A stretch of DNA of 64,000 nucleotides from positions 62,001-126,000 of the forward strand of contig PNMM01000002.1 of the NCBI GenBank assembly GCA_013823625.1. Reading direction: 5' to 3'. Both the position numbers and the translations under genes were made by a program. The notes under the pieces were generated by a model. It made no database searches and was not told where the DNA came from. It was given only the letters and a program-made list of their open reading frames with translations. How positions within the stretch are numbered: position 1 is the first letter of the stretch; every line of letters begins with the position of its first letter. Positions 1-64,000 of the stretch are shown here, in pieces. Source of the DNA: Microbacterium sp. (GTDB lineage Bacteria; Actinomycetota; Actinomycetes; Actinomycetales; Microbacteriaceae).

Positions 1-69
1 GATGATGATGACGAACAACAGGATGATGAACACCGTGTTGCGCTTATTCGCCGCTATGGCGCGATACAC
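1..69 (-). CDS. M48 family metallopeptidase, HtpX-like (5' end only)
   Basis: This is the first 23 codons of a gene running off the left edge. It starts with GTG at 69, preceded by a strong AGGAGG ribosome binding site, and begins V/M-YRAIAANKRN followed by a hydrophobic run (TVFIILLFV). That basic start plus first membrane segment is typical of HtpX-like zinc proteases of the inner membrane, which degrade misfolded membrane proteins. It lies 35 bases downstream of lemA, and lemA next to an M48 protease is a common bacterial pairing. The HExxH motif lies outside the window, so the assignment rests on the N-terminus and the neighbour. Confidence 0.7.
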   Translation of the reverse strand, partial: MYRAIAANKRNTVFIILLFVIII

Positions 70-104
70 CTAGGCCTCCTGACGAAGGGTCGGGATGCGG
101 TGGA

Positions 105-683
105 TCAGAACTGCACGCGCGGCGGCTCAGCGATCGCCGCGGCGTCAGCCACCTCGAAGAAGTCGCGCTCGACGAAGCCCAGGCCGCGAACGAACAGCGT
201 GTTCGGGAACTGCTTGATCTTCACGTTGAGCTCACGCACTCCGCCGTTGTAGAACCGGCGTGACGCCTGGATCTTGTCTTCGGTGTCGACGAGCTCGCCC
301 TGCAGCTGCAAGAAGTTCTGGCTCGCCTGAAGCTGCGGGTACGCCTCCGCGACGGCGAAGATGCTCTTGAGCGCCTGCTGCATGTGACCTTCAGCGGCCG
401 CAGCGTCGGCGGGGCCCTGAGCGCTGAGCGTCTCGGCACGCGCCTTGGTCACGGCCTCGAAGACCTGCTTCTCGTGCGCGGCGTAACCCTTGACGGCCTC
501 GATGAGGTTCGGCAGAAGGTCGGCGCGGCGCTTGAGCTGCACCGTGATGTCGCTCCACGCCTCGTCAACGCGAACGTTGAGGGTGACGAGCGAGTTGTAC
601 GTGGACCACAGGTAGATACCCGCGACGACCACGAGCAGAACGAGAACGCCAATGATGACCAAGAATTCCATGACCGACAGCAT
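105..683 (-). CDS. lemA: LemA family membrane protein
   Basis: The protein has about 192 residues: one N-terminal transmembrane helix (MEFLVIIGVLVLLVVVAGIY region) and then a helical extracytoplasmic LemA domain with the family blocks VRVDEAWSDI, LKRRADLLPNLIE and FPNTLF. The family size is about 185-200 residues, so it is full length. Its role is poorly defined; it is often paired with an HtpX-like protease, as here. I chose ATG 683 because a GGGAGG motif lies 14 bases upstream, whereas an in-frame GTG at 698 would overlap that motif. Confidence 0.9.
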   Translation of the reverse strand: MLSVMEFLVIIGVLVLLVVVAGIYLWSTYNSLVTLNVRVDEAWSDITVQLKRRADLLPNLIEAVKGYAAHEKQVFEAVTKARAETLSAQGPADAAAAEGHMQQALKSIFAVAEAYPQLQASQNFLQLQGELVDTEDKIQASRRFYNGGVRELNVKIKQFPNTLFVRGLGFVERDFFEVADAAAIAEPPRVQF

Positions 684-779
684 AGAGCCGCCCCGCACCT
701 CCCGACAGGGGGACTGCTGAGAGATTGGCCAGCGCGGCGCGGCGCGCCGCGGGCCGCGGCTTCGCGTTTGGCGCCCTGT

Positions 780-817
780 TTCACGTTTGGCCGCGAACGT
801 TCAGGGCCAAGCGTGAA
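780..817. repeat. Imperfect palindrome downstream of tRNA-Leu
   Basis: Two 13-base arms (780-792 and 805-817, 12 of 13 positions complementary) flank a 12-base loop containing AACGTT. Further partial copies of the CGTTTGG / CCAA arm motif sit on either side (763-775 and 822-834). It lies 54 bases past the 3' end of the tRNA-Leu gene and resembles the palindrome at 44687-44735 next to tRNA-Gln. It could act as a terminator or belong to a dispersed repeat family. Confidence 0.7.
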
Positions 818-870
818 GAACGCGGCCAATCGCGGGTGGATGCGGGGCGCGCCAGCGGCGCGCGTGAACG

Positions 871-946
871 TGGTACCCCGGGTGGGGGTCGAACCCACAC
901 TGTGGCGATTTTAAGTCGCCTGCCTCTGCCATTGGGCTACCGGGGC
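871..946 (-). tRNA. tRNA-Leu, anticodon UAA, CCA encoded
   Basis: It folds as a cloverleaf: acceptor GCCCCGG with CCGGGGT (one G-U pair), a 3-bp D stem, anticodon stem GGCGA/TCGCC with loop CTTAAAA (anticodon TAA), T stem GTGGG/CCCAC with loop TTCGACC, discriminator A73 and an encoded CCA at 873-871. The variable region is only five bases (ACAGT). Bacterial tRNA-Leu species normally have a long variable arm, so this is unusual for a leucine tRNA. The UUA codon it reads is rare in a genome this GC-rich. Confidence 0.88.
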
Positions 947-991
947 GTTGCGGCCAGCCTACGACGGCTGCGGGATGCTGTGCCGCGGTCG

Positions 992-1012
992 CGGGATGCG
1001 GCGAGCATCCCG
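992..1012. other. Perfect 8-bp hairpin
   Basis: Arms CGGGATGC (992-999) and GCATCCCG (1005-1012) enclose a five-base loop. It lies upstream of the tRNA-Leu gene and downstream of ndh. It may be a second stem-loop behind ndh, though no T-run follows it. Confidence 0.4.
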
Positions 1013-1075
1013 AACCGAGCGAGCCGCCTCGCGTGCCGCCACGCACAACGAAGCCGGCCGTGCCGCCACACACAG

Positions 1076-1110
1076 CGACACCCCGGCCGCTCGAGGCAAC
1101 CGGGGTGTCG
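1076..1110 (-). terminator. Terminator-like hairpin behind ndh
   Basis: A perfect 11-bp inverted repeat, CGACACCCCGG and CCGGGGTGTCG, has a 13-base loop and ends 11 bases past the ndh stop codon. There is no T-tract, which is usual for terminators in GC-rich Actinobacteria. Confidence 0.7.
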
Positions 1111-1120
1111 ACGCTGCTGG

Positions 1121-2443
1121 CTACGCCTTGGGGCGCGAGGCGAACTCTTGGAAGTACGCCTGGGGCTTTTCGCGAGCCGAGAGGCTGACGTTGTCGCGAC
1201 CGAGGAAGAAGTGGCCGACCCAGCCGCCGACGACGCGCAGCTTGCGCTCCCACATGGGAATCGCGAGGCCGTGGTAGCCGCGGTGCATGAACCAGGCGAT
1301 GAGGCCCTTGAACGCGAATCGGCCCGACTGGAACACGCCGACGCCCACGCCGAGGCCCGCAACCGCGCCGAGGTTCTTGTGCACGTACTTCTGGGGCTCT
1401 TCGCCACGAAGGGCGGCCGTGAGGTTCTTGGCGAGCACCTTGCCCTGACGCACGGCGTGCTGCGCGTTGGGGACGCAGAAGCCGCCCACACCGCCGCCCG
1501 TGAGGTCGGGAACCGCGGCAACGTCGCCCGCTGCCCAGGCACCCTCGACGACAGCGCCGTTCTCGTCGACGATGCGCAACTCGGCCTGAGCGCGCAAACG
1601 GCCACGCTCTTCAATGGGAAGGTCGGTGCCGCGTACGACGGGGTTGGCCATGACGCCAGCCGTCCAGATGATGAGGTCGCTCTCGAAGCTCTCGCCCGTC
1701 GACAGCTCGATGACGCCGCCGACGGCGCTCGTCAGCTGCGTGTCGAGGTGCACCGTCGCGGCGCGCTGGGCGAGGTTCTTGAGCACCCAGTGGCTGGTCT
1801 TGAGCGAGACCTCGGGCATGATGCGGCCCATGGCCTCGATGAGGTGAAAGCGAGTGTCGTCGATCGAGAGGCCCGGGTACTCCTTGAGCAGGGCGCTCGC
1901 GAGACTGCGCAGTTCGGCAAAGGTCTCGATGCCGGCGAAGCCACCACCGACGACGACGACCGTAAGCAGGCGATCACGCTCGGGGCCCGCGGGCAGCAGC
2001 GCTGCGCGGTAGAAGTTGTCGATCAGGCGGTCGCGCACAGCGACGGCCTCTTCGATCGACTTCATGCCGATGGCGACGTCGGCCACACCCGGAATCGGGA
2101 ACGTGCGCGAGACCGAGCCGGCCGTCATGACGATGTGGTCGTAGTCGAGCTCGTAGGGCTCGCCCACCTCGGGCGTGATGGTCGCGGTCTTCGCGGCGTG
2201 GTTCACGCCCGTGACCTTGGCGGTGACAACCGTCGTGCGCTTGAGGTGACGACGGTGCGAGACGACCGAGTGGCGGGGCTCAATCGAGCCGGCAGCAACC
2301 TCGGGCAAGAACGGCTGGTAGGTCATGTAGGGCAGCGGGTCGACCATGACGACCTCGGCCTCGCCGCGCCGCAGGTGCTTTTCGAGCTTCAGAGCGGTGT
2401 AGAAGCCGGCGTAACCGCCACCGACGATGAGGATTCTGGGCAC
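1121..2443 (-). CDS. ndh: Type II NADH dehydrogenase (NAD(P)/FAD-dependent)
   Basis: NDH-2 transfers electrons from NADH to quinone at the inner face of the membrane without pumping protons. The 440-residue protein begins with the FAD-binding motif RILIVGGGYAGFYTA. It has the NDH-2 pattern MTYQPFLPEVAAGSIEPRH near residue 45, a second nucleotide-binding motif VVVVGGGFAGIETFAEL near 170, and AAGDVAAVP in the C-terminal FAD-binding region. The GTG start at 2443 has an AGGAG motif ten bases upstream. The frame stays open upstream, but that part is in the neighbouring gene's shadow and is not protein-like. Confidence 0.93.
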   Translation of the reverse strand: MPRILIVGGGYAGFYTALKLEKHLRRGEAEVVMVDPLPYMTYQPFLPEVAAGSIEPRHSVVSHRRHLKRTTVVTAKVTGVNHAAKTATITPEVGEPYELDYDHIVMTAGSVSRTFPIPGVADVAIGMKSIEEAVAVRDRLIDNFYRAALLPAGPERDRLLTVVVVGGGFAGIETFAELRSLASALLKEYPGLSIDDTRFHLIEAMGRIMPEVSLKTSHWVLKNLAQRAATVHLDTQLTSAVGGVIELSTGESFESDLIIWTAGVMANPVVRGTDLPIEERGRLRAQAELRIVDENGAVVEGAWAAGDVAAVPDLTGGGVGGFCVPNAQHAVRQGKVLAKNLTAALRGEEPQKYVHKNLGAVAGLGVGVGVFQSGRFAFKGLIAWFMHRGYHGLAIPMWERKLRVVGGWVGHFFLGRDNVSLSAREKPQAYFQEFASRPKA

Positions 2444-2483
2444 GGGAAAAGCACTCCTAGGTGGTAGAGGGGTCGCGCATAAT

Positions 2484-3767
2484 CTACTCCGAACGCGTGC
2501 GCGTGACGAACCGCAGCACTCCCCCGGCCGCGAGAGTCGCGAGGGCCCCGAGCGTCGAGCCGATGATGACGAGGGCCGGGATGCCCGGGCCGAGCGCGGC
2601 GAGGCTCGAGCCGAGCATCCCGATCGCCGTAGAAGCCGGCTCGCGCCCGAGGGCAAAGCGGGCCGCGGGCAGGGTCGAGACCACGTCGGGCCCGTCAGCG
2701 CGCCGATGCAGCGTGATCCACTCGGCGATCGAACCGAGCGGGTTTTCGTCGACGGCCGACACCTCGGCGCTGACGGCGGCAGCCGCATCGACGAGCCCAT
2801 AACCATAGGTCGGGTCGGGCACCGTCGAGGTCGCCGGCCGGGCCGTGCTGATGATGCGGTTGATGACGCCGGCCGCATCGAGCTCAGGATGCGCGGCCCG
2901 AACGAGCGCGGCAATGCCCGCCACAATCGGCGTCGCCCCGCTGGTTCCTTGCCACGAGGCATGGCCGCCCCCGGGCACCGCGCCCACGAGGTTCTCACTC
3001 GGTGCCATGACGCCGATGGTGATTCCTTGCGACGAGGCGTTGTCGCTCGCTTGACCCGAGCGCGTGACGCCTCCCACGGTCAGCACGCCCGGAATCGTGG
3101 CGGGCGCTGACACTTGCTCGGTGCCGTTACCGCGATTGCCGGCCGCCGCAATCACGACGACGTCGTTTTCTTCAGCGTGCAGAAAGGCCTCGTCCCACGA
3201 CTCGGGCCAGTCAATCTGATTGCGCGTGAGCGAGAGGGAGATGATGTCGGCGCCGTTGTCGACGGCCCAGATGATGCCCTCGGCCACTTGATCGTCGCCG
3301 TCGCGTTCGTTCGGCCCGAAGGCGAGCGAGATGCTCAGAATCGACGCCGCGGGGGCTGCGCCGATCAGGCCCGAGGTGGGTCCGCTGCCGCGACCGGCGG
3401 CGAGAGACGCCACCATCGTCGCGTGCGTGATGCCTTGCGGTCCGAGCGGTTGCGTGCCGGAAGAGCTGCCGCGACCCGACACGTCGTGGCCGCCGATGAC
3501 GGCGCCGACGAGATCGGGGTGGCCAGCATCCACCCCCGAATCGAGAATGGCGATGACGACGCCCTCGCCGCGCGTGACCTGCCACGCCTCACGAATGCCG
3601 TAGTCATCAAGCCAGTACTGCCGATCACGCACCGAATCGGCAGCCGCGGCGGGTGCGTGTGCAGGGGCCGCCGCGGGTGCGAGGCACAGCGTCGCGAGTG
3701 CCGCCGCGACGAGCGCGGTGGCGAATGGTCGGGCTACGCGCCGCGTTGGTCGGGCGCGCACGCGCAC
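2484..3767 (-). CDS. Membrane-anchored S8 subtilisin-like serine protease
   Basis: The predicted protein has about 427 residues: a signal peptide (RPFATALVAAALATLCLAPAA), a subtilase domain and a C-terminal transmembrane helix with a basic tail (VTRTR), so the protease faces outward. All catalytic positions are visible: Asp in AILDSGVD, His in THATMVASLA (usual motif HGTHVAG), oxyanion Asn in AAAGNRG, and Ser in GTSGATPIVAG (usual GTSMATP). The layout is mycosin-like, but no ESX secretion gene is nearby. GTG 3767 is preferred because GGAG lies seven bases upstream; a GTG at 3788 is also possible. It overlaps the 3' end of the DUF501 gene. Confidence 0.87.
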   Translation of the reverse strand: MRVRARPTRRVARPFATALVAAALATLCLAPAAAPAHAPAAAADSVRDRQYWLDDYGIREAWQVTRGEGVVIAILDSGVDAGHPDLVGAVIGGHDVSGRGSSSGTQPLGPQGITHATMVASLAAGRGSGPTSGLIGAAPAASILSISLAFGPNERDGDDQVAEGIIWAVDNGADIISLSLTRNQIDWPESWDEAFLHAEENDVVVIAAAGNRGNGTEQVSAPATIPGVLTVGGVTRSGQASDNASSQGITIGVMAPSENLVGAVPGGGHASWQGTSGATPIVAGIAALVRAAHPELDAAGVINRIISTARPATSTVPDPTYGYGLVDAAAAVSAEVSAVDENPLGSIAEWITLHRRADGPDVVSTLPAARFALGREPASTAIGMLGSSLAALGPGIPALVIIGSTLGALATLAAGGVLRFVTRTRSE

Positions 3768-4252
3768 ACCTCGGGGCTCCAGCCGCACTCGGCGAGTGCT
3801 TGGTCACCAATCGGGTTGAGCCCCGGGCCGGCGGCGAGACTGTGGCCGATGAGCGCGTGCAAACACTTGACGCGCGTGGGCATGCCGCCAGCCGAGTACC
3901 CCTCGATCTCATCGACCTCGAGGATGCTCGCGCGGTCGGCAAGGTACGCCTCGTGAGCCGCGCGGTACTGCTCCGCGATCTCGGGCTCGGCCTCAAGCTC
4001 AGCCGCGAGCTCGGCCATGCGACCGTTCGCCTCGAGGTGCGACGCCGCGATCGTCGCGGCGGGATGCGTCAAGTAGTACAGCGTCGGAAACGGGGTGCCG
4101 TTCGACAACCGAGGCTTCGTGGCCACGACCGTCGGCGCGCCACAAACGCAGCGCGCCGCGATACCAATGACGTCGCGCGCCTCGCGACCGAGCTGGGCGC
4201 TCACGATCTCGACATCGCGCTCGGTGAACGGCGCGAACGGTGGACGGCTCAC
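3734..4252 (-). CDS. DUF501 family protein
   Basis: A 172-residue protein with the DUF501 hallmarks: a cysteine-containing RCVCGAPTVV segment near residue 35, TPFPTLYYLTHP, and GMPTRVKCLHALIGHSLA near residue 125. No catalytic role is established for the family. In M. tuberculosis the homologue (Rv1025) also follows the FtsB-like gene and eno. Its start overlaps the stop codon of the FtsB-like gene by four bases, so the two are probably translationally coupled. Confidence 0.9.
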   Translation of the reverse strand: MSRPPFAPFTERDVEIVSAQLGREARDVIGIAARCVCGAPTVVATKPRLSNGTPFPTLYYLTHPAATIAASHLEANGRMAELAAELEAEPEIAEQYRAAHEAYLADRASILEVDEIEGYSAGGMPTRVKCLHALIGHSLAAGPGLNPIGDQALAECGWSPEVCACAPDQRGA

Positions 4253-4746
4253 TCGGCGCCTCCGAACTCGGGCGACACTAGTTGGTCGGCGGGCAAGTCG
4301 GTGAGCCCTGCCGTGACGATGGACGAGAGCAAGGCGCGCGTCCAGTCAATGCGAGTCGTCTGAATCTCGGTGCTCACCGTGGTGTCGGTCTCGTCGATAG
4401 TCATACCGTCGTCAACCACGAGATAGGTGATGTCGCCGGGGTAGACATAGAGCAGTCGATCGCGCGCCTGCGCCTCGATGTAGGCGGGGTCTTGCCACCG
4501 ATCGATGTCCGTTTGAAGCTCGTCGACCACGGCCTGCTGCTCGGCCACGCGCTGCTCGAGCGCCGCGATCTCTTGCTGCTGCTCGACGAGGATGCGCAGC
4601 GACGGAGCGAGCACGATGAGAGCGCCAACAATGAGCAAGAAGACCGTGACCGTGAAGCCCGAAACCTGCAGATTGCGAAACCACGGCGTCGACGCGGGCG
4701 CGTCAGCCGGCAGTGCCACGGGCACGGTGCGCGATTGACGAGCCAT
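4249..4746 (-). CDS. ftsB: FtsB/DivIC-type septum formation initiator
   Basis: The 165-residue single-pass protein has a cytoplasmic basic N-terminus, a transmembrane helix at about residues 28-52 (VSGFTVTVFLLIVGALIVLA) and a coiled coil (VEQQQEIAALEQRVAEQQAV). It then has the DivIC signature DPAYIEAQARDRLLYVYPGD. FtsB/DivIC proteins join FtsL and FtsQ in the divisome. The ATG at 4746 lies just past a terminator-like hairpin behind eno, so it may have its own promoter. Confidence 0.88.
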   Translation of the reverse strand: MARQSRTVPVALPADAPASTPWFRNLQVSGFTVTVFLLIVGALIVLAPSLRILVEQQQEIAALEQRVAEQQAVVDELQTDIDRWQDPAYIEAQARDRLLYVYPGDITYLVVDDGMTIDETDTTVSTEIQTTRIDWTRALLSSIVTAGLTDLPADQLVSPEFGGAE

Positions 4747-4762
4747 GGCTTCAGCTTAACGG

Positions 4763-4801
4763 CCGCACCCGCCGTGCCCTGGGGAGGGCCGGCGGGTGCG
4801 G
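4763..4801 (-). terminator. Distal terminator-like hairpin behind eno
   Basis: A perfect 12-bp stem, CCGCACCCGCCG (4763-4774) with CGGCGGGTGCGG (4790-4801), has a 15-base loop. It sits 16 bases after the stop codon of the leftover enolase tail, while another hairpin follows the real enolase stop, so each tail has its own terminator. Confidence 0.65.
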
Positions 4802-4816
4802 GTGAATCAGGTGCGG

Positions 4817-4849
4817 CTATGCGCTGAAGCGGGGAAAGGCGCCACGGCG
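4817..4849 (-). pseudogene. Leftover second copy of the enolase C-terminal tail
   Basis: Read on the minus strand, this stretch encodes RRGAFPRFSA followed by TAG. The real enolase ends [10 protein letters not shown] followed by TAG. The copy lies 98 bases beyond the true stop, in a different frame and with no start codon of its own. It looks like the 3' end of an older enolase allele left when the present gene end was acquired, or an imperfect duplication. Confidence 0.75.
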
Positions 4850-4876
4850 GCCGAGACGGCCGCCGCCGCGAGGCGC

Positions 4877-4900
4877 TCCGGGGCCAGAAATGGCCCCGGA
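4877..4900 (-). terminator. Proximal terminator-like hairpin behind eno
   Basis: TCCGGGGCCA (4877-4886) and TGGCCCCGGA (4891-4900) form a perfect 10-bp stem with a GAAA loop on the + strand (TTTC on the transcript strand). It begins 15 bases past the enolase stop. Confidence 0.8.
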
Positions 4901-4914
4901 CCCTCGGTTCTCGG

Positions 4915-6228
<1,314 letters not shown>

Positions 6229-6239
6229 TCAGGGGGTGA

Positions 6240-7499
6240 TTAGGAAGCGGGTTCGAGCCTACGCCAGTCGAGCGTCGTGGCGTCCGCCTGACTGCTCGCG
6301 CTGACCGTCGCGAAGCGCGTGAAGCCTTCGCCGGCCAACTGCTCGAGGGCCGCCTTCATGTTCTTGGGGCGCTTGACGAGGCGCACGCGGGCTCCCTCGC
6401 TGACGAGTTGCGACTGGAGGGCCATGACGGTCGTCAGCGCAGCATCCGCGTCGTACATGAGGGCCGAGGCGTTCGCGTCGGGGTCGTCACCGAGATCGAC
6501 GAGGTCGATAAGGCGCTCGAAGCCGAGCGAGAAGCCCGTAGCCGGAACGTCGGCGCCCAAGAAGCGGCCGATCATGCCGTCGTAGCGTCCGCCGCCGCCA
6601 AGCGAGTAGCCCAGGTCGGGGTGCGCGACCTCGAAGATCGGGCCCGTGTAGTAGCCCATGCCGCGCACGAGCAGCGGGTCGAACTGCAGGGTCACGCCGC
6701 CGACAGCCTCGCGAATGGCGAGCAGGTCGCGCGCGGCCTCGGAGCCCGCGAAGGCAGAGTTCTGCAGCATCGCCCACGACTCGTCAACGCCGGCATCGAG
6801 ATCAACCCACGCGAGCATCGCGGCAGGGTCGGCAACGCCCAGCGACTCGAGCTCAGCGATGACCGCCTCGAGCCCGATCTTGTCGAGCTTGTCGAGCGTG
6901 ATGAGCGCGGCGGGCCGAAGCGCTTCGGCGACTCCGTGCGACTGCAGCCACTCGGTCAGCAGTCGACGATCGTTGAGACGGATGCTGCACCCCGGCACCC
7001 CGAGCGCGTCGAGCGCCGCGGCCGTGGCCGTGATGAGCTCGACTTCGGCGACGATGCCCGGCTCGCCAATGATGTCGATATCGCACTGAACAAACTGGCG
7101 GTAGCGGCCCTTTTGCGGGCGCTCCGCGCGCCACACGGGCGCCACTTGGATCGCGCGAAAGACGCTCGGCAGCTGCCCGCGGTTGCTCGCGTAGAAGCGC
7201 GCGAGCGGCACCGTGAGGTCGAACCGCAGCCCGAGGTCGGCCAGCTCGAGGGGGGTCATGGCCTCGCGGAGGTCATCCGTCGTCAGTCCGCGCTTCATGA
7301 CCGCGTAGGCGAGTTTCTCGTTGTCACCGCCGAGGCCCGAGAAGAGTCGCGCGGCGTCTTCGACGACGGGGGTCTCGATCTCGTCGAACCCGTGTGCGCG
7401 GTAAACCGAGCGAATGCGGGCGAGCACGCGCTCGCGCGTGGCCTTCTCGGCGGGGAGGATGTCGCGCATCCCCCGCGGGGGCGTCACAGGTGAGGCCAT
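6240..7499 (-). CDS. hisS: Histidyl-tRNA synthetase
   Basis: This class II synthetase charges tRNA-His. The 419-residue protein shows PPRGMRDILP at the N-terminus, the motif 2 region RAERPQKGRYRQFVQCD near residue 125, the histidine-A signature LVRGMGYYTGPIFEV near residue 265, and motif 3 GFSLGFERLIDL, then a C-terminal anticodon-binding domain (RVRLVKRPKN). An ATTCTG/CAGAAT hexamer seven bases before the ATG suggests a leaderless promoter, so it may be transcribed separately from the ABC genes. Confidence 0.96.
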   Translation of the reverse strand: MASPVTPPRGMRDILPAEKATRERVLARIRSVYRAHGFDEIETPVVEDAARLFSGLGGDNEKLAYAVMKRGLTTDDLREAMTPLELADLGLRFDLTVPLARFYASNRGQLPSVFRAIQVAPVWRAERPQKGRYRQFVQCDIDIIGEPGIVAEVELITATAAALDALGVPGCSIRLNDRRLLTEWLQSHGVAEALRPAALITLDKLDKIGLEAVIAELESLGVADPAAMLAWVDLDAGVDESWAMLQNSAFAGSEAARDLLAIREAVGGVTLQFDPLLVRGMGYYTGPIFEVAHPDLGYSLGGGGRYDGMIGRFLGADVPATGFSLGFERLIDLVDLGDDPDANASALMYDADAALTTVMALQSQLVSEGARVRLVKRPKNMKAALEQLAGEGFTRFATVSASSQADATTLDWRRLEPAS

Positions 7500-7506
7500 G
7501 ACCTCG

Positions 7507-7512
7507 ATTCTG
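7507..7512 (-). promoter_or_regulatory. -10-like hexamer of hisS
   Basis: CAGAAT on the minus strand ends seven bases before the hisS ATG, so transcription would begin at or next to the start codon. Confidence 0.5.
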
Positions 7513-7524
7513 TCACGCGACGAC

Positions 7525-7544
7525 CGGCCCGGCAGGTCGGGCCG
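7525..7544 (-). terminator. Terminator-like hairpin behind the ABC exporter genes
   Basis: A perfect 7-bp stem, CGGCCCG and CGGGCCG, with a six-base loop lies between the permease stop codon and the hisS start. Confidence 0.55.
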
Positions 7545-7555
7545 CCGGCCCTCGG

Positions 7556-8650
7556 CTACGCGACGCGACTGCCCGTGGGCAATGCCCCGGCGGGAGTGCG
7601 CGTGCGCGCGATGGCGCCGGCGAGCGCCGCGGCCGCGAGCACGAGGTGAATCAACAGGCCGACGAACCAGCTCGGCACCGTGCGATCGAAGATCTCGCGC
7701 GGCGTCTCAGAGAGGTATCCCAAATTGATGTCGCCCTCCTTCGCCGCCGAACACTCGTCCAACACCGAGTCGAACTCAGGCGCCGATTGCGCCGACCGCA
7801 CCCCCAGGGCGATCGTGCCAAAGAGATCTTGAGGGAACCCGTTCTCGTCAAATGACGTCGGCGCAGCATCCGCCAACACGATGTAGGGGTTGGCCGCGAG
7901 AATGCCCCAGACCAGATCGAATCGCGGAAGGGTGTTGGTGTAGGTCACCGGCTCGAGACACACAATCTCTTCAGGGAGCCCGGTATTGGGGTCGAACTCG
8001 CCACCGACGGAGTAGTCGATGCCGATAATCGTCTGCGTCTGCTGTGACTGGAACGCAAGCCCACCGAGGGTGAACGCGATGAGCGTTCCGATGCTGAGCG
8101 CGGCGACGACGAGGTAGGTCGTGACGACTGAGAACAGCGGCCGCGTGATGAGCCCCGACAAGCCGACACCGACGGCAGCGACGGCGCCGAGCTCGAGAAC
8201 GAGCACCCCGAGTGAGGCGGCCAGGGTGTCGCCGGGCACTCCCCCGGCGATGAGCGTAAAGAGCAGGGCCGGCAGCGAAGCCACGAGGAAGGTCAGCGCG
8301 ACCGTCCATGCGGCGAGAAACTTGCCGAGCACGATCTGGTTGGCGCTCGCGAGCGTCACTTGCGTGGTGGCAAGGGTTCCGGCATCACGGTCGCCATTGA
8401 TCGCCGCGCCACTGATCGCGGGGGTCACGAGTGTGCCGACGAGCAGCACGAAGAAGATGATCGTCGAATACACACCCGCGCTATCGGCAATGTCGCCGCC
8501 GAACGCCGTGATCGAGAACCAGAGCAGGGCCGTGACGATGCCGACGAGCACGAAGACCACGCTCACGAGAACGAGCCACGCGACCGAGCGGATGCGCTGC
8601 CGCAGTTCGAGCTGAACGATTGTGCCCAGGGTGTCGAAGTAGCGGGTCAT
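7556..8650 (-). CDS. ABC-2 type transporter permease
   Basis: The 364-residue membrane protein has about six to seven hydrophobic helices. One lies near residues 25-50, several between 80 and 215, and the last is near 340 (FVGLLIHLVLAAAALAGAIA). A 110-residue extracytoplasmic loop between the last two helices contains two cysteines (IVCLEP, DECSA). The N-terminus (RYFDTLGTIVQLELRQRIRS) is the usual cytoplasmic coupling region of ABC-2 permeases. Its start overlaps the ATPase gene stop by four bases. The substrate cannot be read from the sequence. Confidence 0.88.
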   Translation of the reverse strand: MTRYFDTLGTIVQLELRQRIRSVAWLVLVSVVFVLVGIVTALLWFSITAFGGDIADSAGVYSTIIFFVLLVGTLVTPAISGAAINGDRDAGTLATTQVTLASANQIVLGKFLAAWTVALTFLVASLPALLFTLIAGGVPGDTLAASLGVLVLELGAVAAVGVGLSGLITRPLFSVVTTYLVVAALSIGTLIAFTLGGLAFQSQQTQTIIGIDYSVGGEFDPNTGLPEEIVCLEPVTYTNTLPRFDLVWGILAANPYIVLADAAPTSFDENGFPQDLFGTIALGVRSAQSAPEFDSVLDECSAAKEGDINLGYLSETPREIFDRTVPSWFVGLLIHLVLAAAALAGAIARTRTPAGALPTGSRVA

Positions 8651-9582
8651 CGCGGGCCTCCCTCGGCCGTGGTGCGCGAGAGATCGAGGAAGGTGTGTTC
8701 GAAGTCGCCGACCGCCGGGCCGAACGCGCTGATGGCCACGCCTGCCCCGACGAGCTTCGCGAGCAGCTGAGCAGCTTCGGCTTCGCCCGCGACCGAGACC
8801 GCTGTGCCGAGATGGTCGGGCGGTGAGGCCGCAATGCGCAACTTCTTGAGAGCGGCGGCGAGCGCAGCCGGGTCGACGGCACGAATGCGCCAGTCACGTG
8901 ATTGAGCGCGACTGGCCTCGATGCGTGCGTCAGAAGCCGTAACGCCGCGCTCGAGGTACACGGCAGAATCGGCCATCTCGTCGAGTTCGGCGAGCACGTG
9001 GCTCGAGACGAGAATGGCAACGCCCTCGCTCGCGAGGCGCCGCACGAGCGTGCGCAGTTCGACACGCGCGGCGGGGTCGAGACCCGAGGCCGGTTCGTCG
9101 AGCAAGAGCACGCTCGGCTCGTGCACGAGCGCCCGCGCGAGGCTCAAGCGCTGCTTTTGGCCGCGGCTCAACACGCGGGTCGGCTGCTCGGCAAGCTCGA
9201 CGAGACCGACGAGCTCGATGAGCTGCTGCGCCCGCGCGCGCGCCTGCTCAGGGGTGCGCTCGTACAAGCGGCCGGTGATCTCCAAGGTGCGGCGCACACT
9301 GATGGTGCCCCACGAGCCCAAGACGTCGGGCATCCACCCCATGGCAGTGCGCACGGCACGCGGGTCAGCGACCGGATCATGGCCCGCGATGCGAATGGTG
9401 CCCGTGTCGGGCCGCAACAGTGTCGCGAGCATGAGCATGAGGGTCGTTTTGCCCGAGCCGTTGGGCCCGATGAGAGCCGTCACCGACCCGGCGTTGACCG
9501 TGAAGCTCGCGTCACGCACGGCATGCACGTCACCAAACGATCGTGCAACGCCCTCGACTTCGATCACCGCTGAAGCGCTCAT
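8647..9582 (-). CDS. ABC transporter ATP-binding protein
   Basis: A 311-residue ATPase with Walker A GPNGSGKTT near residue 40, Q-loop region WMPDVLG, signature LSRGQKQRLSLARAL near 140, Walker B VLLLDEPASGLD, and the switch His in LVSSHV. It has a C-terminal extension of about 90 residues after the nucleotide-binding domain, as in CcmA/NatA-type exporters. It is translationally coupled to the permease behind it. Confidence 0.93.
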   Translation of the reverse strand: MSASAVIEVEGVARSFGDVHAVRDASFTVNAGSVTALIGPNGSGKTTLMLMLATLLRPDTGTIRIAGHDPVADPRAVRTAMGWMPDVLGSWGTISVRRTLEITGRLYERTPEQARARAQQLIELVGLVELAEQPTRVLSRGQKQRLSLARALVHEPSVLLLDEPASGLDPAARVELRTLVRRLASEGVAILVSSHVLAELDEMADSAVYLERGVTASDARIEASRAQSRDWRIRAVDPAALAAALKKLRIAASPPDHLGTAVSVAGEAEAAQLLAKLVGAGVAISAFGPAVGDFEHTFLDLSRTTAEGGPR

Positions 9583-9605
9583 GAGAGTCAGTCAACCAGT
9601 TGTGG

Positions 9606-10298
9606 TCACAGAGCGGGCTGAGCATTGTGCGATTCGGCATCGCGGATGCTCTGCTCAAGCCCCCGCAGCGCCCCCCGCATCGCGCGCTCGGTGTCGAGCC
9701 CTGCGGCGCGCGCCTGCGCGACGAGCGCGAGCAACTGCTGCCCGAGCGCAGCCTCATCGGCCACGGGCTCGTCACCGGGAGTCGGTACCGCCACACCGAG
9801 CCCTTCGGCCTTGCCGAGTAGCTTGTCGGCGCGCTGCAGTGCGGGCAGTCCCGCGGCAACGCCGTCGAGTACCGAGGTGCGCGCGGGCTTCTCTTGCCGC
9901 TTCCAGGTCTCCCAGTTGGCGGCGACGGCGTCGGCCGTGTCGGCAACGACGGTGCCAAAGACGTGCGGGTGCCGACCGACCATTTTCGCGGTCGACCGCG
10001 CCGCGACATCCTCAATCGTGAAGGCGTTCTCGCTGCGCGCGGCGGCGATGTCGGCGTGAAAGAGCACTTGGTAGAGCACGTCGCCGAGTTCTTCGAGCAC
10101 GTCGTCGGGCGTTCCATGCTCGATCGCGTCGATGAGCTCGTGCGCTTCTTCGACGAGGTAGCGGGTCAGGCTCTCGTGCGTCTGCTCGGCATCCCACGCG
10201 CAGCCGCCGGGTGCACGCAAGTAGGCGAGCACCGCGATGAGCTGGTCGAGCTGCGGGTGCGGCTGTGCTGCAGGAAGCGCGGCGGTCGGCTCGGTCAT
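9606..10298 (-). CDS. mazG: Nucleoside triphosphate pyrophosphohydrolase MazG
   Basis: MazG hydrolyses (d)NTPs to monophosphates and pyrophosphate, clearing damaged nucleotides. The 230-residue protein has a MazG domain with APGGCAWDAEQTHESL followed by the metal-binding helices EEAHELIDAI and DDVLEELGDVLYQVLFHA, then KMVGRHPHVFG. The C-terminal part is more divergent. ATG 10298 overlaps the stop of the transporter gene as ATGA, so the two are coupled. The reading frame is open far upstream, but the MazG homology begins at this ATG. Confidence 0.93.
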   Translation of the reverse strand: MTEPTAALPAAQPHPQLDQLIAVLAYLRAPGGCAWDAEQTHESLTRYLVEEAHELIDAIEHGTPDDVLEELGDVLYQVLFHADIAAARSENAFTIEDVAARSTAKMVGRHPHVFGTVVADTADAVAANWETWKRQEKPARTSVLDGVAAGLPALQRADKLLGKAEGLGVAVPTPGDEPVADEAALGQQLLALVAQARAAGLDTERAMRGALRGLEQSIRDAESHNAQPAL

Positions 10299-11746
10299 GA
10301 CTCCATCATGGCCCGGCGCGAGCGTCTGTCGTCGGGCATTGCGGTTGCGAGCACCGCCGTGACGACCGCGCACAGCAGTGCGCCCACGAAGACCGCTTGC
10401 GATGCGGGGATGATCGCCACGGGATCCACCGTGCCCTCGAGCCCGCCCATTCCGCCCGCCGCCCGGTAAATCGTGTTGGCGAGTGCCCCGAAGATGGCGA
10501 CCGCCACGGCCTGCCCCACGGCCCGCGCGAACAGGTTGGTGCCCGTGACGACGCCCCTCTCGTTCCACTCGACGCTCGCTTGCGCGGCGATGAGCGACGG
10601 GGTGGCGACGAGCCCCAGACCGAGACCCGTAACGAAACACGCGATCGCGGCGATCGCGACCGAGGGCGTGCCGGCAAACGCCGCGAGCAGGCCCGTGCCC
10701 GCGAGCACGAGCACCATGCCGATGAGCACCGTGACCCTGAAGCCGAGCGTGAGATACAGCCGTCCCGAGAGAGCCGCCGAAATGGGCCAGCCGATCGTGA
10801 GGGCCGCGAGTGCAAGACCTGCGACGAGCGGCGAGACGCCGAGCGCGGCTTCGAGGGCGACGGGCACATACGAGGCGAGCCCGATGAGAATCGCCCCCAC
10901 CCCCACCGAGACGAGTGTGGTCGTCAGCAAAAGACGCCGCGAGAACACCCAGCCCGGCAGAATCGGCTCGGCCGCGCGGCGCTCGGCGAGCACGAAAGCA
11001 AGCAACAGGGCGCCGCCGAGTCCGAACGCCATGGCACTCTGCCATGACAGCCACGGCCAACTCACGCCGCCCTGCAGCACCCCGACGAGCAGCAACCCGA
11101 GCGATGCGGTGAGCAATAGCGCGCCGAGCACGTCGACCTTGTGCGGGCGGTGCTCGACGGTTTCGTGCAGGGAACGGATGAGCATCCACCCCGCCAGTAG
11201 GCACAGCGGAATGTTGATGAAGAAGATCCACCGCCACGCGTCGAGTTCGGCGAAGAGTCCGCCGAGAGTGGGGCCGATGACCGCCGATGCCGCCCACACG
11301 CTCGCGATGTAGCCCTGCACTTTGGCGCGCTCTTCGAGCGAGTAGATGTCGCCCGCGATCGTGATGGCCATAGGGCCGATCGCTCCCGCCCCGATGCCCT
11401 GCACGGCGCGGAAGGCGATGAGAGCGGTCATGCTCCACGCGAGGCCGCACAAGATCGAGCCGATGAGAAAGAGGCCGATGCCGATGAGGATGATGGGCTT
11501 GCGGCCGATCATGTCGCTGAACTTCGCGAAGAGCGGCGTCGATACGGCTTGCGCGAGCAGGTAGATCGAAAACAGCCACGGGAACAACTCGAACGAGCCC
11601 AGCTCGGCCACGAGGGTCGGTACAGCCGTCGCGAGAATGGTGGCGTCGATGGCCACAAGCCCGGTCGTCACCATGATGGCGAGCAAAATGGGGCCACGCT
11701 CTGAGCGCAGGCCAACAGCGGCAGTCGAGGTCACGTCTGCGACCAT
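10295..11746 (-). CDS. MFS transporter, DHA2 (14-TMS) drug:proton antiporter type
   Basis: The 483-residue integral membrane protein has the MFS motif A KFSDMIGRKPIIL between helices 2 and 3, motif B region FRAVQGIGAGAIGP, and motif C-like GPTLGGLFAE in helix 5. The length and helix count fit the DHA2 family of multidrug exporters. The ATG has GGGAG nine bases upstream, and this site lies inside the first codons of the divergent CPBP gene, whose start is only six bases away. The substrate is unknown. Confidence 0.9.
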   Translation of the reverse strand: MVADVTSTAAVGLRSERGPILLAIMVTTGLVAIDATILATAVPTLVAELGSFELFPWLFSIYLLAQAVSTPLFAKFSDMIGRKPIILIGIGLFLIGSILCGLAWSMTALIAFRAVQGIGAGAIGPMAITIAGDIYSLEERAKVQGYIASVWAASAVIGPTLGGLFAELDAWRWIFFINIPLCLLAGWMLIRSLHETVEHRPHKVDVLGALLLTASLGLLLVGVLQGGVSWPWLSWQSAMAFGLGGALLLAFVLAERRAAEPILPGWVFSRRLLLTTTLVSVGVGAILIGLASYVPVALEAALGVSPLVAGLALAALTIGWPISAALSGRLYLTLGFRVTVLIGMVLVLAGTGLLAAFAGTPSVAIAAIACFVTGLGLGLVATPSLIAAQASVEWNERGVVTGTNLFARAVGQAVAVAIFGALANTIYRAAGGMGGLEGTVDPVAIIPASQAVFVGALLCAVVTAVLATAMPDDRRSRRAMMES

Positions 11747-11752
11747 AACCCC

Positions 11753-12637
11753 ATGCTCCCGGAACTCGGCTGGATGCCACGCCTCGCCGCCGCTCTGCTC
11801 GCGATCGGGTTGCTCACGCTATTCGTCGTGCGCGCCGTGCGCAAAGACCGCCGCGAGATCGCGCGCTTTCGGCGCTACCGTTCGACGGCTAAGCGGCAAA
11901 CGATGATGCGGCGCTGGCTGACCGAGTCAGCGCTGTTGTTTGGCGGGTCGGCGGCGCTCGTGCTGCTGCTGACGTGGCCGGTCGTGGCGCCCCTGCTGAG
12001 CGCCGCCCAAGCCGTGCCGCCGATTGCGTGGCTGCGGGATGCTCTCGCCGGCGGCCTCGGAATCGCTCTGCTCATCGCCGCAGGTGTGGGCCTGGTGCTG
12101 CTGACGTGGCTCGGTGTGCGCAGTGCTCGCCGCGAGGGTGGCGTCGTCATGCTCGGTGATATCGCAGCGCTCTTGCCGCGCAACCGCCCCGAGCTCGGCT
12201 GGGGAGCTGCACTCTCCGTCAATGCGGGCATCGTCGAAGAGTTGCTCTTTCGCCTCGCCCTGCCCGCCCTGCTCGTGATCGTCACGGGTGAGCCCGTGAG
12301 TGCGTTTCTACTCGCGGCGCTCGTCTTTGGCGCCCTACACGCGTATCAGGGCTGGGTCGGGGTTGTCGCGACGACCGTCATTGGAGTGCTCTTCACGCTG
12401 CTCTATCTCGTGAGCGGAAGCATCGTGCTCGCGATGCTCGTGCACGCGCTGTTCGATCTGCGCACGCTCGTCGTCATTCCGGTCGCGGCATATCGCGTGC
12501 ACGCGGTGCCCGGCTCTGTGCGGTTTCCGAAGCCGCTTGTGTTCCTAGATGGGAAGAGACCTGATGAACCTCGTGGCGCGAAGGTTCGCCTCGCCGAGTC
12601 GATCGCTAAGGAAAATTCTGAGGATCCCCAAGGCTGA
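11753..12637 (+). CDS. CPBP family intramembrane glutamic endopeptidase
   Basis: A 294-residue polytopic protein with the three CPBP (Rce1/Abi) motifs in order: EE plus Arg in IVEELLFRLAL near residue 160, FGALHAYQG near residue 195, and HALFDLR near residue 230. The family comprises intramembrane proteases, and many bacterial members have no known substrate. A hydrophilic tail of about 50 residues follows the last helix. No ribosome binding site precedes ATG 11753. It may be leaderless, or translation may begin at the in-frame ATG seven codons later. Confidence 0.85.
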   Translation: MLPELGWMPRLAAALLAIGLLTLFVVRAVRKDRREIARFRRYRSTAKRQTMMRRWLTESALLFGGSAALVLLLTWPVVAPLLSAAQAVPPIAWLRDALAGGLGIALLIAAGVGLVLLTWLGVRSARREGGVVMLGDIAALLPRNRPELGWGAALSVNAGIVEELLFRLALPALLVIVTGEPVSAFLLAALVFGALHAYQGWVGVVATTVIGVLFTLLYLVSGSIVLAMLVHALFDLRTLVVIPVAAYRVHAVPGSVRFPKPLVFLDGKRPDEPRGAKVRLAESIAKENSEDPQG

Positions 12638-12661
12638 GGCCGCTCAGTCCAGGAATGCCCC

Positions 12662-12814
12662 TTAGTTGGCGTTGATCCCGAATAGCTTGTTTAGCTCGGC
12701 CACAACCTCTTCGGCATCTTCGCGCGAAGGCGGCAATGGCGCATCCCCCGATGTTGTGTAACCCACGCCCCAGGGATCCCTGAGAATCAAATCACTTTGG
12801 TAAATTTTCTTCAT
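12662..12814 (-). CDS. Small 50-residue protein, unknown function
   Basis: It begins MKKIYQSDLILRDPWGVG and ends LNKLFGINAN, with an acidic helical stretch (SREDAEEVVAELNKL) near the C-terminus. There is no signal peptide or membrane segment. A strong ribosome binding site (GAGGGGAG, nine-base spacer) supports translation. It starts 27 bases after the stop of the 572-residue membrane protein and has the same lower GC content. No precursor-modifying enzyme is nearby, so a peptide-product role is not supported. A partner or regulator of the membrane protein is an inference. Confidence 0.7.
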   Translation of the reverse strand: MKKIYQSDLILRDPWGVGYTTSGDAPLPPSREDAEEVVAELNKLFGINAN

Positions 12815-12841
12815 AATTATCGGCTCCCCTCGAATGTTAGC

Positions 12842-14560
12842 TCACAAAGCTTCATTTTCAACAGGACTGTCCACTCCGTTCCGCAAGATCCGCTCTGTTG
12901 CGGCCCGAATGATCCACGTCGCGGTGGAGACAACAAGCGTGAATGAAGCGAAGACGACGACAACCCTCCAAAGGTCTGTCCGCAAAGCCTGATCGAGAGG
13001 CACAAGGACTACGAACAAGGATGCGGAGACCGCAAACAGCATCGCCCCATTTAGCCCCATCGAGAGAAGGCTCGGTTGACGGTATTCACGCCTCGAGTCC
13101 AGCCCGGACAACGCAACCGCGGCAGCAGGAAGAGCAAGGAGAACACCCGCAACCGTCTGTTGCACGGCTTGACCGTTCGAACTCGCGACGAAGAGGAGCC
13201 ATGCGGCAAGGCTCAGTAGCAACGAGGCGATTGTTGTTACCCCAAATGACCCGGGGGACCGTTCAAAAAATTTTACGGCGAAGAATACCTTCGCTCTCGC
13301 TGCCCCCTCGGATCTCTCGAGACCGGTAACCAACGCTCGCGCTCTACGCTGCCCTTGTCGCGGAGACACGAAGGCCTCCAAGTTGATTTCCGATGCCGCT
13401 TCGGGAGGCATTACGGAAAAGGCCTGCCGGGCTACATAAGTCCCCGCTGGCCCACAGACCTCCAAATGGTATGACCGGGCTCTATCAGCATCCGCGACGG
13501 AGACATAGATCCTGTTGATCGGGACACCAAGCAACAGGCGAAGCCCATCGAGCGCGCGCAAGACAGAATCACCATCATCACTCTCGACAGTTTGATCACG
13601 AAGTTCAGAGTTGTCTCGCCTCTCAATGGTGAATCGAATTGAGTCTGGCCACTTCATTTTGGCCACACGACTAGGTGGAACAGTGACACAGATCGGGTGC
13701 CAGTCAATCAGCAGCTCCATTAGCTCGATCGGCACACGGTGACCTGGTGCGCCGCTCAACAACGATTGGAATCTGTCCAAGAGCTCCTCCCGCGCACCAA
13801 CGTCCATTACCGTTCTGGCCCGGAGCGCCTTGGAGACTGCCGGCTCAATGTCTTTGATGTACAACGGCAGCGAGGAAAGAGCGATCCTCTTGACCAGTGA
13901 CCGAAAGACGCTGATCAGAAAGATGGACAGGTCATAAGAACTGACGGTGGATGCAGTTTTCCCGTTGTCATCAAGTACTCTCAGGCCACCGCCGAGACTG
14001 CCGCGACGAACAAGTTGTAGTGGTACGACCAAAGACGTCTCGGATTTCCCAATGTCGATTCGCTCCATAGCATTCACCGAAGGATGTCCTGCTCGAACGA
14101 CTGAGCGAAAAGCGAGGAGGTCACAGGTGTAGCTGACCCGTCGAACAAGCGAGACATGTCCGAGTTCGACTCTTTCGGAGATTCTCTCGTAGAAGCCCTT
14201 TGGCTCAAGAAGAGCCCTCACGAAGGTCCAGACGACTATGTCGTTTAGCCCATCCTTGCCCGAAGCGGCGACAAGTGTGTTCAGCTCGTTTTCTCGCGGC
14301 GCCTGCATCTCCGCAACCTGACCAAGGTCTGTCGAAAGGCGAATGGCTTTCGTGCGGGTACGCACTACGAAACTGACGTACTCGCCCCCCAAGAGAGCCC
14401 AAACCGCGAGCGGAACGAACACGACCGCGAATCCGCCCACGGATTGGAAGGCGCCTTGAGCCTGAGAAACAAGGGACCAAAGAACAACAGCGCCACTGAC
14501 TGCCAAGAAGACGAGCCGCACCTTCTGCGGATTGAGTTGCGAATCTTTACTCGAGTTCAC
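12842..14560 (-). CDS. Six-helix membrane protein of unknown function
   Basis: I do not recognise this 572-residue protein. Two transmembrane helices lie at about residues 14-33 and 40-60, then a soluble middle of about 350 residues, then four helices near residues 435-550. Both ends and the middle domain are probably cytoplasmic. The middle has no nucleotide-binding or catalytic motif that I can name. The gene is visibly less GC-rich than its neighbours, and the GTG start overlaps the small gene before it by 14 bases. With the two flanking small genes it forms a cassette between mfd and the CPBP gene, probably acquired by transfer. Confidence 0.8.
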   Translation of the reverse strand: MNSSKDSQLNPQKVRLVFLAVSGAVVLWSLVSQAQGAFQSVGGFAVVFVPLAVWALLGGEYVSFVVRTRTKAIRLSTDLGQVAEMQAPRENELNTLVAASGKDGLNDIVVWTFVRALLEPKGFYERISERVELGHVSLVRRVSYTCDLLAFRSVVRAGHPSVNAMERIDIGKSETSLVVPLQLVRRGSLGGGLRVLDDNGKTASTVSSYDLSIFLISVFRSLVKRIALSSLPLYIKDIEPAVSKALRARTVMDVGAREELLDRFQSLLSGAPGHRVPIELMELLIDWHPICVTVPPSRVAKMKWPDSIRFTIERRDNSELRDQTVESDDGDSVLRALDGLRLLLGVPINRIYVSVADADRARSYHLEVCGPAGTYVARQAFSVMPPEAASEINLEAFVSPRQGQRRARALVTGLERSEGAARAKVFFAVKFFERSPGSFGVTTIASLLLSLAAWLLFVASSNGQAVQQTVAGVLLALPAAAVALSGLDSRREYRQPSLLSMGLNGAMLFAVSASLFVVLVPLDQALRTDLWRVVVVFASFTLVVSTATWIIRAATERILRNGVDSPVENEAL

Positions 14561-14678
14561 GATTCAACAGTATCTCGAGAAGATCTCGGCGAGCGTAGCT
14601 ATTGCAACTGTCGACAATCGGACCCAGATAGTCCGGCAGCTGGGGATCTCCGAATAGTCCGCCGACGAGGGCGATCAT
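14547..14678 (-). CDS. Small 43-residue protein, unknown function
   Basis: It starts MIALVGGLFGDPQLPDY and ends LLEILLNRELE. The ATG has a good CGGAG site seven bases upstream and lies 28 bases after the mfd stop codon. Its 3' end overlaps the GTG of the 572-residue membrane protein gene by 14 bases, which suggests translational coupling. It is too short for family assignment. It might instead be a leader reading frame that controls the downstream gene. Confidence 0.5.
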   Translation of the reverse strand: MIALVGGLFGDPQLPDYLGPIVDSCNSYARRDLLEILLNRELE

Positions 14679-14706
14679 GATCTTGCTCCGACTGGCGACG
14701 GCGCGA

Positions 14707-17700
14707 TCAGGCTGAGGGTGCCGGGGCCGTCTCCGAGGCGTAGAGATTCGTCAGCACCTGGCCGACCCAGGCGACGAGGTCGTCGTCGCTGGCGTCTTTC
14801 GGCAAGGGCACCGTCGCGACCCGCTGCTGCCCGAACCACTTCGAGCCCGGGTACATGCGCTGGAGGCGCAATTGCCGCGAGTCGGGCAAGTCGAGGCCCA
14901 CGAGCCGCAGATTCGTTCCCATGACGACAACGTCGCTCAATCCGAGCTTCTGGGCCTGGCGGCGCAAGCGCGAGACCTGCAGCAGCGTGAGCACCGGCGC
15001 GGGCGGGTCACCGTAGCGGTCGGCGAGTTCGTCGAGCACGGCATCCAGTGCCGAATCATCAGAGGCCGGCGCCGTTGCGGTTGAGAGTTTTTGGTACGCC
15101 TCGAGGCGCAAGCGCTCGCTCTCGATGAAGTCTTCGGGAATGTGCGCGTCGACCGGCAGCTCGAGCCGCAGCTCGGTTTGCTCCTCGGCCGCATCGCCGC
15201 GGAACACGCTCACCGCCTCGCCGATCATGCGCAAGTAGAGGTCGAAGCCGACTCCGGCGATGTGTCCGGCCTGCTCGGCACCGAGCAGGTTGCCCGCCCC
15301 GCGAATCTCGAGGTCTTTCAGCGCGATCTGCATGCCGCCGCCGAGGTCACTGTTGGCAGCGATCGTCTGAAGCCTGTCGTGCGCGGTCTCGGTGAGGGGC
15401 TTGAGCTCGTCGTAGAGAAAGTAGGCGTAGGCGCGTTCGCGGCCACGGCCAACGCGGCCCCGCAACTGGTGCAGCTGCGAGAGGCCGTACTTGTCGGCTC
15501 GGTCGATGATGAGCGTGTTGGCGTTCGCAACGTCGAGGCCCGTCTCGATGATCGTCGTCGAGACGAGCACGTCGAACTTGCGCTCCCAAAAGTCGACCAT
15601 GACCTGTTCCAGCAGCGACTCGCTCATTTGGCCGTGGGCCACGGCAATACGCGCATCCGGAACCAACTCGGCCAAGTGGCTCGCGACGCGCTGGATGCTC
15701 GAGACGCGATTGTGCACGTAGAACACTTGCCCCTCGCGCAGCATCTCGCGGTGAATCGCCGCCGCGACCTGCTTATCGCTGTAGGGGCCGACGAAGGTCA
15801 AGATCGGGTGGCGGTCTTCGGGCGGCGTCGCGAGCGTGGACATTTCGCGGATGCCCGTCACGGCCATTTCGAGCGTGCGCGGAATCGGCGTGGCCGACAT
15901 CGCGAGCACATCGACATTGGTCTTGAGCTTCTTGAGAGCGTCTTTGTGCTCAACACCGAACCGCTGCTCTTCGTCGATGATGACGAGCCCGAGGTCTTTG
16001 AACTGGATGCTCTGGCTCAAGATGCGGTGCGTTCCGATCACGACGTCGACCGTGCCGCTCGCGAGGCCCTCGATGGTCTCTTTCGCCTCTTTGTCGCTCT
16101 GGAAGCGGCTCAAGGCGCGCAGGTGAATCGGAAATCCGGCGTAGCGGTCGGCGAAGGTCTCGAGGTGTTGCTTGACGAGCAGAGTCGTCGGCACGATCAT
16201 CGCCACCTGCTTGCCGCCTTGCACGGCCTTGAAGGCGGCGCGTACGGCGACCTCGGTCTTGCCATAGCCAACGTCGCCCGCAAGCAAGCGGTCCATCGGA
16301 ATCGGCGACTCCATGTCGCGCTTGACCTCGTCGATCGTCGTCAACTGGTCGGGGGTTTCGACAAACGGAAACGCCTCTTCGAGCTCGCGCTGCCACGGCG
16401 TGTCGGCGTCGAACGCGTGGCCCTTGCTCGACATGCGGGCCGAGTAGAGCTTGACGAGTTCGACCGCGATGTCGCGCACCGCGCGCCGGGCCTTGCCCTT
16501 CGCGGCCGCCCAGTCGCTGCCGCCCATCTTGCTGAGCGTGGGGGCTTCGCCGCCGACATAGCGACTGAGCAGGTCGAGCTGGTCGGTGGGCACATAGAGC
16601 TTGTCGCCCGGGTAACCGCGCTTGCTCGGCGCGTACTCGATCAGCAGAAACTCGCGCTGGCTCTTGACGGCGTTACGGCCGCCCGTGCTGACCTCGCGCT
16701 GCACGAGCTCGAGAAACCTACCGATGCCGTGCGTGGCGTGTACGACAAAGTCGCCGGCCTTGAGTTGCAGCGGGTCGACGACGTTGGTGCGCCGGCTCGC
16801 GAGCTTCTTCGGCTGGCGCGAGTCGTAGCCGACCGCGCGGCCATAGAACTCGGTTTCGCTCAGCAGGCCCAGCTGCAGTTCGGGCACCTCGAAGCCGTGC
16901 TCGACTTGAGCTTGCACGAGGTAGGCGACGCCGGGCTCAAGCGATTCGGGCAGCTCGTCGACCATGCGCGCCGCCACCTCGTGCTCGGCGAGCACATCGG
17001 CCGCGCGCTCGACAAGACCGTGACCGGCCGCAACGACGATCATCGTCCAGCCCGCCCGCACGCGGTCGACGACGTGGTCGACCGCTCCGTCGCTGCGGCC
17101 CGAGAAGCCGGGAGGCTCGACGGCCTCGACACGCACCACCTCGGGGTCATCAGCGTCGAACGCACTGATGGTGAACCAGTCGCGGTCGCCCGCGGCCTCG
17201 TGCAGGCCGTTGACGGTCACGAAGTCGCCCGCGTCGAGGTCGATCGGCGATTCGGCGCCCGCGGTCGCGGCGTGCCACGCCGCCGTCAAGAACTCGCGGT
17301 TGGTCTCGAGTAGGCTCACCGCTCGGCTCGCCACACGTTCGGGGCTCAGCACGGCGATCGCCGCGCTCGCGGGCAGATAGTGCGTGAGCGGCACCAGGCG
17401 CTCGACGAGTGCTGGCGCGAGGCTCTCCATGCCTTCCACCGGGATGCCCTCACCGATCTTGGCGAGCAGCCCGGCCAGGCTCGGAAACTCGTGCTGCATC
17501 TCGCGCGCGCGCTGTCGCACACTCTCGGTCAGCAGCAACTCGCGCGTCGGCGGCAGCTCGACGACGTCAATCTCGGTCGGCAACGAGCGCTGGTCGGCGA
17601 CCGAAAACTCGCGCAATTGCTCGACCTCGTCGCCGAAGAACTCGACGCGCACCGGATGCTCGGCCACCGCCGCGAACACGTCGAGAATGCCGCCCCGCAC

Positions 17701-18246
17701 CGCGAACTCGCCGCGCCGCGTCACCATGTCGACGCGGCTGTACGCGAGGTCAATGAGCCTCTCAGTCACGCGGGCAAGGTCGTAACCGCGACCCGCGCGG
17801 CGCAACACCACGGGCTCCACCTCGGTGAGGCCCGGCACGAGAGGTTGCAGGGCAGCGCGCACCGAGGCGACCACAATGAGGTCGGGCTTGTCGACCCCGG
17901 CCGCATCCCACTCATTCAGAGCGCGCAGCGTGCGGATGCGCCGCCCCACGGTTTCAGCGCTCGGGCTCAACCGCTCGTGCGGAAGGGTCTCCCACGCCGG
18001 CAAGTCGAGCACGACGGCGCGGGGCGCCAGGGCGGCGAGCGACTGCATGACGGCCTCGGCCTCACGGCTTGTTGAGGCGATCGCGAGGAGGCACTGCGGG
18101 CCGGGGCGGGCATCCAGAATGCTGGCGAGCAGGGGCACGCGCAGGCCTTCGACGGCCGAGAAATCGGCGGAACGACCGGCGCTCTCGAGGGCGTGTTGCA
18201 GCGTGCGGGCGCGCGTCAGCGCCGGAATCAACCGCTCAAGAGTCAC
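14707..18246 (-). CDS. mfd: Transcription-repair coupling factor Mfd
   Basis: Mfd removes RNA polymerase stalled at DNA lesions and recruits UvrA. The 1179-residue length matches the family. Order of parts: UvrB-like N-terminal module, the RNA polymerase interaction domain around residues 500-580 (KAGDFVVHATHGIGRF, KLYVPTDQLDLLSRYVGG), then the translocase with Walker A LLAGDVGYGKTEVA, DEEQRFG (DEEQ box), MSATPIPRTLEMA and the TRG region GRVGRGRERAYAYFLY. The GTG start has a TACACT hexamer eight bases upstream and no clear ribosome binding site. Confidence 0.97.
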   Translation of the reverse strand: MTLERLIPALTRARTLQHALESAGRSADFSAVEGLRVPLLASILDARPGPQCLLAIASTSREAEAVMQSLAALAPRAVVLDLPAWETLPHERLSPSAETVGRRIRTLRALNEWDAAGVDKPDLIVVASVRAALQPLVPGLTEVEPVVLRRAGRGYDLARVTERLIDLAYSRVDMVTRRGEFAVRGGILDVFAAVAEHPVRVEFFGDEVEQLREFSVADQRSLPTEIDVVELPPTRELLLTESVRQRAREMQHEFPSLAGLLAKIGEGIPVEGMESLAPALVERLVPLTHYLPASAAIAVLSPERVASRAVSLLETNREFLTAAWHAATAGAESPIDLDAGDFVTVNGLHEAAGDRDWFTISAFDADDPEVVRVEAVEPPGFSGRSDGAVDHVVDRVRAGWTMIVVAAGHGLVERAADVLAEHEVAARMVDELPESLEPGVAYLVQAQVEHGFEVPELQLGLLSETEFYGRAVGYDSRQPKKLASRRTNVVDPLQLKAGDFVVHATHGIGRFLELVQREVSTGGRNAVKSQREFLLIEYAPSKRGYPGDKLYVPTDQLDLLSRYVGGEAPTLSKMGGSDWAAAKGKARRAVRDIAVELVKLYSARMSSKGHAFDADTPWQRELEEAFPFVETPDQLTTIDEVKRDMESPIPMDRLLAGDVGYGKTEVAVRAAFKAVQGGKQVAMIVPTTLLVKQHLETFADRYAGFPIHLRALSRFQSDKEAKETIEGLASGTVDVVIGTHRILSQSIQFKDLGLVIIDEEQRFGVEHKDALKKLKTNVDVLAMSATPIPRTLEMAVTGIREMSTLATPPEDRHPILTFVGPYSDKQVAAAIHREMLREGQVFYVHNRVSSIQRVASHLAELVPDARIAVAHGQMSESLLEQVMVDFWERKFDVLVSTTIIETGLDVANANTLIIDRADKYGLSQLHQLRGRVGRGRERAYAYFLYDELKPLTETAHDRLQTIAANSDLGGGMQIALKDLEIRGAGNLLGAEQAGHIAGVGFDLYLRMIGEAVSVFRGDAAEEQTELRLELPVDAHIPEDFIESERLRLEAYQKLSTATAPASDDSALDAVLDELADRYGDPPAPVLTLLQVSRLRRQAQKLGLSDVVVMGTNLRLVGLDLPDSRQLRLQRMYPGSKWFGQQRVATVPLPKDASDDDLVAWVGQVLTNLYASETAPAPSA

Positions 18247-18254
18247 GTCGCACG

Positions 18255-18260
18255 AGTGTA
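18255..18260 (-). promoter_or_regulatory. -10-like hexamer of mfd
   Basis: TACACT on the minus strand ends eight bases before the mfd GTG. Confidence 0.5.
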
Positions 18261-18296
18261 CGCGCCCCTCGCTGAGCGCTCAGGCGCGAGGCGCGT

Positions 18297-18368
18297 GCAC
18301 TAACGTCTGCAGAATTGGCGTCCGGCTCGCGAACGGGTCACATTACGTGATTCTGCAGACGTTAGTGC
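18297..18368. repeat. Perfect 19-bp inverted repeat between pth and mfd
   Basis: The arms at 18297-18315 and 18350-18368 are exact reverse complements. Each contains the palindromic core TCTGCAGA, and the loop is 34 bases. No flanking target-site duplication or T-run is visible. It could terminate pth transcription or be a small MITE-like element. The 18-mer ACGTGATTCTGCAGACGT from the right arm and adjacent loop recurs once elsewhere, inside the sortase gene at about 24868-24885. Confidence 0.8.
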
Positions 18369-18410
18369 TCACGGCAACTGCTCAGGACCTGCCGCCAGCC
18401 CCCGGCGGGA

Positions 18411-19034
18411 TCAGGCGCGGGGCGCGTGAACCTTCTGCTGGGCGGCGAGCAGGCCCTGCTCGACGATGAGCTCGATAGCTTCGATGGCGTCGTCGAGCAC
18501 GAAGGGCAAGCGGGTCTTCTCGGCAGAGCCAAAGTCGCGCAGCACGTAGTCGGCCGCGTCTTGTCGCCCGGGAGGTCGGCCAATGCCGACGCGCACGCGC
18601 ACGAAGTCGGGGGTGTCGAGCGCCTTGATGATGTCGCGCACGCCGTTTTGACCGCCGTGCCCACCGTCGGCCTTGAGCTTGATGGTCTCGAACGGTAGGT
18701 CAAGGTCGTCATGGACGACGATCACGCGCTCGGGCGGAATGCCGAAGTAGGCGGCAGCGCTCGAGACGGGCCCACCCGAGGTGTTCATATAGCTGAGAGG
18801 GCGCACGAGCACGAGCTTGGGGCCGCCCGGTCGCAGTCGCGCCTCGGCGAGCATCGTCGTCGAGCGGTGGCGACTGAAGCGCGCCGCCAGCCGATCGGCA
18901 AGAAGATCAACGACCATCGCGCCCACGTTGTGCCGGTTGCCCGCGTACTGCGGCCCGGGGTTGCCGAGCCCCGCCACCAACCAGGTATCGGCAGACGACG
19001 AAGGGGCCGCATCGCGGCGGAACAATCCGACCAC
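18411..19034 (-). CDS. pth: Peptidyl-tRNA hydrolase
   Basis: Pth recycles peptidyl-tRNAs dropped from the ribosome. The 207-residue protein has WLVAGLGNPGPQYAGNRHNVG with the catalytic His, the PLSYMNTSGG loop, VVHDDLDLPF with the catalytic Asp, and GGHGGQNGVRDI. The GTG start has GAAGGGG six bases upstream. It follows rplY by 47 bases in the same direction, the usual actinobacterial pair. Confidence 0.96.
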   Translation of the reverse strand: MVGLFRRDAAPSSSADTWLVAGLGNPGPQYAGNRHNVGAMVVDLLADRLAARFSRHRSTTMLAEARLRPGGPKLVLVRPLSYMNTSGGPVSSAAAYFGIPPERVIVVHDDLDLPFETIKLKADGGHGGQNGVRDIIKALDTPDFVRVRVGIGRPPGRQDAADYVLRDFGSAEKTRLPFVLDDAIEAIELIVEQGLLAAQQKVHAPRA

Positions 19035-19081
19035 GGGCGACCCCTTCGCTCGATCTGGCGGGCGACCAGCGCCCGTCGTGA

Positions 19082-19711
19082 CTACTCGGCGGCTGCGGCC
19101 TCGGCAGCAGCGGTCGACGCGGCCGACGAGGCAGCGGCGAGCGCCTCAACAGCGGCGTCATCGGCGCTCGAACCGGCGGGCGTCGTGATCGCGAGCACGA
19201 GCGCGCTCGCGTCGGTCACGAGCGTGGTGCCCTTGGGCAGCTCGACATCGCCCGCGTGAATCTGGGTGCCGTCGGTCAGGCCCTCGACCGAGACGGTCAG
19301 CGAGGTCGGAATGTGCGTGGCCTCGGCCTCGACCGTGAGGGTGTTGTGGTCAACCACGACGATCGTGCCGGGGAACGAGTCGCCCTCGACGTGCACCGAG
19401 ATGTCAACCGTGACCTTCTCGCCCTTGCGCACGACGATGAGGTCAACGTGCTCGATGATCTGGCGAACGGGGTCTTTCTGCACGTCTTTCACGAGCACGA
19501 GCTCAGGGGTGCCCTCGATGTCGAGCGTGACGAGCACGTTCGACTTGCGCAACAGCAGAGCGGTCTCGTGGGCGGGCAGCGTGACGTGCTGCGGCTCGCC
19601 ACCGTGGCCGTAGATCACGGCGGGAATGTGGCCGGCGGCGCGCAGCTTGCGAGCCGCGCCCTTGCCGAACGACGTGCGCTTGCCGGCGCTGAGCTTGTTC
19701 TCGTCAGCCAT
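19082..19711 (-). CDS. rplY: 50S ribosomal protein L25/general stress protein Ctc
   Basis: The 209-residue long form of L25 binds 5S rRNA. The N-terminal L25 domain shows RTSFGKGAARKLRAAGHIPAVIYG and VLVKDVQKDPVRQIIEHVDLI. The C-terminal TL5-like domain follows (GVEVELPKGTTLV-like region), and the tail beyond residue 185 is nearly all Ala, Ser and Glu. An AAGGAGACATC-type ribosome binding site precedes the ATG. Confidence 0.95.
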   Translation of the reverse strand: MADENKLSAGKRTSFGKGAARKLRAAGHIPAVIYGHGGEPQHVTLPAHETALLLRKSNVLVTLDIEGTPELVLVKDVQKDPVRQIIEHVDLIVVRKGEKVTVDISVHVEGDSFPGTIVVVDHNTLTVEAEATHIPTSLTVSVEGLTDGTQIHAGDVELPKGTTLVTDASALVLAITTPAGSSADDAAVEALAAASSAASTAAAEAAAAE

Positions 19712-19854
19712 GCTGATGTCTCCTTGAATCGGTGGGCCTCGTGGCCCGGTCTGGGTGTCAACTCGAACGCGCGAGCGCGTGAGGAAAGCCGGATGCCTTG
19801 CCCACCGCGTCGATCACGGAGCGAAAAATCGCTCCCTCGCCGAAGTACAGTCGC

Positions 19855-20364
19855 TCAGTCTACCCGAGGCACGAGCAGCGCCGCGACGGCGGCCGCGAGT
19901 TCGTCGATCGGGCGCGTGGCATCGAGCACGAGCACGCCCTCAGCCGCGGTGGGGGGCTCGAGCGTCGCGAGTTGCGAGTCGAGCAGAGCCGCAGGCATGA
20001 AGTGGCCCGCACGCTCGGTGAGGCGACTCTCGAGCGTGAGCCGATCGAGGTCGAGCAGGGCGAAGTGGGCGTGCGGGGCATCCGCCCGCAAGCGATCGCG
20101 GTAGGCCGCACGCAGGGCGCTGCACGCCATGATGCACGGCGCATCCGTCGCCAGGGCCGTCGCGACCGCGTCGAGCCACGGCGCACGATCAGCATCATCG
20201 AGGGGCTCGCCCGCCGCCATCTTCGCGACGTTCGCGCGCGGATGCAGCGCATCGGCATCGATGAACCGCACGCCCGCAAGATCGGCCGCTGCGCGCCCCA
20301 CCGACGTCTTGCCGGCGCCCGAGACACCCATGAGAACGACGACGGCGGGAGCGACCGGGACCAT
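19855..20364 (-). CDS. gntK: Gluconokinase
   Basis: Gluconokinase makes 6-phosphogluconate from gluconate and ATP. The 169-residue protein has the P-loop GVSGAGKTSVG near residue 14, FIDADALHPRANVAKMAAGEPLDDADRAPWL (the GntK signature region) and a conserved RAGHFMP segment. It is divergent from gnd, whose product uses 6-phosphogluconate, so the pair forms a short gluconate route. The frame is open to 20601, but the kinase homology and the leaderless-type promoter fix the start at 20364. Confidence 0.94.
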   Translation of the reverse strand: MVPVAPAVVVLMGVSGAGKTSVGRAAADLAGVRFIDADALHPRANVAKMAAGEPLDDADRAPWLDAVATALATDAPCIMACSALRAAYRDRLRADAPHAHFALLDLDRLTLESRLTERAGHFMPAALLDSQLATLEPPTAAEGVLVLDATRPIDELAAAVAALLVPRVD

Positions 20365-20370
20365 GCGCCC

Positions 20371-20376
20371 ACGGTA
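20371..20376 (-). promoter_or_regulatory. -10-like hexamer of gntK
   Basis: TACCGT on the minus strand ends six bases before the gntK ATG. Confidence 0.55.
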
Positions 20377-20412
20377 CGCGGCCGGAGGCCACAGCGCCCG
20401 CTTGTTCGGCTC

Positions 20413-20418
20413 TAGGCT
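20413..20418 (+). promoter_or_regulatory. -10-like hexamer of gnd
   Basis: TAGGCT ends seven bases before the gnd ATG. It lies back to back with the gntK promoter, 37 bases apart. Confidence 0.55.
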
Positions 20419-20425
20419 GGAAGCT

Positions 20426-21877
20426 ATGTCCACCACGCCTACCGCAAACATCGGGGTCGTCGGCCTCGCCGTCATGGGTTCGAACCTCGCCCGCAACCTA
20501 GCCAGCCGCGAGGGCAACACCGTCGCCGTGTTCAACCGCACCTTCGAGAAGACCGAGATGCTCGTCACCGAGCACCCCGAAGCGGGCTTCATCGCCACCA
20601 AGGATTACGCCGAGTTCGCCGCCTCGCTGCAGAAGCCCCGCACCGCGATCATCATGGTGCAGGCCGGCCGCGGCACCGACGCCGTCATCGACGCGCTCAC
20701 CGAGGTCTTCGAGCCGGGCGACATCATCGTTGACGGCGGCAACGCGCTCTTCACCGACACGATCCGCCGTGAAGCCGCCGTGCGCGCCACGGGCATCAAC
20801 TTCGTCGGCGCCGGCATTTCGGGCGGCGAAGAGGGCGCGCTCAACGGCCCGTCGATCATGCCCGGCGGTTCAGCCGAGGCCTGGGTCACGCTCAAGCCCA
20901 TTCTCGAGTCGATCGCCGCGGTCGCCGAGGGTGAGCCCTGCGTCACGCACGTTGGCACCGACGGTGCTGGTCACTTCGTCAAGATGATTCACAACGGCAT
21001 CGAGTACGTCGACATGCAGCTCATCGCTGAGGCCTACGACCTGCTGCGCCGCGTCGGTGGCCTCGAGCCCGCCGAGATCGCCGAGGTCTTCGCCGAGTGG
21101 AACACCGGCGAGCTCGAGAGCTACCTCATCGAGATCACCGCCGAGGTGCTGCGCCAAGTGGATGCGACGACCGGCAAGCCGCTCGTCGACGTCATTCTCG
21201 ACCAGGCCGGCGCCAAGGGCACCGGCGCGTGGACCGTTCAGACCGCGCTCGACCTCGGCGTTCCCGTGTCTGGCATCGCGGAGGCCGTGTTTGCTCGCTC
21301 GCTCTCGTCGAAGCCCGCGCAGCGCGCGGCCGCGGCGTCACTGCCCGGCAGCACGCACGAGTGGGCCGTGACCGACCGTGCCGCGTTCGTCGACGACGTG
21401 CGCCGCGCCCTCTACGCCTCGAAGATCATCGCCTACAGCCAAGGCTTCGACGCGATCGTCGCCGGCGCCGAGCAGTATGGCTGGGACATCAAGAAGGGCG
21501 ACATCGCGCGCATCTGGCGTGCGGGCTGCATCATTCGCGCTCGATTCCTCAACCGCATCACCGAGGCCTACGCGGCCGACCCCGCGCTCGTCGCACTCGT
21601 CACCGCGCCGTACTTCGCCGAGGCCGTCGCCGGCGCGCTGCCCTCGTGGCGACGCATTGTCTCGGGTGCGGCTCTTGCGGGCATCCCGACGCCCGCGTTC
21701 GCCTCGTCGCTGTCGTACTACGACGGCCTGCGCGCCGACCGCTTGCCGGCCGCGCTCGTGCAGGGTCAGCGCGACTTCTTCGGCGCGCACACGTACAAGC
21801 GCGTCGACAAAGAGGGCACGTTCCACACGCTGTGGAGTGGCGACCGCAGCGAGATCAGCGCGACTGACGCGCACTGA
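20426..21877 (+). CDS. gnd: 6-phosphogluconate dehydrogenase, decarboxylating
   Basis: This pentose-phosphate enzyme oxidises 6-phosphogluconate to ribulose 5-phosphate with NADP+. The 483-residue length is the long form. Visible features are the dinucleotide motif GVVGLAVMGSNLARN, NRTFEKT, ISGGEEGALNGPSIMPGG, and the catalytic Lys/His/Asn region GHFVKMIHNGIEY near residue 185. The C-terminal tail SYYDGLRADRLPAALVQGQRDFFGAHTY closes the partner subunit's active site. Tandem hairpins follow the stop codon. Confidence 0.97.
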   Translation: MSTTPTANIGVVGLAVMGSNLARNLASREGNTVAVFNRTFEKTEMLVTEHPEAGFIATKDYAEFAASLQKPRTAIIMVQAGRGTDAVIDALTEVFEPGDIIVDGGNALFTDTIRREAAVRATGINFVGAGISGGEEGALNGPSIMPGGSAEAWVTLKPILESIAAVAEGEPCVTHVGTDGAGHFVKMIHNGIEYVDMQLIAEAYDLLRRVGGLEPAEIAEVFAEWNTGELESYLIEITAEVLRQVDATTGKPLVDVILDQAGAKGTGAWTVQTALDLGVPVSGIAEAVFARSLSSKPAQRAAAASLPGSTHEWAVTDRAAFVDDVRRALYASKIIAYSQGFDAIVAGAEQYGWDIKKGDIARIWRAGCIIRARFLNRITEAYAADPALVALVTAPYFAEAVAGALPSWRRIVSGAALAGIPTPAFASSLSYYDGLRADRLPAALVQGQRDFFGAHTYKRVDKEGTFHTLWSGDRSEISATDAH

Positions 21878-21889
21878 GCTCGCCTTTCT

Positions 21890-21916
21890 GTCGCGCCGCC
21901 GCTCCTGCGGCGCGAC
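21890..21916 (+). terminator. First terminator-like hairpin behind gnd
   Basis: A perfect 10-bp stem, GTCGCGCCGC and GCGGCGCGAC, with a seven-base loop starts 13 bases past the stop codon. Confidence 0.75.
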
Positions 21917-21926
21917 GCCGCTTCCG

Positions 21927-21948
21927 CGTCGTGAGCGCGGTCACGACG
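21927..21948 (+). terminator. Second hairpin behind gnd
   Basis: CGTCGTGA and TCACGACG form a perfect 8-bp stem with a six-base loop, 10 bases after the first hairpin. Confidence 0.55.
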
Positions 21949-21996
21949 CTTCGCGGTCGCGGCAGAGGCCTCGCGCGGGTGCGACACTAGTTGACG

Positions 21997-22356
21997 ATGG
22001 ACGACGACGACCCGATTGAGCTGCGCGGAGCGGTCGACGACGACGCCGGGGTTCCGGCGTGGGAGCGCCGCCGCCGCGTCGTGCGCTGGGTTGCGCTCAT
22101 TGCGTTGCTCGGGATGCTGCTGCCGACCGCCGTCGGAACCTACTCGATGGCCGTCACCACCGCCGAGAAGTCATGCCGAATCGCAGTCGACTTCTACGCC
22201 AATGAGCGCACGCCGAGCCGCGTGGCGTTCGAGCTGCTGTCAGCCGATGCGCTCGGCTGGAACTGCTATGCGGTGGCTCCGAGTGGCGACGTGCTCGTCG
22301 CCGTGCTGGGCCTGATTCCGGGCGCTCCGAAACTCGTGTCGCGCACCCTGACCTAG
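21997..22356 (+). CDS. Small single-pass membrane protein, unknown
   Basis: A 119-residue protein: acidic N-terminus (MDDDDPIELRGAVDDDAG), a basic ERRRRVVR stop-transfer segment, one transmembrane helix at about residues 32-52 (VALIALLGMLLPTAVGTYSM) and an extracytoplasmic domain of about 65 residues with two cysteines (SCRIAV, WNCYAV) that may form a disulfide. No known family was recognised. It stands alone between gnd and the aminotransferase. Confidence 0.7.
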   Translation: MDDDDPIELRGAVDDDAGVPAWERRRRVVRWVALIALLGMLLPTAVGTYSMAVTTAEKSCRIAVDFYANERTPSRVAFELLSADALGWNCYAVAPSGDVLVAVLGLIPGAPKLVSRTLT

Positions 22357-22590
22357 CCAGCCTTGCGGCACCCGGGGGGCGGCGTGCAACACTAGAGGCG
22401 TTCCGCGCTTGCGAACGGCGCCCCGAGACTCTCTCGAGGCGGCGTGACCCGTCGAGGAGCGGTGGTTGCCTTCATCGCTTCCGGTCACCTCAGTCGCGAC
22501 CTATTTCGCGCGGAACCGATGCCGCTGCGCGGTCGTTCGGAGTACCCGAGCGTGCGCATCCGTCATCGTCGACGAACAGTGAGGAACCCC

Positions 22591-23952
22591 ATGATCAGCA
22601 TCGATCGCACCCGCCTGGCCGAGCTCACCGAGCGCGAGCAGCAGGCCTTCATCGCCGCCCGCCCCAAGTCGGCCGCCGCCTACGCGCGCGCCGAGCACCT
22701 CTTCGGCCGCGTGCCGATGACCTGGATGAACAAGAAGTCGGGCGCCTTTCCGATCTACCTCGACCGCGCCCACGGCAATCGCGTGTGGGATATCGACGGG
22801 CACGAGTACATCGACTTCGCCCTCGGCGACACCGGTTCAATGGCCGGGCACTCGAACCCCATCGTCGTCGAAGCGATCACCCGTCGCGCCGGAGAGCTCG
22901 GCGGCCTCGTGACGATGCTGCCGACGGAAGACGCCGAGTGGGTCGGCGCCGAGCTCAGCCGCCGCTTCACGATGGACCGCTGGAGCTTCTCGTTGACGGC
23001 GACGGATGCGAATCGCTGGGCGATTCGCCTCGTGCGCGCGATCACCGGAAAGCCGAAGATCGTCTTCCACTCGTACTGCTACCACGGATCGGTCGACGAG
23101 TCGCTCGTGATCGTCGGGCCCGACGGCGAAAGCACGTCACGCCCCGGAAACGTGGGCGCCCCGGTCGACGTGACCGAGACCTCGCGCGCAGCCGAGTACA
23201 ACGACCTGCCGGGCCTTGAGCGTGCGCTCGCGCACGGTGATGTCGCGGCGGTGCTCATCGAGCCGGCACTCACCAACATCGGCATCGTGCTGCCCGAGCC
23301 CGGCTACCTCGAGGGCGTGCGTGCGCTGACGCGTCAGTACGACGCGCTGCTCATCATCGATGAGACGCACACGTTCTCGGCGGGACCCGGCGGCATGACG
23401 ACCGCCTACAACCTCGAGCCCGACCTCGTGGTCATTGGCAAGTCGATTGGCGGGGGCATCCCGACCGGCGCCTACGGGCTGTCGGCCGAGTTCGCCGAGC
23501 GCGCGCTCGCCCGCACCGACCTCGACCTCGTCGACATGGGCGGCGTCGGCGGCACCCTCGCGGGCAACCCGCTCTCGGTCGCGGCCATGCGCGCGACGCT
23601 CGAACACGTGCTCACCGACGAGGCGTTCGCGCACATGATCGACACCGCCACCTACTTCACCGACGGCGTCAACGAGCTCTTCGACCGCTACGAGCTGCCG
23701 TGGGCGATCAACCAGCTCGGGGCGCGTGCCGAGTACCGCTTTGCGCGGCCCTACCCGATCAACGGCACGCTCGCGGCCGAGGCGGCCGACGGCGAGCTCG
23801 AAGACTTCTTGCACCTCTTCCTGGTGAACCGCGGCATCATGCTCACGCCGTTCCACAACATGGCGCTCATGGCACCCATGACGACGCGCGCCGACGTCGA
23901 TGCTCACCACGAGGTGTTCGAGGCAGCGATTCGCGAACTCGTGCAGGGCTAG
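22591..23952 (+). CDS. Class III aminotransferase (glutamate-1-semialdehyde aminomutase-like)
   Basis: The 453-residue PLP enzyme has fold type I class III features: FPIYLDRAHGNRVWDIDGHEYIDFALGD near residue 50, LLIIDETHTF with the PLP-ring Asp near 248, and VIGKSIGGGIPTGAYG with the PLP Lys near 288. The closest recognisable relatives are transaminases annotated as glutamate-1-semialdehyde 2,1-aminomutase, but no haem genes are nearby, so the substrate is open. ATG 22591 has a GAGGA motif five bases upstream; the open frame upstream is not protein-like. Confidence 0.85.
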   Translation: MISIDRTRLAELTEREQQAFIAARPKSAAAYARAEHLFGRVPMTWMNKKSGAFPIYLDRAHGNRVWDIDGHEYIDFALGDTGSMAGHSNPIVVEAITRRAGELGGLVTMLPTEDAEWVGAELSRRFTMDRWSFSLTATDANRWAIRLVRAITGKPKIVFHSYCYHGSVDESLVIVGPDGESTSRPGNVGAPVDVTETSRAAEYNDLPGLERALAHGDVAAVLIEPALTNIGIVLPEPGYLEGVRALTRQYDALLIIDETHTFSAGPGGMTTAYNLEPDLVVIGKSIGGGIPTGAYGLSAEFAERALARTDLDLVDMGGVGGTLAGNPLSVAAMRATLEHVLTDEAFAHMIDTATYFTDGVNELFDRYELPWAINQLGARAEYRFARPYPINGTLAAEAADGELEDFLHLFLVNRGIMLTPFHNMALMAPMTTRADVDAHHEVFEAAIRELVQG

Positions 23953-23963
23953 CCCGGTGACGA

Positions 23964-24809
23964 GTGAGTGACGCGTATCGCGGGCGACGTCTCGCGCTGC
24001 TCACGCAACACGGCAAAGAGCGGGTCATCGCGCCCGCGCTCGAGGGCGCGCTCGGCTGCACGGTCGAGCGCGCCCTCGGCTTCGACACCGACACCCTCGG
24101 AACCTTCACGCGCGAGGTGCCGCGCGCCGGCAGCCAGCTCGAAGCCGCGCGGCGCAAAGCCGAGCTGGCCATCGAACTGAGCGGTGCCGACATCGGCCTC
24201 GGCAGCGAGGGCTCGGTCGACCGACACCCGCAACTCGGCTTCGTCGACCGCAACGTCGAGCTCATCGTGCTCGTCGACCGCGCTCGCGGCATTGAGGTTG
24301 TCGGTGTCGCCGACGGCCCCGCGCCCTACGCTCACCTGCTGACCTCGTCGTTTGCCGAAGCATCGGTCTTCGCCGCGCGTGAGAGCTTTGTCGATCATGG
24401 CTTCGCCGTGCGCCCCGACAACCCCGACGACCCCCGGGTGCGAAAAGACATCACGACGACGGATGCCCTGCGTGAGGCCTTCGCCGCCGCCCAGGCCGAG
24501 TCGGCCACGGGTTCGGTGTTCGTCGAGCTCGACCTTCGCGCGCACCGCAACCCGCGCCGCATGGCGCGCATCGCCGAGGCCGCCGCCGACCTCGCGGCGA
24601 AACTCGCCTCGACGTGCCCCGAGTGCGAGGGTCCCGGATTCTGGGTCATCGAGCGACTGCCCGGGATGCCCTGCCGTGACTGTGGCCTCGCGACCGACAT
24701 GACTCTCGCCGACGTCGACGGTTGCCCGAGCTGTGGTCACCGCGCCACGCGACTGCGTGACGCGAGCGCCGGGGCCGACCCGATGTGGTGCGACTACTGC
24801 AACCCCTAG
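23964..24809 (+). CDS. DUF6671 family protein with C-terminal zinc-ribbon-like cysteines
   Basis: A 281-residue soluble protein. The N-terminal part (ALLTQHGKERVIAPALE, ELAIELSGADIGLGSEGS) matches what I know of DUF6671. The last 80 residues hold CPECEGPGFWVIERLPGMPCRDCG and CPSCGHRATRL with CDYC at the end, four Cys pairs that could bind two zinc ions. The function is unknown. It starts 11 bases after the aminotransferase stop, so the two are probably co-transcribed, and it converges with the sortase gene with a four-base overlap. Confidence 0.8.
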   Translation: MSDAYRGRRLALLTQHGKERVIAPALEGALGCTVERALGFDTDTLGTFTREVPRAGSQLEAARRKAELAIELSGADIGLGSEGSVDRHPQLGFVDRNVELIVLVDRARGIEVVGVADGPAPYAHLLTSSFAEASVFAARESFVDHGFAVRPDNPDDPRVRKDITTTDALREAFAAAQAESATGSVFVELDLRAHRNPRRMARIAEAAADLAAKLASTCPECEGPGFWVIERLPGMPCRDCGLATDMTLADVDGCPSCGHRATRLRDASAGADPMWCDYCNP

Positions 24810-25471
24810 CTGGCCGCGGCCAGAGTGAGCCCCACGAGCCGCAGTCGGCCGTCACTATCCCAATAGCACGTCTGCAGAATCACGTCGGCCGCCATGCCTG
24901 CGGTCGCCCCGCGGGCGGAGTCTCCGACGCGAGCGTCGCGAGCCTCCGTCACGACGTACGTACCCTCCAGGTCGGTGCCCGCGAGCGTGACGGTCTCACC
25001 AATCATCATGTCGAGCACGATGCCGCCGCCACAGTAGTTGTGGGCTCCGACGATCGGTGCCGCGCCACCAAGGTTCATGCGCACCCACAAACACGCGTCG
25101 ACCTCGGCCTGGTACCCGACGGTGTCTATCGTGGTGTGCCACAGGTCGCCGTCGAGAGGGGCAGCAGCGGGCTCGAGCGGTGCAGCGGGTTCCGCTATCG
25201 CGGCTGCCGGAGCCTCGGGCAACGGCGCGAGTGCGGGCACCTCATCGACCGCGGCTGGCGCGGGCGCTGACGATGCGTGCGGCCCGGGCGCGACCAAGAC
25301 CCCGGGGGTGGATGCCGCGGCCACCGTATCGCTCGACACCGGCGCAGCATCCGCCAGCGAAACCAGGCCCGCGCCGACGGCAACGATCGCGGCCACACCA
25401 AGAGTGCGCGCCCACACAACCCGACGATGCGCGCGGTGAACCGCGCGGAACGGATCGTCGGTCGCGTTCAC
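24806..25471 (-). CDS. Sortase-like transpeptidase
   Basis: The 221-residue protein has an N-terminal signal anchor (residues 23-42), an Ala/Pro-rich linker of about 65 residues and a C-terminal sortase-type domain. The putative triad is His144 in IVGAHNYCGG, Cys202 in VILQTCYW, and Arg209 or Arg211 in GRLRLVGL, a compact version of the sortase GH/TC/R pattern. Cys127 and Cys147 may pair. Sortases join sorting-signal proteins to the cell wall. The gene starts three bases after the pstB stop (TAA-ACC-GTG), so it is the last gene of the phosphate cluster. No LPxTG-like motif was seen in the window, so its substrate is unclear. Confidence 0.72.
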   Translation of the reverse strand: MNATDDPFRAVHRAHRRVVWARTLGVAAIVAVGAGLVSLADAAPVSSDTVAAASTPGVLVAPGPHASSAPAPAAVDEVPALAPLPEAPAAAIAEPAAPLEPAAAPLDGDLWHTTIDTVGYQAEVDACLWVRMNLGGAAPIVGAHNYCGGGIVLDMMIGETVTLAGTDLEGTYVVTEARDARVGDSARGATAGMAADVILQTCYWDSDGRLRLVGLTLAAAS

Positions 25472-25474
25472 GGT

Positions 25475-26446
25475 TTACCCGAATCGACCGTTGACGTAGT
25501 CGAAGGTGCGTGAATCGGTGGGGCTATCGAACATGACTCCCGTGTCGCCCTGTTCGACGATCATTCCGGGGGTGCCTTGCGCCGCCAAGAAGAACGCACA
25601 GTTGTCAGAAACCCGCTGAGCTTGCTGCATGTTGTGGGTCACGATGACGATCGTGACCTCTTTCGCCAGCTCGAGCATTGTCTCTTCAATGACACGAGTC
25701 GATGTGGGGTCGAGGGCCGAACACGGCTCGTCCATGAGCAGCACGCGTGGCCGAACAGCGAGCGAGCGAGCGATGCAGAGGCGCTGCTGTTGGCCGCCCG
25801 ACAAGCCACCACCGGGCTGCCGCAGTCGGTCGCGCACCTCTTTCCAGAGCCCCGCCTTGATCAAGCTCGACTCAACGAGGGCGTCTTTGACGTCTCTGCT
25901 GGCCTTGATGCCCGTGAGCTTGAGGCCGGCAATGACATTGTCGTAGATCGACATTGCCGGAAACGGGTTGGGCTTCTGGAACACCATGCCGATGTCACGG
26001 CGGGCCTGCGTGAGCCGACGAGTGGCGCCGTAGATGTCTTCACCATCGAGCAGCACCTCACCGGCAAGCGATGCCGACGGCACCATTTCGTGCATGCGGT
26101 TCAGGATGCGCAAGAACGTCGATTTGCCACAACCCGAAGGCCCGATGAGTGCCGTGATTTTGCCCGCCTCCATCGTGAGATCGACGCGGTCGAGCACCTT
26201 GCGCTCTCCAAACCACGCCGAAATCTGGCGGGCCTCAAGTTCGGCCAGCTCCGCCGCGGGCGCGAGAATGCGCTCGAGATCGTCGCCCACAACCGGGTTC
26301 GGCATGGTGAGCTCACGCGTCGAGGTCGGCGAATCGACGTCGAGCGGTTTCGTCTCTTCGGGAACGTCGCTCTGCTGGTGCTCGTCGATCGGCTCGGTCG
26401 ATTCGGTCACGGCGTCATCAGTCATGGTCTGGGGGCTGTCGGTCAT
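25475..26446 (-). CDS. pstB: Phosphate ABC transporter ATP-binding protein PstB
   Basis: PstB powers phosphate import through PstCA. The 323-residue protein has Walker [10 protein letters not shown] near residue 105, [13 protein letters not shown] and [15 protein letters not shown] (both typical of PstB), signature [16 protein letters not shown], Walker [14 protein letters not shown] and switch His in VTHNMQQA. An acidic N-terminal extension of about 70 residues is unusual. The ATG at 26446 has GGAG six bases upstream, which supports the long form. It lies far from pstCA but in the same unbroken gene run. Confidence 0.95.
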
Positions 26447-26459
26447 GGTCGTCTCCGAA

Positions 26460-27437
26460 CTAGAGCAGGTTGGGGAAGAGAGTCATGGCGCTGCTCGCGG
26501 TAGCTGCGCCGAGGGCCAAGACCACGGGGGTCGCAATGATCCAGGTTTGCCAAATGCCCCAGCGCGATCGCACCCACCGAATCACGACGATGGCGGCGAA
26601 GAGCAACTGAGCCCAGAACAGTGTCGGAATCAGGCCCGACACGTCGGTGACCATGGCAAACTCCGAGGGCTCGAGAACTTCTTTGGTGAAGACCGGCGAC
26701 GGCGCCTCGAACGCTTCACCGACGAGGTCGGCATCGATGTGCAGAGCACCGGAAGGAACGAACGGGATTCCGTCAGCCGTAATGAGCTCGAGTCGGCCCT
26801 CTCCCTCATCGAGCGGAATCGGCAAGAGTTCGCCCTCCCGGCGCAGCCCGATGACCTCGAAGGTTGACGCTCCTTGCCCGGTAATGACCGTGATCTCGTC
26901 ACCGGGGCGGAGCAAGCTCAGCGAGCCGAACGGCCCACCGAAGGTCGCTTGACGCCCCATGATCACGCTCGTGCCAACCTGCCCGGGCATGACAGTGTCG
27001 CGCCGGTGACCAGGTCCGAGAGTCAGCACCTCGGCCGTCGTTCCTTGTACGAAGACCTCGCTGAGAGACACGGTGTCGGTCTCGATAACGAGCACACCGA
27101 TCGGTGTGCCTTCCGGCACCAAGACACCGTCGACGTCGAGTTGGCCAAGCGGGGCCGTTGCCAGGGCCAAACTCGATCGCAATTCTTGGTAGAGCGTGAA
27201 CTGCGAGCGCGCGTGATGCAGCGAGCCCACGAGCGAGACGTGGGCGACGAATCCGAGCAGAATGGCCGACAACACAAGCCAGACAACGCCAACCCACCAC
27301 CGCACCTCGCGAGGGGTCGGTGCAGGTTTGCGGGGCCGAATCCGCTTCGGGCGCTTGCGCAACCAAAACGGCAGCGGAGGTCGAGCCGCCGGGCTGGGCG
27401 GAGCGACCGTGCGCTCGTCGTCAGAAACTGCGGTCAT
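26460..27437 (-). CDS. Sortase-fold membrane protein lacking the catalytic His and Cys
   Basis: A 325-residue protein with a basic cytoplasmic N-terminus (residues 1-45), a transmembrane helix at 47-68, a class C/E-like sortase domain at about 95-240 and two C-terminal helices (about 268-287, 297-318). Sortase landmarks are clear: [25 protein letters not shown] and [12 protein letters not shown]. The usual GHR reads GRQ (161-163), and the usual TC reads Thr220-Ala221 in LELITADG, so transpeptidation is unlikely. It may bind rather than cut sorting substrates. It overlaps the preceding gene as ATGA and ends 13 bases before pstB. Confidence 0.75.
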
Positions 27438-28150
27438 CGAACCGAGACCGATGCCGCAGAAGCCGCGAACCAGAGAGCGATCTGGGCGCGGAAGGCGAAG
27501 ACGAGCGACACGAAGCCCAGGCTGAGTGAGCCGAGCACGGCGTAGGGCCACCACACGACTGATGCCGGGGTGGGCGCGGGGCCACTGACGATCGTGACGA
27601 CGTTGTTGGCCACCGCGCACGAGGCCCAGCCTGTCGCCTCGAGAGAGTACTGCCCCACCAAGGTTTCATTAGGAATGCGGAATCGCGCTGCGAAACCCGT
27701 TGGAGCATCGACCGTGAAACTCCCGATCACCACTGCTCCGGGATACATCACAATCTGAACCTTCTCGCCGCGCGTGAAGTCAGACGACCGCGTGATGATC
27801 CACTCGCCGGCAATCAGCCGTTCGCGGTCGACCGCCAGCACACGAGCATCGTCTTTCGGCGTTGCCGCGGGAGTGGGCGAACCATCAGCGTTCGACGCCG
27901 CGCACGTCGGCGCTCCGGCGACGACATCATCGGGGGTCTCACCTGACGCGCCCGTCCCCCCGCCCCCACGTGTTCCCGTGCTGCTCGGCGACGGGCTCGG
28001 CGACGAAGTCGCCGGAACCACCACCGTGATGGGGCCATCGGTCGGGGGTGGCGTCGCAGCCGTGGCCGCGACACTTGCCGTGGTGACGAGCGCGAGCGCG
28101 AGCGCGACCGTGGCCAGCGACAAGGCCGTCGTTACCGAGGTGACCGTCAC
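27434..28150 (-). CDS. Secreted, C-terminally anchored Ig-like domain protein
   Basis: The 238-residue protein has a signal peptide (to about residue 32), a Pro/Ser/Thr/Gly-rich linker to about 95, a beta-rich domain (VLAVDRERLIAGEWIITRSSDF to NNVVTIVSG) and a C-terminal transmembrane helix at about 203-225. The beta domain looks like a bacterial Ig-like fold, with one Cys in the linker and one in the domain. It overlaps both neighbours by four bases, which places it firmly in the DUF916-sortase module. It is probably a structural or adaptor part of the surface assembly. Confidence 0.7.
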   Translation of the reverse strand: MTVTSVTTALSLATVALALALVTTASVAATAATPPPTDGPITVVVPATSSPSPSPSSTGTRGGGGTGASGETPDDVVAGAPTCAASNADGSPTPAATPKDDARVLAVDRERLIAGEWIITRSSDFTRGEKVQIVMYPGAVVIGSFTVDAPTGFAARFRIPNETLVGQYSLEATGWASCAVANNVVTIVSGPAPTPASVVWWPYAVLGSLSLGFVSLVFAFRAQIALWFAASAASVSVR

Positions 28151-29337
28151 TTTTCGTTCGCCTTGTTTGCCGACGCCAACGCCTCTTCGCGCGCTGCTGC
28201 CGCCGCTTCATCGATCGCGGCGTACATCTGCTCGCGCGTATTCGCCACGTAGCGAACAGCGAGGAACGCGACGCCTCCGATGATCACGACGAGCAAGAGG
28301 AGCGTCCACGAAACAGTAAGCGTGGTTGCTCCCGCCGTCACCGGGATGAAGTCGACACGATCGTCGAGGTTCGAGGCGTCAATGGGAGGAGCTGCGGTGG
28401 GGTCGAGCTCTGCGGGGGCATCCGTCGGTTCAGGAGTTGCGGTCTCGACCGCCGTCTCATTGTCTTCGACGGCGGGAGCCTCGGCCGACCCCAGCGGGCC
28501 GGGGGTGACCGTGATGGTGGAGAAGGCCAGGAACAAGGCGGCGATCTGCGGAACGTCTGCTGAGACGCCGACGGTCTGTCTCGGCAAGAGGTCGACGAGT
28601 GGCTGAGGCGTGATGGTCGCCAGGGGAATGCCAAACGGGCCGGTGATCTGCACGTCTTGCACGACGTCCATGCGCACGTTGCCCGTGTTGCGCACGGAGT
28701 AGTCGAGCGTGAGCCGACCAAAGGCGAAGGGGTTGAGTTCGGGGGTAAAGGTCGTCGTGATGCCCGAGACTTCGGCTGACGCTGCGACGTCGCCCGAGAC
28801 GCGAAGGTAGACCCGAGCGCCGACCCGTTGTTCGAGGCTGACGGTCGTGCCGTCGTCATCGGCCGTGGTCGTGATCGAGGCGATGATTCCCGCCACGTGG
28901 TCGCCTGGGGTGGCGTCAGACGGAATCAGAAGATTGAAGGGGATGGTGCTCGCCTGGCCGGGCTCGAGAGTGACCGACTCAACATCCATGGTGATCCACG
29001 AACCCATATCGACGGGGGGCTCGTTGCTCGGCAGAAGGCCGAATGCTCCGGTCTCAACATCGTTGGTCGCATCGGTGGCATAGATCGCGAACTCGGCGGC
29101 AGTAGTGCCGCGATTAGAGACGACTACATAGTCAACGACTTGCGTACCCGGGTCAGTCGAGTACTCGAACTGAGTGCGCGTGCCGTTGACGGTGTTGGCG
29201 GGTTGAACACTCCAGGTGACGTCTCCCTCGGCTTGCTGCAGGGGGCCAGTAGGAGCGGCGGCGGCGCCGATTCCCACGAGCGCGAGCGCGAGGCTCACAA
29301 CGACAGTGGCAGAGGCATAAGCGGCGGGGAAACGCAT
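28147..29337 (-). CDS. DUF916-like (WxL-interacting) membrane-anchored protein
   Basis: The 396-residue protein has a signal peptide, two tandem beta-sandwich domains (about 30-165 and 170-270), an acidic Pro/Thr linker, a transmembrane helix near 340-362 and a charged cytoplasmic tail of about 30 residues. DUF916-type features include VDYVVVSNRGTTAAEFAIYATDA, ITMDVESVTLEPGQASTIPFNLLIPSDATPGDHVAGI-like sequence and RVGARVYLRVSG. In Firmicutes such proteins hold WxL proteins on peptidoglycan, and the gene upstream here encodes a WxL-like protein. ATG 29337 is chosen over a TTG four codons earlier. Confidence 0.75.
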   Translation of the reverse strand: MRFPAAYASATVVVSLALALVGIGAAAAPTGPLQQAEGDVTWSVQPANTVNGTRTQFEYSTDPGTQVVDYVVVSNRGTTAAEFAIYATDATNDVETGAFGLLPSNEPPVDMGSWITMDVESVTLEPGQASTIPFNLLIPSDATPGDHVAGIIASITTTADDDGTTVSLEQRVGARVYLRVSGDVAASAEVSGITTTFTPELNPFAFGRLTLDYSVRNTGNVRMDVVQDVQITGPFGIPLATITPQPLVDLLPRQTVGVSADVPQIAALFLAFSTITVTPGPLGSAEAPAVEDNETAVETATPEPTDAPAELDPTAAPPIDASNLDDRVDFIPVTAGATTLTVSWTLLLLVVIIGGVAFLAVRYVANTREQMYAAIDEAAAAAREEALASANKANEK

Positions 29338-29431
29338 TGCATGAACCAATCATCAGAAAGCGTGCAACAGGTTGACGGAAGAGAAACACGGGGGTGCATG
29401 CCGGATAACCGAAGAGCTCCGGATGCCCGTA

Positions 29432-29465
29432 GCGGGCTGAGCGGTCACGAATCCGCCCAGCCCGC
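29432..29465 (-). terminator. Hairpin between the WxL-like and DUF916-like genes
   Basis: Arms GCGGGCTGAGCGG and CCGCCCAGCCCGC pair at 12 of 13 positions around an eight-base loop, 18 bases past the WxL-like gene stop. In the middle of a gene run it may act as a partial terminator or protect the upstream mRNA. Confidence 0.6.
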
Positions 29466-29482
29466 CACGGTGGTGCAGGTGC

Positions 29483-30769
29483 TTAGGTGAGGGTCACCGT
29501 CAGCAGCGCCGAGTAGTTGCCGGGCGCGGTGTTGAGCGGGGCCCGCAGCTGCAGCAGGGCCGACGCGTTGGTGGTGGTCGGCTGCGGGTCAGCAGCCGAC
29601 GGGGTGCCCGTCGCCCACACGCGCGCAACCTTGAGGCCGCCGGTCGCCGACGACGACGAGGCAACAACAGCACCGCCCGTTCCCACACCAGTCACGGTGG
29701 GGGTCCAGCCGAGGTAGCTCGAGCTGAGCACGAGCCCACCCGGAGCGGTGAAGTCGCTCACCTGACCGGTCAGCGAGAACGCCGCAGCGCCAACCTGACG
29801 CGAGTCGTCGACCACAGCGGTAACGGTGCCCGAGGCGTTAAGCGTTCCGCCCGAGTTGACGACCGAGCCGAGGTTCGCCGTGAGCGACGAAGCCGTCAGC
29901 ACGAGAGCGCCGCCACCAACACCGTTGGCAACCTGCACGGTGATGTCACCCGTGACGGTCGCGGGGGCCGGCTGGCTGCCGACCGTGACCGATGCGGTGC
30001 CCGAGGTTGACCCAGTGAATGCAGCGGTGTTGGTCGGCACGAACTCTGCCGTGTAGGTGTGCGCACCGTTCGACACGCCCGTGAGGGTCGTGCTGACCGT
30101 GCCCGCAGCGTTCACGACGGTCGCGACCGTGGTCGCACCCTCACGGAACACCACGTTGCCCGCGGTGCCCGAGGGGGTGACCGTCGCCGCGAGGGTGACG
30201 TTCGTGCCCGAGGCGCTCGCGGTGAGCGAGGTGTTGGTCGCGGTGGCCGCAACCGGAATCGACCAGGCACCCGTGGTGGCGTTGTAGGTCAGCGTCAGCG
30301 ACAGGTACTTGTCGTTGACGAGGTCGAGCGAGGTGCTCGAGGCGTGGAAGTAGTAGCGGTACTCGAACGTGCCCGAGGTGAGCGTCGACAGCGCAGCGTT
30401 GTTGAGCTGCTTGTTGCTGACGAAGTTGTTCGTGGCGATGACCGAGCGGTCCATCAAGGCAGGGTTGCCGTCAAGACCGTTGGTGCCGGCCGTAACCGCC
30501 ATCGAGGTGGTGCGCAGGTTGGAGATGTTGCCCACCAGCACGCCGTTCTGGAAGATCTGGCTCGTGCTGGCAGCACGGAACCCGACCGGCGCGCCGACGC
30601 TCGTGGCGACGCTCTGGAGGAAGAACTGGTCCGACACGTTTCCGCTCGTGGGCGAAATCGTGATCGTTCCGGCGATCTGGTCGGCGACGGCGGGCTGAGC
30701 GGCGCTCAGTCCCACCACGACCAGCGCACTGGCGAGGGCCACCGAAGCGGCTTTCTTCATGAGTTTCAT
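29483..30769 (-). CDS. Secreted protein with Ig-like domain and WxL-like C-terminal domain
   Basis: A 428-residue secreted protein. Signal peptide (KKAASVALASALVVVGL...VADQ), an N-terminal beta-rich domain to about 180, an Ig-like repeat at about 185-275 (TVTPSGTAGNVVFREGATTVATVV, typical Big_3-type pattern), and a C-terminal domain from about 280 resembling WxL: TAVVDDSRQVGAAAFSLTGQ, SSYLGWTP and the ending APGNYSALLTVTLT. Classic WxL domains have Trp-x-Leu near that ending; here it reads VTL. There is no membrane anchor, so wall attachment would depend on the DUF916-like partner. I chose ATG 30769; the open frame upstream is not protein-like. Confidence 0.72.
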   Translation of the reverse strand: MKLMKKAASVALASALVVVGLSAAQPAVADQIAGTITISPTSGNVSDQFFLQSVATSVGAPVGFRAASTSQIFQNGVLVGNISNLRTTSMAVTAGTNGLDGNPALMDRSVIATNNFVSNKQLNNAALSTLTSGTFEYRYYFHASSTSLDLVNDKYLSLTLTYNATTGAWSIPVAATATNTSLTASASGTNVTLAATVTPSGTAGNVVFREGATTVATVVNAAGTVSTTLTGVSNGAHTYTAEFVPTNTAAFTGSTSGTASVTVGSQPAPATVTGDITVQVANGVGGGALVLTASSLTANLGSVVNSGGTLNASGTVTAVVDDSRQVGAAAFSLTGQVSDFTAPGGLVLSSSYLGWTPTVTGVGTGGAVVASSSSATGGLKVARVWATGTPSAADPQPTTTNASALLQLRAPLNTAPGNYSALLTVTLT

Positions 30770-30815
30770 GGTGTCTCGTGACTCTTTCTTTGTGTGATGT
30801 GAGTGTCGAGCGGGA

Positions 30816-31895
30816 TTAGTTGACGTAGCCGCGCTGCGTCGTGGTGCTGCCGCAGAGCGAGCCGATCGTGGCGAAGCCGTACTGCTTGATCTGCGTCTGC
30901 GCTGCACAGACGGCCGAGGTCGAACCGGCGAACGCCGCACGAATGGCGAGGTCGTTGGCCGACGGGCTGCTCGTGGTGAGCGCACGGGTCTCGACAACGT
31001 TGTAAACCAGACGGCTCGGCAGGAAGTCCGGGTTCGTCGTGATCGTCGTTCCGTCGTAGATGATCGGCTTGACGGTGTCGATGCTTCCGAGCACGGCCTG
31101 GCCGCGACGCTCAACAACGGCCGTGGGCAGCGAGCGGTTGTTGCTCTGCGCGAGCCACTGACCGACCGAGAACGGAACGATGTCGCCATCGCGCGTCAGG
31201 AAGGTGCCGTCGTGCTCTTGCACCGTGTTGCCCAAGTCAGTTGCGCGACCACCAGCGGTCAGCGCAGCCTCGGTGGTGCCGAGAACGCTCACCCAGTAGG
31301 TGCGAGTTCCGGAGTTCGCCTGCGGCAGCAGCGGACGGATGGTGACCGTGTTGCCGGCGCTGTCGATGAACGAGGTGACGGTGCCGAGGTAGATGTTGCG
31401 CAGCGTGAACAAGTTGGTGGCCTGGCCTGCAGCACCCAGCGCGACATCCTTCGGGAAGTCGCTCGAGATGTTCATGGCAATGGTGACCGCGTCACGCGCG
31501 AACGGGATGTAGGTCAACTCGGTGCCGGCTTCGCTGCGCAGCGCCGAAGCACGAGCAAAGTCGAGGGTGCCGACCGGAAGCGTCGTGCCCGCGTAGGCGA
31601 TGCCGCGAATCGACGAGCTGAGTGCGCGGATGCCCGCGGTCGAGCCAATCGGACGGCTGAACGTCGTGCCGTCAACGGTGATGCTGCTGCCCGCGGGCAC
31701 GGCATCCCAGTTTCCGAGGTTCGTGACAACGCTCGCGACGCCGCTCATGACGTCTTGCGTCGTGTCGGAGCCAGTACCGTTGAGGTCCTTCGGGCCGGCG
31801 GGGTCGGCGAATGCCGGGGCTGCCGTACCGAAGGTGAGCGCCGCGACGGCGAGCGCCGCCACCACGCCGAAGCGCAGCTTGGTGTGCTTGTGCAT
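30816..31895 (-). CDS. Secreted PstS-like substrate-binding protein
   Basis: The 359-residue protein has a signal peptide (RFGVVAALAVAALTFGTAAPAFA) followed by a periplasmic-binding-protein fold of the phosphate type. LNGTGSDTTQDVMSGVA corresponds to the PstS phosphate-loop region GxGST, and ELTYIPFARDAVTIAM and LFTLRNIYLGTVTSF match PstS strands. It has no lipobox and no membrane anchor, so it would be released or held by partners. C-terminal cysteines (SAVCAAQT, SLCGSTT) may form a disulfide. AGAAGG precedes the ATG. It may bind phosphate, but ligand residues cannot be confirmed by eye. Confidence 0.75.
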   Translation of the reverse strand: MHKHTKLRFGVVAALAVAALTFGTAAPAFADPAGPKDLNGTGSDTTQDVMSGVASVVTNLGNWDAVPAGSSITVDGTTFSRPIGSTAGIRALSSSIRGIAYAGTTLPVGTLDFARASALRSEAGTELTYIPFARDAVTIAMNISSDFPKDVALGAAGQATNLFTLRNIYLGTVTSFIDSAGNTVTIRPLLPQANSGTRTYWVSVLGTTEAALTAGGRATDLGNTVQEHDGTFLTRDGDIVPFSVGQWLAQSNNRSLPTAVVERRGQAVLGSIDTVKPIIYDGTTITTNPDFLPSRLVYNVVETRALTTSSPSANDLAIRAAFAGSTSAVCAAQTQIKQYGFATIGSLCGSTTTQRGYVN

Positions 31896-31951
31896 CAGGT
31901 TCCAACCTTCTTTTGGTAACTTTCTCCGGTAGTTCAGTCCCTTTGGACTAG

Positions 31952-31983
31952 CCCCTCACTGTGCTTTCCGGTTCAGTGGGGGG
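31952..31983 (-). terminator. Hairpin after the 894-residue gene (distal)
   Basis: CCCCTCACTG and CAGTGGGGGG pair over ten positions (one G-T) with a 12-base loop. It follows a second hairpin at 31988-32014, so two stem-loops stand between the two binding-protein genes. Confidence 0.6.
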
Positions 31984-31987
31984 TTTC

Positions 31988-32014
31988 CTTTCGGGTCGGA
32001 GCGGTGCCCGAAAG
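31988..32014 (-). terminator. Hairpin after the 894-residue gene (proximal)
   Basis: A perfect 8-bp stem, CTTTCGGG and CCCGAAAG, with an 11-base loop lies 16 bases past the stop codon. Confidence 0.6.
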
Positions 32015-32029
32015 AAGCTGTGTGGGGGG

Positions 32030-34714
32030 TTAGAAGAACAGACCTCCGCCGCGCAAGATGCCCGGGGCAAAGACGAAGCCGAGTAGACCGACCACGAGCG
32101 ACACCGCGAGACCGCCGTTGAGCACCCCCGATGTCGATTCGGGCGTGCGGTCTTCTGACAATTCATCGACACCGGGAGTGAGCTCGGGGTCAACTCCGGG
32201 CTCGACGCCCGTGCCGCCTTCGTCGTCAAGAGTCGGGAAGTTCGATGAAGAGTTCGAGTTCGAGTTCGAACTTGGCGTGGGTGAGGGCGCCTTGGGCGGG
32301 GTCCACGACTGAATGCGGCTGGTTGCCGCCGCCGCTTTCGTCGACAACTCGGCCGTCAACGGAACGTATCCGACCGGGAGTTGGCCAAGCGCGGTTCCCT
32401 GCACTTGGCCCGTCGTCGTGATTTGCTGCAGCATGCCCGTCATGGTGGTTCGGGATGCTGCGGTCGACTTCGTCAGGTTCACTCCCGCGTAGGTCACCAT
32501 CGTGAGGGGGTACGCGTTTCCCGTCACCTTCGCGGGGTCGACCTGCAAGACGGCATCGAGCGACGTGGGCGAGAGTGCCGCAAGTGCCGCCGTCATCGTC
32601 TCGGCCGTGCTCGAAACCGGAGTCGTCGAGTTGGAGGGCGTGAGCTGGGCGGTCGTCAAGCCATACCGCGCCGCATTGGCGGAGTCGGTGACAGCGATCA
32701 TGAACCGCGCCCCGGCGTCTTGCACACCCGTGCTGATCCAGGCGCCGAAGTTACCGGCGTCATTGATGCGGTTGGCATCCCACAACACCCGCGAGTTGGG
32801 GTCGCCACGGAACGCCTGACGCGCCGCCGCGAGGTAGTCAATGGCGTACGGGGCGAACTGAATCGTGTCGTAACGGCTCGTACCGTTCGTCTGCGAGAGC
32901 TCGAACGGCAGCAAGCTGCCGTCATCCTTGGGGAAGGTGTCGAGAACGGTGGTGCTGATCTGCAGCGGGCTGCCGTCGATGTTTACTTGACCCACCTGAC
33001 GTGTCGTCGGCGTGGGCAGGTAGTTCAGGTTCGCGTCGTAGTACCAGGGGATGAGGTTCGTCGCGGTCCGCGGCAGGTAGTAGGGATTGACCGTCATGCC
33101 CCAGGGGTCGGGGGTTCCGTTAAGGAAGGCCACGGCATCCTGGTCGGCCAGAATCCATCGCCAGACCTGCTTGATGCCGTCGGCGGCAGCCGGCCCCGGG
33201 AGAACGATGCTCGGCGTCTGCTGATCGAAGTTTTGCCAGTTGCTGGGGTTTGCCGCGCGAAAGTCGGGGTCGGTCGACCAGTAGTTGTAGCTGCGTGCAG
33301 CGGCCGACAAGTGCGCGATGGCTTGCGTCGGCGTCGCGGTCGACTGCGGCACGGTGAACGAGTACGACTGCGTCAAGAGCTTGGCCATGAGGCGCGGAGT
33401 GATGACCAGACTTTCTTGACGACCGTTGGCAAAGTCTGCGTTGTACGCGATGACCATGCTCGAGACCGCGATGGGAACGTACTCAAGCGCCGTTTTGGTG
33501 AAGAGCGTTCGCTCGTCGACGGTCGGCAGTTCTGCGCTCGTCACCGGATACCCGCTGTAGATGAGCTCAGGCGAGCCCGCCCGCTCTTCGAGCAATTGGG
33601 CCCGTGCCACCCCGTCGGGGTTCGTTGCAAAGCTAAACGTGCTGCCGACGTTCTGGCACAGCGAGGGCTGCCACGAACTCATGGCCGAGATCATGAATTG
33701 CGAACCAGACACCCGAAACTCGGGGGCCCCCGACGGGCACGACACCGCTGTGGGCGTGAAGTCAAGCGGCACCACAATGCGGTTGTCGAAGTAATCACAC
33801 TTCGGGTTGACCGGGCTTCCGCCTTGAATCGTGGCGGCTTGGCCATAGGTGTATGAAACGCCAAAGCGGTTGGTTAGGTCGCTGCAGTCGGTCGGGTCGG
33901 AACCATTCTCGCCGCCGCCGAACTTCGTTCCGCGAGGCACGATGACAAGCCAGCAGCGCAATTGCCCCGCGTCGCCACACCCCAAGTGCGGCGACTGGCT
34001 CGACGACTGGGTCTCGAAGTCGAAATAGCCCGTGCCATCCGCACCGATGCGCGCGAGCGGTACCTCGTTGGTCGTCGAGGGGCTGAAGTAGCTCAGAATC
34101 GGGTTGAAGGTGCGCCCCGCGCTGTCGAGGTTTGCTTTCGCCGTCACGACCGCGCCGCTGACGGTGACGAACGGGTTGTCGTAGGCGGTGGCGGGGCTCG
34201 GGGTGTAGTCCTTCGTCGACACGCGGAAGGCGTTGTCGAAGTAGACGGCATTGCCGAGCACCGTGGGCAATCGGCCACCCCACTGGCAGGTCTCGACGAA
34301 GTCTGCCGCATTGGGGTCGTCACCCCAGCACTGCATGGCCTGAACGAAGTTGGCGCCGTTCTGAACGCCCTCAGAAATCGCCGACCGCGTGCCCGCGAAG
34401 CCCGCAACGCTCACCCGGATCGCTTGGTCGCCGATATCGGTCGTTTGGCTCACCGTCACCGTGATGTTGCGCATCTCGGAGTAGTGCGGGCTCGCGGGGT
34501 CGCGCGTGGGCTGAAAGCTCGACGCCGACGAGGTGTCGCCATCCCACGCGATCGTGATCGGCGTGGGCGCTGCCGCCGCGGCCGGTGCAGCGGGGGCTCC
34601 CGCCACGAGGCCCCCAAAGCTCACGGCTGCAATCGTCGCGAAAGCAACGCGGCCCAACGCAACGCGTCGGCGCGCACGCTGAGAAGGCTGTGAGGTGGTT
34701 GACACGGTCGACAC
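32030..34714 (-). CDS. Large surface protein with PstS-like segments and C-terminal membrane anchor
   Basis: An 894-residue protein with a signal peptide (to about residue 55), a long extracytoplasmic region with eight or more cysteines, a Ser/Asn/Pro/Asp-rich stalk at about 800-860 and a final transmembrane helix (GGLAVSLVVGLLGFVFAPGIL). VPIAVSSMVIAYN followed by LVITPRLMAKLLTQSY lines up with the PstS segment IPIVAGGTAFMYN...LSGETVAKIFTG, so part of it is probably a phosphate-binding-protein fold. The GTG at 34714 has GAGGA eight bases upstream and lies just after the pstS stop. Its size and anchor suggest an outward-reaching binding protein; this is inference. Confidence 0.75.
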   Translation of the reverse strand: MSTVSTTSQPSQRARRRVALGRVAFATIAAVSFGGLVAGAPAAPAAAAAPTPITIAWDGDTSSASSFQPTRDPASPHYSEMRNITVTVSQTTDIGDQAIRVSVAGFAGTRSAISEGVQNGANFVQAMQCWGDDPNAADFVETCQWGGRLPTVLGNAVYFDNAFRVSTKDYTPSPATAYDNPFVTVSGAVVTAKANLDSAGRTFNPILSYFSPSTTNEVPLARIGADGTGYFDFETQSSSQSPHLGCGDAGQLRCWLVIVPRGTKFGGGENGSDPTDCSDLTNRFGVSYTYGQAATIQGGSPVNPKCDYFDNRIVVPLDFTPTAVSCPSGAPEFRVSGSQFMISAMSSWQPSLCQNVGSTFSFATNPDGVARAQLLEERAGSPELIYSGYPVTSAELPTVDERTLFTKTALEYVPIAVSSMVIAYNADFANGRQESLVITPRLMAKLLTQSYSFTVPQSTATPTQAIAHLSAAARSYNYWSTDPDFRAANPSNWQNFDQQTPSIVLPGPAAADGIKQVWRWILADQDAVAFLNGTPDPWGMTVNPYYLPRTATNLIPWYYDANLNYLPTPTTRQVGQVNIDGSPLQISTTVLDTFPKDDGSLLPFELSQTNGTSRYDTIQFAPYAIDYLAAARQAFRGDPNSRVLWDANRINDAGNFGAWISTGVQDAGARFMIAVTDSANAARYGLTTAQLTPSNSTTPVSSTAETMTAALAALSPTSLDAVLQVDPAKVTGNAYPLTMVTYAGVNLTKSTAASRTTMTGMLQQITTTGQVQGTALGQLPVGYVPLTAELSTKAAAATSRIQSWTPPKAPSPTPSSNSNSNSSSNFPTLDDEGGTGVEPGVDPELTPGVDELSEDRTPESTSGVLNGGLAVSLVVGLLGFVFAPGILRGGGLFF

Positions 34715-34715
34715 G

Positions 34716-36458
34716 CTAAGAGTCCTCACCCGGCGCAGTCGCACGGCCGAATTTTGTAAAGCGGGCGGGTAGGTGAATTTTTGGCATCGATGGTCGTCGC
34801 GTGAACGGCGAGCCACGAGGCTGTGTGGCGGCGCGCGGAAGAGAACCGACCGGTGCGGCAAGAGCGAGGGCAGTTCGACGACGAGCGATGACCGGCGGCA
34901 ACAAAACTGCCGACAAGGCCACGAGAGTGGCCAGAATCATGAGCACCAGCACGTGGGGTTCGATCCCCCGCGAATCGAGCGTGAGCGGCGTTCCGGTCAC
35001 GATCTTGTTGCCGCCGCCGCCGAGTCCAACAGTCTCGCCATCACCGACCGACCCAAGACCATCGCTGTTGTCACCGTCTTCGCCCGACTCGCCTCCACCG
35101 GTGCCGCTTGTTCCCTGGTTCGTGGTGCCACTACCGACGGTGGGTGTTCCCGAGGCGCCACCCGTACCGGTCAAGCACTGATCGGGGCCTTTCTTGTCAC
35201 AGGCCTGAGGCTGCGGTGCCTCATTCGCGAGTTTGTTCGTGCCGTCTGGCGAGAACGTCGGGTTATTGCACGTCGAGACGTTCTTGTTTTGCGGGTCCCC
35301 GCCGGGGATCAACTGCGCCTGTTCAAGGCCTCCTTGAACCAGGTTGATCGGCAAGGGCGAGTAGCCAAGAACTTCGGCCTGCTGCTGCCCTTCGCACAAG
35401 AAGTACGACACAAAATCGGCGAGCGTGAGCCCCTTATCGAGCGTGAAGTTTCCTTCGATCGCCGTCGGCACGATGATGTACGAGTACGACGACAACGGAT
35501 ACACCCGGGGGTCTTTGCTGTTGTAGACCGGGCTCAGGTTGGCGGTGAGGTACTCCTGCGAGTTCGGGTCGTTGTTGATCACGGCCGACAGCAGCGACAC
35601 CGCAACATTCGAGGCCGTCGGCTCGGTGTAGAAGCCAGCGGCGTTGAGAAGTTTCGCCACGGGGAAGCGGGCGTTGATCGCGTACGAGGCCTCAACGTAG
35701 GTAATGGCCCCGACCGAACTGTTCTTCGCTACCGTGCTGGCAACCTGATTCGACCCTTGCTGGGCCAAGAAAGCCGAGCCGGGAATGACGGGGTAGTTCG
35801 AGGTGATTCCGCAGTTCGACCGACCCGCTTTGGCGCAATAGGCGTTCCAGATCGCCGGATGCTGAGCACGCATCCATGCCGTCAATTGGGCCGTCGTACC
35901 CGAGCCATCAGAACGCACGACAGGAACGATCGTCGTGGCCGGGAGCGCCAGTTTGGGGTTGTCGGCGGCAATTGCCGGATCGTTCCACTTGGTGATGACT
36001 CCGGTGAAGATCTTCGCGACGGTCTCGCCCGAGAGGCGAAGGTTGGTAACCCGCTGCCCTCCGATGACGAGGTTGTACATGAACGCGGTTCCACCGGCGA
36101 CAATGGGGATGTACGCGAACTGACGAGCGGGCCGCGGGTCAGGGCTGTCGCTGTTCGCGAGAGCGTAGGGAATCTCTGAGACGCCGAAGTCGGTCGTGCC
36201 TTGAGCAAACAACTGTCGGCCCGCCGACGAGCCCTGGTCGTTGTACGAGATCTTCCAGCGGTAGTTGTCGAAGACGTTGCGCACCCACTGCTGCAGTGCA
36301 TTGGCCGACCACGTTGACCCGGCACCCTCAATGGGCTGGTAGACGATTCCGACCGCGCGCGCGGGCGAGGCCTGAGCCACGGCAGGCCCGAGGCCCACAC
36401 TGGCTACGAGGGCGAGGGCGATCGCGGCGCGAACGCCACGCATCCCAGGGCTAGTCAT
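34716..36458 (-). CDS. pstS: Phosphate-binding protein PstS with C-terminal transmembrane anchor
   Basis: PstS captures phosphate outside the membrane. The 580-residue protein has a signal peptide and a binding domain with IEGAGSTWSANALQQW (phosphate loop), ISYNDQGSSAGRQLFAQGTTDFGVSEIPYA, RSDGSGTTAQLTAWM and GKIT-like KIFTGVITKWNDP. After about residue 390 comes a Gly/Ser/Thr-rich stalk, a transmembrane helix near 500-520 and a basic cytoplasmic tail of about 60 residues. Usual actinobacterial PstS proteins are lipoproteins of about 370 residues; this one has no lipobox and is anchored at the other end. It overlaps pstA by eight bases. Confidence 0.92.
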   Translation of the reverse strand: MTSPGMRGVRAAIALALVASVGLGPAVAQASPARAVGIVYQPIEGAGSTWSANALQQWVRNVFDNYRWKISYNDQGSSAGRQLFAQGTTDFGVSEIPYALANSDSPDPRPARQFAYIPIVAGGTAFMYNLVIGGQRVTNLRLSGETVAKIFTGVITKWNDPAIAADNPKLALPATTIVPVVRSDGSGTTAQLTAWMRAQHPAIWNAYCAKAGRSNCGITSNYPVIPGSAFLAQQGSNQVASTVAKNSSVGAITYVEASYAINARFPVAKLLNAAGFYTEPTASNVAVSLLSAVINNDPNSQEYLTANLSPVYNSKDPRVYPLSSYSYIIVPTAIEGNFTLDKGLTLADFVSYFLCEGQQQAEVLGYSPLPINLVQGGLEQAQLIPGGDPQNKNVSTCNNPTFSPDGTNKLANEAPQPQACDKKGPDQCLTGTGGASGTPTVGSGTTNQGTSGTGGGESGEDGDNSDGLGSVGDGETVGLGGGGNKIVTGTPLTLDSRGIEPHVLVLMILATLVALSAVLLPPVIARRRTALALAAPVGSLPRAATQPRGSPFTRRPSMPKIHLPARFTKFGRATAPGEDS

Positions 36459-37794
36459 GAGGGGCGACCCTTCGTCGTGCGGGCATTGGTATGAGCCGCT
36501 TGAGTCGTTCGAACGGGCTCACCGCCTGAGGCGGAGTGATTCCCAGCTCGCGAGCACGGAATCGGTAGTCGTCGATGCGCGACGCCTGCGTGCGGGCTCG
36601 CAGTTGGCGCGCGCTGAGCTGGCCCGGGCCGCGTCCGCCGATGGCACGGGCGATCACGAACAAGATCACGACGAGTGCCATGAGCACGACCGCGGTGCCG
36701 AATCCACGAGCGATGAAGTTGAGCTCGGGCGACTTAATGAACGTGAAGGTGGTCAGCGGCAACGACGTCATGGGGCCGCTGAAGGGGTTGAAGTTGAAGA
36801 ACGTTGTGGCACCGGCGGTAAGAAGAACGGGCGAGGTCTCACCAATTCCCCGAGCTGTTCCCAGGATCACGGCAGTCGTGAGCCCCGAGCGGGCCGTCGG
36901 AATCGTGACCGTCCAGACGGTGCGCCACGTGGATGCTCCCAGAGCGCGCGCCGCCTCCTTCAGGCTCGACGGCACGAGGCGCAAGACGACATCGGCCGAC
37001 CGCACGACGATCGGCAACATCATCACGGTGATGGCACACGCGGCGGCAAAGCCCGAGCGAGTAAGGCCGAACTGCACGATGATCGCGTACACAAAGAGGC
37101 CAGCGACGATTGACGGCAAGGCAGTCATGGCTTCGACCACCGTGCGGACGAATCGCGAGAACCGACCCGGGTACTCGGTGAGAAACACGGCCGTGAGAAT
37201 GCCCAGCGGAACCGTGAGGATGAGCGCGATCGTGATCATGATCAGCGTGCCCACGATGGCATGCGCCACGCCGCCGCGATCGAGGCCATCAAGGGGGCCC
37301 GCGTTACTCATGTCTTCGAGGTAGAAGTTCGGAAAGAACGTCGGAATCCCGAGAGGTTCGAGCCCTCGCAGGGTCGTGTAGACGACGACCGAGAAGAGCG
37401 CCAGCAGGAGCAAGAAGGCCAGCGAATGCATCACGACGCTGGCCAGGCGATCGCGCACGGTCGGACGGTTCTCATCGAACGCCGTCAAGATGCCAAAGAA
37501 CAACAAGAAGAAGCCGTAGGAGATGAAAACGAAGCCCAACTCGCCCTCGAGCGGCAGCGCATAGAAGAACAACCACGAGGTCAATGCGACCGCCGCGAGT
37601 GCTGATCCGATCAGTCGAATGACGTCGATCGAGCGAATAGTCGCGGTCGAACGGCGCAGCTCGGGTGCCGAGGTGGGCGTCGGCGTGTCTGCGCGCGTCC
37701 AGGTGCGAGGAGAACGAGCTGCCGGTTCTCCGTCACCGGCGTCGCGCTCGTCATCACTACCGTGCGCATTCGGGCGTTCGATTACGTCGGTCAC
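36451..37794 (-). CDS. pstA: Phosphate ABC transporter permease PstA
   Basis: The 447-residue permease ends with the usual six-helix core, including the EAA loop LKEAARALGASTWRTVWTVTIPTARSGL and GTARGIGETSPVLL. It carries an unusual N-terminal extension of about 150 residues: a charged, Pro/Thr-rich segment and two extra transmembrane helices (IGSALAAVALTSWLFFYAL, LGFVFISYGFFLLFFGILTA). The GTG at 37794 has GAGGGAG eight bases upstream, which supports the long form. It lies 25 bases behind pstC and overlaps pstS. Confidence 0.94.
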   Translation of the reverse strand: MTDVIERPNAHGSDDERDAGDGEPAARSPRTWTRADTPTPTSAPELRRSTATIRSIDVIRLIGSALAAVALTSWLFFYALPLEGELGFVFISYGFFLLFFGILTAFDENRPTVRDRLASVVMHSLAFLLLLALFSVVVYTTLRGLEPLGIPTFFPNFYLEDMSNAGPLDGLDRGGVAHAIVGTLIMITIALILTVPLGILTAVFLTEYPGRFSRFVRTVVEAMTALPSIVAGLFVYAIIVQFGLTRSGFAAACAITVMMLPIVVRSADVVLRLVPSSLKEAARALGASTWRTVWTVTIPTARSGLTTAVILGTARGIGETSPVLLTAGATTFFNFNPFSGPMTSLPLTTFTFIKSPELNFIARGFGTAVVLMALVVILFVIARAIGGRGPGQLSARQLRARTQASRIDDYRFRARELGITPPQAVSPFERLKRLIPMPARRRVAPHD

Positions 37795-37819
37795 GAGCAG
37801 TGCTCCCTCGTCGCGGCCA

Positions 37820-38836
37820 TTAGTCGCCCACGCTTCCGGATCGACTGCGCGCCACGATGGTCGAGGCGCCGAAGTTGATGATGAGCGTGACGATGAACAA
37901 AGCGAGACCGGCCGCCATGAGCGCGGAAATCTCGAAGGCAGAGGCTTCGTTGTAGCGCAAGGCGATGAGCGCCGAGATGGAGTTGCCACCCTTTTCGAGA
38001 ATCTGCGGCTGGATGACAAACACCGGCGAAATGATGAGGAAAACCGCGATGGTCTCGCCGAGTGACCGGCCCAGGCCCAGCATCGTTCCGCCGATGATTC
38101 CGCCTCGCCCGTAGGGGATCACGACGCTCGTGATCATGCCCCACTTGGTGGCTCCGAGCGCAAGCGCACCCTCCCGCTCTCCGAGCGGGGCCTGCTGGAA
38201 GACCTCGCGCATGATCGAGCTCGTGATCGGAGCGACCATGAGGGCCACGACGATGCCGGCAATGAAGGTCGACGCCGAGAAGATCGTCGGGGTCGCGAGG
38301 GGGTCGTTGGGGTCAAAGCCCGCGACCGCGAACGGCGGAAACCAAGGGCCCATGTAGGTGGCCAGCCATTGCGAGAGCGGAAGGATGATCGGCGACAGGA
38401 AGAAGAAGCCCCACAGCCCGTACACAATGCTGGGAATTGCCGCCATGAGGTCAACCGTCGTGATCAGGAACGGCTTGAGGCGCTGCGGTGCGTACTCACT
38501 GATGTAGAGAGCCGTGCCGAACGAGAGCGGCAGCGCAAAGAAGATGGCCGTGAGCGCGATGAAGACGGTGCCCAAGAAGACGGCAGCGATGCCGAACTTG
38601 CCCGAGTTCGGGTCCCACGCCTGTTCGGTGACGAACGCCGGCCCCGCAAACTGGATCGCCTCAAACCCGCGGATGAGCAAGAAGAGCCCGACAAGGGTCA
38701 TGACGGTGACGACGATCGTGCCGCCGCTGCGCGCTATCCACCGGAACACAGCATCCGGTCGATCGACGACCGATGAGAGCGTTCGCGGCCCGTCATTCAC
38801 GCCGTCAATGACGATGCGGTCAGTCCGCGGCTCCAC
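37820..38836 (-). CDS. pstC: Phosphate ABC transporter permease PstC
   Basis: The 338-residue permease has six helices, TALYISEYAPQRLKPFLITTVDLMAAIPSIVYG-type sequence, and the EAA loop EGALALGATKWGMITSVVIPYGRGGIIGG followed by GLGRSLGETIAVFLI. It pairs with PstA to form the phosphate channel. Its start overlaps the stop of the preceding small gene by 17 bases. Confidence 0.95.
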   Translation of the reverse strand: MEPRTDRIVIDGVNDGPRTLSSVVDRPDAVFRWIARSGGTIVVTVMTLVGLFLLIRGFEAIQFAGPAFVTEQAWDPNSGKFGIAAVFLGTVFIALTAIFFALPLSFGTALYISEYAPQRLKPFLITTVDLMAAIPSIVYGLWGFFFLSPIILPLSQWLATYMGPWFPPFAVAGFDPNDPLATPTIFSASTFIAGIVVALMVAPITSSIMREVFQQAPLGEREGALALGATKWGMITSVVIPYGRGGIIGGTMLGLGRSLGETIAVFLIISPVFVIQPQILEKGGNSISALIALRYNEASAFEISALMAAGLALFIVTLIINFGASTIVARSRSGSVGD

Positions 38837-39311
38837 GGCGACCTCCCATGAGAGTCGGGTCGGTCAATCGAGAGCCGGCGAGCAAGACGGCAACCGCGAT
38901 CGATCGCGCTGCGAGTTCTGCGGAGTGGCGACGATCACGGTCGGTGACGTACCAGCGCGCGCACGTCATGACCGGCTCGCCATCAACCGATGCGTACCAG
39001 CCGTAGACGCCACGCGCCGGCTCGCTGACAGGCTCAATCACCAGGCTTGATTCCGCGGTCACAACGCGCTCGGCGTGTGTACGCGCTTGCTCGAACGTCG
39101 CGTGAACGCCCACCCCTCGCGCAAGCTCGCGATTGTTGGCCGACACCAAGTGCCACACGGCACTGCCCTCGCCCGGTGCGCCGGGCGTAGCAGCAGGCAG
39201 CGACCGCGAGTCGGCGTTGAGAACGCTCGATGCGTGGGCGATCCAGGGCTTCAGCTTGGGGCTCTCGTCGTCGAGAAACCGCACGAAGACCACACGGGGT
39301 CCAAGCGACAT
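38820..39311 (-). CDS. Hypothetical protein at the head of the phosphate cluster, DUF1508-like segment
   Basis: A soluble protein of about 163 residues from ATG 39311 (MSLGPRVVFVRFLDDESP). The segment AVWHLVSANNRELARGVGVHATFEQARTHAERVV resembles the YegP/DUF1508 repeat (WRLKAANGEIIA pattern), but the match is loose. The open frame continues upstream, though that part is Cys/Arg-rich and shadow-like. The overlap with pstC suggests it is the first gene of the operon; a role in phosphate sensing or transport is only guilt by association. Confidence 0.55.
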   Translation of the reverse strand: MSLGPRVVFVRFLDDESPKLKPWIAHASSVLNADSRSLPAATPGAPGEGSAVWHLVSANNRELARGVGVHATFEQARTHAERVVTAESSLVIEPVSEPARGVYGWYASVDGEPVMTCARWYVTDRDRRHSAELAARSIAVAVLLAGSRLTDPTLMGGRRGAAD

Positions 39312-39585
39312 GGGGCGAACTTTCTTGCTCGGGTGCGACCTACAGCAGCGTCGACGATCGGGTGCTGCGTGGCCCTGAGTCAAAGATCTGATGCCGAACG
39401 CGCACAGTCGACAACACGTACAACGACACTCGGCAAGGTGAACAGTAGGTATCGACGCTCGCGCCTCGCGGTCGTCGTGATCCACTGGGGTATCGCCAGC
39501 CATCGGCGACTGTCGAGCATGCGTGTGCCCGTTGTTTGCGCGGCCGTCGCGATCAGTTCACGTGAATACCCGACCATCGCAGACC

Positions 39586-40356
39586 ATGAGCACTCGCATC
39601 ACGTTGGCCGCACTCAGCCTTGGCCTCGTCACCATTGCGGTTCTGTCGGGATGCACCCCCGGCGACTCCGCGACCCCCTCACCGAGCCCGACTGAGCTCG
39701 CCACGCAGCCCGAACCGGCGCCCTCGTTGACTCCCAACCCTCCGGAGCCCGACGCCACGCTCTTCGTGCGGGTGCTCGCTACCGCTGAGAACGGTGCCCA
39801 GCTGTCGGTTGAGGGAATGGTGCACCGATCGCTCTCGCACGAATACCCCGGCAGCCAGACGATCAACACCAATGTCATCAACGACTGCGGAGCCAGCCTG
39901 ACCAACGCCATCTTCGCGGCCGAGGCCTGGAGCTTCACGCGCATGCAAGTGACGGCGATTCCTCCCGCAGACTCAACGGTCGAGTGGCCCGCAGATGCTC
40001 GCGTCGGCTACCGCCCCTCTGCCGACAACGTCTATATGTCGGCGCGCGGCATGATTCAGTCAGATGCCTCGACCGGCGAGCTGGCGTGCGTGCAAGAGAA
40101 GTTCTCGATCGGGCCCGGGCGCGGCGCCTTCTTTGCGGGCATCCCCGACGACACCCTGACGCTCGACACGTTCAACAACCGCTGGGCCCAGCACACCTGG
40201 GGCTTCACGGCGGGCGCCGGCGTGACGTTCTCGGAGTGCAGCTTTGAGCGCACCCCGCTCGCCGACGAGTTCGGTGCCGCAAGCGCCGGGTGGGTCGAAG
40301 TGAACGACGCGAGCAGCTGCTACATCGGGCCCGCGAACGAACCCTCGGTGTTCTAG
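39586..40356 (+). CDS. Putative lipoprotein, unknown function
   Basis: The 256-residue protein has a lipoprotein signal peptide with lipobox LSGC (lipidated Cys23) and a Pro/Thr/Ser/Glu-rich linker to about residue 55. An extracytoplasmic domain follows with four cysteines (NDCGASL, ELACVQEK, FSECSFE, SSCYIGP). No family was recognised. It is divergent from the phosphate cluster and converges with prs. ATG 39586 is chosen because the signal peptide starts there; there is no clear ribosome binding site. Confidence 0.75.
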   Translation: MSTRITLAALSLGLVTIAVLSGCTPGDSATPSPSPTELATQPEPAPSLTPNPPEPDATLFVRVLATAENGAQLSVEGMVHRSLSHEYPGSQTINTNVINDCGASLTNAIFAAEAWSFTRMQVTAIPPADSTVEWPADARVGYRPSADNVYMSARGMIQSDASTGELACVQEKFSIGPGRGAFFAGIPDDTLTLDTFNNRWAQHTWGFTAGAGVTFSECSFERTPLADEFGAASAGWVEVNDASSCYIGPANEPSVF

Positions 40357-40379
40357 GCCGCGCCGTCGAACAGAGCGCT
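40353..40379 (-). pseudogene. Leftover second copy of the prs C-terminal tail
   Basis: On the minus strand this reads LSALFDGAA then TAG; prs itself ends VTSMFDGAA then TAA. The copies share TGTTCGACGGCGC exactly. The copy lies 31 bases past the real stop in another frame. Its TAG shares a CTAG palindrome with the stop codon of the convergent lipoprotein gene. Confidence 0.75.
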
Positions 40380-40383
40380 GAGT

Positions 40384-41361
40384 TTATGCAGCGCCGTCGA
40401 ACATCGAGGTGACCGACCCGTCGTCGAACACCTCGTGGATCGCACGCGCGATGAGCGGGGCGATCGAGAGCACCGTGAGGCGGTCCCAGCGCTTTTCGGC
40501 CGGAACGGGCAGGGTGTCGGTGACGACGACCTGGTCGACCGCGGCATCCTGCAAGATCTCGAACGCGGGGTCGCTAAAGACGGCGTGCGTTGCGGCGACG
40601 ACCACGGCGGTGGCGCCGTTCTTCTTGAGCGCTTCGGCGGCCTTCACGATCGTACGGCCCGTGTCGATCATGTCGTCGACGATGAGGCACACGCGGCCCT
40701 CCACCTCACCAACGATGTCGTGCACCGAGACCTGGTTGGGAACGCGCGGGTCGCGGCGCTTGTGGATGATCGCGAGGGGTGCGCCGAGCTTGTCGCTCCA
40801 GATGTCAGCGACGCGCACGCGGCCCATGTCGGGCGAGACGACCGTGAGCGTTGAGGGGTCGAGCTGCTTCTGAAAGTGATCGAGCAGCACGGGCATGGCA
40901 AACAAGTGGTCGACGGGGCCGTCGAAGAAACCCTGAATCTGCGCGGCGTGCAGGTCGACGCTCATGATTCGATCGGCGCCCGCGGCCTTGTACAGGTCAG
41001 CGACGAGTCGGGCCGAAATGGGCTCGCGGCCGCGGCCCTTCTTGTCTTGGCGGGCGTAGGGGTAAAAGGGTGCGACCACGGTGATGCGCTTGGCAGACGC
41101 ACGCTTGAGAGCATCCACCATGATCAGCTGCTCCATGAGCGCCTCGTTGATGGGCGCCGCGTGCGACTGAATGACGAACGCGTCGCAGCCGCGCACGCTC
41201 TCGTCGTAGCGCGCGTAGATCTCGCCATTGGCGAAGGTGCGCGCGTCGGTGTGCACGACGTCGGTCTGCAGGTATTCCGCGACCTCGTGGGCGAGTGTGG
41301 GGTGCGACCGGCCAGTGACGATGACGAGGCGCTTCTGGCCGGTGATCTTGATGCTGGCCAT
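40384..41361 (-). CDS. prs: Ribose-phosphate pyrophosphokinase
   Basis: Prs makes PRPP from ribose 5-phosphate and ATP for nucleotide, His and Trp synthesis. The 325-residue protein begins MASIKITGQKRLVIVTGRSHP and shows the family blocks FANGEIYARYDESVRGCDAFVIQSH, VVAPFYPYARQDKKGRGREPISARL, VDLHAAQIQGFFDGPVDHL and the PRPP-binding loop CLIVDDMIDTGRTI. It follows glmU by 46 bases; glmU-prs is the usual actinobacterial order. The open frame upstream of ATG 41361 is a shadow. Confidence 0.97.
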   Translation of the reverse strand: MASIKITGQKRLVIVTGRSHPTLAHEVAEYLQTDVVHTDARTFANGEIYARYDESVRGCDAFVIQSHAAPINEALMEQLIMVDALKRASAKRITVVAPFYPYARQDKKGRGREPISARLVADLYKAAGADRIMSVDLHAAQIQGFFDGPVDHLFAMPVLLDHFQKQLDPSTLTVVSPDMGRVRVADIWSDKLGAPLAIIHKRRDPRVPNQVSVHDIVGEVEGRVCLIVDDMIDTGRTIVKAAEALKKNGATAVVVAATHAVFSDPAFEILQDAAVDQVVVTDTLPVPAEKRWDRLTVLSIAPLIARAIHEVFDDGSVTSMFDGAA

Positions 41362-41407
41362 GAGGTCCCGCCTTCTGCCGCCGAGGCGACGCTGATGTGC
41401 TGGTCGG

Positions 41408-42859
41408 CTACGCGGTTTCGGTGTTGGGTTCGGTGTCGGCGGATGCCGCCGCAGCTGCCTCGGCGGCGGCTGTTCCCGGGCGGTTGGCGGCCACCCAGCG
41501 TTCAACGTTGCGCTGAGGGGCCACATTCACTGCCAGGGCGCCAGCCGGGACGTCTTTGCGGACGACCGTTCCTGCTCCCGTGTACGCTCCGTCGCCAATC
41601 CTAACGGGGGCTACGAAGACGTTGTGTGAGCCCGTGCGGGCGTGTGCACCCACCTCGGTGCGGTGTTTGTTGACGCCGTCGTAGTTGGCGGTGATCGTGC
41701 CGGCCCCGATGTTGGTGCCCTCGCCCACCGTGGTGTCGCCGATGTAGGAGAGGTGCGGCACCTTGGCTCCGGCGCCGAGCGTCGTGTTCTTCGTCTCGAC
41801 GAACGTGCCGACCTTGCCCTTTTCGCCGATGACCGTGCCGGGGCGCAAGTAGGCGAAGGGGCCGACGGATGCTCCCGCACCGATGACCGCGAGCGTCGCG
41901 TCAGTGCGGCTCACGCGCGCACCCGCGCCCACCTCGCAGTCGACGAGTGTCGTGTCGGGCCCCACCACGGCGCCGCGCGCAATAGCCGTCGCACCCTTGA
42001 GCTGCGTGCCCGGCAGAACCTCGGCGTCTTCGTCGAGCGTGACGGTGCGGTCGATCCACACACTCGCGGGGTCGCTGATCGTGACGCCCGCGAGCTGCCA
42101 GCCGCGCACGATCATGGCGTTGAGCCGCTGGGCCGCGTCGCTCAACTGCACACGGTCGTTGACGCCCGCGACGAGCCAGCTCTGGCCGGCGGGCAGTGCT
42201 TCGACGGCGTGACCGTCGCCGCGCAAGAGGCCGATGACGTCGGTGAGGTACTTCTCTTGCGCCGCGTTGTCGGTCGAGACAAGCGCGAGCTTGTCGCGCA
42301 AGGGCGCGCTGCGGAACACGTAGGTGCCCGAGTTGATCTCGGTGAGCGCCCGCTCGAGCTCGCTCGCATCTTTCTGCTCAACGATGCGGTCGAGCGCACC
42401 GGAGTCGTTTCGCACGATGCGGCCGTAGCCCGTGGCATCGTCGAGCACTGCGCTCAGCACGGTGGCCGCGGCATCATGCTGACGGTGGCGATCGACGAGG
42501 TCGGCGAGCGTCACCGCATCGAGCAACGGAACGTCGCCCGAGACCACGAGCACGTCGCCGTCGAAGTCGGCGGGCAGCGCGGCGAGTGCCGCCTCGACGG
42601 CCCGACCCGTGCCGGGGATCTCGTCTTGGTCGGCGATGATCGCGTGAGCATCCAGCGCCACAATCGCCTCGGCGACGCGGTCGCGCTCGTGACGCACGAC
42701 GGCGACAACATGCGCCGGGTCGAGGGCGCGAGCCGTCGCGAGCACATGCCCGATGAGCGGAACGCCCGCGAGCGGGTGCAGCACCTTGGGCGTCTGCGAC
42801 TTCATGCGCGTGCCCTGCCCAGCGGCGAGCACGATGATGGCGAGGCGCGAGTCGGTCAT
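41408..42859 (-). CDS. glmU: Bifunctional UDP-GlcNAc pyrophosphorylase / glucosamine-1-phosphate acetyltransferase
   Basis: GlmU makes UDP-N-acetylglucosamine for peptidoglycan. The 483-residue protein has the uridyltransferase loop VLAAGQGTRMKSQTPKVLHPLAG at the N-terminus, GDVPLLDAVTL near residue 105, and a C-terminal left-handed beta-helix acetyltransferase domain (from about 255) with TVGEGTNIGAGTITANYDGVNKHRTEVG. The acidic, Ala-rich tail after about 455 is typical of actinobacterial forms. A CAGAAT hexamer six bases before the ATG suggests a leaderless promoter. Confidence 0.97.
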   Translation of the reverse strand: MTDSRLAIIVLAAGQGTRMKSQTPKVLHPLAGVPLIGHVLATARALDPAHVVAVVRHERDRVAEAIVALDAHAIIADQDEIPGTGRAVEAALAALPADFDGDVLVVSGDVPLLDAVTLADLVDRHRQHDAAATVLSAVLDDATGYGRIVRNDSGALDRIVEQKDASELERALTEINSGTYVFRSAPLRDKLALVSTDNAAQEKYLTDVIGLLRGDGHAVEALPAGQSWLVAGVNDRVQLSDAAQRLNAMIVRGWQLAGVTISDPASVWIDRTVTLDEDAEVLPGTQLKGATAIARGAVVGPDTTLVDCEVGAGARVSRTDATLAVIGAGASVGPFAYLRPGTVIGEKGKVGTFVETKNTTLGAGAKVPHLSYIGDTTVGEGTNIGAGTITANYDGVNKHRTEVGAHARTGSHNVFVAPVRIGDGAYTGAGTVVRKDVPAGALAVNVAPQRNVERWVAANRPGTAAAEAAAAASADTEPNTETA

Positions 42860-42865
42860 GCGTCC

Positions 42866-42871
42866 ATTCTG
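42866..42871 (-). promoter_or_regulatory. -10-like hexamer of glmU
   Basis: CAGAAT on the minus strand ends six bases before the glmU ATG. Confidence 0.5.
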
Positions 42872-42894
42872 TCAGCGGTGGATGCCCGCGCTCA

Positions 42895-42954
42895 GCACTC
42901 GACGTGCATGACGCGAGTGCCCTAGCACTCGACGTGCATGACGCGAGTGCCCTA
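42895..42954 (-). repeat. Two exact 30-bp tandem copies of the sdaA tail and stop
   Basis: The copies at 42895-42924 and 42925-42954 are identical, and each can fold as a stem GCACTCG/CGAGTGC with a 12-base loop. Read on the minus strand in the sdaA frame, after the true stop come GTRVMHVEC, TAG, GTRVMHVEC, TGA. Each copy therefore ends with the Val-Glu-Cys that ends the enzyme itself. The pair may serve as a double terminator, but the match to the protein tail shows it arose from the gene end. Confidence 0.85.
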
Positions 42955-44463
42955 GCACTCGACGAAGTTGACGGCCAGGCCGCCCTCGCTCGTCTCTTTG
43001 TACTTGCGCGACATGTCGTCGCCCGTCTGACGCATGGTCTGCACGACGGTGTCGAAGCTGATGAGGTGCGTGCCGTCGCCGTGCATCGCCATGCGGGCCG
43101 CGGCCACGGCCTTGCCCGCGCCGATGGCGTTGCGCTCGATGCACGGCATTTGCACGAGACCGGCGACCGGGTCGCACGTGAGGCCGAGCGAGTGTTCCAT
43201 GGCGATTTCGGCGGCGTTCTCGATCTGCTCGTTCGTCGCGCCGAGAAGGTGAGCGAAGCCTGCGGCGGCCATCGACGCGGCCGAGCCGACCTCACCCTGA
43301 CACCCTGCCTCAGCACCCGAGATGCTCGCGTTCGATTTGATGAGCGCGCCCATGACGGCGGCGACGAGCAAGAACTCTTCGCGCGCGACATCGGCGTCGG
43401 CCACACCAATGACGTCGATCGCGTGCCGCATGACGGCGGGGATGATGCCCGCGGCGCCATTCGTCGGGGCGGTCACAACGCGACCACCCGCCGCGTTCTC
43501 TTCGTTCACGGCGATCGCGTAGGCCTGCAGCCACTCGAGGCTCGTGTCACGCGTCGGCTGCGCGTCAAGAGCCCGCAGGTTGTCGGCCATGCCCGCCGCC
43601 CGACGCGGAACCTTCAGCCCACCGGGCAAGATGCCCGTACTGCTCAGGCCGACGTCAATGCAGTCGTCCATCGCGCGCGCGATTGTGCGCAGGGCCGAGC
43701 TTGTTGCCGCCTCACCGCGCACGGCGGCCTCGTTCGCGCGCGCGAGCTGCGCGATGCTGAGCCCGTGCTCGCGGCACAAACGCAGTAGCTCGTCGGCAGA
43801 GTCGAAACGGTACGGCACCGCGAACGACGCACTCTCGTCGCCGTCATCGCCCTCGCGATCGACGAAGCCGCCGCCGACCGAGTAGTAGGTTTCGTCGGCG
43901 AGCACGGTGCCAGCGGCATCGCGCGCCGTGAGAGTCAGGGCGTTCGGATGCCGCGGCTTGAGCTCGCGCGGAGCGAAGCGCAGCCACGCGGCCGCGGTCG
44001 GCGTGCCGGCCGCGCCGCTGGCTGCGCTGGCCGTGCTGCTCTCGGCCTCGGTCGTCGCGCTCGCGCCCGTGGCGCGCACCGCGCCGGGCACCGCGTCGAC
44101 CGTCGGCACGATCGTGATGAGGTGTGTGCCACCGAGGCGCAGCATCCCGTTCGCAGCATCGGCGACCACGCGCTCGACGTCGTCGCGCGTGACGGTCTCG
44201 ACGGCACATCCGCTCAGTCCGGCGAGCACCGCGCCCGGAGTGCCGTGGCCGACGCCCGTCGACCCGAGCGAACCGAAGAGCACGCACTCGACGCTCGCCA
44301 CCTGGTCGAGCTGGCTTGCGAGCCCGTCGACGAAGGCGCGCGCCGCGCGCAGCGGTCCGACGGTGTGGGAGCTCGACGGCCCGATGCCGACCTTGAACAA
44401 GTCGAGGGCCGAGATGAAGGCGCGCTCGGCGAGTGGTGTGGCGAGGGCGATGGGGATGCTCAC
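42952..44463 (-). CDS. sdaA: L-serine ammonia-lyase, single-chain iron-sulfur type
   Basis: The enzyme deaminates L-serine to pyruvate using a [4Fe-4S] cluster. The 503-residue protein fuses the beta domain (DLFKVGIGPSSSHTVGPLRAAR near residue 20) and the alpha domain, with cluster cysteines visible in EAGCQGEVGSAASMAAAG, LTCDPVAGLVQMPCIERN and the C-terminal VEC. In the Legionella enzyme the C-terminal Cys enters the active site as a tail-in-mouth inhibitor. The start is GTG 44463 with AAGGAG five bases upstream. The C-terminal codons are repeated twice beyond the stop. Confidence 0.95.
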   Translation of the reverse strand: MSIPIALATPLAERAFISALDLFKVGIGPSSSHTVGPLRAARAFVDGLASQLDQVASVECVLFGSLGSTGVGHGTPGAVLAGLSGCAVETVTRDDVERVVADAANGMLRLGGTHLITIVPTVDAVPGAVRATGASATTEAESSTASAASGAAGTPTAAAWLRFAPRELKPRHPNALTLTARDAAGTVLADETYYSVGGGFVDREGDDGDESASFAVPYRFDSADELLRLCREHGLSIAQLARANEAAVRGEAATSSALRTIARAMDDCIDVGLSSTGILPGGLKVPRRAAGMADNLRALDAQPTRDTSLEWLQAYAIAVNEENAAGGRVVTAPTNGAAGIIPAVMRHAIDVIGVADADVAREEFLLVAAVMGALIKSNASISGAEAGCQGEVGSAASMAAAGFAHLLGATNEQIENAAEIAMEHSLGLTCDPVAGLVQMPCIERNAIGAGKAVAAARMAMHGDGTHLISFDTVVQTMRQTGDDMSRKYKETSEGGLAVNFVEC

Positions 44464-44686
44464 TGCGGCTCCTTGGCACGGGCCAGCCGACACTGCCACG
44501 GGTGGGGCAGCTGCTCGGCCGGGGGTGGGTCGACGGCACGCAGGATCCCGTGGTGCGGGCGCCCTCGAACCGCTGCGCCCATTCTGGCGCAGGTCGTTCG
44601 CGGCCGCACGAATCCCGCCGTGCGCGTATGCGCGGACCGGCGGGCGGGTTGCGCTGCCCGGCGCCCTCTCGTGGTGCGGTTTTTCG

Positions 44687-44735
44687 CGTTTGGTGCTAAA
44701 CGTTGAGCACCAGATGCGACGAACGGCACCAAACG
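44687..44735. repeat. Nested palindrome downstream of tRNA-Gln
   Basis: CGTTTGGTGC (44687-44696) pairs with GCACCAAACG (44726-44735), and a tighter stem TGGTGCT/AGCACCA (44691-44712) lies inside with AACGTT in its loop. The arm motif and the AACGTT centre match the palindrome behind tRNA-Leu at 780-817. It lies 24 bases past the tRNA 3' end. The rest of the 295-base gap to sdaA (44464-44686) shows only GC-rich short inverted repeats. Confidence 0.7.
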
Positions 44736-44758
44736 TGGCGGGGGACAGCGCGGCGTTG

Positions 44759-44830
44759 CTCCGCCCCCAGGATTCGAACCTGGACCTAACAGCTCCAAAG
44801 GCTGTCGTGCTGCCGTTACACCAAGGCGGA
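44759..44830 (-). tRNA. tRNA-Gln, anticodon UUG
   Basis: A full cloverleaf: acceptor TCCGCCT with GGGCGGA, anticodon stem ACAGC/GCTGT with loop CTTTGGA (anticodon TTG), T arm CCAGG-TTCGAAT-CCTGG, discriminator G. CCA is not encoded, unlike the tRNA-Leu of this window. Confidence 0.93.
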
Positions 44831-44956
44831 TCGCGCGAAACGCGCGCGTCTAGTCTGCCAGAGCGCGGGCGGCCTTCTGTGACGGATGGGCGCGGGATGC
44901 CCGCCCGCAGGTGCAAGCGCCGCCACTACTCGAACGGCTCTCAGCCGCTCGCCCGA

Positions 44957-44962
44957 GATAAT
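44957..44962 (+). promoter_or_regulatory. -10-like hexamer of marR-type gene
   Basis: GATAAT ends six bases before the ATG at 44969. Confidence 0.55.
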
Positions 44963-44968
44963 GGACAC

Positions 44969-45478
44969 ATGACCGCCCGCGACGAAGTCGACCGCATCGT
45001 CGCGGCGTGGCGCCGTGAACGGCCCGAGCTTGATGTTGAGCCGCTGCAGGTGCTGTCACGCGTCAGCCGCTTGGCGCGGCACCTCGACCTGGCGCGCAAA
45101 CAGGCGTTTGCGGCCTCTGATCTTGAGTCGTGGGAGTTCGACGTGCTCTCGGCGCTGCGCCGCGCGGGCAAGCCCTACGAGTTGAGCCCCAAGGCGCTGC
45201 TGCAGCAAACACTCGTGTCGAGCGGCACCATGACCAACCGCATCGACCGGCTCACGACCCGTGAGCTCGTCGAACGGCGCACCGACCCGAACGATGGGCG
45301 GAGCATCCGCGTGCGCATGACCGTCGAAGGCCGCGTGCGGGTTGATCGTGCGATGGACGCCCTCATGGTGAACGAAGAGGCGCTGTTGCAGCGGCTGAGC
45401 CGCGCCGACCAAGAGAAGCTCGCCGGGCTGCTGCGAACGCTCAGCACCGACTTCGATGACGAGGCCGGCGAGCTGTAG
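44969..45478 (+). CDS. MarR family transcriptional regulator
   Basis: The 169-residue protein has the winged-helix layout of MarR: helices around LSRVSRLARHLDLARKQ, the recognition region LSPKALLQQTLVSSGTMTNRIDRL and the wing RELVERRTDPNDGRSIRVRMT. MarR proteins are dimeric DNA-binding repressors that often respond to small aromatic ligands. No obvious target gene is divergent from it (the upstream neighbour is a tRNA), so its regulon cannot be guessed. Confidence 0.92.
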   Translation: MTARDEVDRIVAAWRRERPELDVEPLQVLSRVSRLARHLDLARKQAFAASDLESWEFDVLSALRRAGKPYELSPKALLQQTLVSSGTMTNRIDRLTTRELVERRTDPNDGRSIRVRMTVEGRVRVDRAMDALMVNEEALLQRLSRADQEKLAGLLRTLSTDFDDEAGEL

Positions 45479-45498
45479 CGACGCTCGCGAAGCGGCCG

Positions 45499-45897
45499 TT
45501 AGAAGAACGGCAGCAAGTTCGAGACGACCACGGCAATCACTCCGACGCCAGCCAGAATGGCGCCGAGCATGAGCAGCGCGCGGCCGTCGTGCGCCGGGTC
45601 ATCGAGGCGCGGCGATTCAGGGCGAGAGGGATGCACCCACACCGTGCGCGCATCGCCCACCGCCGGAATGGGGCCCGTGAGCGGCGACGCACTCTCGTGC
45701 ACGGTTCCCCCGTCACCGAACCAGCGCAGCTTCACGTCGTGCTCGTGCACGGTCGCGATGACCGCCCTCGCCGGGCGGTAGCGCTGGGCCCACGAGCGAC
45801 GGGCGAACCCCGATATCAGAAGGATGATGCCAACGGGCAGGGTGAGCCACGCAAAAGCCTCGGCCGCAATGGCGATGGCGTCGAGGGGCTCAGTCAC
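45499..45897 (-). CDS. DUF3592-like small membrane protein
   Basis: A 132-residue protein with one helix at about residues 10-32, a beta-rich loop of about 60 residues (RAVIATVHEHDVKLRWFGDGGTVHE, then VGDARTVWVHPSRPESPRLD) and a second helix near 110-130. The loop pattern, including a conversion-factor-like VWVHP segment, resembles DUF3592 proteins. The function is unknown. It is divergent from the gene at 45951. Confidence 0.65.
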   Translation of the reverse strand: MTEPLDAIAIAAEAFAWLTLPVGIILLISGFARRSWAQRYRPARAVIATVHEHDVKLRWFGDGGTVHESASPLTGPIPAVGDARTVWVHPSRPESPRLDDPAHDGRALLMLGAILAGVGVIAVVVSNLLPFF

Positions 45898-45903
45898 CCT
45901 CTC

Positions 45904-45909
45904 ATCGTA
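45904..45909 (-). promoter_or_regulatory. -10-like hexamer of the DUF3592-like gene
   Basis: TACGAT on the minus strand ends six bases before the GTG start at 45897. Confidence 0.55.
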
Positions 45910-45938
45910 GATGCCGCGCCAACCTCGGCACTGCCGAC

Positions 45939-45944
45939 TAGCAT
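45939..45944 (+). promoter_or_regulatory. -10-like hexamer of the gene at 45951
   Basis: TAGCAT ends six bases before the ATG. It is back to back with the DUF3592-like promoter within 53 bases. Confidence 0.55.
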
Positions 45945-45950
45945 CGCCGC

Positions 45951-46385
45951 ATGGGACTGTTCACGAAGTCGGGCCTGGGCGACGAGAGCCTGCCCAAAGA
46001 TGACCGCGGTTCGGGCTCGTTCGCTGACTATGTCGGCGTGCTTGTGCCCAAGAACAAGAAGGTCACGATTCGCCTCGCGAACAGCGATCCCTACCAAGAC
46101 GAGTTGGCCGCGCTGACCGAAGAAAACCCCGAGCTCATCGCCACCGCCACGCCCGCGCGCGGTATCGACGACGAGCGCGTCGACGCCCCGATCGAGGTGC
46201 GCATCTTCTCGGGTCGCCGCGTCAGCGGAGTCGTCGGCGTGATTCCGCGGGGGCTCGAGAGCGTCTACGACGAAGCGGTGCGCCGGCTCGACGGCCGCGG
46301 CCAGCAGCCGCGCATTCCCGTCGCCGTCGTGCACACCAAGAAGAGCGGCTACCGACTCGACCTGCTCATCGGGCTGACCAAGTAA
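45951..46385 (+). CDS. Soluble hypothetical protein, 144 residues
   Basis: It begins MGLFTKSGLGDESLPKDDRG and has a mixed alpha/beta composition (VTIRLANSDPYQDELAAL, PIEVRIFSGRRVSGVVGVIP, RIPVAVVHTKKSGYRLDLLI) with no signal peptide, membrane helix or cysteine. The central part faintly recalls HIRAN-type beta domains, but I cannot support that. It converges with the ABC-F gene, six bases apart. Confidence 0.7.
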   Translation: MGLFTKSGLGDESLPKDDRGSGSFADYVGVLVPKNKKVTIRLANSDPYQDELAALTEENPELIATATPARGIDDERVDAPIEVRIFSGRRVSGVVGVIPRGLESVYDEAVRRLDGRGQQPRIPVAVVHTKKSGYRLDLLIGLTK

Positions 46386-46391
46386 GGCTGG

Positions 46392-48209
<1,818 letters not shown>

Positions 48210-48215
48210 TCGTCG

Positions 48216-48221
48216 AGACTA
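48216..48221 (-). promoter_or_regulatory. -10-like hexamer of the ABC-F gene
   Basis: TAGTCT on the minus strand ends six bases before the GTG start at 48209. Confidence 0.55.
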
Positions 48222-48250
48222 CGGCGCGCAGGAGGGGTGCTTCGACCGGG

Positions 48251-48256
48251 CAGAAT
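48251..48256 (+). promoter_or_regulatory. -10-like hexamer of lspA
   Basis: CAGAAT ends six bases before the ATG at 48263, the same hexamer and spacing as glmU. Confidence 0.45.
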
Positions 48257-48262
48257 AGATGC

Positions 48263-48832
48263 ATGCACGAGCACACGGCCCACCATCACGCGATCGAGAC
48301 CCGACCCATCCGGAAGGTTCTGCCGTTCACGTTGCTGTGGGCAGCCGGCATCATTCTGTTCGACCAGGGCACGAAGTTCTGGGCCGAAGCCACGCTCGAG
48401 CTGGGTGTTCCCGTGCCGGTGATCGGCGAGGCGATTCAGTGGCGACTCGTCTACAACCCGGGTGCCGCCTTCGGCATCGGCGGCGAGTTCACCTGGATTC
48501 TCACGATCGTTGCGGCGCTCGCGGTCGTGGGCATCGCCGTCTTCGTCTCGCGCATCTCGAGTGTGCCGTGGGCGCTCGCGGCGGGCGCGATGCTGGGTGG
48601 CGCGATCAGCCACCTCGGCGACCGACTGTTTCGCGAGCCGGGCTTCGCACGGGGCGAGATCGTCGACTTCATCGACTACTTCGGATTATTCGTGGGCAAC
48701 GTGGCTGACATCGCGCTCGTCGGCGGCGCAATCGCCATGGTGCTGTTGAGCCTGATTGGGCTCAGCCTGAAATCACCCGCGCGCCGTGAACCGGCCCCGT
48801 CGCACGAAGAGCCGTCAAGCGAGACGCACTAA
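48263..48832 (+). CDS. lspA: Lipoprotein signal peptidase (signal peptidase II)
   Basis: LspA cleaves prolipoproteins after lipidation. The 189-residue protein has four transmembrane helices and the conserved blocks [53 protein letters not shown] (first catalytic Asp) and [11 protein letters not shown] (second catalytic Asp). A His-rich N-terminus precedes the first helix. It serves the several lipoproteins of this window. Its 3' end overlaps ispE tail to tail by 71 bases. Confidence 0.92.
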
Positions 48833-49697
48833 GCGCGACCTGAAGGTCGATCGCCGAATCGTTATCGGCGGCGAGAAACGCGACCGTCGGGCCCGAGCCT
48901 GACACGAGCCCGGCGAGAGCACCCTGCAGTTCTCCGAGTTCGAGCGTGGCCGCAAGGCTCGGCTGCAAGTGCAGCGCGGGCGCCTGCAAGTCGTTGTAGA
49001 GGTACTCGGCCAACTGGTGCGCATCGCCAGCCCGCAGGGCTTGCAGCACCTCGACGTCGACCATGGGCTGCTCGGGGGCCGGAGCGATGTCGTGCACGTG
49101 CCGCTCGCGGTGCCGATCAAGCTCGGCGTAGACCTGCGGAGTGCTGAGGCCGTCGTCGGCGAGCGCGAGCACCCAGTGAAACGTGCCCTGCGCGAGAGCG
49201 GGCGAGAGGCGGTCGCCACGACCCGTACCCACGGCCGTGCCGCCCATAAGCGCGAAAGGCACATCCGCCCCCAGCTGGGCAGCCAACTCGTGCAACTCGT
49301 CGCGGCCCACGTTGGTGCCCCACAGGTGGTCACACGCGACGAGGGTGGCCGCGGCATCCGCCGACCCCCCGCCCATGCCGCCCGCGATGGGAACGTGCTT
49401 TTCGATCTCGAGCGCGACTCCCCCGCGGTAGTCGGCCGCACGTGCGAGCAATCGGGCCGCCTTGATCGCGAGGTTCGAGCCGTCGGTCGCGAGACCGCTC
49501 GTGTCGATGGGGCCACTGAAGCGCACCGAGAAGTCATCGGCCGGGCGCGCGTAGACCTCTTCGTAGAGAGAGATGGCCTGATAGGCCGTGGCGACCTCGT
49601 GGTAGCCATCGTCGAGCAGCGAGCCGACCTTCATGAACACGTTGATCTTGCCGGGTGCTCGCACATGCACCACTCGGTCTGTTGCCCCCGTGCTCAT
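48762..49697 (-). CDS. ispE: 4-diphosphocytidyl-2-C-methyl-D-erythritol kinase
   Basis: IspE is a GHMP kinase of the non-mevalonate isoprenoid pathway. The 311-residue protein shows [14 protein letters not shown] at the N-terminus, the phosphate loop [17 protein letters not shown] near residue 105, and the C-terminal GHMP motif [13 protein letters not shown]. The promoter-like TAGGGT and a GGAG motif both lie just before the ATG. In many Actinobacteria ispE follows rsmA; here rlmC intervenes on the other strand. Confidence 0.95.
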
Positions 49698-49703
49698 GGC
49701 TCC

Positions 49704-49709
49704 ACCCTA
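49704..49709 (-). promoter_or_regulatory. -10-like hexamer of ispE
   Basis: TAGGGT on the minus strand ends six bases before the ispE ATG. The GGTGGAG that follows could instead be a ribosome binding site. Confidence 0.45.
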
Positions 49710-49723
49710 GGCCAGCCCGCCGA

Positions 49724-49729
49724 TAGCCT
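49724..49729 (+). promoter_or_regulatory. -10-like hexamer of rlmC
   Basis: TAGCCT ends nine bases before the rlmC ATG, back to back with the ispE promoter. Confidence 0.45.
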
Positions 49730-49738
49730 GGGCCCACC

Positions 49739-50923
49739 ATGCAGTGCGACTACTTCGACGCCGGGCTCTGCCGCTCGTGCACGCTCATGGGGCAGCCCTA
49801 CCCCGAGCAACTCGCCGAGAAAGAAGCGCACGCTCGGCGCCTGCTGACGCCGTTTGGGGCGGATGCGCGCTGGCTCGCGCCCGTCGCGGGCGCCGAGAGC
49901 GGCTTTCGCGCCAAGGCCAAGATGGTCGTCGGCGGCACGGTCGCCGCGCCAACCCTCGGCATTCTCGACGGGGCCGGGCGGGGAGTCGATCTGCGCACCT
50001 GCGGCATCATCGCCCCGGGCATCCTCGCCGCGTTTCCGAGTCTCATCGCCGCGATCACGCGGGCGGGGCTCGAACCCTACGACGTTCCGGCTCGCTCGGG
50101 CGAGCTCAAGCACCTCATCGCGACCGAAGCCCCGAGTGGCGCGCTCATGGTGCGGTTCGTGGTGCGCAGCGAGAGCTCGGTGGCGAGCATCCGCGGGGTG
50201 CTGCCGTGGCTGCAGGATGCCCTTCCGCACCTGCGCGTCGTGACCGCCAACATCCACCCCGAGCACAAGGCCGTGCTCGAAGGCGAGGTCGAACACGTGC
50301 TCACCAAGCAGGCCGTGCTGCCGTTCACGGTCAACGACCTCGAGCTGCAGGTGCGGCCGCAGAGCTTCGTGCAGACCAACACGGCGATCGCCGCAGCGCT
50401 CTACGCGCAAGCGCGCGAGTGGGTCGACGAGCTCGACCCCCGCTCGGTGTGGGATCTGTACTGCGGGGTCGGCGGGTTCGCGTTGTCATGCGCGTCGCCG
50501 GGAGGCGACGCGACAGACCGAGCGTGGGCACCCCGAAGGGCGACGCGGTCAGTGCTCGGGGTCGAAGCGTCACCCGACGCCGTGGCGAGCGCCGAGCTGG
50601 CCCGCGACGCGCGGTTCCCGGCCGAGAGCGACCGGCAGCGCATCCGGTTCATCGCGGAGGACGCTACGGCGTTTGCCCTCGCGGCGACCGAGGTGCCTGA
50701 GCTCGTGATCGTCAACCCACCGCGGCGCGGCCTGGGCCCCGAGCTGGCCGAGTGGCTGCAGAAGCGCGGTCCGCGGCACGTGATCTACAGCAGTTGCAAC
50801 GCCGAGTCGCTCGCGCGCGACCTCGCCGTCATGCCGGGCTACCGGCTGCGGCGGGCGCGCGTTCTCGACATGTTTCCGCAGTCGACGCACTTCGAAGTCA
50901 TCACGCTGCTCGAGCGCGCCTGA
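49739..50923 (+). CDS. rlmC: 23S rRNA (uracil-C5)-methyltransferase RlmC
   Basis: RlmC methylates U747 of 23S rRNA using SAM. The 394-residue protein begins with iron-sulfur cysteines in MQCDYFDAGLCRSCT (RlmC-type N-terminus without a TRAM domain). It then has RPQSFVQTNTAIAAALYAQAREW, the SAM motif VWDLYCGVGGFAL, VIVNPPRRGLGPEL and YSSCNAESLARDLA with the catalytic Cys. A short insert of about 20 residues (ASPGGDATDRAWAPRRATRS) follows the SAM motif and is not typical. Confidence 0.9.
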   Translation: MQCDYFDAGLCRSCTLMGQPYPEQLAEKEAHARRLLTPFGADARWLAPVAGAESGFRAKAKMVVGGTVAAPTLGILDGAGRGVDLRTCGIIAPGILAAFPSLIAAITRAGLEPYDVPARSGELKHLIATEAPSGALMVRFVVRSESSVASIRGVLPWLQDALPHLRVVTANIHPEHKAVLEGEVEHVLTKQAVLPFTVNDLELQVRPQSFVQTNTAIAAALYAQAREWVDELDPRSVWDLYCGVGGFALSCASPGGDATDRAWAPRRATRSVLGVEASPDAVASAELARDARFPAESDRQRIRFIAEDATAFALAATEVPELVIVNPPRRGLGPELAEWLQKRGPRHVIYSSCNAESLARDLAVMPGYRLRRARVLDMFPQSTHFEVITLLERA

Positions 50924-50953
50924 CGCGCGCTGGTCAGGCGACGGATGCCGTGC

Positions 50954-51805
50954 TCACGCCGGCGCAGCCCGAGCAAGGCGCAAAAACTCGGGCAGTCCGA
51001 GCATCTCGCCCCGCGCGGTGGGGTCGAGCCCCGCCGACTCGAGCGCGGCGGTCGCGGCCGCTGACGAGCCGAAGAGTTCCGCGAGCGCCTGCCGCAGCAT
51101 CTTGCGACGCTGCCCAAACGCGGCGTCGACGAGCTCGCCCATACGTAGCCGCTCGGCCTCGGTGCCGGGCACCTCGTGCCGCGTCATGCCCACGAGCACC
51201 GAGTCAACGTTGGGCACGGGCCAGAACACCTGCCGGCTCACCTGGCCTTCGACGCGCCAGCGCCCGTACCACGCGGCCTTGATTGACGGGCCACCGTAGA
51301 CCTTTGATCCGGGTTCGGCCGCGAGTCGGTGCCCGACTTCGGCTTGCACCATGACGAGCACGCGACGAATCCCGGGCTCGAGAGCCAGCAAGTGCAGCAG
51401 CACGGGCACCGAGATGTTGTAGGGCAAGTTGGCGACGAGAGCCGTGGGGCGCAGGCCGCCCGGGGCATCGGGCACCGACGACACGCGCAGCGCGTCGGCA
51501 GTGACCACGGCGAGCGCGGCTTCTGGCTGCAGCTGGGCAACCGTGAGGGGCAGTTGGGTGGCGAGGCGAGCATCAACTTCGATGGCGACGACCGGATGCC
51601 CGGCCTCGAGCAATCCGAGCGTCAGCGACCCCAGCCCCGGGCCCACCTCGAGCACGGGCTCCCCCGGTTCAAGCGCCGCGGTCTGCACGATGCGTCGCAC
51701 GGTGTTGGCGTCGTGCACAAAGTTTTGGCCCAGCTTCTTGGTGGGCATGACGTCGAGCAGTGCCGCGAGGTCGCGCACTTCGGCGGGGCCGAGCAGGGCG
51801 CTCAT
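50954..51805 (-). CDS. rsmA: 16S rRNA (adenine1518/1519-N6) dimethyltransferase
   Basis: RsmA (KsgA) dimethylates two adjacent adenines near the 3' end of 16S rRNA during 30S maturation. The 283-residue protein has KLGQNFVHDANTVRRIV, SAM motif I VLEVGPGLGSLTLGLLE, the catalytic NLPY in ALVANLPYNISVPVLLHL and the C-terminal RRKMLRQAL. The start overlaps tatD by four bases. Confidence 0.96.
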   Translation of the reverse strand: MSALLGPAEVRDLAALLDVMPTKKLGQNFVHDANTVRRIVQTAALEPGEPVLEVGPGLGSLTLGLLEAGHPVVAIEVDARLATQLPLTVAQLQPEAALAVVTADALRVSSVPDAPGGLRPTALVANLPYNISVPVLLHLLALEPGIRRVLVMVQAEVGHRLAAEPGSKVYGGPSIKAAWYGRWRVEGQVSRQVFWPVPNVDSVLVGMTRHEVPGTEAERLRMGELVDAAFGQRRKMLRQALAELFGSSAAATAALESAGLDPTARGEMLGLPEFLRLARAAPA

Positions 51806-52791
51806 CGCTGGTCCGCCGAGGTGCTGAGATCGAGCGGGTTACCCGGCACCTCGGCCTCCGCAAAGACGGGGTGTGCATCCCACGAGCCGTAGACGAGCTC
51901 GGTGTTCGCACTCAGTTGCGCCGCGAGCTCGTCGACCTCGGCGCCCAGGTGCTCGGCAATCGCGCGCACCGTGTGCGGCAGCAGGTACGGCCCGTTCGGC
52001 CGACCGCGGTGCGGGTGCGGCGTCAAGAACGGCGCATCGGTTTCGACGAGCAGCAGCGAGCGGGGCAGCACGTCGAGCGCCTCGCGCAGATTGTGGGCGT
52101 TCTTGAACGTCACCGTGCCGGCCATGCTCGCGAACCAGCCGTGCTCGGCGCACAGGGTCGCGAGCTCGACGCCCCCGCTGAAGCAGTGGAACACCGTGCG
52201 CTCCGGCGCACCCACGCGCAGCAGCGTCGCCACGATGTCGTCGTGCGCGTCGCGGTCGTGAATCTGCAACGCCAGCCCGTGCTTCTTGGCGATGGCGATG
52301 TGGGCTTCGAAGGCGGCGAGCTGCGCTTCGCGTCCGCTGCCGGGCTCGGTGCGGAAGTAGTCGAGGCCCGTCTCGCCGATAGCGACCACGCGGGGCTGCG
52401 CGGCGAGCTCATCGATGACGGCGAGCGCGGCATCCAACTCGCCCGATTCGGCGAGCACCGGAGCCTCATTGGGGTGGATGGCGACTGCGGCGAGCACCCG
52501 AGGCTCGCGCGCCGCGACCGCGGCCGACCAGCGACTCGTGAGCACGTCAGTGCCCACCTGAACGACGCCGCGCACACCGACGGCCGAAGCGCGGTCGAGG
52601 TGCTCGCGGTAGTGCATGGGGTTCTCGCCGTCGGCGATCTCGAGGTGCGTGTGGTTGTCGTAGACCGGCACGGCGAGCGGCTCAGGGTTGGGCGGGTAGC
52701 TGAGGTCGCGCGTTGAGCCCTCCATGGTCGAGCGCGCGCGCACGTGCGCGTCGAGCCCGGCCGAGTCGAGCTGCGCAGGTTGCTCGGTCAC
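51802..52791 (-). CDS. tatD: TatD family metal-dependent hydrolase
   Basis: TatD-type enzymes are TIM-barrel metal-dependent nucleases or hydrolases. The 329-residue protein shows the metal-binding VYDNHTHLEI, VAIGETGLDYFR, QIHDRDAHDDI and VFHCFSGGVELA, and SLLLVETDAPFLTP. The first 40 residues before the barrel are a non-conserved extension, so the start could lie later. Usual actinobacterial order is metG-tatD-rpfB-rsmA-ispE; rpfB is missing here. Confidence 0.93.
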   Translation of the reverse strand: MTEQPAQLDSAGLDAHVRARSTMEGSTRDLSYPPNPEPLAVPVYDNHTHLEIADGENPMHYREHLDRASAVGVRGVVQVGTDVLTSRWSAAVAAREPRVLAAVAIHPNEAPVLAESGELDAALAVIDELAAQPRVVAIGETGLDYFRTEPGSGREAQLAAFEAHIAIAKKHGLALQIHDRDAHDDIVATLLRVGAPERTVFHCFSGGVELATLCAEHGWFASMAGTVTFKNAHNLREALDVLPRSLLLVETDAPFLTPHPHRGRPNGPYLLPHTVRAIAEHLGAEVDELAAQLSANTELVYGSWDAHPVFAEAEVPGNPLDLSTSADQR

Positions 52792-52800
52792 GGCAACCGG

Positions 52801-54375
52801 CTACTCGGTCTCGATGCGCGGGAAGAGCGCCTCAAGAGGCTGGGTCTGCGTGCCCGCGGGCAACTGACCCCACTCGCCCGCGCTCGGGATGCTCTGCTCA
52901 CGCAAGCCGCCGAGCGCACCCTCGGCCCCGAGCGCGCCCCACAACTTCTGGGCGGCCTGGGGCGTCACGGGCGAGAGCAGCACGGCGAGAGCGCGCAGCC
53001 CCTCGGCCGCGGTGTACAGAATCGTGTGGAGGCGCGCCTCCAGAGCCTCGTCTTTCGCGACCTTCCACGGCTCTTGCAGCGTGATGTAGCCGTTGAGCTC
53101 GTCGACGATCGTCCACACAGCCGCGATCGCGTCGTGGATGGCGAAAACGTCGATGGCGCGTTGGGCGGTGACCACGGCATCCGCAACCGTCTTCTGAATA
53201 CCCAGTTCGGCATCCGTCGCCTCACCAGAGGCGGGCACGACGCCATCGCAGTACTTGCCCACCATCGCGATCACGCGCGAAGCGAGGTTGCCGAAGCCGT
53301 TGGCGAGCTCGGCCTGGTAGCGCGCCGCGAGGTCTTCCCAGCTGAACGAGCCGTCTTGGCCAAAGTTGATGGCGCTCATGAAGTAGTAGCGAAAGGCGTC
53401 GCTGCCGAACACGTCAGTGATCTGGTGCGGAGCGATGCCCGTGAGCTTCGACTTCGACATCTTCTCGCCGCCGACGAGCAGCCAGCCGTGGCCGAACACA
53501 CGCGCGGGCGGTTGAAGGTCGGCCGCCATGAGCATCGCCGGCCAGATGACCGCGTGAAAGCGCGCAATGTCTTTGCCGACGAGTTGCACGGCCGGCCAGC
53601 GACGCTCGAAGTTGGCGTCGTCACTGCCCCAGCCGATGGCGCTGATGTAGTTGAGCAGAGCATCGAACCACACGTAGGTGACGTGGCTGTCGTCCCACGG
53701 AATGCGCACACCCCAGTCGAAGCTCTGACGCGAGATCGAGAGGTCGTCGAGGCCGCGCCGCACGAAGCTCATGATCTCGTTGCGCAGGCTCGGCGGCTGA
53801 ATGAAGTCGGGCTGCGATTCGTAGAGGTCGAGCAGTTTCTGCTGAAAGGTGCTGAGCGCGAAGAAGTAGTTCTTCTCCTTGAGCACTTCAATGGGGCGAC
53901 CGTGGATGGCGCACACCTGCTGCCCGACAAACTCGCCCGCGCCCGGCACGAGGTCGTCGGCTTGCTTGTATTCCTCACAGCCGACGCAGTAGTAGCCCTC
54001 GTACTCGCCCTCGGTGATGAATCCGGTGTCGTAGAGCTTTTGCAAGAACTGCTGCACGACCTTTTCGTGCCGCGGCTCGGTCGTGCGAATGAAGTCGTCG
54101 TTGGCGATGTCGATCGTGTCGAGCAGGGGCTTCCAGGCCGAGTCGACGAGCTTGTCGGCCCACTCTTGCGGCGTGACGCCGTTGGCCACGGCCGTGCGCA
54201 GAATCTTCTGGCCGTGCTCGTCGGTTCCGGTGAGCGACCACGTGTCGACGCCCGACTGCCGGTGCCATCGCGCGAGCACGTCGGCGGCCACCTCGGTGTA
54301 GGCGTGCCCGATGTGCGGAACGTCGTTGACGTAAAAGATCGGCGTGGCGATATAGAAGCGGTCGGCTGCGGCCAT
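52801..54375 (-). CDS. metG: Methionyl-tRNA synthetase
   Basis: The 524-residue class I synthetase has HIGHAYTEVAADVLARW (HIGH motif), a zinc-binding insert with CVGCEEY and VCAIHG, KMSKSKLTG (KMSKS) near residue 310 and an alpha-helical anticodon-binding domain. It lacks the C-terminal tRNA-binding domain of longer forms, as in other Actinobacteria. It heads a metG-tatD-rsmA unit with nine-base and overlapping junctions. Confidence 0.97.
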   Translation of the reverse strand: MAAADRFYIATPIFYVNDVPHIGHAYTEVAADVLARWHRQSGVDTWSLTGTDEHGQKILRTAVANGVTPQEWADKLVDSAWKPLLDTIDIANDDFIRTTEPRHEKVVQQFLQKLYDTGFITEGEYEGYYCVGCEEYKQADDLVPGAGEFVGQQVCAIHGRPIEVLKEKNYFFALSTFQQKLLDLYESQPDFIQPPSLRNEIMSFVRRGLDDLSISRQSFDWGVRIPWDDSHVTYVWFDALLNYISAIGWGSDDANFERRWPAVQLVGKDIARFHAVIWPAMLMAADLQPPARVFGHGWLLVGGEKMSKSKLTGIAPHQITDVFGSDAFRYYFMSAINFGQDGSFSWEDLAARYQAELANGFGNLASRVIAMVGKYCDGVVPASGEATDAELGIQKTVADAVVTAQRAIDVFAIHDAIAAVWTIVDELNGYITLQEPWKVAKDEALEARLHTILYTAAEGLRALAVLLSPVTPQAAQKLWGALGAEGALGGLREQSIPSAGEWGQLPAGTQTQPLEALFPRIETE

Positions 54376-54384
54376 AGTGCTGCC

Positions 54385-54390
54385 AGCCTA
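54385..54390 (-). promoter_or_regulatory. -10-like hexamer of metG
   Basis: TAGGCT on the minus strand ends nine bases before the metG ATG. Confidence 0.45.
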
Positions 54391-54416
54391 CCGGCGCGCT
54401 TGGCTCGGTTACGCGG

Positions 54417-54422
54417 TAGCAT
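54417..54422 (+). promoter_or_regulatory. -10-like hexamer of lipoprotein gene 54430
   Basis: TAGCAT ends seven bases before the GTG start, and no ribosome binding site is present. Confidence 0.55.
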
Positions 54423-54429
54423 TGCCCCC

Positions 54430-54975
54430 GTGAGGATCTCTAGGTTCTTCGCAGGGGGTCTCGTGAGCATGGCGGTCGTCGCCACGCTCAGCGGGTGTGT
54501 TGGCGCGCCTCCACTCACGATCTTCGGCGGGCTCGCCGAGCGCTGCTTTGCCACGCAGACAACAACAGAGGGCTATCTCGCCCTCATTGGCATCACCGTG
54601 ACGAATGACACCGGTCGTAGCGTCATTCTTCGGGATGCCCGCGTCATCGAACTCGACAACGCCACGGTCGCCGACATCAGTGTCGTTCCCATGCCGAACG
54701 TCTACTCATCGTTCGGCTTTGCCCCGGGCGGTGAGCTCTCGACCGAGCAAGTGGACCTCTGGCGCGATCGCTCCACCATCGAGGGCACCGTCATCGAGCC
54801 GCGATCGACGGTCGAGATTGTGGTCGAGCTGCACGCGAAGGACTACACCGACTACGCGGGATTGCGCGGCTTGCGCTTGCGGTACGACGACGGCTGGTTC
54901 TCGACCACGAGCGTGGCCGACGCCGCCGTCGGCTTCGTGCCGCCATGGTCGAGGTGCGGCACGTACCTCGACTGA
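54430..54975 (+). CDS. Small putative lipoprotein, unknown (first of three)
   Basis: A 181-residue protein with signal peptide and lipobox LSGC (Cys23), then a beta-rich domain with a Cys at about residue 39 (AERCFATQ) and another near the end (SRCGTYLD), which probably form a disulfide. The segment IGITVTNDTGRSVILRDARVIEL has the look of an Ig-like strand pair and recalls the two lipoproteins at 55723 and 56229. It converges with the MerB-like gene. Confidence 0.75.
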   Translation: MRISRFFAGGLVSMAVVATLSGCVGAPPLTIFGGLAERCFATQTTTEGYLALIGITVTNDTGRSVILRDARVIELDNATVADISVVPMPNVYSSFGFAPGGELSTEQVDLWRDRSTIEGTVIEPRSTVEIVVELHAKDYTDYAGLRGLRLRYDDGWFSTTSVADAAVGFVPPWSRCGTYLD

Positions 54976-54996
54976 GCATCCGGCGCTCGCGGCGGG

Positions 54997-55674
54997 CTAC
55001 GACCAGAACGACGACGGCACTCCGGCGGCCGCGAAGTACTCCGCCGCTTCGGCGGGCTCACGACGCTGGTAGTTCGCATCGAGGCGCCCCGCGTACCAGC
55101 CCCGGGCGAGCCGCCACAGGGTCGAGAGATCGAAGACCGTGCCCTCGGGCTCTGACCGAGCGGCAGTCCACTCATCAATGCAGGCTTGCGAGCAGAAGAT
55201 GCGCTGTTGTTGGCACGTTGCGACGACGTCGTCCCACGCCCGAGCGGCCGGGGTCGCAAAGCGCACGAGTTCTGAGCCAGCCGGCGGCTCGTCGGTGCCC
55301 ACCACCCACGCAAGCGCGCGTTCGCACGCGGGGCACGTCGTGGCGATGAGCACGCGGGGCTCGTGAGGCACGAGGTGAGGAATCGCGAAGGCGTCCCACG
55401 CGCATCCACCCCAATAGAGCGTTGTTGCCCCCATCACGCTAAAGCCGAAGCTCACGCTCGCGAACGGGTGCGCCATCACGATGGATCCGTCGCCATCGAG
55501 CACGACTAATCGCGACGCCGCGAGAGACACCATTGCCGCCTCGAGGTCGTCGGGGCCGACGGCGAGCTCGAGCTGCAGCACCTCACGAGTGGGGGCACGC
55601 CCGGTGTCGGCAAAGTGTCGATAGATGGCGAGGCGCAGGGGTTCAAGCAGCTGCGCTGACGCGTCGTGGGTCAC
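54997..55674 (-). CDS. Organomercurial lyase (MerB)-like protein
   Basis: The 225-residue protein has an N-terminal winged-helix-like part, then the MerB active-site pattern. LYWGGCAWDAFAIPHLV corresponds to WCALDTLIFP in MerB (catalytic Cys96 and Asp99), and RIFCSQACIDEWT supplies the second cysteine (Cys159 region). An extra CPAC pair (ATTCPACERAL) is not in classical MerB and could bind metal. MerB cleaves carbon-mercury bonds; no merA, merR or merT is nearby, so another substrate is possible. Confidence 0.72.
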   Translation of the reverse strand: MTHDASAQLLEPLRLAIYRHFADTGRAPTREVLQLELAVGPDDLEAAMVSLAASRLVVLDGDGSIVMAHPFASVSFGFSVMGATTLYWGGCAWDAFAIPHLVPHEPRVLIATTCPACERALAWVVGTDEPPAGSELVRFATPAARAWDDVVATCQQQRIFCSQACIDEWTAARSEPEGTVFDLSTLWRLARGWYAGRLDANYQRREPAEAAEYFAAAGVPSSFWS

Positions 55675-55680
55675 GTCGCG

Positions 55681-55686
55681 ACGGTA
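55681..55686 (-). promoter_or_regulatory. -10-like hexamer of the MerB-like gene
   Basis: TACCGT on the minus strand ends six bases before the GTG start. Confidence 0.55.
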
Positions 55687-55709
55687 GCACCGGGCCGGCG
55701 GGTTTCGCG

Positions 55710-55715
55710 TAGCGT
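55710..55715 (+). promoter_or_regulatory. -10-like hexamer of lipoprotein gene 55723
   Basis: TAGCGT ends seven bases before the GTG start. It is back to back with the MerB-like gene promoter. Confidence 0.5.
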
Positions 55716-55722
55716 GGCTCTC

Positions 55723-56190
55723 GTGCCGTTCACTCGCCTTGCGCCCGCCCTCGCTGTGTCTGCCGCGGTTGCATTGTTGTTGGCCGGATGCAGCGGGTCG
55801 CCGAGTGATCCGCTCGGCAACCTCTCGGGCTGTCTCGCGGGCGAGTCGGGAACGATCGCCATCGGCGTCTCGAACTCATCAGGCGAGCCCATCGTGATCG
55901 AGGGTGTCGAACTGCTCGAGTCATCGGGCGTCGAGATCACCGACCGCTTTATTGCGATCGATGAGGATGCCCGCTCGACGGCCGTGCTGTTCGAGTCGAG
56001 CGGCCGCGACAGCGTCGGCGGAGTCGACCTCGACCGAACCGCCATCGAGCCGGGCGAAGCGGCCTACGTGGGCGTCGAGGTCGAGCGCACCGGTTCGGCC
56101 GAGGGCCGCGTCGACGGCCTGCTGCTCACGGTCGACGGCGACGAGCAGGGCGCCCCCGTCACGCTCGACCTGCGCGACACCTGCGACTAG
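55723..56190 (+). CDS. Small putative lipoprotein, unknown (second of three)
   Basis: A 155-residue protein with lipobox LAGC (Cys23), then a Cys at about residue 37 (LSGCLAGES) and a final Cys just before the end (RDTCD), a spacing that suggests a disulfide tying the ends of a beta sandwich. IAIGVSNSSGEPIVIEGVELLES matches the strand pattern of its two neighbours. The 38-base gap to the next lipoprotein gene contains that gene's own promoter-like hexamer. Confidence 0.75.
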   Translation: MPFTRLAPALAVSAAVALLLAGCSGSPSDPLGNLSGCLAGESGTIAIGVSNSSGEPIVIEGVELLESSGVEITDRFIAIDEDARSTAVLFESSGRDSVGGVDLDRTAIEPGEAAYVGVEVERTGSAEGRVDGLLLTVDGDEQGAPVTLDLRDTCD

Positions 56191-56216
56191 CTCTCGCGTT
56201 CGCGCCAACCGCCCGT

Positions 56217-56222
56217 TACGGT
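56217..56222 (+). promoter_or_regulatory. -10-like hexamer of lipoprotein gene 56229
   Basis: TACGGT ends six bases before the ATG. Confidence 0.5.
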
Positions 56223-56228
56223 CAGTCC

Positions 56229-56792
56229 ATGGCTCGACGGATGCTCACCATCAGCGTTGCCGCCCTCACACTTGCCCTCTCGGGATGTGCACCAGCGGGC
56301 GGCCTGATGATCGACGGCGGTGCGCCCGACCACGGCCAGACGTCGCAGTGCATGACGATCACAGAGCTCGGGCTTGAAATTGCTTTCGGCGCCAGCGTTC
56401 TCAACGAGAGCGACGCCGGGATCTCGATCACCGACGTGCAATTGCTCGCCAGCAACACTGTGCTCGTGTCGGAGATCGCCATCGCCAACCCGGGGACTGA
56501 CGGACACGGCTGGGGAGTCGTGACGATCGACGATCTGCCAGCCACACTCGTGAACGCGTGGGAATCGCGCACTCCCGCGATTGGTGCAACCATCGCCGCA
56601 GGTGAGCGCGCCTGGCTGCTGATCGTGGCCCGAACGGGAGGGACTCCCCAACAGCCCACCGGCATCCAAGGCGTTCGCGTCGAGTTTGACGGCGCTCCAT
56701 GGCCACGGTCGACCCAGAACAACAACTACTACGGGTTCATCCCTCCCGATGGCGAGTGTGTGATGAGCGATGACGTCGGCAGTGCGCCGTAG
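56229..56792 (+). CDS. Small putative lipoprotein, unknown (third of three)
   Basis: A 187-residue protein with lipobox LSGC (Cys20), an early Cys (TSQCMTI) and a late Cys (DGECVMSD), and ASVLNESDAGISITDVQLLAS as the Ig-like strand pair. The architecture is the same as the lipoproteins at 54430 and 55723, although identity is low. It ends three bases from the convergent rsmI gene. Confidence 0.75.
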   Translation: MARRMLTISVAALTLALSGCAPAGGLMIDGGAPDHGQTSQCMTITELGLEIAFGASVLNESDAGISITDVQLLASNTVLVSEIAIANPGTDGHGWGVVTIDDLPATLVNAWESRTPAIGATIAAGERAWLLIVARTGGTPQQPTGIQGVRVEFDGAPWPRSTQNNNYYGFIPPDGECVMSDDVGSAP

Positions 56793-56795
56793 GGC

Positions 56796-57611
56796 TCAGC
56801 TGCGACGGGCGGCCAGCGCGGCCTCGTAGAGCTCGCGCGTGCCGAGGCCGGTCGCGGCGGCAACAGCGGCAGAAGCATCCTTCAATCGTTCACCTGCTGC
56901 CACGCGGTCGGCGACCTCGGCGAGGGCTGTGGGCAGATCAGATGACCGCGCAGGCGCTCCCTCGATGACGAGCACGATCTCTCCGCGAGCGCCGTGGGCG
57001 AAGCGCTCGGCGAGCTCAGCAAGAGTGCCGCGTGCGATCTCTTCGAACTTCTTCGTGAGCTCACGACAGACGGCCGCCCGGCGATCGGCGCCCATCGCAT
57101 CACGAGCGTCGGCGAGCGCCGCGGCGATGCGGTGCGGAGCCTCAAAGAACACGAGCGTGCGGGGCTCGGCCGCCAGAGCTTTCAGCGCACCGGCCCGACC
57201 CTTGCGCGGCAAGAAGCCTTCGAACACGAAGCGGTCGGTCGGCAGCCCGCTCAGCACGAGGGCAGTGAGCACGGCGCTCGGCCCCGGCAGGGCGGTCACC
57301 GCGACTCCCGCGGCGATTGCGGTCTCCACGAGCACGAATCCGGGGTCACTCACCGAGGGCATGCCGGCATCCGTCAGCACGAGCACATCGGTCTCACGCG
57401 CGAGCTCGACGAGCTCGGCCGACTTCTCCCGCTCGTTGTGTTCGTGCAGCGGCATGAGCTGCGGGCGGTTCTCGACCCCGAGCGCGCGCATGAGGTGCAC
57501 AGCCGTGCGCGTGTCTTCGGCAACGATCACGGTTGCCGACTCGAGCGCCTCAATGAGCCGCCGACTCGCATCGCCGAGATTGCCAATGGGCGTCGCGGCG
57601 AGAACGATCAT
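56796..57611 (-). CDS. rsmI: 16S rRNA (cytidine1402-2'-O)-methyltransferase
   Basis: RsmI methylates the ribose of C1402 in the decoding centre. The 271-residue protein has LAATPIGNLGDASRRLIEAL, AEDTRTAVHLM, LVLTDAGMPSVSDPG and ALPGPSAVLTALVLSGL, followed by FEGFLPRKG, all family hallmarks. ATG 57611 has GGGAGG nearby; the open frame upstream covers the pmt promoter and is not protein-like. Divergence from pmt is conserved in mycobacteria. Confidence 0.95.
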   Translation of the reverse strand: MIVLAATPIGNLGDASRRLIEALESATVIVAEDTRTAVHLMRALGVENRPQLMPLHEHNEREKSAELVELARETDVLVLTDAGMPSVSDPGFVLVETAIAAGVAVTALPGPSAVLTALVLSGLPTDRFVFEGFLPRKGRAGALKALAAEPRTLVFFEAPHRIAAALADARDAMGADRRAAVCRELTKKFEEIARGTLAELAERFAHGARGEIVLVIEGAPARSSDLPTALAEVADRVAAGERLKDASAAVAAATGLGTRELYEAALAARRS

Positions 57612-57671
57612 GCACCCATCCTCCCACCGCGCCTGTGGAGTGAGGGCCGAGCGCGGGGCGGATGCTCGGCC

Positions 57672-57677
57672 TACGAT
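57672..57677 (+). promoter_or_regulatory. -10-like hexamer of pmt
   Basis: TACGAT ends six bases before the GTG start at 57684. Confidence 0.55.
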
Positions 57678-57683
57678 GTTCGA

Positions 57684-59231
57684 GTGAACGATGCTCGGCG
57701 CCGCGTGCTCAGTGTTGCCGTGCCCGCGGCCGTGCTCGGGGTTGCTGCGGCGACGCGACTCATCGGCATTGAGCATCCCGGTGAGCTCGTCTTTGACGAG
57801 ACCTACTACGTGAAAGACGCCGAATCGTTGCGCCAACTCGGCTACGAGGGGCGCTGGCCCGACGGGGCTAACGAACTGTGGGCAGCGGGCACGCCCGGCA
57901 GCCCGAGCGAACTCGCCTCGTTCATCGCGCACCCCCCGCTCGGCAAGTGGATCATCGCCCTCGGCCTCGGCGCACTCGGCCCCGAGAACTCCGCCAGTTG
58001 GCGCCTCGGGACGGCCGTTGCCGGCGTTGTGCTCGTGGGACTCGTCATGCTGCTCGCGCACCTGCTGTTCACGCGGCTCGTGCTCACGGGCATCGCCGGC
58101 CTGCTCATCGCGATCGACGGCAACGCCATCGTGATGAGTCGCGTTGCCCTTCTCGACGGCATCCTCGCCCTGCTCATCGTGCTCGCCGTGATCTTCACCG
58201 TGCTCGACCGGCGGCAGGTGCGCCGCTCGCTCGACGCGTGGCTCGCCGAGAGGCGCGCATCCGACCCACCACGCTCAACAGACTGGGGCCCGGCTTTCTG
58301 GGCCCGGCCCTGGCTCTTTGTCGCCGGCGTCACCTTCGGCCTTGCCACGGGCGTCAAGTGGAGCGCGCTCTACCTGCTCGCCGCCTTTGCCGTGCTCACC
58401 GTCGTCGCCGACGCAATTGACCGCAAGCGTGCCGGAGTCGCGATCTGGTCAAGCGGCACCCTGCTCCGTCAGGCGCCCATCTCGTTCGTGCTCATGATTC
58501 CCGGCGCTCTCGCCGCGCATCTGCTCACGTGGTGGGGCTGGTTCGTCACGAGCGGAGGCTATGGCCGCACGCGTGAGGTCACCGACGAGAACCGCTTGCC
58601 GGGCATCCTGGGCAGCCTGCCCGATGCGCTGCAGAACTGGTGGGAGTACCAGACCGCCATCTACGGCTATCACGTCAACGAGTCGAGCCCGCACAACTAC
58701 GAGGCTCCGGCGATCGGCTGGCCGCTGCTGCTGCGCCCGACCTACATGCACTACAGCGACCTCGGCAACGGCACAGCCGAAGCCATCACGGGCATTCCGA
58801 ACCCGTTCATTTGGTGGGGCTCGGTCGCCGCCGTCATCACGATCATCGGTCTGCTCATTGCGTTCGCGATTCGACGGATGCGCGGCCACACTGGCCCGAC
58901 CCTCCCCGCCGACGGCTGGGCCATCGCCGTCGTGCTTACCGGGGTGTTCGCGGGCTGGCTGCCGTGGCTGCTCTACCCCGAGCGCACGATGTTCTTTTTC
59001 TACACGATCGTCATCACGCCGTTTCTCGTGCTCGCCCTGACGATGCTGCTCGGTCGCGTGCTCGGTCAGCCCGACGACCCCGCTCCGCGGCGCGCGCTCG
59101 GCGCAACCATCGTGCTCGTACTCATGCTGTTCTTGCTCGCCGTGAGTGCGTTCTTTCTGCCGCTGTGGACGGGCATCCCGACCCCGATCGAACTCATTCA
59201 GCTGCGGTACTGGCTACCGACGTGGATCTGA
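57684..59231 (+). CDS. pmt: Protein O-mannosyltransferase (PMT, GT39 family)
   Basis: The enzyme transfers mannose from polyprenyl-phospho-mannose to Ser/Thr of secreted proteins at the membrane. The 515-residue protein has about ten helices, the catalytic Asp-Glu in the first loop (LVFDETYYVKDAESLRQLG), FIAHPPLGKWIIALG, GLATGVKWSALYLL and the C-terminal PMT segment LYPERTMFFFYTIVITPFLVL. The many Ser/Thr/Pro-rich stalks in the phosphate-cluster proteins are plausible substrates, but that link is inference. Confidence 0.93.
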   Translation: MNDARRRVLSVAVPAAVLGVAAATRLIGIEHPGELVFDETYYVKDAESLRQLGYEGRWPDGANELWAAGTPGSPSELASFIAHPPLGKWIIALGLGALGPENSASWRLGTAVAGVVLVGLVMLLAHLLFTRLVLTGIAGLLIAIDGNAIVMSRVALLDGILALLIVLAVIFTVLDRRQVRRSLDAWLAERRASDPPRSTDWGPAFWARPWLFVAGVTFGLATGVKWSALYLLAAFAVLTVVADAIDRKRAGVAIWSSGTLLRQAPISFVLMIPGALAAHLLTWWGWFVTSGGYGRTREVTDENRLPGILGSLPDALQNWWEYQTAIYGYHVNESSPHNYEAPAIGWPLLLRPTYMHYSDLGNGTAEAITGIPNPFIWWGSVAAVITIIGLLIAFAIRRMRGHTGPTLPADGWAIAVVLTGVFAGWLPWLLYPERTMFFFYTIVITPFLVLALTMLLGRVLGQPDDPAPRRALGATIVLVLMLFLLAVSAFFLPLWTGIPTPIELIQLRYWLPTWI

Positions 59232-59268
59232 TCGCGTGAATAGAGGGGTGCACGGAAGGGGTCGGCGC

Positions 59269-60522
59269 CTACCCCCGCCGCCGGTACACCGCCCGGCGCA
59301 GCAGCCATTCGGCCGGGCCCGACCGGTTGACCGCCGCCAGAGTGTTCGCGATCACGAGAGTGGCGAGCCACGTGATGACGGCAATCTGGGTGGCCTCGGC
59401 GACGCTCGCGGTCGCGCCGAGCCCGAACCCGTAGGGCGCGAACACGATGACGAAGACGAGCGACTGGGTGAGGTACCCGCTGAGCGACCGCTGCCCGAGG
59501 GCCGCGAACATTCGTGAGATCGGCCCGCGCGGCTTGGCCATGGGGCTGCCGAGCTCACGGCCAGGGCCGCGCCCGCCCACGATGAGGGCGATGAGCGCCA
59601 CGTAGGCGGCACCGCCGACGGCTCCCGTGGCCGCGTGCAGCATTGCCGCAAAGGGCTCGACGACAGGCGCCAGCTCGATCGCGCCCAGCAGGGCGAGGGC
59701 GATCGGAAGGGCACCGAGCACCGACACGGGAATGCCGATACCTGCGACGAGCAGAAGCGCGCGCCGATGCTTGAGCGGCTGCTCGAGTACGCGGTATCGC
59801 GCTGCCCACATGCCCAAGATCATCGGGGCGAGCAAACCGAGTCCGCCGAAAGGTACCGAGAGCATTCCGAGCGTCCACTCGCCGAGGCGCGCGAGCACCG
59901 CAAGCGGGTAGGTTTCGGCGCCCGCCGAGTTGAAGAGCGCCGCGCTCGGGGTGGAGATACCGCCGTCGCCGAACTGGGTCAGCAACCCGCTGAGCCCCTC
60001 GAGGGCACCAACGAGGATCAGGAATCCGAACGACAACCAGCCGACGATCGCGAGCGTGCGCCCCGAGGCCCGAATGAGCAACACGAGCGCGAGGCCGAGC
60101 AGACCATAGGTGCCGAGAATGTCGCCGAAGAACAACAGCACACCGTGAGCGGCACCGAAGACGATGAGCCACGCATTGCGGCGCAACAGCAAACGGCGCG
60201 CGTCGGGCCACTCGGTTCCGCGCGCCTGCTCGCGCGTGAGCAACTGCGTGAGGCCATAGCCGAAGAGCAGTGCGAAGAGCGGGTAGCTGCGGTTGTCGGC
60301 AAGGGTCGCCACGAGGGCATTGACCCAGGGGTCGGCCGTGGCGTCCGTCACCGGCTTGAAGAGCAAACCGAGTTCGCGGCCATACAAGAAGAAGGGCACG
60401 TTGGCCACAGCAATGCCGAGCAGCACGAGGCCGCGGGCAATGTCGGGCGCAAGAGCGCGATCGGCCCTCGCGGTCGGGGCCTGGGGCGATGGCAGGGGTG
60501 CGGGCTGAGCATCCGTCGTCAT
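59269..60522 (-). CDS. DUF418 domain-containing membrane protein
   Basis: The 417-residue protein has about ten transmembrane helices. RALAPDIARGLVLLGIAVANVPFFL at the start and the C-terminal DUF418 region SLSGYLTQSLVFVIVFAPYGFGL and GPAEWLLRRAVYRR match the YeiB/DUF418 family, which resembles acyltransferase-3 membrane proteins. The substrate is unknown. It converges with pmt. Confidence 0.9.
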   Translation of the reverse strand: MTTDAQPAPLPSPQAPTARADRALAPDIARGLVLLGIAVANVPFFLYGRELGLLFKPVTDATADPWVNALVATLADNRSYPLFALLFGYGLTQLLTREQARGTEWPDARRLLLRRNAWLIVFGAAHGVLLFFGDILGTYGLLGLALVLLIRASGRTLAIVGWLSFGFLILVGALEGLSGLLTQFGDGGISTPSAALFNSAGAETYPLAVLARLGEWTLGMLSVPFGGLGLLAPMILGMWAARYRVLEQPLKHRRALLLVAGIGIPVSVLGALPIALALLGAIELAPVVEPFAAMLHAATGAVGGAAYVALIALIVGGRGPGRELGSPMAKPRGPISRMFAALGQRSLSGYLTQSLVFVIVFAPYGFGLGATASVAEATQIAVITWLATLVIANTLAAVNRSGPAEWLLRRAVYRRRG

Positions 60523-60528
60523 GCAGGC

Positions 60529-60534
60529 ATCGTA
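60529..60534 (-). promoter_or_regulatory. -10-like hexamer of the DUF418 gene
   Basis: TACGAT on the minus strand ends six bases before the ATG at 60522. Confidence 0.55.
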
Positions 60535-60697
60535 TTATTACTATGTCGCTTTTCGCAAGATGGTGCGCACTTGAACGGCGACGGTTGCACCCCTAGTGAT
60601 TCGCGTTCGCAAAACGTAGGGTGAGAGCACTGTCGTAGTTGATCGCAGTGCGTCGCTTGGAACTCCCCTTTGCCCGCTCCCGTCATAAAGGTTGCTC

Positions 60698-63130
60698 GTG
60701 ATCTTCTCCAGTGTTCGGCGTTCCGGAACAGCCGCATTGCTCGCCCTCGTGGCGATCGTCGGCGTCACGCTCAGTGCTCCGGCCGCGATCGCCGATGAAG
60801 CGCTTGTCGCGCCGGTGGTCGAGGCGACTGCGGAACCCACGCTCGAATCAACCCCCGAGCCCACGCTCGAGCCCGCTGTCGAGCCGATTCAGGCCACCGC
60901 GGCCGACGTGCCGATCACGAGCATCAGCCCCGACCCGATCTACGCCTGGAGCACCGTCGTCGTGAGCGGCACCAAGACCGCGGGCACGGCCGTGACGTCT
61001 CATCTCTACTCGCCGACGCTCGGAGAGAGCAGGCCGACCGGATGCACGGGCGCCGGCGAAGCGCAATACCGTGGCAGCTCGGACTACGTCTTCATCGCGG
61101 GCGACCCGGGCACCACGTGGTCCTGCACCTTCGAACTCACCGAGACCGTGCAGCAGATCGGCGAGGAGATCAGTTTCTACACCGGTGAAGGTCAAGCCGG
61201 AGAGACCCTGCTGCCGAGCTACACCGTGATGGCCACACGCGTCACGGGCGACCCCGTGAGCGAGCCGTCGCTCTTCATCACCCCGCCCAACACTTTGCAG
61301 ATCAGCTGGATCTCGAGCGAAGAAGGCTCGAACTACGTCTTCTCTATCTACAACCCCCTCACGCCAACCGACTTCGCGCTCAGTGTTCCGATCGTCGCCA
61401 ATGAGTTCGTTGCGGGGCCAGTGCTCGCCATCGCGCAAGACATGACGCCGGGGTGGTGGGTCGTCGACATCGAGTTGCGATACCGGGCACAACAGGTGGG
61501 TGCTCGAACCGTGACGGTCTATGTGCCGACACCGCCGACTGTGAGCACGGCGACGGCACTTCCGACGGGGCAAGTGCAGTTCAGCGGCACCGGTGAGCCC
61601 GGAAGCGGCGTCGAGATCGTCGAGGCGCTCACTCTCGCGCCTGAATCGGCCCCGATAGCGTTTGCGTCGAGCGCCGCTGCGCCTCGTGACGCGAGTTCGG
61701 CATTCAGCCCCGCAGCCATTCCCGGCAACCTCGTGTGCGGAACGACGGTCGGCCCTGGCGGCGGCTGGTCGTGCACATCCGGCGTGCTCCCGCCCGGCGA
61801 AAAAGAGTTCTTCGCACTCTCGAACGCTCCCCTCACCAGCTCGCTGCCCGTCGCGGGTTCGTATCTCGCGGGCGGCACCTTCGCGCCCGTCACCATCGTC
61901 ATGACAGTGCTGGCGCCTCCCGCTCCTCCCGCGGCCGCTCCCAATGCGCCGGTGACCGTTACGCCCGAGCCGGCCCCTCCCGCAGAGGTCGCCGACGAGA
62001 CGGAGCCACAGCCAGAACCCGCCCCAACCGTTGACGAGCCAGTGGCACTGCCCGCACCCGTCGGAGAGGGAGGCTCGGGTGAACTCGCGCGGGACGACCC
62101 TGCTTCGCCGAGTGCCCTGACGGGCTCGATCCCCACGATCGGCCAGCTGTTTTCTAACCCTGTCGCCCTCGTGGCAGGCGGAGGCTTCGCGCTCGCGCTC
62201 TTGCTGCTCGTCGCCATTCCCTCCGAGCTACTGAACTCGACGCTGGCATCAGGAGGACACCGGCTCGGCCGCGGCTACCTCGCCATCCAGGGCGCATTGG
62301 CACGAGTCAACGATCGACTCACCGCCATGACGCGCACGCCACTTCTGAGCGCTGGCCTGCTCGTCGTCGTGCTGAGCATCATCTTCGGCTTCAACGATCC
62401 CGACTACGGGCTTGACGCTGTCTCGGTTCGATTGACGCTCTCGATGGCCACGTCGATCTTCATCGTGTATTGCCTCTCGGCACTGCTGAGTGGGGCGATC
62501 ATGAAGCGACTGTGGGGTATCCGGAGCCAACTCGAGATGTTGCCGACCGCCCTGCTTCTTGCGGTGCTGGGCGTCGTCATCGCTCGCTTGATCAACTTCA
62601 CTCCTGGCTTCCTCATCGGCCTCGCGATCGGGCTCGCGATCATCGGCACCGTGCCCGCGGCGCTGCGCGCAAAGGCAGTGTTGCTGCAATTCGGTGTGAC
62701 GTTCGCGGTCGGCATGACCGCCTACATCGCGTACTCAGTGCTTCGCGGAATTCCGGGCCTGCTCGACACCCTGCCCGGCGTCTTCATCGATGACACCCTC
62801 GTGGCGATCGTCGCCGAGTCACTCACGGGTCTGCTGATCGTCTTGCTCCCGCTCGCGTTCTTCAACGGGCGCGAGCTCTGGGCTCAGTCGAAGGTGCTGT
62901 GGGTCGTGAGCTTCATGGTCGTGGCCACCGCCTTCTCAGCGATCGTGCTGCCCACCGCGACCGAACAGGTTGGCTCGGTGTTCGATCTCGTGCCGTGGCT
63001 GATTCCCGTGGCGATCTACGCCGTCGTCGTGTTCGCGCTCTGGGGCTGGCTCAGCCTCGAAGAACGCAAGGCGCAGCACGCCGCGGCAGCCGCGCTGAAC
63101 GACGATCGCGAGAAAGATTACGTCGCGTAA
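60698..63130 (+). CDS. Large secreted/membrane protein with C-terminal multi-helix domain
   Basis: An 810-residue protein in two halves. The N-terminal half is exported: signal peptide (TAALLALVAIVGVTLSAPAAIA), an acidic Pro/Glu/Thr repeat (EPTLESTPEPTLEP), beta-rich domains with paired cysteines (TGCTGAGEA, WSCTFEL; VCGTTV, WSCTSG) and a second Pro-rich stalk near 425-475. The C-terminal half (about 490-790) has eight or nine membrane helices and the segment FGFNDPDYGLD. It loosely resembles actinobacterial FGLLP-motif membrane proteins. GTG 60698 has AAAGG six bases upstream; a TTG lies two codons earlier. The function is unknown. Confidence 0.7.
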   Translation: MIFSSVRRSGTAALLALVAIVGVTLSAPAAIADEALVAPVVEATAEPTLESTPEPTLEPAVEPIQATAADVPITSISPDPIYAWSTVVVSGTKTAGTAVTSHLYSPTLGESRPTGCTGAGEAQYRGSSDYVFIAGDPGTTWSCTFELTETVQQIGEEISFYTGEGQAGETLLPSYTVMATRVTGDPVSEPSLFITPPNTLQISWISSEEGSNYVFSIYNPLTPTDFALSVPIVANEFVAGPVLAIAQDMTPGWWVVDIELRYRAQQVGARTVTVYVPTPPTVSTATALPTGQVQFSGTGEPGSGVEIVEALTLAPESAPIAFASSAAAPRDASSAFSPAAIPGNLVCGTTVGPGGGWSCTSGVLPPGEKEFFALSNAPLTSSLPVAGSYLAGGTFAPVTIVMTVLAPPAPPAAAPNAPVTVTPEPAPPAEVADETEPQPEPAPTVDEPVALPAPVGEGGSGELARDDPASPSALTGSIPTIGQLFSNPVALVAGGGFALALLLLVAIPSELLNSTLASGGHRLGRGYLAIQGALARVNDRLTAMTRTPLLSAGLLVVVLSIIFGFNDPDYGLDAVSVRLTLSMATSIFIVYCLSALLSGAIMKRLWGIRSQLEMLPTALLLAVLGVVIARLINFTPGFLIGLAIGLAIIGTVPAALRAKAVLLQFGVTFAVGMTAYIAYSVLRGIPGLLDTLPGVFIDDTLVAIVAESLTGLLIVLLPLAFFNGRELWAQSKVLWVVSFMVVATAFSAIVLPTATEQVGSVFDLVPWLIPVAIYAVVVFALWGWLSLEERKAQHAAAAALNDDREKDYVA

Positions 63131-63162
63131 CGCGCGCCCCGCGGCAGACACGTGCCGCCAGC

Positions 63163-63168
63163 TAGCCT
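63163..63168 (+). promoter_or_regulatory. -10-like hexamer of the metY-like gene
   Basis: TAGCCT ends six bases before the ATG. This leaves no room for a SAM riboswitch leader. Confidence 0.5.
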
Positions 63169-63174
63169 GAGGGC

Positions 63175-64000
63175 ATGGCCGACCGCGACTATGGCTTCCG
63201 CACGCGCGCCGTGCACGCCGGCAATGTTCCCGACTCGGCGACGGGCGCGCGCGCCCTGCCGATCTACCAGTCGAGCGCCTTTGTGTTCGATTCGACAGAG
63301 GATGCTGCAGCACGGTTCGCGCTGCAGAAATACGGCAACATCTACAGTCGCCTCGCCAACCCCACGGTAGCGAGCTTCGAAGAGCGCGTGGCGAGCCTCG
63401 AGGGTGGACTCGGAGCCGTGGCCACCTCGAGCGGCCTCAGTGCGCAGTTCGTCACCTTCGCGTCGCTCGCGGGCGCGGGCGACCACATCGTCGCCTCGTC
63501 GAACCTCTATGGCGGCTCGGTCACGCAGCTCGACGTCACGCTTCGCCGGTTCGGGGTCGAGACGACCTTTGTCGCGAGCGATGACCCGGCCGATTATGCC
63601 GCGGCGATCATCCCGGGCCGCACGAAGCTCGTCTTCGCCGAAACGATCGCGAACCCGAGCGGTGAGATTGCCGACATCGCGGGCCTCGCTGACGTGGCGC
63701 ACGCCGCGAACCTGCCGCTCATCATCGACTCGACGATCGCCACGCCCTACCTGTGCCGCCCGATCGAGTGGGGAGCCGACGTCGTCGTGCACTCGGCGAC
63801 GAAGTTCTTGGGCGGCCACGGCACGACCCTCGGCGGCGTCGTCGTTGAGTCGGGGCGCTTCGACTGGTCGAACCACAACTTTCCGCTCTTCGAAGAGACC
63901 GTCGCCCACTACGGCGGCCTCACGTGGTACGGCAACTTCGGCGAGTACGCCTTTCTCACGCGCTTGCGCGCCGAGCAGCTGCGCGACATCGGCCCGGCAC
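63175..64000 (+). CDS. metY: O-acetylhomoserine sulfhydrylase-type PLP enzyme (3' end missing)
   Basis: The first 275 codons of a Cys/Met-metabolism PLP enzyme running off the right edge. It starts MADRDYGFRTRAVHAGNVPD and has LPIYQSSAFVFDS, YGNIYSRLANPTVASFEERVASLEGG, the substrate loop SSNLYGGSVTQLD and the PLP Lys in VHSATKFLGGHGTTLGG. The YSRLANPTV and NLYGGS variants fit O-acetylhomoserine (thiol)-lyase better than cystathionine gamma-synthase. It would make homocysteine from O-acetylhomoserine and sulfide. Confidence 0.88.
   Translation, partial: MADRDYGFRTRAVHAGNVPDSATGARALPIYQSSAFVFDSTEDAAARFALQKYGNIYSRLANPTVASFEERVASLEGGLGAVATSSGLSAQFVTFASLAGAGDHIVASSNLYGGSVTQLDVTLRRFGVETTFVASDDPADYAAAIIPGRTKLVFAETIANPSGEIADIAGLADVAHAANLPLIIDSTIATPYLCRPIEWGADVVVHSATKFLGGHGTTLGGVVVESGRFDWSNHNFPLFEETVAHYGGLTWYGNFGEYAFLTRLRAEQLRDIGPA

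Follow-up and report, generated by a model that had tools for sequence, protein, structure and literature searches.

The twelve-gene run and its relatives

The window, by which we mean the whole analyzed stretch of 64,000 nucleotides from Microbacterium sp., carries at 24806..39311 a single tight run of twelve minus-strand genes, in which the components of a Pst-type importer are mixed with genes for surface proteins. All twelve ORFs listed in the initial annotation were found in their places and with the overlapping or near-touching junctions that it described: neighbors overlap or are separated by 1-158 bp with the starts as called, these gap sizes being dependent on the starts, such that some vanish when longer ones are chosen. 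Read from the highest coordinate downwards, the features are:

39437..39454, minus strand: possible weak PHO box CGATACC-N4-GTTCACC, with one perfect and one degenerate unit
38820..39311, minus strand: hypN, hypothetical protein of 163 aa, no TM found; 17 nt overlap with pstC
37820..38836, minus strand: pstC, permease (TIGR02138, 257 bits, above the cut-off of 196)
36451..37794, minus strand: pstA, permease (TIGR00974, above the cut-off)
34716..36443, minus strand: pstS1, with a phosphate-binding domain (PF12849, E 3e-39)
32030..34714, minus strand: p894, the 894-residue protein (TIGR00975 over residues 643-799 only, E 6e-7, below the cut-off)
30816..31895, minus strand: pstS2, secreted PstS-like protein with an altered pocket (PF12849, E 1e-8)
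29483..30769, minus strand: WxL-like/Ig secreted protein (Big_3_5, E 1e-7, 32.7 bits, below the cut-off of 35.5)
28147..29337, minus strand: DUF916/WxLIP_PGBD protein (PF06030, 27.5 bits against a cut-off of 27.3) with a C-terminal TM helix
27434..28150, minus strand: igl, secreted protein with a C-terminal TM helix and without a Pfam match
26460..27275, minus strand: srtX, pseudosortase (PF04203, E 3e-9); longer starts possible
25475..26446, minus strand: pstB, ATPase (TIGR00972, E 5e-101, 337 bits, slightly below the cut-off of 343)
24806..25471, minus strand: small secreted protein with a sortase-like His-Cys-Arg pattern, a rare accessory

HypN, which has no match in Pfam or NCBIfam, is likewise an accessory gene (14 proteins in the set, duplicates counted). 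A scan for promoters and terminators returned no promoters and 13 terminator-like sites against 9.8 expected. With p894 as the marker of the system, we found 84 distinct loci, which rules out a one-off arrangement in a single genome; all seven core genes are visible in 61 of these, and their order, pstC-pstA-pstS1-p894-pstS2-pseudosortase-pstB, is the same in every one (61/61). A simple gene caller missed core genes, and eight of the loci were completed to seven genes by tblastn; at one locus (L079) neither approach found pstS2. Further, wherever a locus extends far enough to tell, p894 is accompanied by a pstC, pstA and pstB of its own. The earlier claims that the arrangement is not one of chance neighbors, and that the mixture of Pst importer and surface proteins is a real unit, are thus borne out by the family.

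Binding proteins and the coexisting canonical Pst system

The known Gram-positive Pst importers consist of four proteins, with a lipid-anchored PstS. The run departs from the layout of a single lipoprotein PstS and a contiguous pstSCAB. Its PstS1 is composed of a phosphate-binding domain, a Cys-rich extension, a Gly-rich linker, a C-terminal TM helix and a basic tail, with the hydrophobic C-terminal helix recurring in 61/61 PstS1 proteins and in 59/60 of the p894 family. In residue numbers that we take to be those of E. coli PstS, the PstS1 equivalents of Ser38, Arg135, Ser139 and Gly140 are kept in 61/61 and the Thr10 position is Thr or Ser in 61/61; the Asp56 position is Glu in 60/61, and the Thr141 position is Thr or Ser in 51/61 and Ala in 10/61. 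The large p894 shows a partial PstS fold with a degenerate pocket, six invariant cysteines and a C-terminal TM helix; a phage origin for it was discarded, as none of the 30 pattern stretches hit in a viral scan encodes a relative. In PstS2, which has no match in PDB, the Asp56 position is Ser in 38/38 and is preceded, two positions earlier, by an invariant Arg; matches to the expression LPx[TA]G in 8/38 of these proteins were rejected as sorting signals and read instead as the pocket motif LPQxGSGTR. Regular expressions for the PstB motifs found Walker A and LSGGQ in 55/55, and Walker B and the H-loop in 54/55 each.

A canonical PstC is encoded elsewhere in the genome of all 10 carriers tested, including that of the window, where a canonical pstSCAB lies on C3. 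Hence, the surface-linked Pst is a second system, phosphate uptake is not necessarily its role, and the idea that surface genes had broken up the cell's only pst operon can be set aside. The PstC proteins of 68 system loci fall on one side of a branch with a support of 100/100, against 20 canonical PstC. The initial annotation had named two findings that would together speak against its reading; one of them, pst genes carried elsewhere, is what we observe, and the run is not the sole Pst system.

GTTCACC repeats placed 11 bp apart, the motif of the Streptomyces PHO box (PMC4415409), are enriched upstream of these loci: 22/68 system promoters reach 11 or more of 14 matches, versus 7/355 other upstream regions (Fisher 9e-14, a value that overstates independence because the loci are related). 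At a threshold of at least 12 of 14 matches, 14/68 are found at spacing 11 versus 0/68 at spacings 7-10 and 12-15. The candidate in the window has 10/14 matches and is not significant on its own (shuffle p 0.17), and 49 of 74 upstream regions, a set that includes six duplicate contigs, fail to reach p 0.05.

As judged from the sequences, the phosphate role that had been proposed for the run is favored by the pocket of PstS1 and, across the family though not in the window, by the PHO-box-like repeats. Alternatively, the same surface-anchored importer might capture another ligand when phosphate is short, for instance phosphite, a phosphoester, a wall glycopolymer fragment or some other oxyanion. 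Such a specificity would accommodate the Glu of PstS1, the Ser and neighboring Arg of PstS2 and the canonical PstC of all tested carriers; however, Glu is a mild substitute for Asp, PstS1 retains its remaining phosphate ligands in 61/61 (with Thr141 as Thr or Ser in 51/61), and in profile searches no gene of the run matched an enzyme making or using another ligand. We therefore regard a ligand other than phosphate as rather unlikely.

The exchangeable surface module and the pseudosortase

The protein at 29483..30769 consists of an N-terminal domain, the Big_3_5 Ig domain and a C-terminal WxL-like domain, which would probably be the part that contacts the wall. Pfam does not recognize the window's copy of this last domain, and PF13731 matches 6 of the 29 members that were aligned. 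Both Trp-x-Leu motifs are missing from the window's copy, and its relatives generally retain just the first. As the WxL profile also picks up the Ig domain, not all proteins labeled with it were accepted as WxL-domain proteins; the C-terminal domain alone yields 35 proteins from 32 loci, duplicates counted. At one locus (L033), a CWB2 wall-binding domain apparently sits in the WxL position. The DUF916 protein beside the WxL-type protein matches PF06030 in 19/21 family members, and DUF3324 is absent among the six families matched by the 21 members at E 0.01.

This DUF916 protein is optional: it is present in 18/53 loci, while the others use Ig repeats. Conservation of gene order among relatives, which the initial annotation had proposed as a check, holds for the seven-gene core (61/61), and the surface module varies. 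DUF916 was also found in 8/60 relatives, three of them without p894, and in three carriers a second DUF916 lies apart from the system. Its occurrence outside the system indicates that WxL/DUF916 is a general module recruited by some versions. Thus, the sporadic occurrence of surface genes without the pst run, the second of the adverse findings named earlier, applies to DUF916 (3/60 relatives without p894) but not to p894, which brings its own pstC, pstA and pstB.

On another reading, the run would encode a phosphate-responsive surface or adhesion structure, with sensing or gating done by PstCAB and the PstS-like proteins, and the attachment of cells to surfaces or hosts by the Ig and WxL proteins. 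The variability of the surface module, the dN/dS of the WxL/Ig protein, at 0.25 the highest of the run (window versus the related locus L032), and the proposal in the accessible part of PMC10599100 that WxL clusters of Firmicutes link bacterial and host surfaces are in line with it. Yet the transport and binding residues are kept in PstB and PstS1, and it is the transporter part that is constant and the surface part that is exchangeable, which renders this reading improbable.

The pseudosortase has a sortase fold over ~110-120 residues (PF04203, from sequence profiles only) and three hydrophobic helices. It matches the NCBIfam class E sortase at E 1e-15, below the cut-off, and, with a profile from which active members are absent, the PDB sortase 4d70 at E 3e-15. 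The column of the catalytic His is Arg in 54/54 (or, in another alignment, the His is deleted) and that of the catalytic Cys is Ala in 47, Gly in 5 and Thr in 2 of the 54; what had been called an inactive-looking sortase homologue is thereby generalized to the family. Its dN/dS of 0.05 (window versus L032) signals purifying selection. The product of 24806-25471, earlier named a sortase, drew no sortase hit from Pfam, NCBIfam or PDB and reaches an hhalign probability of 14% in the sortase comparison; the His...Cys...Arg pattern, found in this order in 4/4 homologues, is only suggestive of a sortase.

A proposed auxiliary importer built into the cell surface

Carriers of the system include Microbacteriaceae, Cellulomonadaceae, Streptomyces and Micromonosporaceae, and its constant part, as far as can be read from the sequences, is the set of three PstS-type proteins with an apparently catalytically dead sortase. 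Across 50 loci, the pairwise distances of the seven core proteins correlate (rho 0.38-0.79, against rho <=0.28 in 200 permutations each), and dN/dS between the window and L032 is 0.04-0.25 for all twelve genes. We give scarcely any credence to a mobile or accidental cluster, with surface genes hitch-hiking on a redundant pst operon without joint function: the patchy distribution (63/299 Microbacteriaceae genomes and 7/396 of a phylum sample, own genome counted in both), the absence of the block from the equivalent site in three congeners and the DUF916 found elsewhere would fit it, but the order is kept in all full loci despite deep divergence (median p894 identity 35% across the 50 loci), the core proteins diverge in a correlated manner under purifying selection, and sortase catalysis is uniformly lost.

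Hence, we propose, as on balance the probable explanation, that these loci encode an auxiliary Pst-type ABC importer of Actinomycetota, Pho-regulated in many carriers and built into a cell-surface assembly. Briefly, PstB, PstC and PstA would form the membrane pump, to which PstS1, held by its C-terminal helix rather than by a lipid, would deliver bound phosphate. p894 and PstS2, as PstS folds with lost or changed pockets, might serve mainly as scaffold or relay, and the Ig repeats, or the WxL-type and DUF916 proteins, might take the assembly into the peptidoglycan or through it. The dead sortase could be a membrane-embedded dock for one surface protein, and phosphate starvation would switch the operon on in many carriers.

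More tentatively, and as a possibility short of probable, the system may represent a class of nutrient machine, so far undescribed, that spans the wall and occurs scattered in Actinomycetota: an ABC importer with a dedicated extracellular conduit of several substrate-binding-protein folds, two of them scaffold or relay, the whole being retained in the membrane by a pseudosortase used for docking and not transpeptidation. It would deliver phosphate to the pump across a thick wall, as a Gram-positive counterpart to trans-envelope uptake. We found no published description of a surface-linked Pst with a dead sortase in the openly accessible literature. If a widely conserved Pst importer that combines three PstS-type proteins with wall-binding modules and a dead sortase is borne out, nutrient capture in Actinomycetota could be organized beyond the membrane, and the system would provide a testable function for pseudosortases and a defined partner for WxL/DUF916 modules outside Firmicutes.

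Among known systems, the WxL/csc clusters of Firmicutes (CscA-D; WxL, DUF916-DUF3324), whose csc proteins are proposed in the accessible part of PMC1534035 to form a surface complex for nutrient (carbon) acquisition, likewise place a DUF916 protein with a C-terminal TM beside a large WxL-type protein. In contrast to them, the module is here joined to an ABC importer, in Actinomycetota, and optional; it is without a DUF3324 match in the 21 members, no small WxL protein was seen, and the two WxL motifs are not found together. The pseudosortase shares the fold of class C to E sortases but differs in the missing catalytic His and Cys and in two extra C-terminal TM helices. Mycobacterial genomes also carry two or more high-affinity Pst systems, although their account, in the accessible part of PMC7866108, mentions no surface genes, giant PstS-like protein or sortase. 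Finally, canonical PstSCAB of E. coli and Streptomyces shares PstC, PstA, PstB, a phosphate-binding PstS and, at the level of the family, PHO-box-like repeats; here, however, there are three PstS-type proteins instead of one, PstS1 has a C-terminal helix and no lipobox, pstB lies at the far end behind the surface genes, a dead sortase is added, and PstC forms a separate clade that coexists with canonical Pst.

A second Pst-type importer operon and its distribution

The twelve minus-strand genes that the initial annotation took as one tight run do form one: with starts as called, adjacent genes overlap or are separated by only 1–158 bp. The window (G000:C2:62001-126000) is part of a 2.45 Mb genome in four contigs, whose relevant features are:

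40384-41361: PRPP synthetase gene, flank of the run
39311 to 24806, minus strand: hypN, pstC, pstA, pstS1 (anchored PstS), p894 (894-residue PstS-fold protein), pstS2 (secreted PstS-like protein), WxL-like/Ig protein, DUF916, igl (27434-28150; secreted, C-terminal transmembrane helix), sortase homologue (pseudosortase, 26460-27275), pstB and a small protein
23964-24809: DUF6671 gene, flank of the run
G000:C3, L012:6852-10939: canonical operon pstS-pstC-pstA-pstB

The two flanking genes lie 15.6 kb apart here; in three members of the genus without p894 (G006, G013 and G014) they converge directly on each other, with about 50 bp in between. Only these three show the empty site, because DUF6671 is matched in just 6 of 26 congeners, own included. 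In two further genomes (G022 and G025) the system, in a form with Ig repeats fused to PstS2, likewise adjoins the PRPP synthetase gene. Elsewhere in the window, positions 12001-16000 have a G+C content of 0.59–0.62 against about 0.68 around, with ORFs of 572 aa (12842-14560, minus) and 1179 aa (14707-18246, minus), and are possibly foreign DNA. The small secreted protein of the run (24806-25471) displays invariant HNYCGG and LQTCYW motifs, has four distinct homologues, each next to the system, and is a possible candidate for a new sortase-like enzyme.

The core, pstC-pstA-pstS1-p894-pstS2-pseudosortase-pstB, recurs with p894 as its marker. Among 60 relatives, p894 is matched in 12 (own included), 10 of them strongly; the other two (G030 and G058) are canonical pst loci. 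The nine strong loci besides the window have the core genes in the same order, with L038 ending inside pstB. Scanning named genomes of bacteria and archaea gave 423 matching stretches, 394 of which encode a relative; the best 80 of the matches, the window and nine further loci, minus six duplicates on the same contigs (L044, L053, L060, L081, L082, L102), make up 84 distinct loci. Gene calling recovered all seven core genes in 53 loci, in identical order in every one, and tblastn added eight complete loci (L047, L049, L065, L076, L086, L091, L094, L096), giving 61 of 84, so that the proposed check of gene order in relatives came out in favor of conservation for the core. Of the remaining 23, 22 run to a contig end, the exception being L079 from Microbacterium album; in L079 and in L073, which reaches a contig end, p894 is followed by a WxL gene without a recognizable pstS2. 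Across 50 loci the distances of the seven core proteins correlate (rho 0.38–0.79; permutation maximum 0.28), and, judged from sequence, the case for the run as a joint unit is strong. Counting the own genome, p894 occurs in 63/299 Microbacteriaceae genomes and 31/85 genera, and in 7/396 genomes of a phylum sample searched with a smaller profile (A1). Several Microbacteriaceae genomes have two p894 genes.

The canonical operon of the same genome encodes a PstS with a lipobox and is preceded by a good PHO box (13/14 matches); a GlnR-type regulator (L012:10973-11665) is convergent with its pstB. In a PstC search of the 60 relatives, at least two PstC matches came up in each of the 10 genomes where p894 is strongly matched, the own genome among them, with identities of 56–100% for the system's own type and 41–43% for the canonical one; hence, the run comes on top of the housekeeping importer. 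In a tree leaving out the window genome's own canonical PstC, a single branch (support 100/100) separates the PstC proteins of 68 system loci from 20 canonical ones of relatives. The three empty-site genomes too have two PstC matches, both canonical-like and only ~4.3–4.6 kb apart in each pair, as though canonical pst came in two copies in genomes that lack the surface version. G020 has two system-type PstC (C37, C92).

PstS-type proteins and the pseudosortase

Positions in the three PstS-type proteins follow the pocket residue numbers of E. coli PstS. In PstS1 (61 sequences) Ser38, Arg135, Ser139 and Gly140 are kept throughout; the Thr10 position is always Thr or Ser, the Thr141 position is Thr or Ser in 51 and Ala in 10, and the Asp56 position is Glu in 60. 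All 61 end in a C-terminal hydrophobic helix, and a regular expression for a lipobox matches one. PstS2 was aligned to PstS1 by hhalign (89%), and a comparison with the PDB matched no chain; the 38 sequences without Ig fusion retain the Ser-Gly (38/38) and the Thr (37/38), and have Ser at the Asp56 position (38/38). For the p894 family (60 sequences), alignment to the PstS1 profile spans columns 303-722 (97%), and alignment to solved PstS covers the C-terminal lobe only (E 8e-10); the family has six invariant cysteines and, in 59 members, a C-terminal helix. With the pocket placed by remote alignment, the Thr10 position is Glu, Gln or Asp in 59/60 and the RxDGSGT loop is missing, changes that make phosphate binding by p894 seem unlikely.

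The sortase homologue had been described as inactive-looking, and its catalytic columns bear this out. An active-looking sortase (L079:96-935; TGHSG, LLTC) served as the reference: against it, all 54 sequences carry Arg where the catalytic His would stand, and none has the catalytic Cys, whose place is taken by Ala in 47, Gly in 5 and Thr in 2. A profile built solely from ten system pseudosortases finds solved sortases (4d70, E 3e-15); this alignment has a gap at His, with Arg on the following residue, and stops before Cys, so the His was possibly deleted rather than replaced. With a larger profile, in which one row is active, the match reaches E 2e-23 and Ala falls on the Cys. Relative to the close relative L032, dN/dS is 0.05 for the window's pseudosortase and 0.04–0.25 across all twelve genes, and such strict keeping of a dead sortase fold points to a putative binding role. 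The active-looking sortase of L079 lies ~4.6 kb before that system's pstC; it is possibly a partner of the system, or a coincidence.

An exchangeable surface module

The initial annotation also assigned the surface genes to the Pst run; across the family, DUF916 is an optional part of it. In the 53 gene-called loci, DUF916 is present in 18 (behind pstB in L100), 24 carry Ig repeats as a fusion to PstS2 (at least 480 aa), and the other 11 encode Ig-type proteins separately or have neither. Among the 60 relatives PF06030 matches eight: five p894 carriers (G000, G007, G031, G032, G057), of which G031, G032 and G057 have an additional match away from the system, and three without p894 (G036:C16, G044:C4, G049:C11). 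DUF916 is therefore not confined to the system, which makes WxL/DUF916 an exchangeable module.

WxL-like members usually share the pattern D-x-R...W-x-L...GWTP...Y-x-A-T-L-T-L-T-L, in which just the first Trp-x-Leu is preserved; in the window copy Phe replaces that Trp. PF13731 (WxL) matches 6/29 members, and the solved WxL domain 9i25 was matched weakly (E 0.032). One of the 29 matches the wall-binding CWB2 domain (E 1e-47) and was taken, from its sequence letters, as that of a congener (L033:12793-14214). There, CWB2 repeats seem to take up the C-terminal part of the Ig/WxL protein, its wall-binding position, suggesting that attachment to the wall is what is required at this place.

Predicted Pho control and comparison with known systems

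The PHO box of S. coelicolor consists of 11-bp direct repeats with the core GTTCACC (PMC4415409, PMC7866108). We scored matches out of 14 to two such units, and took the remaining upstream regions in these loci as controls. At least 11 matches were found in 22/68 distinct system loci versus 7/355 other regions (Fisher 9e-14, a value too small because related loci are not independent). At least 12 occur at spacing 11 in 14/68 loci, at spacings 7–10, 12–15 and 23 in none, and at 20, 21 and 22 in 1, 1 and 5; this control clearly supports PHO-box repeats despite the kinship of the loci. Together, enrichment and spacing lend good support to the predicted Pho control in part of the family. Upstream of the window's run there is only CGATACC-N4-GTTCACC (10/14, p 0.17), and Pho control of this copy is putative and unproven.

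Judged from its sequences, the run is a real, conserved variant of the Pst importer that includes a pseudosortase and would carry an extracellular scaffold and capture phosphate, in a presumably wall-spanning architecture. Phosphate capture, as originally proposed, is the best reading, at slightly better than even probability. The accessible portions of open-access full texts, with most subscription journals outside, yielded, among the matches listed, no evident description of a Pst system with WxL/DUF916 and a (pseudo)sortase; the one text that brings together WxL, PstS and a sortase is on Enterococcus. These texts gave nothing for a phosphate ABC transporter together with DUF916 or for the term pseudosortase, and, for inactive sortases, nothing on sortases among the matches listed. 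The visible part of PMC9723661 (PstS, sortase, Streptomyces) does not concern this system. WxL proteins are described as mostly or almost entirely from Firmicutes (over 91% of 938 sequences) (PMC10599100, PMC9772566), and the words phosphate and Actinobacteria are absent from both texts. Within the literature covered, a Pst variant that combines a pseudosortase with a presumed extracellular scaffold is apparently new.
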